This document shows, piece by piece, positions 1 to 64,000 of a stretch of 64,000 bases of DNA. Source of the stretch: Petrosia ficiformis (taxonomy: Eukaryota > Porifera > Demospongiae > Haplosclerida > Petrosiidae); NCBI GenBank assembly GCA_947044365.1, contig OX345638.1, forward strand, positions 6,457,201 to 6,521,200, read 5' to 3'. Position 1 is the first letter of the stretch; each line of letters starts with the position of its first letter. A program made the translations under genes and the position numbers. The notes beneath the pieces are model-generated. The model did no database searches and was not told the origin of the DNA. It saw nothing but the letters and a program-made list of their open reading frames with translations.

Positions 1-515
1 TAACATATACTTCTCCAGGGTAACATAGTTACATCGATTGGCTTCCTATCAGCTCAGGATTCTAAATTACTGAGTTAGGTGGACTCTCTAGGCTCCATTT
101 GTTAGTTTAAGAAAGCAGCAAGACAAGTGTTTGGAAGAGAATAAAATATGGTAGTAGTCAACTAGCAATGGCCACACATTCTCAGCTTGATGATGATTCA
201 ACTTTACAATCTTAATATTTTTTGATACAGTATGAAATTACTATAAACAGATATAGGAAAATCAGTAAATTGATGCCTGACAGGTTAATACATGATCTAT
301 GTAGTTACTATGCTATATGTATACTGTATTGCTAGTTCATACTGGCCAATTCGAGCAATTATCATCTAAGTGTATGAATAATAATAGTACTAACCTGTAT
401 GAGATGTAGTGATTGGATGATTTATTGTATTAGTATACTGTACTTGATCCCTAGTATACTCTTTAGCATAAGAGAATCAGTTGATATTAACTTATGATAA
501 TAATGTATTATATAC
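1..515 (-). other. Presumed intron or 3' part of the giant gene; no exon recognised
   Basis: AT-rich sequence left of the last supported exon. A GTTAGT-like donor on the minus strand is visible near 392, but no open frame with an acceptor in phase 1 leads to it. Nothing else is supported here. Confidence 0.3.
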
Positions 516-1129
516 CTGTAGTGGATGTTTCAAGGAATCTACTGATATATATTTTTCTTGTATTACAATCTATTCCAGTTAGTGTTACTGGATGTCTCAA
601 ACGTTCCTCAGGATCACAGGATAGTTTACCCCATACAGTAATCAAACAAGATGGAGGAATGGGAAGATCACTTGATCCAAATAGATCAGCATCTCTCTTC
701 ATAAGCTGAGATGATAGAAATTGTTAAGACATGTAATACAGATTTCAATTTCAACAGATAATCATTATTAATAGTATCTTACTCTCAGAGGTTCCTTGTG
801 AGGTTCAATACTCCATCCTCTATACGCTACTTGTTCCATACTAACACTATCAAGTTCAATATATCCATTCACTGGATTCAGGAATGAAAATCTAATCATC
901 TCGTCCTTTTCAGCACTATGATGATTCTCTTTAATATACTATAAAATGATAATAAAATTAATATTAGTGAATATAAGAATACGTTATTATAATTAAATCA
1001 CCTCTAGGAATACCTTTACATTTTGCACCACCATAAATGTCATTTTCCATTTGTTACATCCTGCCCTCTCATAATAAATTCCACCAGTGTATATATTATC
1101 AGGTACACCAGAGTCATTAGGAACTTGTA
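516..1129 (-). CDS. Post-ZU5 exons 32-34
   Basis: 1129-1002 (phase 1-0; contains [18 protein letters not shown]), 938-783 (phase 0-0; [20 protein letters not shown]...) and 705-516 (phase 0-1; [20 protein letters not shown]...). Positions and phases match the series after ZU5 in the neighbouring gene (NKWKMIFTITKDEKSFVE, then HVSQK..., then IERTV...). Intact donor GTATAT at 515. No stop codon is seen, so the gene continues to the left of the window. Confidence 0.65.
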
Positions 1130-4100
1130 CTATATGTAGAATATACAAGCATTTAATACTTCATTAGGTAACAATATTTATATACCTCCTTTTGAGATAG
1201 AGAGATGTGTTTGTGTTTCCCCATCAGTATCACTACTAGGATCCTTATCCTTATCAACATTGCCAGTGGACGGAACATCAACTAAAATTATAATAGATAA
1301 TAGTACAGTATTCATGACATTCTATTAATATCCTAACCATGTCCTGATGAGGGTGGTGTTTTATCATCAGTATTGCTACTAGAATGCTCTTCAGTATTGT
1401 CAACATCAACTAATAATAATTATAATAAACAATAAAAAAAGCATTGATAATATACTAATAATATCCTAACCATGTCCTGATTTGGACTGCGTTTTACTAT
1501 CAGTATCACTACTGGTATCCTTATCTTCTGATGAAGAGTCAGTATTAGACACATCACTCTGAACATCACCTATAATTATTGTAATTGATATTTAAACACT
1601 GTTATTAATATTATAATATCCTAACCATGTTCAGATGTGGTTTGTATTTCATTATCTGTATCACTACTAGGTGGATCTTGGTCTTCTGAAGGTAGGTCAA
1701 TATGAAATTGAACATCAGCTAATAAATATTTAAATACTGTTATTAATTAATATTATAATATCCTAACCATGTTCAGATGTGGATTGCGTTTCACTATCAG
1801 TATCACTAGTATCTTCTACATCAGATGAGATGTGTGAATTACGACCATTAGTCTTCTTACCAATGCCCATTATACAAAACTTGGAACGAACTATCATTCC
1901 ATACTGACTATTAGTATAGAATTTACCACCATTTATGAACTGGAACTTGTATGGTGGTACTGACTCATCTATAGGTGCTGTTATGAAACTGAGATATTTA
2001 AACTGTCGTGAACTCTTCAGATAGACACAGTGTTGTATTAGTAATTTCACAGGCTGGAGGTACTCTTCAGGAAATGAGATGACATATAAAGCACTCACAA
2101 GCTCCATTCCTTCGGGAAACTGGAATTTACCCCCAACAAGAGCTTTGATAAGCACTTGTGATGGCAGGATAGTACTTTCTGGGAAATACATCTTAAACCC
2201 ATAATCTCCCCAATCCAGAGTGTTCCTTTTAATATGAAACACCTTCTGCTTAGTTATATGAAGATCAGGACCATCTATATAATAAAAATGAGATTATGAC
2301 AACAACAGAGATTAGTATATTAATTATATAACATCAATTCTAACCTGGTATAGAAACGATGTCACTGGACCTTTGTGGTACAAGTGATGATGTCATTCTA
2401 GTTTCCTCTAAATGCTTCATTTCCTGTATAGAAATTTCAAGTTCCCTTATTCTCTCTCTCTGCATTTGTAATTCCTCCAAATGCGGTTCATTATTCTGCT
2501 CTGTATTCTGTAGTTCATCTGTTTGTGAAGTTTTATCAACCACTGTTGTGTGTAGTGACTTCACTTCTATAATGAGAGAATACGTTTTGAAGTTCTGTTA
2601 ATTCCAAACAGGACATGACTTACCTGACTTTAACTCTTTTGTTTTAATTTCCAACAAAGTCTGTAGTTCCTCTACTATATATACGTATATATAATTATTA
2701 CAATAAGATCAATGTTAATAAAGTATTGACTATACATTATTAACAAATATATACATATGCACACTGCACAGTAGTTATTATAATATGCTCTGCTCAAAGA
2801 TTTAAAGAAAGATTTTAAAATCTCAGATTTATCCTACAACATTTTTATATAGATTACTACTCCACCCACAAGAAATAGAGGAAAGGTTATAAAATCTCAG
2901 AACAGGTTTATGGAAGTTAATAAAGTATGTGCAGTAGTCAACTGGGCACATGCTTCTAGTTTATAGGGTCATTCTGAGTGTCATGAGATAGTGAAAATGT
3001 GTATTGTATTATAATACAAATGATATATACACATTTTGCTGATATAATATGTTAGACATATTCTCTGTACCAAGTGAAAATTAGGATTATGTATGATGTC
3101 AGTGTACCTGTCAGAAAGACTATGCACTGGATGTTGGACAGATTAATTTACATCCAGACTTCTAACTGGATATTTTTACAGAACAAATCAAACATTGAGA
3201 ATGTTATTAGTTATTAACCTGTTGTTTCTAGAGTCTGTGAAACCGAGCTTTTGATCTCTGTTTGATGAACAGCATCTTGATCTGTGAAATATATATATAC
3301 AAGAATGAATTATAATTAAGTAATTGTTGGGCATAGCATAATATGACATAAAGAAGTAAGTTTGAACTAGCTGTATGAATGTGATTTAAGGATGAGTTAT
3401 GTTGCCAGCAGGGTTGGGGCGAGGTACATTGGTACTTACATTTGTATACTTAAGTGCACTGAAGTACATATTTTTTAATTACTTGTACTTATACTTAAGT
3501 CTTTTTTTAGTTTTAGCAATGTACTTGTACTTGTACTTAAGTAATGGGTTAAGTACTTCATGTACTTAATGTACTTATAAGTAATTTGAAGTACATTTTA
3601 ACTCCTTTTTAAGTACAATTTGTACATGTGCATTTGTCATGATTTGTGAAACTGAAAAAACAGAATTTACTGAAATGATTACATCTGCACTAGAAAGAAG
3701 TGTACCAGCTACAGTTTCTACTGTAAGTAGTACTGAAGATACAACTGATCCTCCCCCATCAAAAAAAGCCAAATCATTATTTAGTTTCATGCTTGAGCCA
3801 TCCGCACAATCTGAGTCTCAGTCTACCTCTTTATCAAACGAACTAGACAACTATCTGCAGTCCTTGAGTGTTGCAATGGAGGTGAATCCCATCGATTTCT
3901 GGAAAAAAGAAAAAACAAAGTACCCTCAATTATCAAAGTTGGCAAAGGAAATGTTAGGAGTACCATCTTCGTCAGCACCTGTAGAGCGTCTTTTTAGTAT
4001 CGCCGGTAAACTTTTTAGACCTGAACGTTGTAATTTAAAGGACTTGTGATTTGAAGAATTGATGTTCATTCGATGTAATAATAATTAAATGTAAAACTTT

Positions 4101-7100
4101 GAGTTATTAAAAAGTAAAAAATGTGAAAATTGTGAAATGTACTTGTACTTGCACTTAAGTACATATCACTGTACTTGTACTTGCACTTAAGTACATATCA
4201 CTGTACTTGTACTTATACTTAAGTACATATCACTGTACTTGTACTTGCACTTAAGTACATATCACTGTACTTGTACTTATACTTAAGTACATATCACTGT
4301 ACTTGTACTTATACTTAAGTACTATATTAAAAGGTGTCATGTACTTGTACTTATACTTAAGTATTTTTGTCAAAGTACTTGTACTTTACTTAAGTACTTT
4401 TCAAAGTACTTCGCCCCAACCCTGGTTGCCAGTATAATAATTATTATAGTATTAACTAAGTGACTATTTACAGTTCAGCCTAATTCAATATAAATTTCTA
4501 TAATGTTAAATCAGAGACTAATACATATACCTATACCAAAAGTACATAAGAGATGGAGAGTGTCTAATGATGCATATAGCTGTAAAGTAATGTGGTTTTC
4601 TTTCGTATCGTGTTTAAGATGCCATTATGTAAAGCATGTGACAATAGTATTGGAGTAACTGAATTTAATGACGTCACAAATTATACTGTTACTTTACACA
4701 CAGTATTTCAATGGCTGTATGCATCCTTCGACACTCTCCTTGTCTTATGTACTTTTGGTGTAGGTATATCTATTTAATAACTAAACACACTGGATATCTT
4801 TGTGATATTGTAAGATAGCTAGGAATATTTCTCTGCTAAATGACAAATCACATCTATTAGTGGATGAAACAAAGATTTTAAAAAATCAGTTTATAGATGA
4901 TATATACCATAATAATTATTACTTTGAAAATGAATTACGTATAATCTCATAGAGTCTATATCTATTATTGGATATGAACATAGTATATGTAGTTACATAG
5001 GTATTATACATGCCTGGTTTTGACAGTCCATGTGAACTTAGTGGAACAGGCTCCTGAATGTCTAACTTTGGTATCTTTAGACTGAATTGGGAATCATAAT
5101 TATCTTCCTGACGTCTCTTCTCTCCTACACACTCTGGAGTGATATGCTGATCTTCTTTTCTTTTCTTATTAGACTCAACAGCGTCTTCATGTGGTCTCTT
5201 CATTGAGTATCTGTAATTATAATTATAGCTGACAAACTATGGAGTTTTGTACATCACAAATTCGTGTAATATAAATATGTCTGAATTAGTTTACTTATAG
5301 GCCTTTTTTACACACTATGGTGGAAATTAAATGTGTAAATAAAGTTTCAAATCACTTACTCTATATCCATTTCGGTATGTGCTTGAGCATCTTCACAACC
5401 TAATATATGATGAAATGTATATTTGGTATAGTGATGCATATACCAGTTATATGTGTAAAGTAACATGACTCTTTCTTTGATATCATGATTATGTGATCCC
5501 ATTATACAATATATGTGGCTATAGTATCAATGTAACTGATGCCACAAAGTATATACTGAAATAAGGTAATGTGGCTTTCTATCATATCGTGCTTCTGATG
5601 CATGTGATTCATTATGTAAAGCATGTGACAATAGTATTGGAGTAACTGAATTTAATGACGTCACAAATTATACTATTACTTTACACACAGTATTTCAATG
5701 GCTGTATGCATCCTTCGACACTCTCCTTGTCTTATGTACTTTTGGTGTAGGTATATCTATTTAATAACTAAACACACTGGATATCTTTGTGATATTGTAA
5801 GATAGCTAGGAATATTTCTCTGCTAAATGACAAATCACATCTATTAGTGGATGAAACAAAGATTTTAAAAAATCAGTTTATAGATGATATATACCATAAT
5901 AATTATTACTTTGAAAATGAATTACGTATAATCTCATAGAGTCTATATCTATTATTGGATATGAACATAGTATATGTAGTTACATGTACATAGGTATTAT
6001 ACATGCCTGGTTTTGACAGTCCATGTGAACTTAGTGGAACAGGCTCCTGAATGTCTAACTTTGGTATCTTTAGACTGAATTGGGAATCATAATTATCTTC
6101 CTGACGTCTCTTCTCTCCTACACACTCTGGAGTGATATGCTGATCTTCTTTTCTTTTCTTATTAGACTCAACAACGTCTTCATGTGGTCTCTTCATTGAG
6201 AATCTGTAATTATAATTATAGCTGACAAACTATGGAGTTTTGTACATCACAAATTCGTGTAATATAAATATGTCTGAATTAGTTTACTTATAGGCCTTTT
6301 TTACACACTATGGTGGAAATTAAATGTGTAAACAAAGTTTCAAATCACTTACTCTATATCCATTTCGGTATGTGCTTGAGCAGATTGTACATCTTCACAA
6401 CCTAATGTATGATGAAATGTATATTTGGTATAGTGATGCATATACCTGTTATATGTGTAAAGTAACACGACTCTTTCTTTGATATCATGATTATGTGATC
6501 CCATTATACAATATATGTGGCTATAGTATCAATGTAACTGATGCCACAAATATTTCATTTAGCTATACTGTTAAATGTGAGCAAAGTATAGCTAGTAACC
6601 ATGGCAACCATCACTATATGTGAACAAAAAAAATGACACTGAACTACACATTCTCAGTGCTTCCAACTACACAGATTTTTCACCTTTATACAAAATGAAT
6701 ATGGATTATGGAAAATTACACTGACAATACAGATAGTGCATGTGCTCTGACTAAAAACATGGAGTGCTTTCAGTAATACTAGCTCAGCATCTAGTAAAGC
6801 CTCTAGTAGTGAGTCTACAGCTAGGAATGTAAACTGTGTTACAGTTAGTGATACTGATGTCAGTGTACCTGCCAGAAAGAAGACTATGCGCTAGATGTTG
6901 GACAGACTAATTTAGTCTGGCCACATCCAGGCTTCTAACTGCATATTTTTACAGAACAAATCAAACATTGAGAATGTTATTAGTTATTAACCTGTTGTTT
7001 CTAGAGTCTGTGAAACCGAGCTTTTGATCTCTGTTTGATGAACAGCATCTTGATCTGCGAAATATATATATACAAGAATGAATTATTGATCATTACACTA

Positions 7101-9633
7101 TACATGTAATTAAATTAAGTAAATGTTGGCCATAGCACAATATGATATAAAGAAGTAAGTTTCAACTAGCTTGATTTAAGGATGAGTTATGTTGCCAGTA
7201 TAATAATTATTATAGTAATAACTATTTACAGTTCAGCCTAATTCAATATATATTTCTATAATACATATACCTATACCAAAAGTACATAAGAGATGGAGAG
7301 TGTCTAATGATGCATATAGCTGATATATGTAAAGTAATGTGGCTTTCTTTCGTATCATGTTTAAGATGCCATTATGTAAAGCATGTGACAATAGTATTGA
7401 AGTAACTGAATTTAATGACGTCACAAAATATACTGTTACTTTACACACAGTATTTCAATGGCTGTTTGAATCCTTCGACACTCTCCTTCTCTTACAATCT
7501 ATTGTCTATATGCTATAAAGTATAAAGCACAAAAAATGTAACTAAACACACTGGATATGTTTGTGATATTGTAAGATAGTTGGAATATTTCTCTGCTAAA
7601 TGACAAATCACAAATCACAAAACACGTGTACAAGTGTATTAGTGGATGAAACAATGCAAACTAAACTAAAAATGACTTCACGAAGTACACTCTGGTTTCA
7701 TCCAAAGGGTTAGACTATCATTATACTTGTGATAACATTTATATAAAACCAAACAAAGTGAGTCATTAATTATTACTACTTCTGGTTGAACCTTGCCTGA
7801 TGAGAAGGTTTACTCAAAGCAATATGAAAATGCATCTTTTGTAAAAAAAAAAAAAAAACAATAATGTTTCAGGATCATTACATAATTATTCCAAAGAGTT
7901 TCGTGGTGACTATTTCCATCATATAATTATCATGCAATATAATTCATTGATTTACCTTCAGTTATATTTGACATGTGGCTATAGCATCAACGTAACTGAT
8001 GCCGCCACAAAGTATATACTGAAATAATTTATGCAAACATGTTATATAAGTGCCTGCCACATTACTTTACACACAGTATTTCAATGGGTATATGCTTCCT
8101 TTGACATTCTCCTACTCTGTATCCATATAATATACACATGTACATGTATTACATAATTATAATATATATATTTGACAACCATTTCATGTGGTTAGGTGTA
8201 TGTAATATATATACCATGGCTTCGAGGGATATATGGCGAATATAAGACCCGAGCACCGAGATATTGCGAGGGTCTTATATTCACCCTATATACCGAGAAG
8301 CCATGGTACATATAATATATTCTATAGCTAACAGAAACATCAAAGAAGAACAGGACAATGGACACGAGTAACAGGCTGACACACCTTACACTTTCAGCGA
8401 TATGGGGCGAATAGTTCCTGGGAGAAACGCCCATCTATTGGTTCTTTTTTTTAAGAGACAAAGAGAGCTTCTTTTGTGTGTTTACTTGTCGACATAGCCT
8501 TCATTCTCTGTAGACTTTTGGTGACTAGATCGACTGCGCATGTGCATGACGTCATACCAGGGATGATATATCCCTGCTGTACTCGTGAACGAACTTTGAT
8601 GTGAACCAGACGCCCACAGTTTGTAAATAGTAAATACGTTGCGGTATATATAAGTACGTCGATGTATTTACAAATAAGTCAACGTATTTATTAAATACTA
8701 TTTTGACCTCAATGGTACTCCATAAATACCTACATGTATAGGTGTGCATCAATGAAAACAATGAATGGTAGGAACATGCAACTCCCACGTAAATAATTAA
8801 CAAGAAAAATGTGTCTATAATGCTTTGTGATTACTATGTGTATGAAATATTGCTGATGGCACTGGTATCTACCTTTCTGTGTACTCAAATACTGGGGTCT
8901 GAAGAGGTACATGTAAGTGTAACTCCAGTCTAGGTACACAGATCTTTGATGAAACTGAAGTACTCTTTCAAGGTTCTAAATGATGACCTCCTCGTGTCTG
9001 TAACTCTTGCATTAATTGACCAAACCCCTTGGAATGACGTAACTTATATGTGACCAAAAAACCACACTTGTGACACATAATCAAACACTTGTTATTCAGC
9101 CATTTTATAAAGGACACCAATGATATTTGGTATCTAGGAGAAGCACTAATTGGTTTTCCTGTTTGCCATATTTCATTGGCTTCATGTAAAAATGGCTGAA
9201 TAGCAAGTGTTTGAAGGTAAGCATTTGTTATTATGCGCCACAAGTGTGGTTTTCCAAAATTGGGTCACATATATAAATACCGTAGAATCTCGAATATAGG
9301 CGGGATCCGACTATAAGTGTATACTTTCTTACAAGTGCATATCAGCTTCCTTTATTTAACACTCGAATACAAGCGGATCGAGCCGACCATAGCGACCGAT
9401 AGCTCGATATTATCCTACAATTGGAGACCAGACTAACTTGTATACATGATGTCCTCTTACTACACCAGAAAAAAACGAAGCTCTCATCCTCCTTACCCGG
9501 TATTCTTTAGTAGTCCGACATGTGACGTTGACACTGCTGACACGTGCCTAGATACCGCAGCCACACCCTTCAATTAATCTTTTGCAGTGCATACCGTTTA
9601 TAAGCGCATACGCCTATATTCGAAATTCTACGG

Positions 9634-9667
<34 letters not shown>

Positions 9668-12600
9668 GTGTGACATACTCTATTTTGGTTTTAATTATTT
9701 ACATGGAGTTCCACTCCATTCCACTTCTTTTCATTGATGTACACCTGGTATAACAAATACAGCATTATATTTACTACTTTAAAGTATATAACAGTGTTTC
9801 CCCAGGATAAATACTAAGGGTGGGGGAGTGCATCAGTGGTACATCATTGATTAGTTATATACAAATTTATGTATTATACTAATACATTCGTTATGTTGTA
9901 TAACAAGGAAGTTACATGACAAGGAGAAACAGTGGAATTACAGAATTACAGAATTGGCAGAAATGATTACATTGTACATTACATATCCAACTGTCATTTC
10001 CACAATTCTGCTATTTCTAATTCTGCTGTTTCTCCTTCCCCAAAGTTACAGGTATAGCGGAATAAATATTAATTATGCTTCTATCTTATACCACAAAGAT
10101 AGCACTTTTAATGTTAACTTGGTTATTTTTTATTACTTTGAGTATCATGATCAGTTGTTGGAGGACTAACAAAGTCTACTGCTGGTTTCTTAGGACAGGT
10201 TTGGTCATCATAGAATCTTTCATGTCTCTTTTGTCCTGCATGAGGATGATAATGTACTTCTCTTCCTCTTTTAGGCTGCTTAGGCACTGTAATTTCATCT
10301 TCCTGTGGTGAGTGTGATCTCTTGATTGGCTCACTGTATGTACAAATGAGGATAATTAAATTTTGATATCAAAACAATAGTTATTAACACCATGGACCAT
10401 ACTAATTTTCTTCACAAAAAGCTAGGAATGACATTAAACCTAATTAGTCACATAGAGGAGGAAGGGCCATTCTTGAGGAAAACTACAGCGTACATGTATA
10501 AATTAAATACAATTCTCAATGAATTTCATTATAAACACCTATAATTAAATTCCTCTTGCACAAGTCATATGTGTGCTATATAGTCATATACATGTACCAA
10601 CGCTTTCCTCACCAGACTTTACTTTGTACAATCAAACAAATTTCTAAAACACTCACTTCTCATATGTTTTCTGAGCAAGCTGTGCATCTCCAAAATCTGA
10701 AATTTAGAAATAACATTGAAATACTGATATAATGTATTATAAGTCAATGCTCTATACTGAAACATATTGTCACAATGACTCAAAAGTTAGTTAAAAAATA
10801 GTTTGAAAAAATCTTAAATTGACTCACTATACCCATGTACATGTACACGTACATCTTGTACATTACTAAAATTTAATATACATGTAAATTGTTTATCAAT
10901 TTCCAGAAAATGAAGGTTGTAACTGGAAGGCTAAACTTGGAGAGCATTATTAACTAGTCATTGCCATTTTAAAATGCAAAATATCATTACTAATAATACC
11001 TGAATAATTAATCACAGTTTCCTTTTCACTTGAGCTTCTAACTTGCATCGATGTTATTTTAACTAGATACAGAAAAAAATCAACATACATGAAAAGCAAA
11101 CAATCAAACTAAAATAAGTTCAGCAGGGTTTCATTAAGAGGGGGGTGGCATTTGCCCCCCCCTGGAATTTATTTGCCAATATGCCCACTACAATAACCCT
11201 GTACATGTATATGTATATGTATATCGCTGCCCCACTTCAACAAATTATCTAAATGAAGGCCTGATCGGTATACAAATACAAAATGATATCTTGATGCTAT
11301 GTCTGACTGTACATACATTTATTAAAAATTTGGAAGTAAAAATTAGAGGCTTGGCATCCCAACATCTTCAATTGGGTCATCAGTTACATGTACAGGACAC
11401 ATGGAATAGCAAGCGTTTGAAGGTAAGCGTTTGTTCAAAATTATTATGCACCACAAGTGTGGTTTCTCGAACCCATGGGAAAGCAATTATAGGGATGGCC
11501 GAATGGGGCCATAAAAAGCATGTGCTAAACAAATTACAATTATTACATATTTAACACACCAATAATGTGTTAAACTTGAGTAAAATGTCTTTATAATTCC
11601 AAGGATAGCATTATGGGTGTGGTCAATGTATTCTAAAAATAGTAACTGTTCATTGTGGTGAATCTGGGTCTATAGGCATACATTTCATGTAATACATAAT
11701 GCTATTTATATAATTTAGATTTATAACAAGGAAGTTACAGGGAAAGGAGAAACAGCGGATTTGTGGAATTGGCAGAAATGACTACATTACACATCCAACT
11801 GCCATTTCCACTATTCTGCTCTTTCTCCTTCCCCAAAGTTACAGCTATATTGGAATAAATATTAATTATGCTTCTATCTTATACCACAAAGATAGCACTT
11901 TTATAATAATTAAAATTAGCATAGTTATTTCTATTACTTTGAGTATCATGATCAGTTATTGGAGGACTAACAAAGTCTACTGCTGGTTTCTTAGGACAGG
12001 TTTGATCATCATAGTGTTTTTCATGTCTCTTTCGTCCTGCCTGAGGATGATATTGTACTTCTGTTTCTTTATTAGGCCGCTTAGGCACTGTAATTTCATC
12101 TTCCTGTGTTGAGTGCGATTTCTTGATTGGTTCACTGTATGTATATACATGTATAAATGAGGATAATTAAATGTTAATATCAAAACATAAGTTATTGACA
12201 CCGTGGACCATAGTAATTTTCTTTACAAATAATATATGTACACGTAGGTAGGAATGACATGTATATTTACTTAGTAAAGATTGGGTGGGTCACTCCCTTC
12301 ACATAGAGGAGGAAGGGTCTGGTATGGGACACATATACAAGTTGCACAGCTCCCCAGCATTCTTGAGGAAAACTTCAGTGTGTAAACAATTTACATAAAT
12401 AATATACTAAATGAATTCGTTATAAACACCTATAATTAAAAATTCCTTTTCCACAAGTCTATATACTTTCCTCACCAGACCTTACTTTGTACAATCAAAC
12501 AAATTTTTAAAACACTCACTTGTCATACATTTTCTGAGCAAGCTGTGCATCTCCAAAATCTGAAGTTTAGAAATAACATCCCATATAATGTATACAGTAC

Positions 12601-15600
12601 AAGTCATTTTAACAATGCTCTATACTGAAGAGTATTGTCACAATACGTTACTTAGTTTTAAATAGACTTCATTGACGGCTTAAATTGATACACTATACAT
12701 GTTGAGAAGCTCTTAAAAAATTATACATTATTACAATTTAACATAAATTATATCTAATACAAGAATGAATTATTGATCATTACAAGTAAATGTTGGGCAT
12801 AGCACAATGTGACATAAAGAAGTAAGTTTGAACTAGCTGATTTGAGGATGAGTTATTTTGCCAGTATAACCAAGTGACTATTTACAGTTCACTCTGATTC
12901 GATATTCGACCAATATATCTTTCCATACAATAACATGTTACACTAATACATAATTATACCTATACCAAAAGTACATACGACATGGAGAGTGTCTAATGAT
13001 GCATATAACCTATACAATTATGTAAAGTAATGTGCCTTTCTATCACATCGTGCTTATGATTCATGTGATTCAAAATGACAAATCACAAACTCTCCTTCTC
13101 TTATCATCTATTGTCTATATGCTATAGAGTATAAAGTACAAAAATGTAACTGGATATGTTTGTGATATTGTAAGATAGCTGGAATATTTCTCTGCTAAAT
13201 GACAAATCTCAAAAAGACATCTACATCCATGTATTAGTGGATGAAACAAATGACTTCATGAAATACACTCTGGTTTCAACCAAAGGGGTAGACTATCATT
13301 ATAGTTGTAATAACATTTATATAAAACCAAACAAAGTGAGTCAATAATTATTATTACGACTGGTTGAACCTTGCCTGATGAGGAGGTCTACTCGAAGCAA
13401 TATGAAAATGTATCTTATGTAAAAAAAAAAACATTATGTATCTCATGTAAAAATTAATAGTGTATTACAATCCAGATTGATCCATTGTGCAAATGTTTTC
13501 AAGAAAGGAACATACTGTTTCTTAATACATTTATACATGTAGAACTATTATTAATAATCCAAATAGTAATTATGGGCACAATGTATAGATTATTATTTAT
13601 ACGTGTGTACATGTAAGTCTAATTCTAAAAAGTACCCATTTGTTGAATTAATAAGGTCATTTAGAGTTGCTTACATGAGGACTTGGTGATCACTTGGTGT
13701 TTTAAGTAGTCCTGAACTTTCCTTGCTGTGACCTTCAAGTCCATTGATTCCAATGTGTGAATTATATTCTTCCATGTCACTGGTGAGCATTGTGACTGAA
13801 TCCATTTCATCACAACTCGATCTAATCGACTTCTATCGCCTAAGGCGACATCGTGTCTTAAGGAATCACGTGTTTCAAGCGAAACTTGTAATTCAATTCC
13901 AAATTCATCCCATCTGTCAGCGTGGCACTTGATTAAATCAAATACTTCTGAACTGTTCGGAGACTTCTCAAGGATTGGATTGTCATCTAAAAAATGATTG
14001 TAATCATAGTGATAACAATTCTCAATCAAAATAAAATTATTATTAGAAAAAAGTCAATTGTCCTCCAAACACATCATTTTTTAATTAAGTGTTGTTACCA
14101 CCACATTGATGGCATGAAAAACTGGCAAAGCTTACAAAAAAACATATATCAGAGAGTAATAGACATATTATAAAGTTTGCAGGCCAAAAAAATTATTAAT
14201 CACTTCTGCTATTGTGAATATCTACAAAATGGCAAATGACAAAAAAACCTTCCATTATTGGATGAAATAGAGATATAAGAAATAGCTCTATGTGGATCAG
14301 AAACATGCCTTGGAAATTGAAAACGTATCAGTCATAATAATATGTAATAACAAAACTGAATTACTAATTTACAAAGGTTTGTCATCCATAAATGTTGACA
14401 TAATAATTCAATAAATCTTACATACACACCTGTCAATAAAGTCTCACGAGATTCAATATCTTTATGTGGTCTTTTCGTAGAAAATCTGTAATTGTAAATA
14501 TATATAGCTTGAGTTTCATACATGCTTAAATTGCACATACAGGGTTTCCTTTACAAAATTTGTCAAGGGGGGGAAGGTGAAACGTGAATTTGAAAGACAT
14601 ACAAGGTTATCAATAATGTACGTATTGGCACACCAATTCTTTGGGGCAAATGCCCCATTAATTGAAATTCTGACAGAGTACGATAAAGTCACAAATTCGC
14701 TGAATAAAATAATTATTGAGTTTTTAACTTTAAGAATTTCTTTCAAAAATCGTAAACTATGTTTCACCAGGAAGTCACAGTTACTTATAGGCCTTTTTAT
14801 AAGCTATGGTGGAAATTAGATGTGTAAACAAAGATGTCAAATCACTTACTCTATATCCTTTTCGGTATGTGGTTGAGCAGATTGTAGATCTCCACAATCT
14901 AATGTATGATGAAATGTATATTTGGTATAGTGATGCATATACCTGTTATATGTGTAAAGTAACATGACTCTTTGATATCATGATTATGTGATCCTATTAT
15001 ACAATACATGTGGCTATAGTATCAACGTAACTGATCCCACAAAGTATATACTGAAATAATATATGCAAACATGTTATATATGTGGCTGTCACATTGCTTT
15101 ACACGTAGCATTTCAATGGCTATATGCTTCCTTTGACATTCTTCTACTCTTAAGAGTACTCTATGCACTGACATTATAAAATATAAGCTAAACACTGGAT
15201 ATGTTTGTGATATTGAAAGAGAGTCATATTTCTCTACAAAACGACAAATCACATAATAACATCTATTATTAGTGGATGAAACAATTTGAAAACTTAGTTG
15301 CTATATGTGTTGTGGTATGCCATTATCACAAGGAGGTTAATTATAATTATCCAGGTAATATGCATGGCTATCAAAATGAAATTACTATTAACTAACCTTT
15401 GAACCAATGCTCTCTCTCTTTACTTACAGAATATTTCTTACGAGTACGAGGACACTTGATCTTCATTTCGTTATGGTCAGCTTCAGCACAGTGTTTCTCG
15501 TCCTGTTCGCATTCATGTAGACTACAGTAGAAACCATACTTTTGAGTGCAAAACGATTCATGATAACGCAGACTCTTGCGAACATTATTGATCCCTTCTT

Positions 15601-18600
15601 CAAGATTTTTACGAATATTATAACAGTCCGCAGTGCAATCTACTTCAGGATACACTTCCAGGCATTTGTCTGTAGCTTTCAGAGTAACAGGACAATTGTC
15701 ATCTTCGCTGTTAGCGTAAAAAAAGGATGCTTGATTACGAAAAAGAAGGGGTGAGCCTCTGCGATACGCAATTCTCCATTCCAACTCACGTACTAAGTAT
15801 GCAAGTAGTGCGCTAAAAATTCCTTTGGGAACAAATCCTCCATTAAACAATACTAAAAGAGGATCCGAGTGGATTTTAGAAGAAGGAGGAGGATCTGGTG
15901 CATGAACTAAAGCACAAGGAAGAAAATAATCATGATCGGGATCATGTACAGGACCAAGAATGTTGAGATAATTAAGAAGAGCAAGAAATGCATCACAAGA
16001 TATTTGGAGCTTCTTTTTATGCTTCTCGAAAATGCTTTTAAGAGTATCCCTTTTGAACAAACCTAAAGTTTCAAAGGCCTTTATTTCTGGTCTGTCAACA
16101 TTCTCTCGGGCAAATGTGTTGGTAATTAACTCTGATACTGCCTCAAAGATCACACTTGGTTGTATGATGATAGTGTTCTCGAGCTCTTCAATTCTATGAT
16201 AGTAACGAATCGTGCCAGTTTGGTGATGAAGAAACAACAAACAAGCTCGTAAATCTTCCTCAGAGATACAACATTTCTTAGCTATCTGTATACATTCTCC
16301 ATAGGTCACAGTTGACTGATTCATATTTTTTAACCACAACTCAAGAGCTAACCAATTGACAGGAAAAACAACTTTGTATGGAGTTTCTCCATCTTTCTCT
16401 TTTCTAATTATATTTTCTACTACCTTTTTGACAGAGGTACTATCATTTTTTTTATCGTAGTTATCCACTGGTATAACAAGTTGATCTTTCGCATCAGGAG
16501 AATATTTAATGCACCCATTACGGAAAAGCAAGGTTGGTTCAACAGCTTCTTTCAGCTCCTTATCAATCTCGATCATCTCTTCGTTCGTGACTAAATCTTT
16601 GTGTGTTGCCACTACCAAGACAGAAAGAGGAGGGACACGGCATTTGGAATTACGAAGTACAACATCTTGCGATAATGCATTGTGATAACTGGCAATGCTG
16701 GAAAGGCACTGCATAAAGACGTTCTTAACAGTGAAAGAACTCTCGTAAGGATTACTTTCCTCATCAGATGTACGGTAGGTGACAGTATACCTAGCTCCTA
16801 GACCTTTAGCCAAATTAAATATTAAAAGAAAAATCGTTGGACCGGCGACTAGAGCAGGTAGCACCTCTTGAAACTCTGGCTGACCTCCAGTATCAGTATA
16901 AAAGATGGTCAAGGTGTCCTTAAGAAGCTTTTCAACTTTACTCATATCTTTGAGTTTGATAGATTCTAACAACTCATGGAGTAGATTAGAACCTGTGTCT
17001 GTTCTATGAGTAACAGAACGAGGATTTGTTACTGTGGTTCCAATAGGATCACCATTCCTAGCTTCTAAATCATTAGAGTGACTGGTAACATTCTCATTGG
17101 GATTTTGTAGAGAAATCAAGTCATTTCCACCCTGAGTAAGTGTATTTGTAGGTGTAAATGTCTTAGCTGCATCTACATATTCATCAATGGAGTCAGTTAT
17201 ATCAACATCTTCTGTTGGCTCATTAACATCTGATGGAATGATAAGATCAACACTTTTAACTAAAACTTCTTCAAGATTTTCTATCTCTCTCCAATCGCCA
17301 CCTTTAGCTATAACAGTAGAGTATATAACCTTTCGCTTATCCAAGGCAATCGTGCTATTTGGTGCGCTGCCTGGTGCATCACGTGTAGCTGGTGTTCCTT
17401 CGACAGGTTTGTTTAGAAGCCGATTGAGGAGACACGTTTTACCAACACGAGGTGGTCCAAATGGCATGCATTGAGCCATATACATTGGAAGGGATCCCTG
17501 ATTCCTGACTGCATCTTGAAAAGCCTGAATAACTTTCTCAGTTTCTGCATCTTCAAAAGTCTCTGTAAAGAAAATATAAAAAAAGAACATTTCATATACA
17601 GACATAATAGTGGATTAGAAAATAGAATATACATATTTAGGACACTTCCATTGTTGCTCTTAGAAGGGTGGCTTAGTGTATAATACCAAATTGTTCAGAT
17701 TTATAACCCAAATGAATGCATGCACATGTATACAGAACCCTCACCACTATAGTATATATTTTGGTGAATAGAAGTGAACTGAGATAAACTTAGTATTATG
17801 TCTATGCTGTGTTAATAACACATTTCATATCTTATCCACATATTAGCGATACTACTATTATATTCTAATTTTGCTGAAGCAAATTTATACAGTCTTTATG
17901 TAGTTATATTAACGAATGTAGGAGTAGTAGCTATACAAGAAACACAAGTGCTCTCAAGAGGCATTAGGAATCAACTGATTGTCCATTTTTAAAATCAGTG
18001 AAAGTAATTAGGCCAATTAAGTCAATTAATACAGGAAACTACTTCCATTTGATGGCTTCCTGTCATTTTCATATTAATTGTACATTAGGTGCTGTTACAG
18101 GCTTCAAAAGCATGTTTTTGAATACTTAGCATAATTGATATCAGACATACAATCAATTAATTGATTCATCATCATAGCCCTAGGACTGTCTCAGTTGCGA
18201 GTAGGAGTACTATAGTTCATACTATACACAGTATACAGTAACAGTACTACATGTACATGTACTGTAACATGTTTGCATGGTAATCAATGTTGCTTGAAAA
18301 ATATAGTTAACTCTTGAATATTATAATTATATCATAAGGTAGACAGACATTGAGACTAGGTTATCTACGTTAGTAATTTTAGATATCATTGCGGATAGAG
18401 GTGTGTCTAAGTAATTAAGACTGTAGCAACTAAATACACAAAGAAAGGTACAATAACACACGGAAATGTACTGTTGCTCACAATATAGTACATGTACATG
18501 TATACTGTTACTGTTCATTGCCATGTATATTACATATGTATTATATTATAAAATGTGTGTATATGTGTAATACACATATACACACTGCAACACACATACA

Positions 18601-20223
18601 AACAAGAATAATAAAAAAACATTTCCAATAAAAATGAAAGAAGATGTAGGGATGTCAAAACCCAAAAAGCATGCAAACAAGGTTGGGAAGCTAACATAGG
18701 ACCCAAAACCACTTCCATATAACCCTACATAAGAACTTACACTACTATAAAACAAAATACAAAGAGCAGTACTTAACTCTTTCATTTTGATTTTCAATAA
18801 AGTCTTTTGTTCCTCTATTTCAGAAACATTGTCAAATAGTTTCGTCTGTATTGGTTTGACTTCTATAATTATGTTAAAAGACATTTGAAATTAATCTGCT
18901 GGTAGTATTTTCAAAGTGCTAATGTTCATAGGTTCACTGAAATTTAAGGGTTAATAATGTACACTACATGATATCATATACATAACTATTGTTTTATTCA
19001 AAGTTATACATTCTACTGAACATTTCTCCACTGTAGGGCTGGGTGGTTGAAATTCTATATTCTTTCCTACGCTGCGATACGGTATTGCATACCGAAATAT
19101 CGAAATATATGATAATTTACTTGCCACGCCTATAATTTCGAGCACATGGCCAGCTGAAATAGTGCTATAGCAGTGTTTGTTAGGCTTTCATAAGTAGCGA
19201 TTGAGTTAGAAAAGAGTGCTAGACATCTATTCTTCAACATAAGATGCTAAATTTGTGTGGTGAGGAGTGTTACTTTTATTTTGGTAGCACAAGTCAATTT
19301 ATATAAACAACTTCTTGTTGAGCTTACACTACAGTATGTCAAAAATGTATATTTTATATATAGATCTAGTATTGTAGAAGTCTGAATGCGTTGTTTGTGC
19401 CGTTTCAGGCATTGTTTGTTGACCAAAAATGTGCATGGGTGTGACCAATGATAGAAACACATACAATGTAGTTAGTTGGTATTTAGTTGTATTGCTGTAT
19501 TTTATTTCAAAATACTGTGCCCTGTGCCACTATATTAGTCAATACCGCCCACCCCTACTCCACTGCTAGCTTACATATTACATGATTAGCAGAAATCATG
19601 TACTTTCAATATCAAAACATATTGAGCCATTTCTTTGATTAATCAAAGAAATGGCTCAATATGTTTTGATATTGAAAGTAACTTATCACAGCCACAAGAA
19701 ATTCTACTACACTAATCAAAGTAACATACATTTTAGCCTTACTCAATCAATATATATCGAAAAAACATAAAATTAATATATGACAAGGCTGGCTCTAAGT
19801 ATTCCTGTCATGGAAGTCACTTCAATTTAATTATATACATGTTTGTAATTACATAATTATATGATAATAACCTGGTGAATACACAATTACACAGGTATCA
19901 CTTCTCTACATAATAACAAATCACACAAAATTGTCTATTGGTGGATGAAACAGAGATGTGAAAAAAACCTAAGCATCAAAGCATATGTGAATATGTTAAA
20001 AGTTAAATACTATTCGTGACACTGCTTTAGCGTTTTGACCAATTAACAAAACTCTGAACCATAGGTAAAATACCAGGCTGGTCATCTTTCTAAAGCTCAA
20101 AGGAAAATCACCATTTCTGTGACATGACAGAAACTTTACACCGTTGGTGCTAGAACTGTGCACTAACACACACACACACACGCGCGCGCACACACATGTA
20201 TAGACACACACACACAAACACAA

Positions 20224-20256
<33 letters not shown>

Positions 20257-20843
20257 CACACACAGACACACACACACACACGCACACACACACACACACA
20301 CACAGCATCTGTGGTCTTACAGTAATTTTAATTATTAATTAACAAACGCCCACCTAAGGTTAATTAATAGACCACATGTGTAAAAGCACATGATTTTCAA
20401 GGGAATTAGATCTTCTGTAATCCAATGGGAATGGGCCATTATTTAACTTCAAGATTGTGAAAGTAAGTGATTATTACATGTATTTACTGATGCATTGGTA
20501 AACAGGACTCTGAGCATTTCCAGATACGGATAGAGAGGGAGGGTTGGGATCCCACCAAAGATGTCTTTAACCCCCAGTTCTGGACTACCCCTGTCAGGAG
20601 TCCAATAACACCAAAGTATCAAAGCATATTAAAGTCAAGATTGTTAAATACTGTTTGTGATACTGCATGCTTTTGACCAATAAAGTCCCAAATATAGAAA
20701 AGCTCTGAACCATGAGTGAAATACTGGGTTGTCTGACTAAAGCTCAGAGGAGAAACTTTACACTGTTGGTGTTGGAATTGGGCACTACCTGCCTCAGTGG
20801 TTCAGCTAGCTTGCCCTTTCCACCCAACATGTAAATACACACC

Positions 20844-20876
<33 letters not shown>

Positions 20877-23800
20877 TTTATTTGTTGTATCATCAGTAGG
20901 AGAGTAGCATACAAGAAAACAAATGTTACCAACTAAATTGCATGCAATTATATACTCACCTCTTTCAGGAACAGCTCTATACCAGGCCAAACGAGGCTGC
21001 CCTTCAGTATCTTCTACTCTCTTATTAGTTTCACAGCACTGAAGTAGAGTAGGATGATCCTGTGCAACTACAGCTATATGGGTAAGTGGTTCACAAGGAC
21101 AAGGACAGAAGAAACCTGGCTGAGGTTTGAGATTCCCTTTTATAGCAGCCACTACAGATTCTTTGATGGCACATCTCACCTTGTTTATGTCGTCAGCAAA
21201 TTCACTAAATAACTGGATGTAGTCTGGAGTTTCCATGATGGCAAATTCTCCTTTCATTTCGAGATGTTCAATAATCATAAAGTTCGAATAGTTTAATTGG
21301 TTTCGTTTACGATTTATTAACCATTGGCCGGAAAGAAGATCTACAATTATGGAACAGAAAAGGCCCATAGGTAAACCTTTCTCGAAGTAAAAAAGCATTG
21401 GCTCGGTAGTGGATTCAGGAAAGGGATTGATATCTGTAGTATCACATACTGGTAGTAGTGCGGGAATGAAGAAATGATTTTCATTGTTTTCGACCTTTAC
21501 TGCAATATTGAGATGCTGAAAAATGGCTAGCAATTTATTCACAAAGCGAGGAAAGCTTTTTAATATGCTAGAACACACCTTTGTCTTTCTGATGAAATCC
21601 ACTGAGGCAATACCTTCCTTAGCTAACAGCTCAATATCTGAATTGGTGTAGATGTCTAGGCTACGTGCTTGACAAACAGTAATCACTAGCTCAGTTACAA
21701 TATCAATAAGGGAGTGAATGTTGGCAAATACTATATCATCAGCTCCTGAATCAGAATAGTACAGCATGGAATTGAAGATATGGAAAAACTTGATAGCACT
21801 GACTACTTCTTCATCACTCATACCTAGCTTATGACCGAAAACCTTGCATAGTGACATATTGAGGACACCACAGCGATTCAAAGCTGCTTTTTGGATGAGA
21901 ATTTGAAAGCAGTGCCACTTCAAAGGTACTTTGACAATGTATGCTTGCTCTCGAAGCTTAAGTGCTATTTCTTCTACAACTGGATCATCGAAATTACCTT
22001 GCTTTGCTTTTCTGCCATCAACTTCATGCAAGATTTTGTATCGAGCCTCGTTTTGGTAACTGACTCGGCCATCGACTAACTTCAAAATATTTCTGAGCTT
22101 CTTTTCTTTGTCTTCAATTGTTTCTGACTTTCCATCGTACTCATCTCGATGTGTAGCTATGCCAATAATGCTTAGATCATCTGGAGGTGTAATATATTTG
22201 GAGAGAATATTATCATTCTCAATGATTGCTTTTTGTCGCTGTGAACTAGAATTTACCATTGGCAGGAGCTGCTTCAGCATTTCCTCTACTTTCAGCGAAT
22301 GCTCACTAACCTTGATTTGTCCAGTCTCCAAACACATTTCTGTTGAAGCTGGACCAGAGAGATCTTCTGCTAGATTAATCACTAACATGAGGGCTGATGC
22401 ACATGGTAGAAAAGCTGGAAGTAACTTCTGAAATTGAATTTGCCCTCCCGAATCAGTAAAATACAGCCAGCGCTCTTGAAGACTCAACTCTTGAGCTTTG
22501 ATACCTTTACTACATCTATCAAATAGCTCTTGTATAACAGCAACAGCTTCTTCCTCTTCCTTGGACAAGGCGGATGTCACTTGGAAGTTACTATTTCGTG
22601 ATATTGCTTGATCGACGATTTCTAAACGAGATGCTACTACCGAAGTGGTACCTGGAGAAGATGGAATCTTTGAAGAATTGGCTGAAGTTTGTTCCTCTTT
22701 CAAGGCAAGCATTTGTAATTCTGCTAGAATTTTTTCTTCCATGTCTTTGTTATTAACATAAGTCCAGCATTTGTCTGATTTGCCTTTACCAAATCGACTT
22801 ACAGCAATATCAGGAGCTTGAATACAGAGAGTACTGAGTTCCTTGTATGGAAGTGATAAAATGAGGGATTTGAGGGATGTTTTACCAGCACGAGCTGCTC
22901 CTTGTATGACAGCCTTGGTTATATGTGACTCGACAAAGCCATCTTCCATAGCTTTAACAAGATGTTGTCGATCTATTGCATCAAAATTATAAATGAAAAA
23001 ATATTAATTATGCAGTATATAAAATTATATACATACATGTATTGCCTTAGACAAAGTTACACATTCCACTAAATTTTAGTTAACATTTCTCCAGTATGAG
23101 CTTGCAGCATACTACATATGATTAGAAGTTACCCAACAAAATAGAAATCCAAGAATTGGGTCAATATGTTTTGATATTGAAAGCAAATTATCAAACCGAA
23201 AAATTGAAAAGAAATTCTACTTCACTAATCGAAGTAACATGTATTTTAACCTTACTATAAATTAAAAGAAAAAGTTTATTCCAGCAAAAATGAGCTAAAT
23301 GCATGAAAAGGCTCCTCCAATACTTATTAAGACCAACCACTTTACACTCAAATCTTCCTCCCTCCCCTCTCCTCCAATCTTCTAATAGCCACAAACAAGA
23401 ACATTATTGCATTACTGTTAATAGCAATGATTTATGATGTAATCTAGCATAAAGGACTAACCTATTTCTTTAAAAGGAATAGAGGGTGGAGTTGATTCAG
23501 ACTGTACAATGCCTTGAGCAGATTCTAAAAAACATAAAAATTAGCTATTAAAAAGGATTAATGATAATTAAAATTATAAAATTATGCATCCCCTCATATA
23601 GAAAACATACATGTATACTCCCAATCTTTATACATAATTATTGCAACAAGATATATTGAGAAAACAATTGTATATAGAGAAAAAAACATCCCTATGATTG
23701 CTTTATAAATTTAAGTGAAGATAAACGTATCCCTATGACTGCTTTGTGGTGTCCAGAATTCAGTAATCATGGCTGACTTTATCATGCCTGAAACACATCA

Positions 23801-26800
23801 GCCTATTATAGTTATTATTTTGATTATTTACTCTGTTTACCTTTTAAAGAACCTTGTAGAACTTTAGGAATATATTTCAGGTAGAATAGCAAGCTATTAC
23901 TTTCCAGCTTCCAGGCCCATAGCCAGACTTCCGAAATGGGGGGTGCTAAATTGGGGTACCAACTACCAAGGCTATGAGATGCACAATCAACAATGAAGTG
24001 TTAAGCTAATACCCTATTGTCACCATAGTTGCAATAAGCTGTCATGTGGTTGTCTTGCTCAGCATCAGTTATCAGTGTGACTATGTCCCAACATGTAGCT
24101 GACAACCACAAAGAATGCTCTAGTGAAGGGTGTCATGGCTCCTTATTCATAGAATCTATGTTTGAAAAGGGGGGGGGGGGGGGGGTGCTCGTGCACACCC
24201 CTGCACCCCCCCCCCCCCCCCCCCCCCCTTTAATGAAGCTTTTTATGTAGTAAAACAGTAATCACCCGAGTAAGCCATAACTGTCTATTTTCACTCATAT
24301 CTCAAAATTAATAATTATCCCAGAAGCCTGATTTTTGCAAATTCGGTCACATATAATATTATATATATATAGTTCGAACCCGTGGGAAAGCAATCATAGG
24401 GATGGCCCTACGGGCCATAACAAAGAAAAACAGTCCAGCACAATTAGCAGCAATCTGTTTTACTGTTTTACACTGTGTGGTTTATTTGTATTCGAAGTAC
24501 GTTGTTAAAAATGCAATAAATTACTGCTTTAGGCAGGACATTGACGTTTCAGTTCAAGTGGGGATCATCACCTGATTTAAGCCTAGCTAGAACACTGCTG
24601 ACATGTTACATGTATATACCTTAAATTCCATGACCTCGTTGGTCATACAAATGATACAAATATAAATCATGTTACGTAGTTATTACATACTATATGAGAC
24701 CTAATTTTGAGAAAACCACACTTTTGTGCATGCATAATAATATTGAACAAATGCTTACTTCTAAAAGCTTTTGAGCATTTTTGTAGAGGAAGCCAATACA
24801 ATTTGGTATCCAGGAAGACTGGTTAATGCTCCTCCTGGATACCAAACGTACAATTTGGGAATTTGACAAGTAAGTAAGTGTTTGTTTAAAATTATTATGC
24901 ACCATAATTCTCACATGTATATTACCTGATATAGAGCTCTGCTTTTTCAGATTTTCCAACATATTCTTATCATCACCTTGTATTACTTTATGTGATATAT
25001 CTGTTGATTGAGATGACATTTCAATATACAATAATTGGTTGGAACTTGGAAGTACATGTATAGCTACAGACCCACTGAGAGGAGGGGGATAACCCAGATC
25101 TGTTTGGAGAAGCCAATAGTTTATTATTAGTAAACAATCATGTTATAAAAAGAAGAGGAAAAAAATAACAGCACACAATTCTAAACAAACGAGTTCAAAC
25201 ACTTAAGTTAACACAAGAAATTTTGACAGAAGCACTAAAATTGAATGTTTACCCCAGGCCCAACCTGTTCTCTCATTGGCCTTGTATAGCTATTATGCTA
25301 TATATCATTATAGAGTGCCTGGAGTACATCAACTATACATTCAGTTCAATATGAAAACTTACCTATCTGATTCAATATAGTATCTGCTACTCCATTGAGA
25401 GCTGGATCATCTTGTTCCTTTAATATATAGCAAAATGACTTCAGCATTTTAGGCTCACTAGACAACTCAAGGACATGTTGAACTTCATTCAACAGTCTAC
25501 TAGCTTTTTCAAACCGGCTAAGAGATGGTTCGTTCACCATTTCATCTTTGATCTTTTCAGATATTAATCCATACGATGAGAGCTGCTTTGCTAATTTATC
25601 TGGGTTGGGTATTAGACCTAGGAGATGTGGTACGTGGGGCTTCAATATGTTGTGTGGTAGGTTGGTGCGAGATATAGTTGTTGCTGTCATTCCTATGACA
25701 CAAATGGAAATAAAACGATGGTCTCTAATCTGTGATGAATTATTCATTTATTAACTCTTATAGTATGGGTTTACACTAATCACTCTGGTTAAAGCTCATT
25801 CTCACCTACATGTACTATTACAATAATCATCACAATCATGTCCACTGATTTATATGAAGTAGAAATTAGAGTTCCACCAAAACCACATTATACCAATATT
25901 TCCGATACATATTCTAGATATAAACTGATACTGATATGAGAAACCTAATATTATGTAGATTATTCATGTTTAATTACAGTCCCACCCAACTCTTTTCGCT
26001 ACAGTTGCATTTAGACATTTTGGCTGGACAAGTCAATTTCAGACTCTCAGCCAATTCCCAGTCCAAGATATTATTCATACCAAATGATTTACTACTAACA
26101 ACAAAAGACATGCTATTTTATAAAGTCAGTATTAGGAAATCAAAAATTATCTTCATAGGTTATACGGTAAATTTAAATCCAACCTTTTTTTTAATCGATC
26201 ACTAAATAATTGCATATAATATCATATTAGAACAGATATATAATTATAGAGCTAATGGTTTTCCATGATAACGGAAAATGGATGGATACCGCCGAATTAG
26301 CAGTTTGAAATGGAATTCATTAGAATGAATGCGGGTGTTGCTCGACCCCAGCGACCTCTGTACACGTGGAGAAGTTGTGTGGCAATGGCAGCCAAGGAGA
26401 TGACTGAACCATTGCCTAAGAAAGCTAGGAGATCCACCCCTCTGGTACGAGTCAGCGCTGAAGATCGAGCAAAGCAATTCAAGACCAGAGTTGTATGCTG
26501 ATGACGGAGTACTATTTTGCCATTATTGCGATCACAGCCTTGACTTCACTCGTATCGACACAGTGAAGGACCACTTAAAGAGTAAGATGCACGCTACTAG
26601 GAAACAGGCTAAGGAAAGTAAGTCCAGCAGTACTTCTCTGTGTGGTCCTTCCACCAGCCGACAAGCGACGCTAGGCACGGTACTTAAATCGAAGGATTCA
26701 AGGGAGGAATTTGTACTAGACTATCTGAAAATGTGTACACTCGCTGATATTCCCTTGGAAAAAAACAAACAAAATACGCCCATTTTTAGAGAAGCACTGT

Positions 26801-29800
26801 AAACAGGCAGGTGCAATACCTAATGTCCCTACACTGAGAAGTACCTACGTCCCTCGCTTATTCGAATCTCACTTTTCTACACTGAAAAGTCTCCTCTGTG
26901 ACGAATATGTCAGTATCACTGCAGATGAAACCACTGATGTGTGTGACTACAGCATCTTTAATATAATTAGTAGTGTCAGAGGGAAGTCTTACCTCATTGG
27001 AGTTGTTAAAATGGATGCCTGCAACCACAGAATATTTAGTCAAGCAATTACGAAGGTAGTTAGTGAGGTTGGTATTAACTTTAACCATGTTATATCTGTT
27101 GTCACTGACAATGCTGCATATTGTAAGAACGCTTATCGAGATGTACTATCAGCTGTCTACCCAAACTCGCTTCATGTGCTCTGCATTGCCCACATTGTTA
27201 ACTTGGTATCTGAAGTTTATCATCATCACTCAGATTTTAAATACACAGCTGACCTGATTTCAATGATTAAGTCATCACTCTTTAAGAAACCAGGAAGGAA
27301 AAGCCGCTTCCTGAAGTTTCTTGGTGATTACATTGCAACCTCCCAGTAAAACTTCCTCCAGTTCCTGTATCAACAAGATGGAATTCATGGTACAAAGCTG
27401 CGTCATACCATGCTACTCGAATCCAGCTTTATGAAGCCTTCTATAAGGCTGAGAAAGCACAAGGTGTAGCAGTAGAACGGATCATTGAGATGGTAACACA
27501 CACAACTATATACCCAGAGATAAGGTTGCAACTCTATTTCATTAAAGAGAACTGTCAAAGGCTGATGGCTGTTTTGACATCATTGGAAGCGAAAGAGCTT
27601 CCACTAGCCTGTACTGTGTACAACACACTTGAAGATTTCGGGTTATATTTAAGAGCAGGTACAACTAAGACCAGTTTCGGAGAAAAAACAAATCACTTCC
27701 TACAGAATCTCCCACTTGAACAAAGGAGGGTAAAGATAAAATCATTTCAGGCAGTATTTAGCCTCTCTCTACAAAAGCTCGAGGCACACATAGACAACCT
27801 ACCTGCTTATCCTTACTACAAAGCCGTAAGGATATTCGCGACAGCTAGCAGGGCTTTTCACATGACATCAGTGACTACTGTGCCTTACCATCACTTCAAG
27901 ACCCATCTCCTTCACTTTTAGAGGAGTGGTTGATCTATGTTTAATACAATTGCGATGAGCTACCAAATCCATTACATGTAAATGACTTCTGGAAAGGTTT
28001 GCATACTCGTTTCCCCAATTTGGCTGCTATTGCTATGCAGGCAATTTGGATGCCTGTTGCTTCTGTTGAAGTGGAGCAAAGCTTTTCTCAATATAAACAC
28101 ATATTAAATGATCACTGTGAGAGTTTAACCAAGGAGAACACTAAGCGATTGGTGCTGCTTTACTACAATGGTGATATTCAGGGACATTTTTAGACAAACT
28201 TACCATCATTAGTACTTGTTCAGTATCATTTTTGTTTAAACATTTTCTGAAACGGATTGTCTGATAAAAACTATTCTGAAGCAGAATTAATGTAACGGAA
28301 AATTGTTTTTTTATAAACAGAAAATCATTGGCTCTATATATAGTATGGCTTTGAGGTGTGTATTAGCAATATCAGACGTGAACCATAAGATACTAAATAT
28401 TACTCCAGATAGCAGACTAACCTACATGTACCTAATTTACTGGATTTACATATACATGTAAAATGGCTAAAAATATTTGTCCAGTTAAAGAGAGGTACAT
28501 GTGTAAGCATCTTCAATCATTAAATACATGATTCATAAATCACTAATCACAATAGAAAATATTTTCACCTTGTTCTTCTACTGATATATTTTCTGTAGGC
28601 TTGATTTTCAGTGGCTCTGGTTGTCTGGACTGCAAGAAATAGTATATAATAATTATTATTACATTCTTCTTAATTATTAGTATGAGCATTATTATTATTA
28701 CTACTATTACTGTGATGTCTAACATTACAAGTTTACAGTTGGATTATCTGGTGAAAAATTATAATTACTTTTGTTTTTATAAAAAATACTTTGTATTTAC
28801 AATAAATCATAACGATAATATGAAAAACCCATAATAACTGTTTTCATATTCTTCTACTGGATTTAGTGCAATACGCAAAATTTTCAACCTAACTACAAGA
28901 TACTTAATCCTTTCACAGTTGAATTATTAACTGACAATGTGGATGTTAATAACCATACGTTATGTTATTGTTAATATAACATACCATAGTTGTTTGTAAA
29001 GTATCGTGCAGTGTTTTGTCACCGACGTTTTCATCTGTAAATAAATGATAATGGATAAGTAGCATGAGTCTTTAGATTTGAACAAATTACATACAAATGC
29101 ATTTTTATGAAAAGACAATTATATCTACAAGGCAGTGCTGCATACAGAAAATGAAGCTAGGGGGGGGGGGGGGGCAATATGAGACTTTAGAGAACGTAGG
29201 GTGGGCAACGATGTTACCATGTGCCGTAAACACATATTGGCAAACTAAGGGACTTTGTGTGACATTTTGGGAAACACTTGTGTATTTTTCTGTAACAGTT
29301 GAAATTTTGGCCATGCATTTCCTGATTAACTACTCTAGAGTCATTCTGTATGACGAAAACTACAGCAATGTCAGCACACAGTTCAGCATTGCACCATTTA
29401 ACAATTAGACTACATGTATACAGATATAACATGAAAAAATCTCACATGTACTACATGTACAATGTAACATGTAGTATTTACTTTTACGTCACACTCATGA
29501 AAGTCTAGGGGGGGGGCAGGAGCTCCCCTTGAGGGGGCAAATGCCACCCCCCCCCCCCCCCCCCCAACATCTCTAAATGCAGCCCTGAAAACCCAGTATA
29601 TACACATGTATATCATGATTAAAATATCTAGCAGCATCTCTGTGTGTCAGTGAAGATATTCATGAAGTTTAAAATTCATGTCTGACAGAAACTGACACAA
29701 TTTTCAGTATTCACTTGAAAACGTAGCTTCTGTTGTTCTGTTGTATATTTACACATATAAATGTATATGTATGTAAAATGATTGATTGCTTTCCCATGGG

Positions 29801-31279
29801 TTCAAACTATACATGTATATTTATATTCTTGCATCACCTACGTGAAGCAAGTATGCATTGTATACATAGTTAAGGAAGATGCATCATTCTGGCTCTATCA
29901 ATTAATGGCACGGCATGTAATAGAATGCGTGCTCGAGCTCTACACAGTACTGACTAGCAAGAAGAAAGAAAGCTGCTTGGAGCTTACATAGAAACTGAAA
30001 CTAATAGCTAGCTATTCGACCTAAAAAATAATCCTAAAGTTCTACAAGATCCTTTAACCTTTAGAGCACTGAGCCTGTATTTCAAAATTCTTCCCATTTC
30101 CAACACTGGCGACTCTATTGCATATAATGTGGCCATCGTTCACTTTCTCTACCGAAAAACCATCAACTTTTTTTGCCACATTCAGCAGCTTGTGCCTGAC
30201 GCCAATTACAAGCATTTGGACAGCTTCGTGTAGCTAGGAACAGACGGCGAACCACGTAGGGGTGAAATGTCACATATATGTGACATCAGTGCTCTAAGGG
30301 TTAAAAGGTAAGGAGAGTAGATCTAGATATCATAATAATAACTGCAATAGGTTGTTGTGTATCTGGCATGATAAAGTCAGCCATGATTACTGAATGCTGG
30401 ACAACACAAAGCAATCATAGGATACCTTTTTCTTTATATATCTTGTTTCTAGTGTTATGAATAACCTCCTGAAAATAATACTGTTTACTGTTCTATTTTT
30501 GCGATATGAACAGGGTTGTATCTTCATCTACCATTCAAAATGCATAATACCAAACAAATGACTGTAACTTTATGTACAAAATAGCTGAATAATGAACATT
30601 AAAGTATCAATGCAGGGATGGATCCAGAATGGAATTATGGGGTGTGCTAAGAGGTGTGGGTTGAACGTAAATGGCAGTAGAACTTGAGGGAAACAGAAAG
30701 GTATTTAAAACTACTGGTCTAGGGACGGAAAACAAGAATTACATTATAAGTTATTTTCTTGTTTAAGTATACTTACTACCTGTATAGCAGGAATGGCCAA
30801 AAAAGGGGGTAGGGCTATAGCTAAATCCACCTCTGCAATGACTATAGAGACTCATCGAAAAAAAAAGTGAAAGGGTTTACAACATGCCTTCATTATAAGG
30901 TCAACTTGCTGTCACCATTAACATCTTGCATTTCATACCTTTTTCCGGTGTGGCTTGAAGTTCTAAAATGTTGTTAATATGAAATGCTGTAGGAAGGCCC
31001 ACCACTCCACTGTCAGGAAGTTGTGTAATACAGCGACATGAAGGACACATTACAACATATCTGTCCTGCTGTGTTAATGATAACATAAATATCTTTAGCA
31101 GTGTAGCTATAGTAATCACATACCTCTAGTTCTTGTGGTAATTGTTCAATACAAGTTGTACAAAATGAATGATGACAAATTAGCACTTTTGGATTAATAT
31201 ATCTCTGCAAACAGACACCGCAGGTTATATTCTCTTCCAATTTCTGATTGAATCCAGTAATAGGAGTTTGTTCAGCCAT
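516..31279 (-). CDS. Giant multidomain gene: RING, CARD-like, two ROC-COR GTPases, Death, ZU5 (34 exons, 3' end outside window)
   Basis: The exons chain without a phase conflict: 31279-31124, 31065-30939, 29034-28985, 28629-28569, 25692-25363, 25099-24926, 23524-23462, 22972-20960, 18862-18773, 17562-15397, 14898-14850, 14485-14430, 13986-13675, 12559-12520, 12134-11938, 11062-11000, 10696-10657, 10333-10137, 7054-6992, 6401-6353, 6203-6007, 5399-5360, 5210-5014, 3281-3219, 2674-2624, 2566-2345, 2274-1768, 1718-1626, 1569-1471, 1409-1338, 1281-1186, 1129-1002, 938-783, 705-516. The sum is 8,407 nt, about 2,802 codons, still open at 516. The families point to an intracellular signalling or death adaptor: RING suggests ubiquitin ligation, ROC-COR a GTP switch, and the death-fold and ZU5 domains protein assembly. 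Joining everything into one mRNA is inference from splice phase; it could be two or three adjacent genes. Individual exons are more certain than the whole chain. Confidence 0.62.
1186..1718 (-). CDS. Four acidic Ser/Asp repeat exons (28-31)
   Basis: 1718-1626 (93 nt), 1569-1471 (99), 1409-1338 (72) and 1281-1186 (96), all phase 1-1. Each begins A/G/V-DV and carries SSDTD or SSNTDD followed by T/S/Q-rich residues; three end in E/G-H-G at a GTTAGG donor, the last ends in KGG at GTATAT. They are tandem copies of the 3' tail of exon 27. The product is a low-complexity acidic linker with many Ser/Asp-Glu sites resembling casein kinase 2 targets. Confidence 0.65.
1768..2274 (-). CDS. ZU5 domain exon 27
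   Basis: 507 nt, phase 1-1. The ZU5 domain spans most of the exon: [40 protein letters not shown], then a [20 protein letters not shown] segment. It aligns well by eye with the two ZU5 exons at 46.4-48.9 kb (LVKAIIGGDFILPPDCYLVS, GPPYEFKEMEGGYF). ZU5 domains occur in UNC5 receptors, ankyrins and PIDD, often near Death domains. The exon ends in an acidic Ser/Asp tail ([20 protein letters not shown]) that starts a series of repeat exons. Confidence 0.85.
2345..2674 (-). CDS. Coiled-coil exons 25-26
   Basis: Exon 25 (2674-2624, 51 nt) reads [17 protein letters not shown]. Exon 26 (2566-2345, 222 nt) begins [20 protein letters not shown] and contains a Glu/Leu/Arg-rich heptad segment ([20 protein letters not shown]), a probable coiled coil that would mediate oligomerisation. 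Both exons are phase 1-1 with donors GTAAGT and GTTAGA. They lead straight into the ZU5 exon. Confidence 0.7.
3219..3281 (-). CDS. 63-nt linker exon 24
   Basis: Phase 1-1, acceptor TTTCACAG, donor ACAACAG/GTTAAT. It reads [20 protein letters not shown], identical in protein to exon 19. The hAT insertion at 3409 lies in the intron just upstream. Confidence 0.55.
3409..4424 (+). mobile_element. hAT element with TIRs, 8-bp TSD and transposase C-terminal remnant
   Basis: The ends are inverted: CAGGGTTGGGGCGA at 3409-3422 and TCGCCCCAACCCTG at 4411-4424. They are flanked by identical 8-bp duplications GTTGCCAG at 3401-3408 and 4425-4432. Subterminal arrays of GTACTTGTACTTAAGTAC-type repeats fill about 3420-3620 and 4137-4410. 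Inside, an open frame from 3639 to 4049 ends with the hAT dimerisation region ([33 protein letters not shown]), which lacks the N-terminal zinc finger and catalytic core. It is therefore a deletion derivative that cannot transpose on its own. It sits in the intron before exon 24 of the giant gene. Confidence 0.95.
4519..4782. repeat. Foldback (inverted-repeat) element, copy A
   Basis: The left arm (about 4525-4590, ACCAAAAGTACATAAGAGAT...) is the reverse complement of the right arm (about 4690-4770, ...CTCTCCTTGTCTTATGTACT). Related pieces occur at 5600-5770 (right arm), 7262-7500, 8060-8110, 12955-13110 and 15100-15150. The length and structure fit a foldback MITE. Confidence 0.75.
5014..5399 (-). 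CDS. Short exon pair, copy 5 (exons 22-23)
   Basis: Exon 22 (5399-5360) is 40 nt, a 9-nt in-frame deletion relative to copy 4. Exon 23 (5210-5014) is 197 nt with the same GC-type donor; unspliced, it ends at a stop at 4919. Nearly identical to copy 4 in exons and introns, so the duplication is recent. Confidence 0.52.
6007..6401 (-). CDS. Short exon pair, copy 4 (exons 20-21)
   Basis: Exon 20 (6401-6353, 49 nt, phase 1-2) reads [15 protein letters not shown]. Exon 21 begins at 6203 ([20 protein letters not shown]...). If it ends at 6007 it is exactly 197 nt, like copies 2 and 3, and restores phase 1, but the donor is then GC (CCAG/GCATGT). Without that splice the frame runs on to a stop at 5906. 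The protein is Lys/Glu-rich with KRKE and EKRRQE clusters that could act as nuclear localisation signals. Confidence 0.52.
6992..7054 (-). CDS. 63-nt linker exon 19 (copy of exon 24)
   Basis: Phase 1-1, acceptor TTTCGCAG, donor ACAACAG/GTTAAT. It reads [20 protein letters not shown]. It is the same as exon 24 at 3219-3281; flanking intron sequence is also copied. Confidence 0.55.
7262..7500. repeat. Foldback element, copy B
   Basis: Same two arms as the 4519-4782 element: ACCAAAAGTACATAAGAGAT at about 7272 and the inverted arm ending near CACTCTCCTTCTCTTA at 7480-7494. The single GTTGCCAG at 7191-7198 just before it is the unoccupied counterpart of the hAT target site. Confidence 0.65.
8206..8318. 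repeat. Long imperfect hairpin
   Basis: The left arm ATATATACCATGGCTTCGAG...GAATATAAGACCC pairs with the right arm GGGTCTTATATTCACC...GAAGCCATGGTACATATA. The arms are about 50 bp with a loop of roughly 12 bp. It is isolated in the window and probably the remnant of a foldback transposon. Confidence 0.75.
9055..9255. repeat. Foldback MITE, ACCACACTTGTG family
   Basis: Left arm AAACCACACTTGTGACACAT...TATTCAGCCATTTT; the right arm is its inverse AAAATGGCTGAATAGCAAGT...ACAAGTGTGGTTTT. Further family members lie at about 24713-24908 and 42130-42292, plus a fragment near 11405-11470. Confidence 0.75.
9280..9633. mobile_element. 354-bp MITE with 23-bp TIRs and TA target site
   Basis: Left end CCGTAGAATCTCGAATATAG at 9280; right end CTATATTCGAAATTCTACGG to 9633, inverted with one or two mismatches. 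Flanked by TA on both sides (9278-9279, 9634-9635), as for Tc1/mariner/pogo elements. There is no coding capacity. Confidence 0.85.
10137..10696 (-). CDS. Short exon pair, copy 3 (exons 17-18)
   Basis: Exon 17 (10696-10657, 40 nt, phase 1-2) reads [13 protein letters not shown]. Exon 18 (10333-10137, 197 nt, phase 2-1) reads [20 protein letters not shown] and continues to [18 protein letters not shown]. It is very similar to copy 2; donor CTCAAA/GTAATA. The surrounding introns are also alike (the region from about 9.9 to 10.7 kb resembles 11.75 to 12.6 kb), so a whole genomic block was duplicated. Confidence 0.58.
11000..11062 (-). CDS. Linker exon 16
   Basis: 63 nt, phase 1-1, acceptor TATCTAG, donor TTCAG/GTATTA. 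It reads [20 protein letters not shown]. Its length equals that of the 63-nt exons 7, 19 and 24, which suggests a shared origin, although the sequences are weakly similar. Confidence 0.5.
11100..11240. repeat. Repeat fragment with G-run/C-run hairpin
   Basis: GAGGGGGGTGGCATTTGCCC followed by a C-run at 11140-11165. The same motif in opposite order recurs near 29510-29560 (GAGGGGGCAAATGCCACCCC), so it is a dispersed repeat end rather than a gene. Confidence 0.45.
11938..12559 (-). CDS. Short exon pair, copy 2 (exons 14-15)
   Basis: Exon 14 (12559-12520, 40 nt, phase 1-2) reads [13 protein letters not shown]. Exon 15 (12134-11938, 197 nt, phase 2-1) reads [20 protein letters not shown] and continues with [20 protein letters not shown]. 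The donor is CTCAAA/GTAATA. If not spliced, the frame ends about 18 codons later, so an alternative terminal form is possible. No known domain. Confidence 0.58.
13675..13986 (-). CDS. Death domain exon (exon 13)
   Basis: 312 nt, phase 1-1 (acceptor TTTTTTAG, donor TCAT/GTAAGC). It encodes a Death domain of about 85 residues: [20 protein letters not shown] opens the fold, followed by a [14 protein letters not shown] helix with the conserved Trp and a [20 protein letters not shown] segment, the usual W-x-x-L-x-x-A-L end of Death domains. Such domains bind other Death domains in receptor or caspase-activation complexes. It sits between short exon-pair copies 1 and 2. Confidence 0.85.
14430..14898 (-). 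CDS. Short exon pair, copy 1 (exons 11-12)
   Basis: Exon 11 (14898-14850, 49 nt, phase 1-2) reads [16 protein letters not shown]. Exon 12 (14485-14430, 56 nt, phase 2-1) reads [19 protein letters not shown]. The same two-exon pattern recurs four more times downstream; here the second exon is only 56 nt instead of 197. Donors are GTAAGT and GTGTGT. The peptide is basic and polar with no known fold. Confidence 0.6.
15397..17562 (-). CDS. Second ROC-COR GTPase module (exon 10, 722 codons)
   Basis: Large exon, phase 1-1 (acceptor TTTACAG, donor TTCAAAG/GTTAGT). P-loop GPPRVGKTC about 40 residues in; [15 protein letters not shown] (G3) near residue 230; VVATHKDLV (G4, THKD) near residue 325. The COR region begins around [13 protein letters not shown] and includes [14 protein letters not shown] and [18 protein letters not shown]. 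The C-terminus has a Cys/His-rich patch ([20 protein letters not shown]). It is a clear relative of the exon 8 module but far diverged, so the duplication is old or the two were recruited separately. The frame would stop just past the donor (TTCAAAGGTTAG), which supports a splice there unless this is a terminal exon. Confidence 0.9.
17563..18772. other. Intron between exon 9 and the second ROC-COR exon
   Basis: 1.2 kb, AT-rich, with scattered ACATGTACATGT motifs. No exon, tRNA or element with ends could be supported. Confidence 0.5.
18773..18862 (-). CDS. Short coiled-coil exon 9
   Basis: 90 nt, phase 1-1, acceptor AATTATAG, donor GTTA/AGTACT read as GTACTG (weak). It reads [19 protein letters not shown] followed by [10 protein letters not shown], a heptad-like Leu pattern. 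It resembles exons 26 and 25 at 2.3-2.7 kb (EVKSLHTT..., [11 protein letters not shown]), so this piece has been duplicated within the gene. The weak donor is the main doubt. Confidence 0.5.
19034..19557. mobile_element. 524-bp hAT-type MITE
   Basis: Ends TAGGGCTGGGTGGT (19034-19047) and ACCGCCCACCCCTA (19544-19557) are inverted with two mismatches. Perfect 8-bp target duplication CTCCACTG at 19026-19033 and 19558-19565. The interior is AT-rich and non-coding. Confidence 0.92.
19601..19680. repeat. 80-bp perfect palindrome, no spacer
   Basis: Positions 19601-19640 are the exact reverse complement of 19641-19680 (40-bp arms, centre GATTAATC). A single arm-like copy (GGGTCAATATGTTTTGATAT...) sits at about 23158-23185 in the intron before exon 8, whose flanks resemble the flanks here. 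Confidence 0.95.
20164..20305. repeat. (CA)n microsatellite
   Basis: About 140 bp of CA repeats with CG and CAAA interruptions; a second (CA)n tract of about 35 bp lies at 20840-20876. Both are in the intron after exon 8. Cys-Val reading frames through them are artefacts of the repeat. Confidence 0.95.
20960..22972 (-). CDS. First ROC-COR GTPase module (exon 8, 671 codons)
   Basis: A single large exon, phase 1-1 (acceptor GCAATAG, donor AAAGAG/GTGAGT). The ROC GTPase shows a P-loop GAARAGKTS about 25 residues in, a G3 element [11 protein letters not shown] (DxGGQ) about 170-180 residues in, and a G4-like THRDEYD near residue 270. A COR-type region follows ([12 protein letters not shown] onwards, [20 protein letters not shown]). 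This is the domain order of ROCO proteins, where COR mediates dimerisation and ROC is the switch. No kinase or leucine-rich repeats are attached. A Cys-rich stretch ([10 protein letters not shown]) lies near the end. The long G1-G3 spacing is typical of invertebrate ROCO relatives. Confidence 0.9.
22973..23461. other. Intron before first ROC-COR exon, related to the intron before exon 9
   Basis: The segment about 23040-23265 resembles about 18960-19740 once the MITE and half of the palindrome there are removed (shared CATTTCTCCA, ACATATGATTAG/ACATGATTAG, GAAATTCTACT..CACTAATC). Confidence 0.6.
23462..25099 (-). CDS. Linker exons 6 and 7 before the first GTPase
   Basis: Exon 6 is 25099-24926 (174 nt, phase 1-1; begins [12 protein letters not shown], ends [10 protein letters not shown]). 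Exon 7 is 23524-23462 (63 nt, phase 1-1; [18 protein letters not shown]). Acceptors are AAACAG and TTTTAG, donors GTAATA and GTTAGT. They contain no known domain and are rich in Ser, Gln and Pro, as expected for a flexible spacer. The 1.4-kb intron between them (23525-24925) carries long G and C runs and repeat fragments. Confidence 0.58.
24160..24235. repeat. G-run and C-run pair
   Basis: About 16 G at 24168-24183 and about 24 C at 24207-24229, separated by TGCTCGTGCACACCCCTG. Other homopolymer tracts: G at 29161-29174, C at 29547-29566 and C at 32949-32973. The Pro- and Gly-rich reading frames here are not genes. Confidence 0.9.
24713..24908. repeat. Foldback MITE, ACCACACTTGTG family, second copy
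   Basis: AAAACCACACTTTTGTGCAT on the left and the decayed inverse ...ATTATGCACCATAATTCTC on the right, with a central inverted TGGTATCCAGGA / TCCTGGATACCA. Lies just 3' of exon 6 on the minus strand. Confidence 0.6.
25363..25692 (-). CDS. CARD-like death-fold exon (exon 5)
   Basis: 110 codons, entered in phase 1 after CATAG and left in phase 1 at ATAG/GTAAGT. Residues about 20-105 of the exon have the helix spacing of a CARD-type death fold: a leucine-rich first helix near HLLGLIPNP, then [20 protein letters not shown], an [10 protein letters not shown] helix, and [14 protein letters not shown], which matches the F-C-x-x-L signature of CARDs. CARDs form homotypic complexes in death and immunity signalling. 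A DED or Death assignment cannot be excluded by eye. Confidence 0.6.
26247..28336 (+). mobile_element. hAT transposon with broken BED-finger transposase
   Basis: Imperfect inverted ends: TAGAGCTAATGGTTTTCC at 26247 and GAAAATCATTGGCTCTA ending at 28336. The coding remnant spans 26310-28193 on the plus strand: a BED zinc finger ([20 protein letters not shown], then KSKMHATRK), a catalytic part with the DETTD and VVTDNA motifs, and the C-terminal dimerisation region ([17 protein letters not shown]). At least four frameshifts or stops (near 26487, 26802, 27349 and 27921) break it, so it is inactive. It lies antisense in the intron between exons 4 and 5 of the giant gene. A clean 8-bp target duplication was not found. 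Confidence 0.85.
28569..29034 (-). CDS. Linker exons 3 and 4 of the giant gene
   Basis: Exon 3 (29034-28985, 50 nt) begins after TTTACAG, reads [17 protein letters not shown] and is phase 1 to 0. Exon 4 (28629-28569, 61 nt) reads [20 protein letters not shown] and is phase 0 to 1. Both have good acceptors and GT donors (GTATG, GTGAAA) and carry the frame from the RING exons to the CARD-like exon. They have no recognisable domain and look like a polar linker. A broken hAT element fills most of the next intron. Confidence 0.6.
30939..31279 (-). CDS. RING finger N-terminus (exons 1-2)
   Basis: Start codon at 31279-31277 (MAEQTP...). Exon 1 is 31279-31124 (52 codons, GAG/GTATGT donor) and exon 2 is 31065-30939 (acceptor CAG, donor AAAAAG/GTATG). 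The joined protein shows a C3HC4 RING at about residues 20-65: CGVC, then CHHSFCTTC, then CPSC across the intron. This is the pattern of RING E3 ubiquitin ligases at the N-terminus of TRIM-like proteins. No B-box follows. An upstream in-frame Met six codons earlier (MYTPGV) is possible; MAEQ was chosen because it begins the conserved part. Confidence 0.88.
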
Positions 31280-31660
31280 CACTCCAGGTGTGTACACCCT
31301 TTGGCTTTGGAAAGGGGTGGCAAACTGCAGCGCCCGCGCGCGCGCAGTGCTGTAGACACCACGCCCTCAAAATTATTTCCTTAAAAGATACGGTACGTTG
31401 ACACTTGTGACATGACAATGTGATCATGGACTATGTATCAATGGCTGTTTATAAACAAGAAGCGTTCCTCTCGAACTAAAGACAGGGAGCCAAAGGAGTC
31501 CAGATATCTGTAAGATCTTCTTGAGTAGCAAAGATTTCTTGGGGTGTGTTTATAGCCTCCTCTGTGTTTGGGGTGGTCTTTTTTGTGTCACTTTCAAGAG
31601 CCATTTGAAAAAATAATGGATTCTATTGATTTGTCAAAACTTAGGGTGAGTTCATAATAC
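31280..31660. promoter_or_regulatory. Candidate promoter between the RING gene and a possible plus-strand first exon
   Basis: The 5' flank of the giant gene contains the only strongly CpG-rich spot of this part of the window, CGCCCGCGCGCGCGCAG at 31331-31347, in otherwise AT-rich DNA. On the plus strand, ATGGATTCTATTG at 31616 opens a 10-codon frame that ends exactly at a consensus donor (AGG/GTGAGT, 31645/31646). On the minus strand, 31604-31476 is a 42-codon frame upstream of the RING start. Both are only candidates; the arrangement suggests a bidirectional start region. Confidence 0.35.
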
Positions 31661-33200
31661 TATGTTAAACTAGAATGTATGTAATTATAAATTATATAAT
31701 AAGTAGTAATACACTAATAATGAGATGTTTTGAGTTATCGAATATAATATGATCATAATTAACCTCTAAACACTCATTGTTTTGCTATTTTCTACAAAAT
31801 ATGTACTAAATTTGTATTTAAATTCGTAGCTTCTCTTCTGGATGCCAAATTTAGTATAAAAATAAAATAAAATTTAAAAAATTTATTATGTTATCTGTTT
31901 ATGGAAGAATTTGGAACCATTCTTAAAAATCTGAGCAGCTACCATTCTAATAGACCACACCCACTAATTAAAATATAGAACTTATAATTATGTCAACACA
32001 TACGAAAATTGAACATTTAAGTAAGTATTTTTCAATCAAGTGTTCACTATTTGGGTGTTTTGTACAGGAATCCAATGAAATCCACCATCTTAGAACCTGA
32101 CTTGTCATTGCTATTCATGAATACCAAATTTCAGTACAAAACAATTAACTACACTATATATATAGCAACTGTTTATACCAGGGCTAAAATGAAGCTTTTT
32201 TTGGCATTTCAATATTCACTTTGCTAAAAAATGAATATTCAAATTCAGCTTGGTCACATGGTTTTAGATAAAATATTAATTATTAGTTCACCATTCACTG
32301 TAACTAACTACTATATACTGTATATTTATGACACCAGCGTTATTAACACCTTGCCAACATAGGCAGAGCAGAGGTTACTGTAATACATGTAATTATTAAG
32401 TTTCAAGCTAGCTTTGAAACTCATACAATGTTATACTCCTTTGCCATTGTAAGGAGTCTGGTGGCTCAGATGGTAAGAGCAGAAACAAAACACATGTAAC
32501 TTTTAGGAAAATTAAATGGTAGCAGAAGAGGTTTCTTGGCTTGTAGATCATAGAACGTATAATATAAGCACAGGGGCTTTACATACATGTAGGATAAACC
32601 TTACGTCTAATACATGTAGTTTGCCTAGTACTGGCCATGTACCTTCAGGCATCTGTACCATCAACAGCTGTTAACAAGGGCGAATTCAGGATAATTTCCC
32701 TGGTTGTAGTGGGTCTGGAGGCATGCCCCCACAGGAAAATTTTGATTTGGACCCAAAAAATGGCAATCTGGGAGTTATCATAGTCATACCAGCTCTTTAA
32801 CTACATATATTATAAATTACACATACATTTGTAAAATACTACTTGATACTATGTATAAATGAATACCTTTCTTGCCAAAACTGGAAGTAAGCCATCAAAC
32901 AGTCATTACCATGTTGGTATGTGTAATTTAGGGAGGGTGCTGACTCTGCAACCCCCCCCCCCCCCCCCCCCCCAAATTAAATCCTGCACTGGTTAAAATA
33001 ACCAATACCTGATAGTGACCGATTACCTATCTAATTATCAATGTGCCACTGGGATTCAGTTGATAAATGGGTGTGGTTCGTATACACAGAACAAGAAAAT
33101 TGGTTATCCATACAAGAGTCACTAACAATATTGTACTGTTATTAATAATTAACCTTCTTTGTTATTACATGTATAAAGATGTTTAAAATCTTTATTATAG

Positions 33201-33328
33201 ATGTGAGAAGGGTTCTCCAGAAATTTTATTTGCTCCTGTAACAATCTCCTAGGAATAAAAAGGAGACAGAAGTGGGTGTGACAACAAAAGAAATAAACAG
33301 ATAAAAGATCTCTGGAGGATTACAACAG
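33201..33328 (+). pseudogene. DKC1: Decayed copy of the dyskerin Lys-rich tail exon
   Basis: Flanked by TTATAG and CAG/GTATGAG like the real exons at 42753-42882 and 43620-43749. It begins ATGTGAGAAGGGTTCTCCAG and ends CTCTGGAGGATTACAACAG. The Lys codons have decayed and the frame has stops (GTAACAATCTCCTAGG, ACAGATAAAAG). It lies 1.6 kb upstream of the dyskerin exons, so it is an orphan duplicate. Confidence 0.85.
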
Positions 33329-33612
33329 GTATGAGAATATTGTCATGTGACATACATGTACATGTATAGTATCAGTCATGTGACTTGTAGTATCAAATGT
33401 CTATAATATGCTGTGTATAGTTATTTATTTAAAGTTTTGTTGCTTTATCACATTAAAAAAAACCACACCCATTTTAATGTGCATGTGGGAAGCCAACAAA
33501 CTGTCTGGAGTAAAATGTTGATCAGTTTTCCAGCCTTACCCAACCCAAAATATTTGAACATATTAAGAGCCTTAGTATACATGTAATTATTATTGTAAAT
33601 GCACATGTTTAC

Positions 33613-34066
33613 CTTCCATTCTAGTATCCTCAGGTCTGTTGCCACTGTTGTCTATAAAAGCATAATGTACATTGTAACACTAGTAATGTAGGGATGAGCC
33701 TAGCTAAGCATTCCCAACACCTGTATAAACACTTTACAAGAAGGAAGCCAGAGATAAGTGTATACAATCATCAAAATGTGTGTTATCAGAAATTCATTAG
33801 TAACAGAGTATTATTATATACATGTATGCAAGTAGTTTGCATTTTAATGTGTATAGAATAAGTTATCCAACACAACATGATATACTTTGAAACCATGCAT
33901 TTAAGATCTTAATTTTCATTTCTTTCTCCAGCAATGCCCGTAGTTCAAAAATTGTTTGGACGTGCATTGCAATAGGAAGGTCAGCAACTCCAGTGTCAGG
34001 ACTCAGGAAGTTGTGTTAAATGGTCACATTGAGGTCAGTGTATAACATATTGGTCTTGCTGTGTAA
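33613..34066 (-). pseudogene. Decayed copy of part of the RING gene
   Basis: About 33940-34066 resembles RING exon 2 (30939-31065): plus-strand GGTCAGCAACTCCAGTGTCA...GGAAGTTGTGTTAAATGGTC against GCCCACCACTCCACTGTCAG...GTTGTGTAATACAGC. It has lost several Cys codons and carries indels. A 39-nt exon-like piece with acceptor and donor (33651-33613, phase 1-1) follows. The first RING exon was not found. Confidence 0.6.
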
Positions 34067-34958
34067 AATAACAATACTGTTAATTATAATTTTGACCGTG
34101 GATGTGAAAATCGGTAAATAAGTATGTTGCCAAAGACTTTCATTTAAAGCTTGTTACTCAGCCATTCTGTACAGGAAATTAACTGAATTCGGCATCTGAG
34201 TTGCCGTTCCAGGATTGCAGATTTCGTTGGCTAACTTCACAAAATGTCTGAATAATGACCATTTAAATAATATGTTGTTTAACAAAATTGCCAATGAATG
34301 ATTTTTAACACCCACCATGATAATTGGTGAGCCCCACACTTATCAGGTAGCTGGAAAATTTGCACAGTATATAAAATTATATATACATGTATATACAATA
34401 TATATACATGTACATAGTGACTTACATAAACTTTGCTCTCACTATTACTGTTATGAGATTTAGCACTCAATCAACATCAATTGTACTTAAAATAGCTTAA
34501 ATATATATGTTATTGTTACGTATGTGTCTCACAGTGTTAATGAATGTGTTAGTATTCCTTCAAAATAAATGTTTCCAAAACACAATACAATAAAATGTCA
34601 GAATAATTACCTTAGTTCCACTGTCAGTATAGTTACATGTAGTAATTACTGTCTCACTTATGTGGTGTACTGTATGGTGATGTTTTATGTATATGAACCC
34701 GAGTTTTTGAAACATGGGCCAAATTGGTTCAACAATGGTTTAGTGTAGTGAGCCAATCAACAAAGATTTAGTGACAATATCATCATAATTAACTGGGCCA
34801 CCTGGCCCAGAGAGAACTGTGCAGTGCCAATAAGAAGCTGTTTGGGCCAATGGTGTGTCATATGAGTTTATCAAAGACTCTGTATTGTGAGCTACATGCT
34901 ATTAGCTACAGTGTATATGTACAATAATATTAAATGTTGTTATTGTTTGTATTTATAG

Positions 34959-35730
34959 ACACTTCAGATGTTAGTAGGTGCTCTATTTCAACGTCCTCCG
35001 TTAATATCAGCTGTTAAACGAGAATTGAGAGTGAGAACAGTTTATGAAAACAAGTTATTGGAATTTGATGAAAATAGAAACCTAGGTATGTTTGTTAAAG
35101 TGATCTCTTGCGTTATTACTTACTCAAGGGTGGACTAGCTGGAAATCCTGTAAATAGTATTTATATGGGGCAAGCCTGGTAAAAACAATCAAACCTTCGT
35201 TCTTTTGCTCAAAGCTTTGCTGCTACACCAACTTGTGTAATCTAAATGTGTGGTTAATAATTTGGGCATGTTCCAGTGCATTCATGTACATGTACATGTT
35301 GTATTCTAGGGGGCATGTTCATTAATGGGTACGGTATTTAAAAGAATTCATGCTCCAGTTACCAAGCAGGAAGAAGAAACCAGTTTGAGCAATAAATGAT
35401 ACTCATATATATGTAGCTGAATTCTTTTTTTTTTGTCTCAACATACATGTACATGTTGTAATTATCTTGTTTCATAATTTGATATTTGCTTCAGCCCTCG
35501 AAAAAATGTGACTGGGAAATAAAGCATATCTCTTCCTTTAAATACAGCTCGCCAGTAGACTTTGTTTTAATCATTTTATTTTCTGTCTTTTACATGTAGG
35601 TGTATTTTGGGTCAGTTGTGAGGCTGGAACATACATACGTACATTATGTGTACATGCTGGTCTATTACTTGGTGTGGGAGGTCATATGGCTGAACTAAGA
35701 AGAGTTAGATCTGGAATACAATCTGAAAAT
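34959..35730 (+). CDS. DKC1: Dyskerin TruB-domain exons (first two visible)
   Basis: 34959-35085 (acceptor ATTTATAG, donor CTAG/GTATGT) and 35600-35730 (acceptor ATGTAG, donor AAT/GTATGT). They encode the second half of the TruB pseudouridine synthase fold, with the RPPLISAVK and [10 protein letters not shown] motifs and [15 protein letters not shown]. Conservation with animal dyskerin is very high and there is no disabling change. Confidence 0.97.
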
Positions 35731-38700
35731 GTATGTACATACATGTGCATATATGTCTGTACATGCATACATATACATGTATATATTACATTTACATGTA
35801 CTTGTGTTGGTGTTTTGAGTATGGTGTGATAATGTACATGTATGTGTAGTACAATAGAGGACATAAAAATAACGTTTCGTAATAGTAGAACAATCATTTT
35901 ACTGTTTCATTTGTTGCTGATTACGGTTGCAATTGTTTTAAAAAACGATGCTAATCATTAGCATTAATAATTAACCTATAACTAAAAAGAGCGTTTTTTT
36001 TCCTAAAAATACGTAGTGGGCGGAGCGTTTAACATCTAATTCTTTTCAGCCCCATAATTCTCGTATTTATCATACTGAAGTTTCCAACTTACTTTGCTGG
36101 ACAGAAGAGTTGTTAACAAAGCCAATGATGTCAAACTTATGCTTTGTTATCACCAGGAAGAGTCCACGGCTACCATAGGCAATGCTCACCTCTGTACAAC
36201 CTTGTATAACTTATGCATTTTTATTTAGACAGAAGAGCTTTTAAGAAAGCCATAGATACCAAAATCATTCTCTGTTAACTGCAAGAAAGCAGCAAGGCGA
36301 GTGTTTGAAAGTACAAGTAGTCATCGCCGATGCCCATATTTGGCATTCATGTGATTTCTTGTTGAAATTAGAAGTGAACTGAGAAAATATTTGGGGACTA
36401 ATTTTGAGATATGTGGGTACAGACAAGACTTTTCCACCATTGTAGTGGGTCATCTTCAAAGTCCAACTTGGGCGAGCTGAGGTATGCATCAAGTTCACTA
36501 ACAATCTGCTGCTCTGGAGATATCACAGGCATGGCTGTCTCATCGACACTTTTGTCATGATCTTTGAAGAAGGATCCAAGGTTTTTTTTCTTGGCTGGTG
36601 GTGGACCATCCTGTATAAACTGAGTACTACTAGTAGTTGGAGGGCAATCAGAAGAACACTCATCAACTAATCTCTCTTTCAACAATCTATTGTCTTCCTG
36701 CTCCATATTTTTTGTCTTATAGCGAGGATATAGGAAACTAGCTGTGCTGAGGATATCCACTATTTCTAGGTCTGAGGAATACCGATTACCAAGATCGCTC
36801 TTTACACGCTGCTTGATATCTTTTGTAAGCTGGGTGTTTGTATTGAGTTCCATTAACAAATTGCCTTGGGTGATGAGATGAACCATTGCTGCAGATGCAG
36901 TAACATACTTCTGGATGTCTGTGAGAGAACAGAGAGGGGACAAGGCTGCATGAATTGATTGTAAGACATCGATATCCTGCCAGGTAGGCACTAAATGACT
37001 CGTCTTCTTGTCTGCATTAACCACCACACGAATAGCTTCTTGATCCAGTATTCATAGGATCATCTTAGCTAATGAACCCCACCTGGTTTGACAATCCTGT
37101 AAAGAATAATAGTTATAATAATAATAGATTACTGTATGCTGCAGGCAAACTTACACTAACTAAAACTTGCTGCTTGAGTTGAGCTTTTGTCAATTCTCTT
37201 CTCCGCTTCCAACTCATGGAGAAAGCACTCATCACCTTTTGACACACTCCAAAGGCACGACTGCACCTGATATCTTCAGAGAAAGCTTTCATTATCCTCA
37301 AGTGTAAATTGTGACCAAAACACGAAAGTCTCACTCAACCTAGTTGACGTGTAGCACTGATTACATTGCTGCCACTGTCAGTAGTTAAGCAAACTTGATT
37401 GGCTGCATCGAGGTCCCAAAAAGACAAGACAGCTTTCCATAGCTTCAGCTAAATTGGCACCTGTATGATCCTGTGGTATGAATTGGGTCTGCAAACATCT
37501 GCTCTGTAAATTCCATTCTTGGTCGACAAAGTGTACTGTATAACCTATATAAGGACACATCCCTGCTATACTTGACCACAAATCAGTAGTGGCAGAAAAG
37601 TACTTAACTGTTCCCAGTTCTTCCTTAACGCACTCCTTAACTGAAGTATATATCCAACAGTCACATGTTGAAGCCCTAGTTTGATAAGGCTAGCCTCTTC
37701 ATCGGTCACAGTAATGCTTTCCAATAAGGTATTGGTGAGATTAAGTTGGTGGTATGGCTATCTTTGAGAAATTAGATTGGCTGGGAATCTCATCTTCCAT
37801 CAAATGTTGTCAATATCTTTTGATAACCAGTTGTTTCTACTGTATGAATGGGAAGGTTGTATTTTGCGATGCAATAGGTCACAGAGTCTGTGAGGTCCTT
37901 TCATTTTTTTTTTCTTTTCCTCTCATACTTCTGTGTTTTCTCAAGAGATTCTATCAGTGTTGGTTGTGTATCAGTGGTACTAGTTCTCGATTGAGTAGTA
38001 CTTGGTCTTGGCCTCTCCTTTGTAGACATCGACTCCTTTGGCTCAGAGTATATCTTTAGGTGATTAGCTTTTAAATGCGCTAGTCAGTTGGAGGTGTTGC
38101 CACTCCTTGGATTTACTCTTAGACAATAACTACGACAGGTTACACTTTCGTCATCTATCAGTTTGCCATTTCTTTCTGACTGCTGACAACTTGCAGTTTC
38201 ACATGTTGTCGATATCGATATGGGCGTTGTCCACTAAGTAGCATTGTTCCTGTGTTCGATATTTTAGGTATTTCGGTATACGGTTTCAATGACAAATATT
38301 GCAAACGGTAACAAAGCAATACCAAATAGTAATATACCTCCCATCTCGAAAACATTCCTGTATCCATTCTATGATACATGTATGTGCAATTGAGTATGCA
38401 TTGTACAATATGTTACTATTTCATTCTCTTTTTGTAACTTTGGTTATTGCTCTGAAACTTCAAGCTCTGTGGTGGTTAAATGTAAATACATGTAATTATA
38501 AATTTATATAATTAGTCTTTATAATAAAATAACTTTTCTTCCTCTTTTTGTTTTGTTTTAAAGGATACTATACAATCTCAGCATTCCACAGACTAGTTTT
38601 ACCAACACACTGTATACATGTACTTCACCTTTTCTCCAGCTTTTAGCTTTCCATGTTTCTCCCTAACAAATGTTAGAAACATAGTCTTTATTATTCTAAT

Positions 38701-41700
38701 CGTCATAATGATATACATTAGTGCTGGGACGAAGGTAGAAAAACAACCTTCGAAGCTTTGTCAGCAAAAATGAACGAACCTTCGAGGGTTTGCACGTGTT
38801 ATTATCAATGTTGCTCTTACCTTGTTTGGCAATATAATGCCTCCAAAACTGAATTATTGCTTTATAGTAAGTACTAGTCTTGTTCCTGTCACTATTTCTA
38901 CTTGCATTTAGCGTCGCTTGAATGAAAATTTAGGCAGAAACAGCCAACAACTCAGCCTCAACTTTTCTTGGACACACCCACAATTTTAACCACATGTTGA
39001 GATTGCAAAAGTGCACATGTGCAAACATTGAAGTGGGCATGGCAGCGAAGTTTCGAAGGGAGAAATTTAGCTTCGAATGCGCAGTAAACGAACGAAGGTT
39101 CGAATATTCAAACCTTTTTCCCAGCCCTAATATACCTAATTATACATTTCTTTTCATTTTGTTTTCTTTATCTCAGGATGATTTGGTAACTATGCATGAT
39201 GTATTAGATGCACAATGGCAGCTTGATAATATGAAAGATGGTATGTATATATATCTATCATTATAGTATATGTCAATAAAAAGTCACCTTACGCAGGGGT
39301 GTGTAAATGATAAGCCAACTACCAGACATTTTGACCTATTTATACCACTTTTGTCCTGCTACCCATATATTTTGTATACAGTTTAGTTTCAATTTACCAG
39401 ACATTCACTAGATTTGTTGGACAATGTCTGTAATTCTACTGACAGTATAGTATAGTGTTGTTTTAATGACAATAATGACTACTTTTAATTATGGTATGAC
39501 TAGTGTCTCAATGCTTTACTATAAGGGATTTTAGTTAATCAAAACAAGTTTGGTGTTGAGTTGACAAGTATGGCTATTACTAAAACTACTGTTAATGTGG
39601 TATTGAAGTTATTGTAATTACTGTACTGTATTGTGACCTTTGTTGACATACATTTATCTATTTGTAATGTGTATTATGACTATCACTATAATTGTGAAAT
39701 AATTTTAAAAAGGGACTTTGTATCAATTTGATCAAACATATTCTTACCTTCAATTGCTCATCATTCCACCATTTTGTACATGTACATATTTCAATCCCCT
39801 GCTGTACAAAATGGTGGAATGATGAGCAACTAAAGATAAGCATTTGATGAAAATTATAAACAAATGCCCGGATACAATAAAATAGATCCAGACATTCAGT
39901 TCATGAATAATTATCTAGAGAATCGGGTATCCATTCCAGCCCTAGTTTAAATGTTATTTAATGTTATTATCACGTATAACACTGGTTGAATTATTCTTGA
40001 ATAAATTTAAAAATTTTAGTAATCAATTACTTAAAATATATGATATAGTACATGTACATGTATATAATTATGATTTTATGATCATTCTTTTAGAGACTTA
40101 TATGAGACGTGTTGTTAAACCATTAGAGGCATTACTAACTTCACATAAGAGAATAGTTATTAAAGATAGTGCTGTAAGTAATACTGTTACTATTAATAGT
40201 CTATAGTAATCTTGCTATTATTAGTAAATTGATACATGTATTACTAGTTGTAGTACATGTATGTGGTAATGTTACTATTAATAGTGTATGGTAATTTTGC
40301 TATTATTAGTAAATTGATATTAGTACATGTATGTGGTGATGTTACTATTAATAGTGTATGTTAATGTTACTATGGCTATTGTATAATGTTACTATTTATA
40401 GCCTTTTGTATTATATAATAGACTATAAATAGCAACATTATACAATAATAATTATGCTATAAATAGTAACATATACAATAGGCTATAAATAGTAACATTA
40501 TGCAATATGCTATAAATAGCAACGTTATACAATAGGCTATAAATAGTAACTTCATACATAGACTATAAATAGTAGCACTACACAATGGGCTATAAATCAG
40601 GGGTGGGAAAAATTAATTAACGTATAAGAATGCGAAGGTTCGAATATTCGAAGGTTTATAATTAGCCTTCGTCTCACCCCTGCTATGAATAGTAACATCA
40701 CACAATTTGTATAACATTACTATTTATAGCCTGTTAATATATTATATAATATTACTATTTATATAGTTACTATTTATGTTTTATTATCTGATGTTAGCTT
40801 GATGCACCTTCTAATTATACACACACATACATACATACATACATACATACATACATACATACATACATACATACATACATACATACATACATACATACAT
40901 ACATACATACATACATACATACATACATACACACACACCCACACATACGTGTATATGCATACATGTACATATGAAGGTAAATGCTGTTTGTTATGGTGCT
41001 AAGATTCTAATTCCTGGTGTTTTAAGATTTGATGAGGGTATTGATCCAGGAATGGATATTGTTATAATGACTGCAAAAGGAGAGGCAGTAGCTCTAGGTG
41101 AGAGAAAGATTTATATTTTCTAGACATGGTGAAAGGTTTCTCATTAAAGGTTGCTTAAAATATAATATTTTACTGTATACTGTGTGTGGTATCATTATTA
41201 TTTTCAATGCTGATCATATCGACAAATTTTAGTATAAGTGGAATCGATAATGGATATCAAATTTATTGATGCTCCTTTATTTTACTCCTTCACCTTCTTG
41301 TATCCTCCTACCCACTTCCTCCTTCTTCTCTACTTCTCCTCCTCCTCCTCCTCCTCCTCCTCCTCCTCCTCCTCTTCCTTCTCCTCCTCCTCTTTCTCTT
41401 CTCTTCAGCTATTGCTATCATGTCAACAGCTGAGATGGTAACTTGTGATCATGGATTCTGTGCTAAGATTAAAAGAGTTATTATGAGTAGAGATGTGTAT
41501 CCTCGTAAATGGGGTCTAGGTCCAAAGGTAATGAATGCAAAAATTAACCTAAATAGTTTTTTTTTAAGGAGGCAGTGTGGCATAGTGGTTAGAGCTTGAG
41601 CCTTCTGATCAAATGGTCTTTGACCTGTCCATGTTTATTTTTTATATTTATTCTTTATATTCTTCCTCCTCTCTTCTTTTGTCACTCTCCTTTTTTCATT

Positions 41701-44096
41701 TGCAGGCTCTTCGGAAAAAGCAATTAATAGTTGATGGTAAACTGGGAAAGTATGGTAAGATACTGGAGACCACACCCCTTGAAATACGAAAAGAATTTGG
41801 AAAGTAAGATGAGATATAATTATGTGTTAAAAAGGAGCCATTTTTAATAATCAATAATTTACGTCATAAAACAATGTTTACCATGAAAACAATTAATCAA
41901 TACATTTTCAATTAGACATTGAAATCACACTGTATGATAATATTTTCCAGTATTTTACCCGAATCACATGACCAGACGTTTTATTGCACAGAATATCACA
42001 TGACTGGACATCACTGGATACAGCATTGCCATTCATCTTTCAGACTTGTAGCAAAGCTGTATCCAACTCAATATTTCCTGGTATCTGTGTATATGTGGCC
42101 CAATTTGTGACAACCTCACTTGTAGTACTAAATAGATGCTTACCTTGCCTTTCAGTCATTTTGTTGTATCACATGTACGAGGAACATTAACTGGTTTCCC
42201 TGGATACCAAATTTCATTGGCTTCTTGTTCAAAATGGCCGAATAGTAAGTATTTAAAAATAAACATTATGTGACTCAAGTGTGGTTTTCACAAATTATTT
42301 CAGAGGTTTTTTTGAAGCATGATCCAAGTAGGTTCAATAACAGTTAAATACTGTAGCCACTGGAAAACCCCTTTAAAAAATTAACAAAGACTGTTAGGAC
42401 ACGTACAGTGCATGTGTGACACAACTACATGTAGCCAGCTAACAGATTTTAATTGTTTTTATAAGGCTTTAGAAAACCATGCAAAGTATAGAAACTTACA
42501 CCTCAATCACTGAATGTACATGTACATGTATCTGTCAAAAATAAAATAGTAGTTATAGTATATGACAATGATCACCAAAGACACAAATATTAGTTAATGT
42601 TATAATAATTATACTGCTATACTAAAACTTAGACTTGTAGTTATGCAGTGTGGGTCCAATGAACTCTTAATTAACTCCATTGCAACTCACTCATTGAGAC
42701 ACTTTCTGTTACTTGCACGTATTTGTATTGATATGTGAACACTATACTACAGATGTGAGAAGGATTCTCCAGAAATGCCTGTAAAGTCTCCTAAAGAGAC
42801 AGAAGTAGGTGTGGCCAAAAAAGAAAAAAAGGTGAAAAAGAAAATTCAAAGAGAACCAGAGACCTCTGGAGGATCAGAACAGGTATGAGGACAATTTCAT
42901 GTGACTAATAATATCAGTCATGTGACTTAAAATTTCAGTCATGTGACTGATACTAACAACCCTCTGTAAATGTTAGCTATTATGCTACAGGAAACGAAAC
43001 TTTGACATTAAGTTAGTATTCATTTTGTGTAGAAGGCTGGAAACGGCCTTCAAAGCTTCGTCAGCAAAAATGAATGAAGGTTCGCACATGTTTTTATCAA
43101 TGTTACTCTTACCTATAGAAGCCTCAAAACTGGATTATCACTTTATAACAAGTACTGGTGTTATTCCTGTCAGTGTTTCTATCTAGATTAGGCATCGCTG
43201 GACTGAGAAATAAGACAAAAGCAGCCAGCAACTGAGCCTCAAAGTTCCTAGAACAGGCCCAGATTTTTAATCACACGTTTAAATTATAGAAGTGCACATG
43301 TGCAAACATTAAAATGGGCAAGGCAGTGAAGCTTCGAAGGTAGAAATTTAGCTTCAAATATGCAGCAAACGAACAAAGGTTCGAACCTTTGAACTTTTTC
43401 CCAACCCTAATTTTATATAACAATCTAGTTAGCTTATATGAAATGGCAACTACATGTGTACAACTGTACATGTAACATCACCACGAGTGCATTCATTCAT
43501 ACATTGGATTCATTCATCATTATTTCTCTACAGGAAGAATTTACTGAAGAATCTAAAACGTACGTTAATAGAGTCACTGTATAGTGACTTCCTATTGACA
43601 TGTGAACACTATATTACAGATGTGAGGAGGGTTCTCCTGTAAAATCTCCTAAAGTTAAAGTTGATACAGAAGTAGATGTGGCCAAGAAAGAAAAAAAGCT
43701 GAAAAAGAAAACTAAAAGAGAACGAGAGACCTCTGGAGGATCAGAACAGGTATGGGGATATTGTCATGTGACTTATAGTATCAGTCATGTGACTGATACT
43801 AGCAAGGTAATTCCCTCTTTGTACAACAAGCCAAAAAACTTAATATGGAGTAATTTCTTGTATAACAATTTTTCAAAGCAAGTGTTTAAATAAGATCACT
43901 GGATTGTGATGAAGTACTGTTTTACAAATAGCGGGAATGTTAATTTAAATTTTTTCATTTGTTCATACATTGATTGCATTCATTCATTCATTCATTCATT
44001 CATTCATTCATTATTTCTCTACAGGAAGAATGTAGTGAAGAGTCTAAACAGCACAAAAAGAAGAAAAAGAAACACAAGAAAGATGATGATGATTAA
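34959..44096 (+). CDS. DKC1: Dyskerin (H/ACA RNP pseudouridine synthase), 11 exons, 5' part missing
   Basis: Exons 34959-35085, 35600-35730, 39177-39240, 40094-40173, 40977-41097, 41409-41527, 41706-41803, 42753-42882, 43534-43559, 43620-43749 and 44025-44096 (stop TAA) join in phase to 366 codons. Dyskerin is the catalytic subunit of nucleolar H/ACA RNPs, which pseudouridylate rRNA and snRNA and stabilise telomerase RNA. The sequence is unmistakable: [40 protein letters not shown], the PUA domain, and a Lys-rich tail ending [13 protein letters not shown]. Roughly the first 150 residues, including the family's catalytic Asp in the GTLDP motif, are not encoded in the preceding 3.3 kb. A transposon remnant sits antisense in the second intron. 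Whether this locus makes full-length protein is uncertain. Confidence 0.93.
36265..38160 (-). mobile_element. Decayed ZBED-type hAT transposon in dyskerin intron
   Basis: Antisense to dyskerin in the 3.4-kb second visible intron. Fragments in order on the minus strand: a BED finger near 38150-38050 (VTCRSYCL..., then LAHLKANH), a core near 37580-37390 ([33 protein letters not shown]), 37334-37113 ([20 protein letters not shown]), and 37027-36398 ([48 protein letters not shown]). The last piece stops before the usual dimerisation helices. Several frameshifts make it inactive. Termini were not identified. Confidence 0.8.
38719..39129. mobile_element. hAT-type MITE, AAGGTTCGAA family, copy 1
   Basis: Begins TAGTGCTGGGACGAAGGTAG and ends CCCAGCCCTA, with near-perfect 8-bp flanks ATATACAT (38711-38718) and ATATACCT (39130-39137). 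The interior is rich in CGAAGGTTCGAA motifs. It lies just upstream of the dyskerin exon at 39177. Confidence 0.85.
39177..40173 (+). CDS. DKC1: Dyskerin central exons
   Basis: 39177-39240 ([20 protein letters not shown], phase 0-1) and 40094-40173 ([20 protein letters not shown]..., phase 1-0). They form the link between the TruB and PUA domains. Both splice sites of each exon are canonical. Confidence 0.96.
39754..39829. repeat. Perfect 27-bp inverted repeat with 22-bp loop
   Basis: TTGCTCATCATTCCACCATT... at 39754-39780 is exactly inverted at 39803-39829. Sequence resembling the outer part of the ACCACACTTGTG foldback family follows, so this is probably a shortened member. It lies in a dyskerin intron. 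Confidence 0.85.
40384..40760. repeat. Minisatellite, about 26-bp unit CTATAAATAGTAACATTATA
   Basis: Around 8-10 degenerate copies of a unit containing GGCTATAAATAGTAACATTA, some inverted at the 3' end so that the array can fold back. It is interrupted by the 85-bp MITE at 40598-40682. The same array, expanded, is in the duplicated intron at 61965-62700. Confidence 0.9.
40598..40682. mobile_element. 85-bp hAT-type MITE, AAGGTTCGAA family, very short copy
   Basis: Ends CAGGGGTGGGA and CTCACCCCTG are inverted; 8-bp flanks CTATAAAT (40590-40597) and CTATGAAT (40683-40690). It contains GCGAAGGTTCGAATATTCGA. Confidence 0.88.
40823..40932. repeat. (CATA)n microsatellite
   Basis: About 25 CATA units immediately upstream of the dyskerin exon at 40977. 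The copy-2 locus has only a few irregular units at the same place (62790-62820). Confidence 0.97.
40977..41803 (+). CDS. DKC1: Dyskerin PUA domain exons
   Basis: 40977-41097 ([20 protein letters not shown]...), 41409-41527 ([20 protein letters not shown], then [13 protein letters not shown]) and 41706-41803 ([20 protein letters not shown]...). The PUA domain binds the H/ACA guide RNA. All splice phases close. The first of these exons follows directly on the (CATA)n array, with acceptor ATGAAG, and the second follows a CTC-rich polypyrimidine repeat that serves as its acceptor tract. Confidence 0.96.
41336..41375. repeat. (CTC)n trinucleotide repeat in the acceptor tract
   Basis: CTCCTCCTC... 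about 12 units, continued by irregular pyrimidines up to the acceptor CTTCAG at 41403-41408. It supplies the polypyrimidine tract of a dyskerin intron; copy 2 has an irregular version at 63155-63250. Confidence 0.9.
41571..41622 (+). repeat. tRNA-derived SINE head, truncated copy
   Basis: GTGTGGCATAGTGGTTAGAGCTTGAGCCTT carries a pol III A box (TGGCATAGTGG). The copy breaks off after CTTCTGATCAAATGG, before the B box. The full head is at 63412-63482. Confidence 0.75.
42130..42292. repeat. Foldback MITE fragment, ACCACACTTGTG family
   Basis: AGATGCTTACCTTGCCTTTC...GGATACCAAATTTCATTGGC...AAAATGGCCGAATAG...CAAGTGTGGTTTTCAC. The right arm is complete and the left arm decayed. Lies in a dyskerin intron. 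Confidence 0.6.
42753..44096 (+). CDS. DKC1: Dyskerin Lys-rich tail exons, internally duplicated
   Basis: 42753-42882 and 43620-43749 are both 130 nt, phase 2-0, and clearly copies of each other ([26 protein letters not shown] sequence, both ending ETSGGSEQ). 43534-43559 (EEFTEESK) and the last exon 44025-44096 (EECSEESKQ...) are likewise a pair, so a two-exon unit was duplicated. The tail is a nucleolar localisation type basic segment. Confidence 0.9.
43031..43409. mobile_element. Decayed MITE, AAGGTTCGAA family
   Basis: Same internal order as copies at 38719 and 60422 (CTTCAAAGCTTCGTCAGCAA..., GCAAACGAACAAAGGTTCGA, TTTTTCCCAACCCTA), but more diverged and with no clear target duplication. 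Confidence 0.75.
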
Positions 44097-44843
44097 AACT
44101 ATTATCTCTATACACTTTGTTATCATCTCCTAAAGACATTGTCTCTTCAATATTATTTTTTGTAGGAATTTTCGATTGTCTCTAATTTCAGTATATGCAA
44201 CGAATTGTGAATTTCCACAGGTTGGAGCTTCTGGTGTGAGAATAATTATAAGCGAGAGATGTTATTTGATTTGTTTCAAGCAGGACCTAGATGGCTGAAA
44301 AGCAAAAACTTTCCATCCACTGTGTGTATGTGTGCAGTCAGAATACAATACAGTGGAATGTCTTAGTCGCTTGTACATACCTACATAACTATCCAATCCC
44401 CCTCATTTTTGAACCAGGCAGAAGCTAGCAGGCCAATCTTTTATAATGCCATACAGTGGAATCGGGAGCCTATAATGACGTTGGCCAGATTTACGCTTTC
44501 TGGTCAAATGTCATTATGGGCTCCTAGTGAAATATATCTTGGTAGTCACTTGTATAGGGCACCTTGTATATACCTAAATAATGAATGGCATGTGTCACAG
44601 GAAATCCAATGCCCCTAATTTTTGATCAGGGCAGAATGAATCTGCTAGCAGGCCTATCTTTTACACTTTATTGTTATAAAAGTTTAAGAAAGAAATTGTC
44701 GTAATATATAAATAATAATTATCTAATTAACTGATGTAGAAACTTCGCAATAATGAGGTGTGCATACAATTATGAAGTGTATAATAATTATTACCCATGG
44801 TTATTAATGTATTTACATCTCTTCAGCACTTTCTTGTCATCTT
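44097..44843. other. 0.75-kb convergent 3' region of dyskerin and the ZU5 gene
   Basis: Holds two related segments, about 44340-44450 and 44520-44660 (CAGTGGAAT..TAGTCGCTTGTA, GCTAGCAGGCCAATCTTTTA and counterparts), around an imperfect inverted repeat (GGGAGCCTATAATGACGTTG / CAAATGTCATTATGGGCTCC). No coding sequence is seen. Probable 3' UTRs and transcript ends. Confidence 0.55.
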
Positions 44844-45393
44844 TCAAATCATGTTAAATTTCATAACATTATCAGTTTCAATGTCTACATAGAATAAGAG
44901 TAATGATAATGCAGGATCTAGATGGATTGTATACTGAGATCTTGCATAGCCAGACCCAACCTACTACAAGGAAGGATCTGTGGACAAGCTACTATGCACT
45001 TCAAAATCATAAAATCATACCTTCCAGAGGTAATAACACTGAGAAATCGAAGTTGTTATCACTATCAGCTCCTACCAACATAAATTCCAAGTTGACAGTA
45101 CTAGGAGATGAATCAGATTGCCAAATACATTCGTAAGTATAGTGTGGAATATAAGAATTATTCTTTGGATCGTAGGATTCTATTACTGTCCTTTCAATCT
45201 AATCACATAAAATATAAACTGCAATTGAATTGTGACTAAAGTAAATATGTACCTGAGATGAGACAGCTTTATACACCTTCCAAGAACTGATGGAATAGCT
45301 TTCTGGTATTATTTTTAGATATGTTGCATTTTCCTGGAGTTGTACTGTGAAATCGTCATGTAGAGGGCAGTCGTGGTACTTCTGACTAACATG
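44844..45393 (-). CDS. Post-ZU5 exons of unit 2 and terminal exon
   Basis: 45393-45253 (phase 0-0; HVSQKYHDCPLHDDFTVQLQ...), 45198-45021 (phase 0-1; IERTVIESYDPKNNSYIPHY...) and 44884-44844 (DIETDNVMKFNMI then TGA). The last exon is a diverged third copy of the 66-nt linker exon (AIEYENKETHNVIQ) in which a stop codon now ends the protein. Confidence 0.75.
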
Positions 45394-48300
45394 CTACAAA
45401 AAAAAATATATAAACAAGATATGTGACCGAATTTGCGAAAATCAGGCTTATGGGATAAAATTTCAAAATTGATTTTTTATATTACCTAAATAGAGTATTC
45501 AATTAGCTCCAGAATGATAAATGATAAATGATACATCCCAATCACGCAAAAGACAAAGCTACAGTGGGGGATTAAACCTTTGTAGTCACAAAACCTTCAT
45601 TTTCAGAAAAACGCAATTAAATCAATTATTAATTTTAATCATTAAACGTAATGACTAAAAACTTTTTTAGGAGTGGCTGGCGAAGCACAGAGATGTCTCC
45701 AAACTACTCTGAAGGTATGAGTGAATAGGTAAGATGTTAAATGAAGCTTTATATCCAGTAAAACAGTGATCACCCAAGTAAGCCATAACTGTCTATTTTC
45801 ACTTGTATCTCAAAATTAATAATTATCCAATAAGCCTGATTTTCGCAAATTCAGTCGCATAATTATATTGAGAAAAAAGTATCCCTATGTATCAAGCATT
45901 GCTGATGGCACTAGTGTCTCTACCTTTCTGTGTACTCGAAAGCTGGGGCCTGAAGAAGTAAGTGTAAGCCTGATTGCAGTCTAGTACAGAGATCTTTGAT
46001 GAACTGACTGAAGTACTCCTTCAAGGTTCTAAGTGATGACTTACTCGGGTCTGAAATTCAACAACTTATCATACTTACTTGTTAAAGATTCTTGCATAAT
46101 ATTTATACTGTTTCTCTACTATATACAACAGTTATTAGCAGTTTTACATCCTTTCTAAAGCTTCTGTAGCTCAAACGCGCATTCTCTTATGCACCACGCC
46201 CATTAATTGACCGAGCAAGCCCCCAGGAATGACGCAACTTCCTTAACTACGTATACCACACACAGTCGTGCAAGTGAAACAAAGATATATATAAATTCAA
46301 CCCCGTGGAAAGCAAATATAGAAATGGCTCTACAGGCCATAAAAATTAATAAAGTTTGCCTGTAAAGTAGTATTAACTATAATATCAGAATAAAATTTGA
46401 GTAGCTAACCTCAACAAATGATTTTTCGTCCTTTGTTATTGTAAAAATCATTTTCCACTTGTTAATTGAATCAGATATTGATTTGTAAAACAGATGAGAA
46501 ATATATTGTTGATCAGGACGTATAGTAATTGCTCCAATTGTATAGCAACTGAAATGATGCACATCAATGGTAGCAGAGTTACTATGTGGTCTGAAATAAC
46601 CACCTTCCATCTCTTTAAACTCATATGGTGGACCACTGGAACAGTCGGCAGTATAAAATCGGAAATAAGAGGCTTCTTCTTCTGACTTAATAATGGCGGC
46701 ATGAGGAAGATGGAGTGTAAAATTCTTTTTAAACTGTTCAGAACTGCTAATTTGGTATATACCACTCACAAGATAACAATCTGGAGGTAGTATAAAATCA
46801 CCACCAATGATAGCCTTTACATGTAGCTCTGTGGTACTTCCAGGTGGTAGAGACCCTTTGGGTATTTCTATACGTAAGCCAAATTTAATCCAAACCAAGG
46901 TAAATGGACAGTCGTCTCCAGTGACTGTAAAAGGTTTCTCATCAACCACTTGCATACCATCTTGCAAATAAAAGGAAAGATAGCTTGATAATAATATAAT
47001 TATTATATGTAATTGTAATAAAATGAGTAAACTTTTAATTAATATTAGTATGAAGTTATACATGTAGCAGTACATTTGTGAGCATAATTGCAAAAACGAG
47101 GTCAAACATATTTTGCAGGTGATGATGTTCAAGTACCCATGTATACCAGGGATGGTAGAAGCAAGTAAGTTAGGTCAATTGAGAAGAACCTCACCATGTG
47201 AAACACACAGGAAAAAATTTACCTCATTGATTATTGATGATGGCTGTGTATACAGATTATCATACCTCTACACAAGTATGACAAAATATTATAATTAATG
47301 ATTTTGCACTGTGCAAACAATTAAAAATGGTATAAGCCTATAGGAAGAAGTGAAGGCTACTCTGCCAGCTAGCATGTAATATTTATCACATTTTGCACTA
47401 AGTGTTTATGAGGATGGGGCTTAATAAATGTTCAGGTGAATTAATATATGACCAAAATGAGTGCATTATCTAACCCAGATTTTTATTGAACCTCAATACT
47501 TAATGCACTGTGAAACAGGGTTTTATACACAAGAAGGGCCCTCTCCTAGATTTCAGACCAAATTTATTTCAATATGCAATAACATCTCAGCTAAAAGCCT
47601 TCTGGTACACGGCCACTAGACGCAGCTTCACAGGGCCTTTAAATTAAAACAAAAAACATTTCCTGGGAGATCATAGGGATATCTATAATTATATCTTGTT
47701 AATTTTAATTATTACTTTTTGTTAAACTCTCACCTCCTGTTTTATTATCTATTGTAGATTGTATAACATTATGAGTTTCTTTATTTTCATATTCAATGGC
47801 TACAGAGAATAAGAGTAATAATAATGTTTGCATCTCAAAACCTGGAACATATTAGTAATAGTCTCACATAGCCAGACCCAACTGAAGGATCTGGAGACAA
47901 GCCACTATACAGTACACTTCAAATTCATACCTTCTGGAGGTAATAGCACTGAGAATTCAATGTCGCCAAACTCACTATAAGCTCCTACCAAATTATATTT
48001 CAAGTTCACAGTACGAGGAGACAAATCAGATTCCCAAATATATTTGTAAGTATAGTGTGGAATATAAGAACTATTCTTTGGATGGTAGGATTCTATCACT
48101 GTCCTTTCAATCTAATCACATAAAATATAAACTGGAGTTGAATTGTGACTAAAGTAAATATGTACCTGAGATGAACCAACTTCATAGACATTCCAATAAC
48201 TGATGGAATAGCTTTCTGGTGTTAGTTCTAGATATGTTGCATTTTCCTGCAGTTGTACTGTGAAATCGAAATTGTCCTCTAGATGGCAGTCACGGTACTT

Positions 48301-51300
48301 CTGACTAACATGCTAAAAAAATATATATACTCAATAAAGTTTGCCTATAAAGTAGAATTAGTATTAACAGAATAAAATTTGGAATAGCTAACCTCAACAA
48401 ATGATTTTTCGTCCTTTGTTATTGTAAAAATCATTTTCCAATTTTTAATTGAATCAGATATTGATTTGTAAAACAGACGAAAAATATATCGTTGATCAGG
48501 ACGTATAGTAATTGCTCCAATTGTATAGCAACTGAAATGATGCACATCAATGGTAGCAGAATTACTATGTGGTCTGAAATAACCACCTTCCATCTCTTTA
48601 AACTCATATGGTGGACCACTGGAACAGTCGGCAGTATAAAATCGGAAATAAGAGGCTTCTTCTTCTGACTTAATAATGGCGGCATGAGGAAGATGGAGTG
48701 TAAAATTCTTTTTAAACTGTTCAGAACTGCTAATTTGGTATATACCACTCACAAGATAACAATCTGGAGGTAGTATAAAATCACCACCAATGATAGCCTT
48801 TACAAGTAGCTCTGTGGTACTTCCAGCTAGTAGAGACCCTTTGGGTATTTCTATACGTAAGCCAAATTTAATCCAATCCAAGGTAAATGCACTGTCATCT
48901 CCAGTGACTGTAAAAGATTTCTCACCAACTACCTGCATACCATCTTGCAAATGAAAGGAAGATAGCTTGATAATAAAATAATTATTATATGTAATTGTAA
49001 TAAAAGCACTAATATTAGTATGTAGTTATACATGTAAATACATGTAACAGTACATTTGTGAGCATAATTGCAAAAACGGACTTTACCTGCAAAAAAAGAT
49101 CATTGAATTGTTGAATTTAAATACTCATTATTATAGCATTTATATGAAGACAACAAAATTAGTTATCAAGAGAACATAACATTGGTAGGTACTTAATATC
49201 TGTACAAAATGGTGGAATATAGTGAGCGATTTAAAGTAGGCGTTTGATAAAAAATATTTTGCAGGTGATGATGTTCAAGCATTCAGGGATGGTAGAAGCA
49301 ATTAAGTTGAGAAGAACCTCACCATGTGAAACACACAGGAAAAAATTTACCTCGTTGATTATTCATGATGGCTGCACAGTGGTTAGTTATATAACTACTT
49401 TCAATTGTTATAGATTATCATACCCCTACTACTCTTACACAAGTATGACAAAATATTATAATTAATGATGTTGCACTGTGTAAGCCTATAGGAAGAAGTG
49501 AAGGCTACTCTGCCAGCTAGCATGTAATATTTAACACATTTTGCACTAAGTGTTTGTGAGGGAGGGGCTCAATAAAGCTGAATTAATGGAACGCTTGTGC
49601 CATATTATAATATCTAATGCATATGTACTATGAAGCAGGGTTCGTACACTAGGAGGGGATATCCACCATCACCCCCAGTATTGGATTTTAATTATTACTT
49701 TTTGTTAAACTCTCACCTCCTGTTTTATTATCTATTATAGATTGTATAACATTATGAGTTTCTTTATTTTCATATTCAATGGCTACAGAGAATAAGAGTA
49801 ATAATTTTAGAATTGTCAATTACATTTAGAATACTATCCTGCCCAGAGGGAGTTATGGGCATAACTCCCTCTGGGCAGGGTGGTGTCTGTCTTATATCAT
49901 GGTGACCTTAAAGATTATGGGCTTATAACTCCCATGGTACATCAAAGGTTACCATAGTAAATACATCATGTGTTTACCAAATATTCTTAATTAGCAAACA
50001 ATGTTGAAACGTTCGTGCTATAATTATTCAACAGTGAAACGAGACTTAGCATGGAGCTATATGCCCAGTATAGAAGAAGATGGTAGTTCAAGCGTAACAT
50101 AAAAGTGAAAGTAGATTCTCGCTAATTTAGAGTATTCCATAAACACATGACACAAATAGCTGCAGAATTCAACCTAAAATGGTGAAAAAGATATACCAGA
50201 CATGACATTGCAGTATCATTAAGACTTCAAGATCCATTTACTTGAGTGAAAAGCTCTGTTATGATTATAACTATAATTATAATAATTAAATACTGATAAT
50301 ACTAAATGTATTTAGACAAACATCAGCTACTTTTGTTATTCCCTACAATTCGTGCTCGTCCATTCACCTAGGCTACTAAAGTGTGCATGTACTCTAAAGA
50401 AAGTTTGTGTATCTTGTCAAAGTCATGATAACAGTATAGGTAGGTCAATATAAAGTTGCAAATTATTTTATTGTGTATACATCTCATATAAATCTGTTTT
50501 CTCTTGTTCTAATATTTCAAGTTAAGAGAATTAATTATAATTATGTACCTGAATATATCCAATACCACTTAATGATGAAGGAAAATGCAATGAGCATTGC
50601 AAGCAAGAGAAAAATTGCCGATACTGCAATTCCAAACCAACCTGTGTAAATACATACATGTATAATTATATAACTAAATTTAATACAATTTATAATTATA
50701 ATATTATGCATTGGCTTTTTAAGTTTATGAGATAATCCCATTAACCCAAAAATATAGGGAAGAGAGTAGCATCTATGTAGCAGTAAGTCCATGAACAAGT
50801 GAAATGGCTCGGGACCATAGTAGGCTAACTTAAAACGAACTACTGGAAATTGTTCATATTGCAATAAAAACAAGTGTATATAGAGAAAAAAAAACATCCC
50901 TATGACTGCTTTGTGGTGTCCAGCATTCAGTAATCATGGCTGAATTATGATCATCCCTAAAACACATCAGCTTATTAATTAATATAGTTATTATTTTGAT
51001 TATCTACTCTCCTGACCTTTCAAAGGACCTTGTAGAACTTTTGGAATACAACGCATACTTGCGCAAGTGGACACAAGAAAAAATATATATTATAATTATA
51101 ATTATATATGTGACTGAATTTGCGAAAATCAGGCTTATGGGATAAAATTTGAAAATTGATTTTTTGTATTACCTGAATAGAGTATGATATATGATACATC
51201 CCAATCATGCAAAAGACAAAGCTACAGTGGGGAATTAAACCGCTGTAGTCACAAATCCTTCATTTTGAGAAAAACGCAATTAAATCAATTATTTAATCAT

Positions 51301-54300
51301 TAAACATATTGACTAAAAACATTTTTAGGAGTGGCTAGCGAAGCACAGAGTTGTTCCCAAACCTCTTTGAAGGCATGATTGAATAGGTAAGATGTTAAAT
51401 TAAGTTAATGAAGCTTTTTATATAGTAAAATTGTCATTGCCCAAGTAATCCATAACTGTCTATTTTCTCTTGTATCTCAAAATTAATAATTATCCCATAA
51501 GCCTGATTTTCGCAAATTCGGTCACATATATATATATATATATAGTTCGAACCCGTGGGAAAGCAATCATAGGGATGGCCCTACGGGCCATAATTACGTG
51601 TACCTCACTGCCAAATATGAAATCTTTTTGATTTCTTTAATTTTTTATGTGTTACTGAAACACATTTTAAGAGTATGTTTTTGATAACCTGGGTATGTTA
51701 CAGTTTTATAGATTTGTCAACTATGGTTCTCAGCCCTTCAATTGAAATTGCATACGCTGCTTTTATTATTTTTACTTGAAGCTACTGTACTAGACTATAC
51801 TATTACAATTAGTAATGATAGATGTGACCAACAGAATCTATAAAATGAAATCTCCGATTGAGTGAGTAACTCAGTTCATGAGTTACCTAGAACTGGAAGT
51901 TAAGAGCATAAAGTGAAATGCACTTCAATTATTTTTTCACATTTGAAGTAGTATGACATTATATTTACAATACAAACAGACACAACAATATTCTCCTGCC
52001 TCGATCATAAGGATAATGGGACCTGTGTTTATAGATAGATACCAAAATCATTTCTAATAGTCACAACATACAAGACAGCTGCAAGATGAGTGTGTTAATT
52101 AAGGTGTAGTCAGCTGGCAACATTCTCAATTTGATGATACTTCAGGTGTACAATAAACCTAAAGCTTCAGCTTTATAAGACTTTAAAGATACTAAGTTAG
52201 ATTCACCCTCATGTAAAGCAATCATTAGAATGGCCATTGATGTCATGATTGATGATGGCAAACTTCCATTTATGCAATCTGACATGAAATACCTTATAGT
52301 GCTACTTCAACAATTGTGTAGTCGTTGAAATATAATACCATAATTCATTAATAATTATAAGATACATGCTTTTATACCCAAGATAATTCGATCGCCATAA
52401 AGGCTACTGCTATCTGCAAAATGTTAACATGTCACTACTATGTCCATAGGAAATTTTATCACACAAAGGAAGCACAATTGTACATCATCATTTCATGTAT
52501 TAATGTTAGTAAATCTACATTTGTATCATCCTGAATGAAGCATACTGAAGTATGCTGAAGTTACACTGATTGAACAGTGGTTAGCTAATAAATTTTGAGG
52601 AAACAAATTGTAATATTCCAGATCCAATCTGAGTCAGTCCAGCGTCAATATGTACCTGACCACCACTCTTTGGGCAGAACACTGAAAAGGCTATACATCC
52701 CTACGATTGCTTTCCACAGGGTTGAATCTATATTCTAATTATATGCTTGTAATTAGGCAAATTAAGTCAATTAATGCAGGAAACTCCTCCCAATTGATGA
52801 TCAAAAAGCCTTCCTGTCCTTACATTCTTTGCTGTTGCATACTTGACAAGCTTGTCTTTTGCATAATTGATATCACACACTATCAATATCGAATGAATAA
52901 TCAATTAATCAATTTATGATCCCAGTCCTACAAAGACTGTCTGTCTGTCATTTCTCAAAATGTCTGGACAACTACCAACATTGAGACTTTAAATAAATAA
53001 AAGACAGGCTTTTTCTAAAACCTTTCGGCTATTATGTTATGACAATTTTCACAACTCATAATTGCCATTTCACCACATTCACAAGATTTGTGGTGGCAAA
53101 AAAGTACACAGAAACACATCTTGTTTGAAGGCTATTGCTGTCGAACCACAGCTTGAAACGAAGTACAATTTATGTATTGACTGCTACAACTTCCGAGTTG
53201 GATCTAAGCTTTCTGCCATGACTGTCAATTTCTACCTCCACCCATTTCATCCACATGATTGGAGCCAGAGAACTGTTTTCTTGATTTTAACACTGCACTT
53301 CTTATACTACGAAATAAGTACTCTTGATAGGATTTGGAGTGTAAATTGTAATGTACACACACATATATATGATATAATCCCAGTATAATTATTATTATTA
53401 GTTAAATAATTTTATTGTCCACAATTATTTTCTTGTCAGCAATCGAATCATTCATGTTTCTCAAATCACATTTGTGGTGAGGGTTCTGCACTGTGAGTAC
53501 ATTCATTTTATTTTGTTAGTTTACATATAAGTATAAAATCACAGTTCAATATAACTCACCTGCATTTACTGCTGCAGGTAATCTCTTCTTTTCCATCTTT
53601 TCTTCGAGGGGTCGATTAGGACATTCTTCCTGCTCATGAAATTGTAAAGAATGACGATGGTAGTATTTACCACATCCATATCGGCATTTCTCTATAACAT
53701 ATTGGCACTTGTCGCTGAGGTGTCTATGAAGTTCTCCCAGTTTTCCTTTCCAAATGCAATCAGGATTCTCACAACGAACTTGCAAATCATAAAGATCGTT
53801 ATGCTGTGTCCTTTTATCGAGAATGGTTGTGAAATTGTCAATACAAACCTAACAGGAAACAATATAACATTGAGAAACAAGATATATAGAGAAAAAAGTA
53901 TCCCTATGACTGTTTTGTGGTATCAAGCCTTGAGCATTCAGTGATCATGGCTGATTGTATTATGCCTGATAATATAGTTATTACTTTGGTTATCTAATCT
54001 CCTTACCTTTTAAATGACCTTGTAGAACTTTAGGAATATATTTCAGGTAGAATGAATAGCTATTAGTACAAGTTTGAACGTAAGTTTTCTTTCTGCAGAG
54101 CTCGAGCACGCGTTCAATTACGCGCCATGCCCATTAATTGACCAGGCCTTAAGCCGCTTGGAATGACGCAACTTTCTTAACTACATATTCAACGCATATC
54201 ACGTAAGTGAATGAGGCAGTGCAGAACCCTCACCACAAGTGTGATTTGGGAAACAACTTGAGAATGATTCAGTCACTGACAAGGAAATAACTGCGGACAA

Positions 54301-57300
54301 TATTTGACTAATAATAATTATTACAATTAGAGATTATATTATATGTGCATTACAACTTACACTCCAAGTCCTACTAGCTATAACTATAGTATAAGATACA
54401 AGTGCAGTGTTAGAATCTAGACTGGAAAACATTCAATCACGTGGATGAAATAAACGGGTGGAGCTAGAAATTGCAGAAAGCTTAGAGTTAGCTTGAAGTT
54501 GTAGCAGCCACTACTTCAATTGTACTTCATTTCAAGCTGTGATTTGACAGCAATAGGCTTCAAACAAGAGGTTTTTGCTTTTGCTACCAGATGTCATCTG
54601 AAAGTTGTTAAACGGCGACCGTGAGTTACAAAAATTGTCATAACTTTGAAACAGAAAGGTTTTAGCAAAAGCCTATTGTTACTTTTGATCCTTGTATGCT
54701 TTGACGTCTGCTGGTAGTATTTTCAAAGTGCCAATATTTGTAGGTTCGCTGGAATTTTGCCAACAGACAACAGTAACCCTTCGCTCCGCCTATGAGGGGG
54801 CGAGGGTTAATTATAATTATATACATTAAACCCGTGGCAGGGATGACCCTATGGGCCATAAAAAAGTATTCCTATGATTGCTTTGTGGTGACTATCACTC
54901 ATTGCTGATGGCACTAGTGTCTCAATCTTTCTATGTACTCTGGAACACTAGATGCTTGATGAAATTGTACTATAATCATTCAAGGTTCCAACGAAAACCA
55001 TTGCTGATGATGTCTGAAACTTAATAACCTATCATAGTTATTTGTTTGTAAAGATTCTTGCGTCATATTTATAATGTCTCTTTGCTGCAGCAGCTATATG
55101 TTGCAGTTTTTACAACTTGCTTTCTTCCTGGCAGTTCCTATGTAGTCTATAGCATTCCAAATGTATTAATTGACCAAGCCTCATGGAATGACACAACTTT
55201 CTTAACTAAGTATGCAATGTGTAAGTGACACAAGAGTATAATAAATCCAACCTCCTGGAAAACAGTCATCGGGATGGCCTTGGGGGGCCATACCAAAACA
55301 ACTGATGAGTTGAGATTATAACAGTATGTTATTTCTGGTAGAGCAAAGGTGAGTTCTATATGGAAATTACAGAACATACCTTTTCTAACAGTCTATTACT
55401 TACTCTTGTGTGTTACTACATGGTGTTTTGAAAACAAACAATAATTATTATTCCAAAATCTAAATTATATGGCTACTAAAATTGCATGAGCTACAATAAT
55501 TATTTTATGCATTTGTAATACCTGACAAATGAGCACTCCACAACATGTCAATTGATGAGGTTCTCTTAGTATTAAGAGACATACAGGACACTTCAGAGAG
55601 TCAGGAGGTGTACTAATAAATATATTGTAGTCATAACCACATGTTACTGGTTCTGGTGGTGGCTGAGCTATAGCCTTGGTTATGTTTGAGCTTCTGACAC
55701 CTCCTTTTGCCTATATAGAATATGAATTGTCAATCACTATTCACTAGCAACTATAATTATAAATTTATGATCATTTCATAAATTAGCATACCTTATCATC
55801 AGGTTTCCTTTCAAGGATTACATCTCCTCCAATGGTAATTGAGAGTACCTTCTCTTTAGTCAATTCTACTTCATTATCCTTTACTAGTCTTTTCAGTTCT
55901 TCATGATGATGAGGAGGAGCATAGCAAATCAAAATGACAGAATTACCCCTTTTTACTTTTCTCACCATCACGTGTTTAGCTTTGTCATGAAAAGCTATTC
56001 TTAGTAGACTTTGTACATCGCTCAGCTTCTTGTCATCATAATCCCATTCCAAAACAAACACGACTTCTGATTTGTGAAGAGATTCACTTGTATGCTGCAT
56101 AAACTCTTGACCATATGCATGTGTTGTTGGAATTTTTTGGCAAAATTCATTAATTGAATCATTGTAGTTTTTGATGAGATCAATTGCATTTAGTAGTTCA
56201 AATTTTTTAGAAATGGCTTCAAGATAGCTTGTGTTGATCAGTGATGTGAAGTCACGAACAACAATGATCACTTCTTCCAAAGATTTAGCAGGTGTAACAT
56301 CATTCCTTAACTCCTCGTAAAGTCTTAAAAAAAACTTCAATTTCTCCAAAGAAATGTTTTTTTCTATGAGAATCTCCGTTATTTTATCGAAAAGTAGAAC
56401 GAGCTCATTTCTTTTCCTTTCAAACTCAGGATGATAAACCTCAGATACTATGAACTGATGATGGAGCTATGAGATTGAAATAATAACAAAATAATAATTA
56501 TGTCAATTAAAATAGTTTTTTGAAACAGTTATTAGCTACTGGAGTCTGCTCCTATTCTGGTATCAACACTAATTACAAAATTGATTGTTTTTTTTTTCAA
56601 AACAAACAATTTATGTCCTACAATGGTTTAATCCCTTGCTGTAGCTTTGTCTTTTGCTTGATTGGGTTCTATTATATATCGTTTTAGAGCTAAATGAATA
56701 CTCTATTCAGGAAATACAAAAATTAAATTTTGAAACTTTATCCCATAAGCCTGGTTTGCAAATTCACATCACATATAATTATTTATATACAGCATGTAAG
56801 ACAGTAGCTATACATTCGCTATTGGGATTGCATATGCACCTCATTTCCTGATTCAGATTATTTGCTATTGAATATATTTACTATATTAATTATAGTACAG
56901 AGTTCAGAAAATTGTGAGTGCAAATGAAAAGTCTAAAGTTTTGTATAATCATCCTTTTTTCATTCATTTACTGTATTGTTACCATAGCTTCTAGCATTGC
57001 AGTTGCAATTATGATTTTCTAAAAATACAACATTACTTTCAAACATTACCGGTTTGAGTTGTTCATTGAGTGGATCCGAAGAAATTTGAGATGAATCCAC
57101 TGGTAGATCTGTTTAGTGATGGAAATAATGCATATTATTTGAATTCATTTCATAGTTATAATACATGCATAATTATTATTAACCATGATGTATAACAAAG
57201 AATCAAGGTTATAATATTCTTACAGTAATGGAAGTTGTATAAGTAAATATATATGTGTAATTCACTTTTATACTGTAACATCAATAAAACCTTTGTACAG

Positions 57301-58188
57301 TTTAAAATTTATAAACCTACTCATTATATATTTACTCATCATTACATTGCAGAAGTATGTGTACTTAGACTGCAGTTACATGCACTACTTCTTCAGGGCC
57401 TAGTTTTCGAGCATACAGGAAAGTAGAGACACTAGTGCTATCAGCAGTGATTGATATGTTAAAGTGGGAGACTTTTTCTGAATATATGTTGTTTCAATAC
57501 TTTATTGCTTGTGACACAGCCTAAATAGGCATTCAAGATCCACCAATGGTGACTAAAAAGCAGACTCCACTTCAAACATAGTACACTACAGTGGACTCAG
57601 TGACTACCAATTATATACAAGCTTAGAAAGGCAATAATACAGTGCAAGAAGTCCTCTATTGCCATTTTAAAACATTAAAATTAACCCTTATATTTAAATA
57701 CGGAGTCATGACATGTGAATAACCTCTTTTTTTTTCTATATCAATACTCGTTTATTAATTTTTGGAAAGTTTAATTATAAGTGCATGCAATTACATGTAC
57801 ATTATAATTTATTTACAATTTTACCTTCACTGATTTTGTAGGCTTCCATGTTCCAAATTAACGTTTCTACCACAAATTCAGCCAAGTGTTTATCTCCCAT
57901 ATCCAGAAACACTTTAACAAGAGCTAGATATGTAGCATCACGGCCATTCTTTCTTTTCCATTGCCACAACATATGCAGTCTCCTTGATTTCTCACTTTTG
58001 AAATCACATTGAATAGCTTCTATATCAGGTGGCATGAAGCCAAAAAATGGGGCAGCATCGTCAAATCTAGTGATTTTTAGCATCAGAGCCAGGAAAAGCT
58101 TGTTGTTATCACATGGTTTCTCAAGACTACTTGGTAAGAGGCTAAATCGTGTTAACAAAATATCCAGTGGACTCTCTACTTCAGACAT
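44844..58188 (-). CDS. Death - RING remnant - TRAF zinc finger - transmembrane - ZU5 x2 protein (15 exons, 1,196 aa)
   Basis: Exons 58188-57825, 57108-57050, 56466-55792, 55710-55522, 53848-53560, 50641-50549, 49782-49717, 48943-48393, 48312-48166, 48111-47931, 47799-47734, 46960-46410, 45393-45253, 45198-45021 and 44884-44844 total 3,591 nt including the stop, with every phase agreeing. Domains: Death (about 20-115), an uncharacterised alpha/beta-like module (142-366), RING remnant (about 393-430), TRAF zinc fingers (about 450-505), one TM helix (about 529-550), ZU5 (580-740) and ZU5 again (895-1055). No signal peptide is seen. The families imply a membrane-anchored signalling adaptor; the ligand and topology are unknown. 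The name of a specific orthologue is not recognised. Confidence 0.8.
45420..45861. mobile_element. MITE with about 38-bp TIRs, copy 1
   Basis: ATGTGACCGAATTTGCGAAA..GGCTTATGGGATAA at the left and its inverse TTATCCAATAAGCCTGATTT..CAAATTCAGTCGCAT at the right. A second full copy is at 51107-51528; partial copies lie at 24233-24360 and about 56640-56780. It lies in an intron of the ZU5 gene. Confidence 0.85.
46410..46960 (-). CDS. ZU5 domain exon 2 (near-identical duplicate)
   Basis: 551 nt, phase 1-0, same length as the exon at 48393-48943 and differing at only about 20-25 bases by eye (for example GDDCPFTLV against GDDSAFTLD, SLPPGSTTELHVK against SLLAGSTTELLVK). Splice sites are identical. 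Confidence 0.9.
47734..48312 (-). CDS. Post-ZU5 exons of unit 1 and linker of unit 2
   Basis: 48312-48166 (phase 0-0; HVSQKYRDCHLEDNFDFTVQ...), 48111-47931 (phase 0-1; IERTVIESYHPKNSSYIPHY...) and 47799-47734 (phase 1-1; AIEYENKETHNVIQ). Probably a small beta-rich domain after ZU5, in the position of the UPA domain of UNC5/PIDD/ankyrin proteins, but the sequence match to UPA is not clear. Confidence 0.72.
48393..48943 (-). CDS. ZU5 domain exon 1
   Basis: 551 nt, phase 1-0 (acceptor TTGCAAG, donor GTTGAG/GTTAGC). DGMQVVGEKSFTVTG leads into ZU5: LDWIKFGLRIEIPKGSLLAG, LLVKAIIGGDFILPPDCYLV, SSGPPYEFKEMEGGYFRPHS and the VHHFSCYTIGAI close. A post-ZU5 stretch contains NWKMIFTITKDEKSFVE. Confidence 0.9.
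49717..49782 (-). CDS. 66-nt linker exon before ZU5-1
   Basis: Phase 1-1. AIEYENKETHNVIQSTIDNK, identical in protein to the exon at 47734-47799 that precedes ZU5-2, which marks the start of the duplicated unit. Confidence 0.7.
49838..49879. repeat. 20-bp perfect hairpin with 2-nt spacer
   Basis: CCTGCCCAGAGGGAGTTATG at 49838-49857 and its exact inverse at 49860-49879. It stands in the intron upstream of the linker exon at 49782. GC-rich compared with its surroundings. Confidence 0.9.
50549..50641 (-). CDS. Transmembrane helix exon
   Basis: 93 nt, phase 1-1. GWFGIAVSAIFLLLAMLIAF continuing SFIIKWYWIYS: about 22 hydrophobic residues with Lys and Trp/Tyr at one end, a single-pass membrane segment carried entirely by one exon. 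Acceptor TTTACACAG, donor TTCAG/GTACAT. Confidence 0.75.
51107..51528. mobile_element. MITE with about 38-bp TIRs, copy 2
   Basis: TATGTGACTGAATTTGCGAA... to ...TTCGCAAATTCGGTCACATA. Followed directly by the GTTCGAACCCGTGGGAAAGC repeat at 51545, as is the half copy at 24233-24360, so the two repeats travel together or form one composite element. Confidence 0.85.
51540..51595. repeat. Dispersed repeat GTTCGAACCCGTGGGAAAGC
   Basis: AGTTCGAACCCGTGGGAAAG..CATAGGGATGGCCCTACGGG..CATAA. Other copies at 24370-24420, 11467-11516, 46297-46342, 54830-54860, 55250-55293 and, inverted, near 29790-29812. GTTCGAACCC resembles a tRNA B box (GGTTCGAANCC), so these could be SINE pieces, but no A box was found at the right distance. 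Confidence 0.55.
53560..53848 (-). CDS. TRAF-type zinc finger exon
   Basis: Phase 0-1, acceptor CTGTTAG, donor GCAG/GTGAGT. After VCIDNFTTILDKRTQ the exon shows VRCENPDCIWKGKLGELHRH followed by DKCQYV and CRYGCGKYYHRHSLQFHEQE then C: the C-x4-C-x11-H-x5-C and C-x3-C-x11-H-x4-C spacing of TRAF zinc fingers. A Lys-rich segment (EEKMEKKR) follows. Confidence 0.88.
53880..54070. repeat. Dispersed repeat GTATCCCTATGACTG / CTTGTAGAACTTTAGGAATA
   Basis: Same sequence order as at 23680-23890 and 50875-51060 (AGAGAAAAAA..TCCCTATGACTG..TTGTGGT, then CATTCAGTAATCATGGCTGA, then CCTTGTAGAACTTT). Inverted pieces lie near 30020-30060 and 30370-30440. It is intronic in both large genes. Confidence 0.65.
55522..55710 (-). 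CDS. RING-type exon (incomplete zinc ligands)
   Basis: Phase 0-0, acceptor ATATAG, donor TGTCAG/GTATTA. SLKCPVCLLILREPHQLTCC then GVLICQ: the first half of a TRAF-like RING. The His usually found after the third Cys (C-x-H) is replaced (CCGVLIC), and the usual C-P-x-C before the TRAF fingers is absent from the next exon. E3 activity is therefore doubtful unless an exon was missed in 53849-55521. Confidence 0.75.
55792..57108 (-). CDS. Linker exon and 225-codon alpha/beta-like module
   Basis: 57108-57050 (DLPVDSSQISSDPLNEQLKP, phase 1-0) and 56466-55792 (phase 0-0). The larger exon starts with helical sequence (FERKRNELVLLFDKITEILI, KLKFFLRLYEELR) and ends with a compact segment whose strands read VMVRKVKRGNSVILICYAPP and VLSITIGGDVILE. 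From memory, similar segments occur next to Death domains in sponge proteins, but I cannot name the domain. Splice sites are strong. Confidence 0.78.
57825..58188 (-). CDS. Death domain first exon
   Basis: Start codon at 58188-58186 (MSEVESPLDIL), donor GTGAAG/GTAAAA. Death-domain pattern: LFLALMLKITRFDDAAPFFG, MPPDIEAIQ, SRRLHMLWQWKRKNGRDATY and KVFLDMGDKHLAEFV, with the usual Leu-Trp helix and the K-D-A-T-Y-x-x-L segment. The start was chosen as the first Met of the open frame; the TTTACTGTTTAAATTAG stretch just upstream has stops. Confidence 0.85.
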
Positions 58189-58747
58189 CTTTACTGTTTA
58201 AATTAGATTGTTACTTTCTCTATAGTGATAAACAATCCATGGTTAGTCATGAATGTTGCATAATGCATTATATTCACATCTACATGAAAGTTCATGACAT
58301 TTAGTTCTTCCCAATACATCTAATTGTTGTCTGTTCAAACTTGAAAATCAATATTAAATGACAAGATCACATCAACATGCTACCCTCCCTGCTACTTATA
58401 CATGTATTTATACAAGCCATAGAAACTAATTCAACAGGGATATGAATCCCACCTGGATGAAGTTGCAACAAATCAATTTAATTCTTTTACTAGAGATACA
58501 CTGCCTGGTAAATCTTTGCTTGGCTTAACACACTTTAAAAGGTGTAGGTAGGGGATCAACTAAAAAGAACGATCACAGCATCGGGCGACTTAGCAAAAGT
58601 CATGTGGTGAGCCACGCCTATCATGTGACTTCCGGTGGGCGCGGTTCAACTTTCTTCAAGGTGAAGGTGACAGATCTTTTGTGAGTTGGTGGTTTTTATA
58701 AAAACCTTTGAAGGAGAACGAAGAAAAGATATAAAGAAAAGAAGCTT

Positions 58748-59624
58748 TTAAAAAAGCTGGTAAACAAAAACAATTACTTGCACGGAATTGCAACTGTACA
58801 AGGTAGAGACTGGGTATATTTCAGCAATACATTGACAGAGACCTTGGAAAGCTTGTCGATGTGTTGACCCATACCTCTCCCTCCACATGTGCTCATCGAG
58901 GTAGGATTCTAAATGATCACTATGACATCCCTGCATTCTTTTTAATTTAGTTTTTACATTATTCCAATAACTCTCGATGTTTTGAGTATGTACTCCAGTT
59001 GCTGGGTCTACAAAGTGTAGGGAGTGATTGACGTGTTGATGTTGAGTAATATTAGGTAGTGTGTTGATTCTATTGTAAGCTGCCCATTCATCGGAGTGAA
59101 TAATGGTGCCACTCAAGCACCAATCTCTTATAATTGGCAAGAGTGTGGCTGCATCTCTTCTGGGAACTAGTCTCATCACTCCAAGAGCTGGATTACGTGA
59201 TGTGTCTACCATTCCAAACACCCAGTTTTCAGATCTTGCTGGCCGACCACGGTGGTTTTTAGGCTTGTGCGAAAACATTGACTCGTCAATCTGAACAACC
59301 ACTCCTGGTCCTCCCAGTTTGACAGCATTTGGATTGGCTCGTGCTTCACTGAGTAGTTTTGTTGAGCAAACTTCTCTGAACCACTGATATATATCAATAG
59401 CAGTGCGTTCAGAAATCTCTGCTTCGTCAGCAGCATCTCCAACTGGCCTTTCTCTGCTCCACATTTGCATCACTAATAGCCACTTCTGTAAGGTCAACCG
59501 TGACTTGGTGAAAAAACTATTGTGTCTGATTGATTTCATGGTCTTACAATCCGGACATCTAAATGTAAACCCATCACTGGACCCTTCTGTACTCCTAGTC
59601 TTGAACTCCATCTGAGTACCACAC
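58748..59624 (-). mobile_element. Merlin-superfamily transposase, intact-looking last exon
   Basis: Reads C-G-T-Q from a splice acceptor (59625, ACACAG/G) into MEFKTRS and runs 287 codons from 59611 to the stop at 58748. Features of the IS1595/IS1016-like Merlin DDE family: a zinc ribbon (CGTQ...FRCPDC), a winged-helix-like ERPVGDAADEAEISERTAID, and catalytic Asp in VVQIDESMFSHK, Asp in GTIIHSDEWAAYNR and Glu in THTQNIESYW-type VHTQNIESYWNNVK. No stop or frameshift. The upstream exon with the start and the terminal repeats were not recognised. It lies 0.56 kb upstream of the Death-domain gene in the same orientation. Confidence 0.88.
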
Positions 59625-59939
59625 CTGTGTTACAAGAATAACTATTTATACTTCTATTCCGTTCCTTATTTTAATGTATTATTTGAGACTGAGCCTGACA
59701 AAATCACCTTTACAACAATGTTTTACATAATTCATGCATGTAAGGCTTCATGTACTGCAATATCGTTCCCTTAATATAGCTTAGGTTGTTTACTATTAAT
59801 TTAATCCCTGCAATTTCATTTAAGTTTGTTGGTAACCAAGTTATCTTTACATCAAAAACACAGTCGCAGTTTGTGATGAAACGTCGATATTATATTCACT
59901 TATGGAAAGTATCATGGAATGATAGCTGACATAGCAGGT

Positions 59940-59969
59940 AACTTTATATATATATATATATATATATAT
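59940..59969. repeat. (TA)n microsatellite
   Basis: About 15 TA units; a similar tract follows the MITE at 9634-9665. Confidence 0.9.
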
Positions 59970-60110
59970 CTCCCTGGGTTCAGTAAACCCCTCTAATAGG
60001 TGTGACCATTTTGTATAATGTGGAATTAAACTAACTAAACTACACAAAATTGTTTGTTTTGCAGGGGAAGGAGAAAAAAAGGAAACAGCGGAAACGGCGT
60101 TGTGGTTCAT

Positions 60111-60218
60111 TTAGGGTAGAGTTAGGGTTTCCTTGTGGTTAGGGTTCAATCAGTATCAAGACCCAGATCACTTTGATACTGATTGAACCCCAACCACAAG
60201 GGAACCCTAACCCTAAAC
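60111..60218. repeat. Hairpin with telomere-like TTAGGG motifs
   Basis: The left arm 60111-60159 (TTAGGGTAGAGTTAGGGTTT..., GGTTAGGGTTCAATCAGTAT) is inverted at about 60172-60218 (ATACTGATTGAACCCCAACC...AACCCTAACCCTAAAC) with a 12-bp loop. TTAGGG occurs four times in one arm and CCCTAA twice in the other. Confidence 0.85.
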
Positions 60219-60900
60219 AATTCGTGTTCTTTCATAGCTTCTAAAACAGTTGGTAGAATGCGAGGTTTACTTTCGACTTTCATCTCTACATGATCCAGTA
60301 GAGCGTCTCCTCCTTTGGATATTACTGAAATCTTAGTAGGCCTGTCAATAACATGCTTTGAATACAGCATTTCAGTAAGTGAAATCAAGGTATGTCTAGA
60401 AACACTCAATACACTACAAATTAGGGCTGGGAACGAAGTTTCGAATATTCGAACCTTCGTTCGTTTACTGCGCATTCGAGGCAAAATTTGTCCCTTCGCG
60501 AAGTTTCGCTGCCACACCCACTTCAATGTTTGCACATGCGCACTTTTGCAATCTAAACGTGTGGTTAAAATTGTGGGTGTGTTCAAGAAAAGTTGAGGCC
60601 GAGTTGTTGGCTGTTTCTGCCTAAATTTTCATTCAAGCGATGCTAAATCCAAGTAGAAATAGTGACAGAAACAAGACTAGTACTTATTATAAAGCAATAA
60701 TCCAGTTTTGGAGGCATTATATTGCCAAACAAGGTAAGAGCAACATTGATAATAACACGTGCGAACCTTCGAAGGTTCGTTCATTTTTGCCGACGAAGCT
60801 TCGAAGGTTGTTTTTCTACCTTCGTCCCAGCCCTACTACAAATGGCATTGTGATGAGGTACTAAAACACAGCTTGCTACTCACTCTAGTAGTCAGTTTCA
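60219..60900 (-). other. Unrecognised coding-like fragment interrupted by a MITE
   Basis: On the minus strand, 60421-60219 is open and reads HTLISLTEMLYSKHVIDRPT, ISVISKGGDALLDHVEMKVE and ILPTVLEAMKEHEL, with protein-like composition. The MITE at 60422-60835 splits it from sequence at 60844-60900. I do not recognise the family. It may belong to the same transposon as the Merlin transposase or to a decayed gene. Confidence 0.35.
60422..60835. mobile_element. hAT-type MITE, AAGGTTCGAA family, best-preserved copy
   Basis: Ends TAGGGCTGGGAACGAAG and CTTCGTCCCAGCCCTA are inverted; perfect 8-bp target duplication CTACAAAT at 60414-60421 and 60836-60843. Length 414 bp. It is rich in CGAAGGTTCG motifs and has no coding capacity. 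Confidence 0.93.
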
Positions 60901-61116
60901 TAGGGGCGTGACAGTCTGGAGATAGGCCTGTCCCATTTTTTATTCATCTCCTATAAACGAGTACCTGGATATTAAAGAAACAGAACCAGATTCCAGACAT
61001 TCAGTTCGTAGATAATTATCTGGGTAATTGGGTATCCATCCCAGCCCTAGTTTAAGTGTTATTTAATATTATTATCACGTATAGCATTATTTGTTCATTA
61101 AATTTTAAAGTTTTAA

Positions 61117-61729
61117 GGTGGTACTAGGGAGTGGGCGGATGCGACTCCAATCAGTTTCAAAATAGAATATTATATAATATGACTCTAACCTGGTGTAATA
61201 GCAACCTTCATATCTTCTAATCACCTTTATAGGGTCCTGGAAGTGATAAAACATATATAAAATGTCCATTTTTGTAATCGCAATAAGTACAAAACGGAGA
61301 AAGCCACGCCCACCAGTCATGGCATGCACCAAGTACAATGCATTTAGAGAAAACAAATAGAGCCGTTTTCTGGAAATTCATTTTACTTTTATAGTTACAA
61401 GAGGCTGAAGAAAGCTGAATTCTGTAGCTTTTCACTGAAACCATAAAATCTACCTTTCTAGGCACTATCAAACTCCGATCTTTCTCAGAGACCAACTACA
61501 GTTACCCGCCATTGTTTCCCACCCACCGTCCCCTCCACCACCCGTGGGGCGTGTTTAGCTTTGTATCTGAAAATAAACTATCAGTCAAAACATTTAGGCC
61601 CAATAATTATACACCCGGGTGGGTGTGGCTTCCAAAAAATACAGAATTGAACCAGATTGTATGCAGCAAGAAGCTTGCAAGACTAGAAACTGATTGGAGT
61701 AGCATCCGCCCACGGAAAAGACTACAACC
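61117..61729. mobile_element. piggyBac-like MITE with TTAA target site
   Basis: Flanked by TTAA at 61113-61116 and 61730-61733. The ends are inverted: GGTGGTACTAGGGAGTGGGC then GGATGCGACTCCAATCAGTT at the left, and AACTGATTGGAGTAGCATCC then GCCCACGGAAAAGACTACAACC-type sequence at the right. It is absent from the partner duplication at 39.9 kb, which dates it after the duplication. No transposase. Confidence 0.75.
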
Positions 61730-61785
61730 TTAAATATGATATATAATATTATATAGTATATGTATACTTTATGATCACACTATAG

Positions 61786-63369
61786 AGACTTATATGAGAC
61801 GTGTTGTTAAACCATTAGAAGCATTACTAACTTCACACAAGAGAAAGATAGTGCTGTAAGTAATAATGTTACTATTAACAATCTGTGATAATCTTGCTAT
61901 TATTAGTAGTACATGTATGTGGTGATGTTATTATTAATAGTGTATGTTAATGTTACTATTTAATATTTATAGCCTATTGTATTATATATTAGGCTATAAA
62001 TAGTAACATTATACAATAGACTATATATAGTAACATTATACAATAGACTATAAATATTAACATTATACAATTGGCTGTAAATAGTAACTTCATACAATAG
62101 GCTATAAATAGTAGCACTACACAATAGGCTATAAATAGTAACATTATACAATGGGCTATAAATAGTAGCACTACACAATAGACTATAAATAGTAACATTA
62201 TACAATAGACTATAAATAGTAACATTATACAATATGCTATAAATAGTAACATTATACAATATGCTATAAATAGTAACATTATACAATAGGCTATAAATAG
62301 TGACATTATACAATAGACTATAATTAGTAACATTATACAATAGAGTGAATAGACTATAAATAGTAACATTAACAATAGGCTATAAATAGTAACATTATAC
62401 AATAGACTATAAATAGTAACATTATACAATATGCTATAAATAGTGACATTATACAATAGACTACAATTAGTAACATTATACAATAGGCTATAAATAGTAA
62501 CATTATACAATAGAGTGAATAGACTATAAATAGTAACATTAACAATAGGCTATAAATAGTAACATTATACAATAAAGTGAATAGACTATAAATAGCATTA
62601 TACAATAGGCTATAAATAGTAACATTATACAATAGACTATAAATAGTAGCATTACACAATTTGCACTATTTATAGTGTATTGTATAATGTTACTATTTAT
62701 ATAGTATACTGTTATAGTGTATAATAGTGTTACTTATTTATGTTTTATTATCTGATGTTAGCTTGATGCACCTTCTAATTATACACACACACATGCATAC
62801 ATACTTACATACTTACACACCCACACAAACATTTATATACATGTATATACATACATATGAAGGTAAATGCTGTTTGTTATGGTGCTAAGATTCTTATTCC
62901 TGGTGTTTTAAGGTTTGATGAAGGTATTGATCCTGGAATGGTATTGTTATAATGACGGCAAAAGGAGAGGCAGTAGCACTAGGTAAGAGAGAGATTAGAC
63001 ATGGTGAAAGGTTTTTCATTGATGGTTGCTTTAAAATATAATAGTATCATTATTATTTTTTATACTGGACATATCAACAAATTTTAGTATAATCAAAATC
63101 AATAATGGATACAAATTTATTGATACTACTTTCATTTCCTCCTTCTCTTTTTCATCCTCCTCCTCCTCCTCTTACTCATCCTCGTCATTTTTTTCTTCTC
63201 TTTTTCATCCTTCTACCCACCTTCTCCTCTCCTCCCTCTCTTCTCTTCAGCTATTGCTATCATGTCAACAGCTGAGATGGTAACTTGTGATCATGGATTC
63301 TGTGCTAAGATTAAAAGAGTTATTATGAGTAGAGATGTGTATCCTCGTAAATGGGGTCTAGGTCCAAAG
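61786..63369 (+). pseudogene. DKC1: Partial dyskerin copy (three exons, frameshifted)
   Basis: 61786-61855 corresponds to exon 40094-40173 but lacks 10 nt (GAGAAAGATAGTG against GAGAATAGTTATTAAAGAT). 62863-62982 corresponds to 40977-41097 with one base lost (GGAATGGTATTG), giving an early stop (TTATAATGA). 63251-63369 matches 41409-41527 and is intact. All splice sites are conserved. No other dyskerin exons follow before the window ends. Confidence 0.93.
61965..62700. repeat. Expanded minisatellite CTATAAATAGTAACATTATA
   Basis: About 25-28 degenerate units of roughly 26 bp (AATAGGCTATAAATAGTAAC), with the last units inverted near 62665-62700. The shorter ancestor is in the dyskerin intron at 40384-40760. 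Leu/Tyr/Ile-rich reading frames through it are repeat artefacts. Confidence 0.95.
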
Positions 63370-63411
63370 GTAAATGAATGTAGAAAATTAACTTAAATAG
63401 TTTGTTTTTTT

Positions 63412-63482
63412 AAGGAGGCAGTGTGGCATAGTGGTTAGAGCTTGAGCCTTCTGATCGATTGGTCAGTGGTTCAAATTCAGCT
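63412..63482 (+). repeat. tRNA-derived SINE head with A and B boxes
   Basis: GGCAGTGTGGCATAGTGGTTAGAGC contains an A box (TGGCATAGTGG), and GTCAGTGGTTCAAATTCAGC 35 bp later contains a B box (GGTTCAAATTC). Order and spacing fit a pol III tRNA-type promoter. It occupies the same intron position as the truncated copy at 41571. Confidence 0.8.
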
Positions 63483-64000
63483 ATGGTCATGCTGTTTCCT
63501 GGAAAGAGGGTGTCTGTTTTTCTGTGGAGTTCATTGCTAATGAGTAGATCTTCTTTGCCAAACTAGTTTAAGTTTTTTTTAAATTGTTGAATGAAGTATT
63601 TTTTATTTAATGTTGACTAATATGTGATGTATGTTATTTGGACAAACACAAATACTCTCAGAATATGAGAGTCCGTGATACAAATTATAATTTAGTTTCA
63701 TTAGGAAGTAAGCCTACATCATTTGGATATTAATCAAGGCATCATTGCTCACCAATGTACATCTATATGGCTAGAGATGTAGTGCTTATTAGTCTAACTT
63801 AGGTTTCCCATGGTTCATCCTGGTACATGTATAATACATGTAGCCTACTATTCTAAACTACAAGTAGATTGTTGTAGTATAAGGATGATAGAAGTTAGGA
63901 GGAGGAAACAAAATGACTTTTCCTTCCAGTGTTTCCTATGTGATGGGGAGTGCATCAGTGGTACATGATGTTTGGTCAACAATGTTCAATTGGTGTTATG
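63483..64000. other. No feature recognised at the right edge
   Basis: AT-rich sequence after the SINE head, possibly its body and the continuation of the duplicated intron. GGGGAGTGCATCAGTGGTAC at 63943-63963 recurs at 9822-9842, so another dispersed repeat begins here. No exon was found. Confidence 0.4.

Follow-up and report, generated by a model that had tools for sequence, protein, structure and literature searches.

The demosponge Petrosia ficiformis carries, on contig C3 of its 191 Mb genome, a locus at which exons for a RING domain, a CARD-like domain, two ROC-COR modules, a Death domain and a ZU5-like domain follow one another on one strand, which raises the question of whether they encode one protein or several. 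The window, that is the whole stretch of DNA analysed, is a 64 kb piece of that contig. The locus is probably one gene, with the order RING-CARD-ROC-COR-ROC-COR-Death-basic repeat linker-ZU5-C-terminal domain, that belongs to a shuffled ROCO/death-fold family and for which a switch mechanism is proposed below; a single gene with a single predicted transcript is probably the arrangement that the exons imply. A preliminary description of the window had reached a single protein through splice-phase agreement, and this remains the better reading, although it is the structure of paralogous loci, not phase, that argues for it. Most of its domain assignments stand. Its further claim, a new type of signalling scaffold, was too strong, since the locus is one of a large shuffled family in which double ROC-COR arrangements recur, and because Trichoplax ROCO proteins that combine two GTPase domains had already been noted in the account given in PMC4104024.

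Gene model

Thirty-three minus-strand exons, placed by hand between 31279 and 508, give 2,770 codons and a stop with zero internal stops, and are mutually in phase at every junction. GC rather than GT donors are present at E21 and E23, and two introns are long, E18-E19 at 3,082 bp and E23-E24 at 1,732 bp. The features, all of the hand-built model unless placed outside the gene, are as follows.

31279-31124, minus: E1, start ATG, C3HC4 RING together with E2
31065-30939, minus: E2, C3HC4 RING together with E1
29034-28985, minus: E3, linker exon, open and in phase
28629-28569, minus: E4, linker exon, open and in phase; copy in L058 at 85%
26404..27921, plus: remnant of a DUF659-type transposon within intron E4-E5, outside the gene (PF04937, 42.3 bits)
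25692-25363, minus: E5, CARD-like exon, phase 1-1
25099-24926, minus: E6, linker exon; copy in L058 at 100%, in L056 at 96% over 46 of 57 residues
23524-23462, minus: E7, linker exon
22972-20960, minus: E8, ROC-COR 1 exon (ROC1), by homology to ROC2
18862-18773, minus: E9, optional and coiled-coil-like, in the ROC1-ROC2 interval; end approximate, donor weak
17562-15397, minus: E10, ROC-COR 2 exon (ROC2), PF16095 match
14898-14850, minus: E11, linker exon in the ROC2-Death interval, kept in L055 and L057
14485-14430, minus: E12, linker exon in the ROC2-Death interval, kept in L055 and L057
13986-13675, minus: E13, Death domain exon, PF00531 match just under cut-off
12559-12520, 12134-11938 and 11062-11000, minus: E14, E15 and E16, basic linker exons
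10696-10657, 10333-10137 and 7054-6992, minus: E17, E18 and E19, basic linker exons
6401-6353 and 6203-6007, minus: E20 and E21, basic linker exons
5399-5360 and 5210-5014, minus: E22 and E23, basic linker exons
3281-3219, 2674-2624 and 2566-2345, minus: E24, E25 and E26, linker and coiled-coil-like exons
2274-1768, minus: E27, ZU5-like exon, ZU5 part about 2274-1859
1718-508, minus: E28-E34, exons encoding acidic repeats and the C-terminal domain, TAA stop at 510-508

The preliminary description counted 34 phase-consistent exons; 33 of these join without a stop or conflict, the 34th (E9, at about 18862-18773) is optional, and the consistency is no more than chance would give. Of 32 introns, 23 are phase 1, five phase 2 and four phase 0, and 56% of random pairings within this pool are compatible. 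Because phase 1 predominates and the exons were chosen to fit, phase consistency is a weak argument for one gene and was dropped as proof of it.

Exons E14-E23 are repeated basic linker exons with near-identical internal copies. Near-identity is seen between E20/E21 and E22/E23 (5014-7054) and between E19 and E24 (the latter at 3219-3281), and the basic stretches of these exons could act as nuclear signals. E9 matches the same stretch of L057 as E25/E26. In profile scans Death was the sole Pfam match in E11-E24, and E28-E34 gave none over cut-off.

Domains of the predicted protein

The RING encoded by E1 and E2, described earlier from its Cys/His pattern, is borne out by a PF00097 match of 27.0 bits (cut-off 21) over profile positions 1-40 of 40, with a full set of C3HC4 zinc ligands, and the paralogue L059 has both RING exons (98%). 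A Pfam scan of E1-E8 detected no B-box, and the TRIM order of RING, B-box and coiled coil was not found. The RING is, by its sequence, a putative ubiquitin ligase.

The CARD-like label given to E5 holds at the level of predicted fold. The AlphaFold2 model (pLDDT 86.9) has six helices, and among its 15 best PDB matches 13 are titled CARD, the other two being the Apaf-1-caspase-9 holoenzyme and an entry called 'unknow protein'; the best reached E 0.12 with a TM of about 0.6, and none reached E 0.001. E5 itself has no Pfam match, one relative matches PF00619 at E 0.05, and a profile search of the PDB placed a kinase first (E 0.1), followed by CARD11 (E 0.39). The model thus suggests a six-helix death fold of the CARD type, with weak support from sequence. 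Twelve copies of E5, the target included, lie in the C3 cluster at 88-100% identity.

Two P-loops with DxGGQ elements had been reported, and both are present. Each ROC-COR translation, read by eye, contains the motifs of a ROC G domain: a P-loop, a DxGGQ and a THxD-type G4 motif. The P-loops read GAARAGKTS and [19 protein letters not shown], accompanied by THRD/THKD (P-loop regions: ROC-COR 1 exon, [18 protein letters not shown]; ROC-COR 2 exon, [18 protein letters not shown]). The assignment of two ROC/COR modules is firmer for the second: ROC2 matches COR-A (PF16095) at 46.2 bits (cut-off 35.3) with Pfam Roc below threshold (16.9 against 27), and ROC1 has neither a Roc nor a COR match in the profile scan. 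ROC1 aligns to ROC2 at E 2e-23 with 24% identity over 423 columns and is by sequence a homologous ROC-COR, its COR being assigned by that homology alone. ROC2 retrieved nothing from the PDB by sequence at E up to 1, and Pfam scans of E1-E8, E10, E11-E24 and E25-E34 found no kinase.

Among the best 120 of 193 ROC1 relatives, the named proteins are P0062 and P0097 of Amphimedon queenslandica. A protein search with E1-E13, using words from residues 130-1830, gave a single match, P0001; this is a weak negative because P0062, a ROC1 relative of fitting length, exists. P0001 has a ROC2-like open frame in which a long insert, hydrophobic and membrane-like, separates the P-loop from DxGGQ, at the place where ROC2 is hypervariable; the insert might be an unspliced intron.

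Death and ZU5 had been called clear in sequence. Read in its own open frame, E13 matches PF00531 at 22.0 bits (E 1.8e-4), just below the cut-off of 22.6, and within a longer linker segment it scores 18.6 bits against the same cut-off. For ZU5 the evidence lies in the relatives: E27 gave an empty Pfam scan, a poor model (pLDDT 45.8) and, as a profile against the PDB, no ZU5 structure. In a family alignment of 11 sequences including the target, eight of them chosen from the 150 listed matches, seven match PF00791, one of them just over cut-off (21.2 against 21), and the target does not. E27 is thus identified as ZU5 only through its relatives, and it shares 30-33% identity with two ZU5-like exons upstream in the window. 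No UPA match was found in a Pfam scan of E25-E34, and Death precedes ZU5, so that the ZU5-UPA-Death order is not the one observed. Near the end of the ZU5 alignment, one position is S or C in every one of the 11 sequences, preceded by F in eight, Y in two and S in one; the site reads HFS in both window neighbours and KFC in the target. By the account in PMC3210808, CARD8 and NLRP1 undergo self-cleavage at SF/S where ZU5 ends, and by analogy self-cleavage is a possibility in the target family.

The two ZU5-like exons belong to a same-strand neighbour at 46377-58197 (minus), where one matches ZU5 at E 0.14 and the other has no match; their ends read HHFS, like autocleavage motifs. The same neighbour has a Death exon over cut-off (29.5 bits) and a TRADD-N-like exon under cut-off (E 0.019).

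A large, shuffled family

The target gene is a member of a large, young, exon-shuffled ROCO/death-fold family in its own genome. Searches of that genome found the same modules repeated in shuffled order. At least 150 COR-A matches were obtained, every one over cut-off (150 scored of 357 candidates), with at least 150 matches each for the CARD, Death and ZU5 exons. Merging ROC1, ROC2 and ROCx (a third ROC-COR type) entries at 1.5 kb gives at least 177 distinct ROC-COR loci. Scoring covered 62 of 506 first-look candidates for ROC2, 66 of 486 for ROC1 and 65 of 597 for ROCx; the count uses 61 of 93 rows for ROC2, 61 of 69 for ROC1 and 65 of 72 for ROCx, the rows omitted appearing to be second pieces of exons already entered.

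Fifteen ROC2 copies, one of them (6536857) partial, lie on the same strand in a cluster at C3:5.90-7.05 Mb, and what precedes them varies. In the target an intact ROC1 lies 3.4 kb upstream, and in L013/L056 and L016/L058 an intact ROCx lies at about 0.7 kb, with the order CARD-E6-ROCx-ROC2 in L056 (gap about 0.72 kb) and L058. The ROCx of L012/L059 lacks its first 85 or so residues and therefore has no P-loop, and L011 and L017 keep only ROCx tail remnants. No upstream ROC was seen in L014, L019, L021/L057 or L024/L060, or over the roughly 1.1 kb covered in L020. The order RING-CARD-ROC occurs at six C3 cluster loci, the target included.

A second ROC-COR upstream of ROC2 thus recurs, formed from other ROC-COR types, and each such pair is, by its sequence arrangement, a candidate single transcript like the target. 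C11 has 37 ROC-COR loci, with 11 neighbouring pairs whose starts are less than 6 kb apart. Three junctions were read there: L083 has a phase-1 donor and acceptor flanking about 1.25 kb, the second copy of L084 is truncated, and L085 (C11:2407900-2410000) has a caspase exon between two ROC-COR exons (Peptidase_C14, 42.1 bits, cut-off 21.4). The idea that a double ROC-COR is unique to the window was dropped, as consecutive ROC-COR exons recur on C3 and C11. The module exons, which are phase 1, are duplicated, swapped and lost within the family, and this family-wide shuffling is of more interest than the single protein. Another shuffled order, seen at L045 and L046 (C3:5.883 and 6.105 Mb), places a CARD-like exon 745 bp upstream of a ZU5 exon.

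One gene or several

The junction at which a single gene is most readily doubted is the 3.4 kb interval between the ROC-COR exons. A RING-CARD-ROC-COR1 gene could end within it and be followed by another that begins at ROC-COR2, or close to it, and runs on to ZU5, an arrangement we consider unlikely. It accords with RING-CARD-ROC1 at C3:6991026-6982020, where no ROC2 match precedes the next RING, and with ROC1-Death and ROC1-ZU5 neighbours on C1, from which it follows that ROC1 needs no ROC2. In 13 of the 14 cluster copies (L020 has lost it) an in-frame ATG closely precedes the ROC2 acceptor and could be the start of a separate gene, the optional E9 sits in the interval, and candidate initial exons occur in all five aligned copies of the ROCx-ROC2 intron, within a degenerate copy of the ROCx tail. 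Also against one gene, ROC1 is reduced to a tail remnant in three sibling copies (L010, L015/L055 and L018, the last with a COR-A match in a 617-aa frame about 5.4 kb up) and degenerate in a fourth, beside the partial ROC2 copy.

Splice-site conservation nevertheless opposes a break at this point. ROC2 keeps its phase-1 acceptor and its donor in 14 of 14 full cluster copies, and the ROC1 donor is kept in both paralogues read (L081 and L082); therefore neither ROC exon looks terminal. In L055, L057 and L060, ROC2 lies directly behind the CARD exon, and no intact ROC separates them. Exons that could end or begin a gene are also scarce: in a simple scan of seven large introns, the ROC1-ROC2 intron ranked lowest in density of terminal-like exons (0.59 per kb) and second lowest for initial-like ones (0.29 per kb), and its four AATAAA compare with 3.2 expected.

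One gene also has to be weighed against a separate 3′ gene beginning at Death or just at ZU5, on the pattern of the Death/TRADD-N-like/ZU5-like neighbour at 46-58 kb. The example of that neighbour, the abundance of ZU5 exons in the genome and the length of the E18-E19 and E23-E24 introns all lend it something, but we think it quite unlikely, given that Death follows ROC2 at 1355-1411 bp in five of 15 cluster copies, with E11 and E12 conserved in between, and that one ROC2 copy (C3:6614398) has a ZU5 exon 1.3 kb away. The Death donor is intact in five of five sequences, the target included, and read-through would meet a stop in two of the five; Death as the gene end was dropped on this evidence. 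A single gene from RING to the C-terminal domain remains the preferred reading.

Constraint and variation

ROC2 is open in all 14 full cluster copies, with L024 missing the stretch directly after DxGGQ, and in-frame insertions and deletions vary between copies at residues of about 98-180. Its pN/pS is 1.06 over residues 1-30, 1.18 over residues 131-215 and 0.27-0.38 over residues 216-400. Whole-exon dN/dS is high, at 0.54-0.94 among cluster copies and 0.44-0.58 for distant copies. For ROC1 it is 0.48 and 0.51 against two paralogues, with 0.23 and 0.29 over residues 151-300.

That the locus belongs to an array of decaying pseudogenes and yields no functional product is very unlikely. The high dN/dS among young ROC2 copies, the truncated or degenerate copies nearby and the transposon pieces held in introns would fit such decay, but 2,770 codons without an internal stop, the open frame of every full ROC2 copy and the low pN/pS of the GTPase core would not.

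Across L011, L012, L013, L016 and L017, the difference between copies averages 0.6% in the ROCx-ROC2 intron and is 5.0% in the adjoining ROC2 exon. This suggests that exchange or conversion between copies explains the divergence of the exon better than selection alone, because its synonymous sites differ too.

Proposed mechanism and comparison with known systems

ROCO proteins are thought to switch between monomer and dimer with GTP, according to PMC5714945 and PMC6337361. By analogy, the product of the single gene probably works as an assembly switch that is gated by GTP and linked to a RING ligase. From their sequence, the ROC-COR modules may bind and cycle GTP and dimerise, and would serve as GTP-dependent dimerising switches; the two modules of one chain would perhaps pair as an internal pseudo-dimer controlling exposure of CARD and Death. 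Switching would free these domains to recruit partners, and the clustered RING, as output, could ubiquitylate the partners or itself. If there is one transcript, two ROC-COR switches would sit on one chain as a covalently linked natural pair, and the debated use of the ROCO dimer would become testable.

By analogy, the family is a candidate for a repertoire of switches in cell death or immunity. A broader proposal, which we hold tentatively and consider possible though doubtful, is that ROC-COR GTPases are used here as NLRs are elsewhere in animals: a receptor-like set of genes, numbering well above one hundred, in which diversity comes from phase-1 exon swaps (RING, CARD, several ROC-COR types, caspase, Death, ZU5) and from a hypervariable G-domain insert, many members having two unlike ROC-COR modules that pair within the chain, and ZU5 cutting itself at an F-[S/C] bond. 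The family would provide an example, in an animal, of a large death-fold/GTPase repertoire made by exon shuffling, to stand beside the NLRs of other sponges and the ROCO genes of brown algae.

No paper describing a sponge ROCO family with this domain order was found in the open-access literature searched. CARD or Death beside ROC-COR, as in the target, is already known from Trichoplax adhaerens, for which PMC4104024 describes at least 17 ROCO genes and at least three proteins with a second, Ras-like domain before ROC. Relative to the proteins described there, the target has a further ROC-COR as its second GTPase module, carries RING and ZU5 in addition, and comes from a clustered family with far more members. 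Brown-algal ROCO genes, proposed in PMC11378527 as immune receptors, are likewise expanded with same-phase exon shuffling, but according to that account they shuffle phase-2 LRR exons, whereas the target family shuffles whole domains, mostly in phase 1. DAPK1, as presented in PMC6337361, shares Death behind ROC-COR; in the target no kinase or ankyrin repeats were detected, and RING, CARD, a second ROC-COR and ZU5 are present. PIDD, UNC5 and FIIND proteins, as outlined in PMC3210808, also combine ZU5 with a death-fold domain, but in the target Death comes before ZU5, UPA was not found, and the position aligned with FIIND-type cleavage reads KFC, not SFS. The Amphimedon Death/TRADD-N expansion described in PMC8195603 is a comparable sponge family with many unique death-fold architectures, centred on TRADD-N where the target family is centred on ROC-COR.

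Four transposase pieces lie in the window, at 3585-4049 (plus), 26404-27921 (plus), 36398-37051 (minus) and 58748-59629 (minus); they are hAT dimerisation, DUF659, weak hAT RNase-H and IS1595/ISXO2-like.
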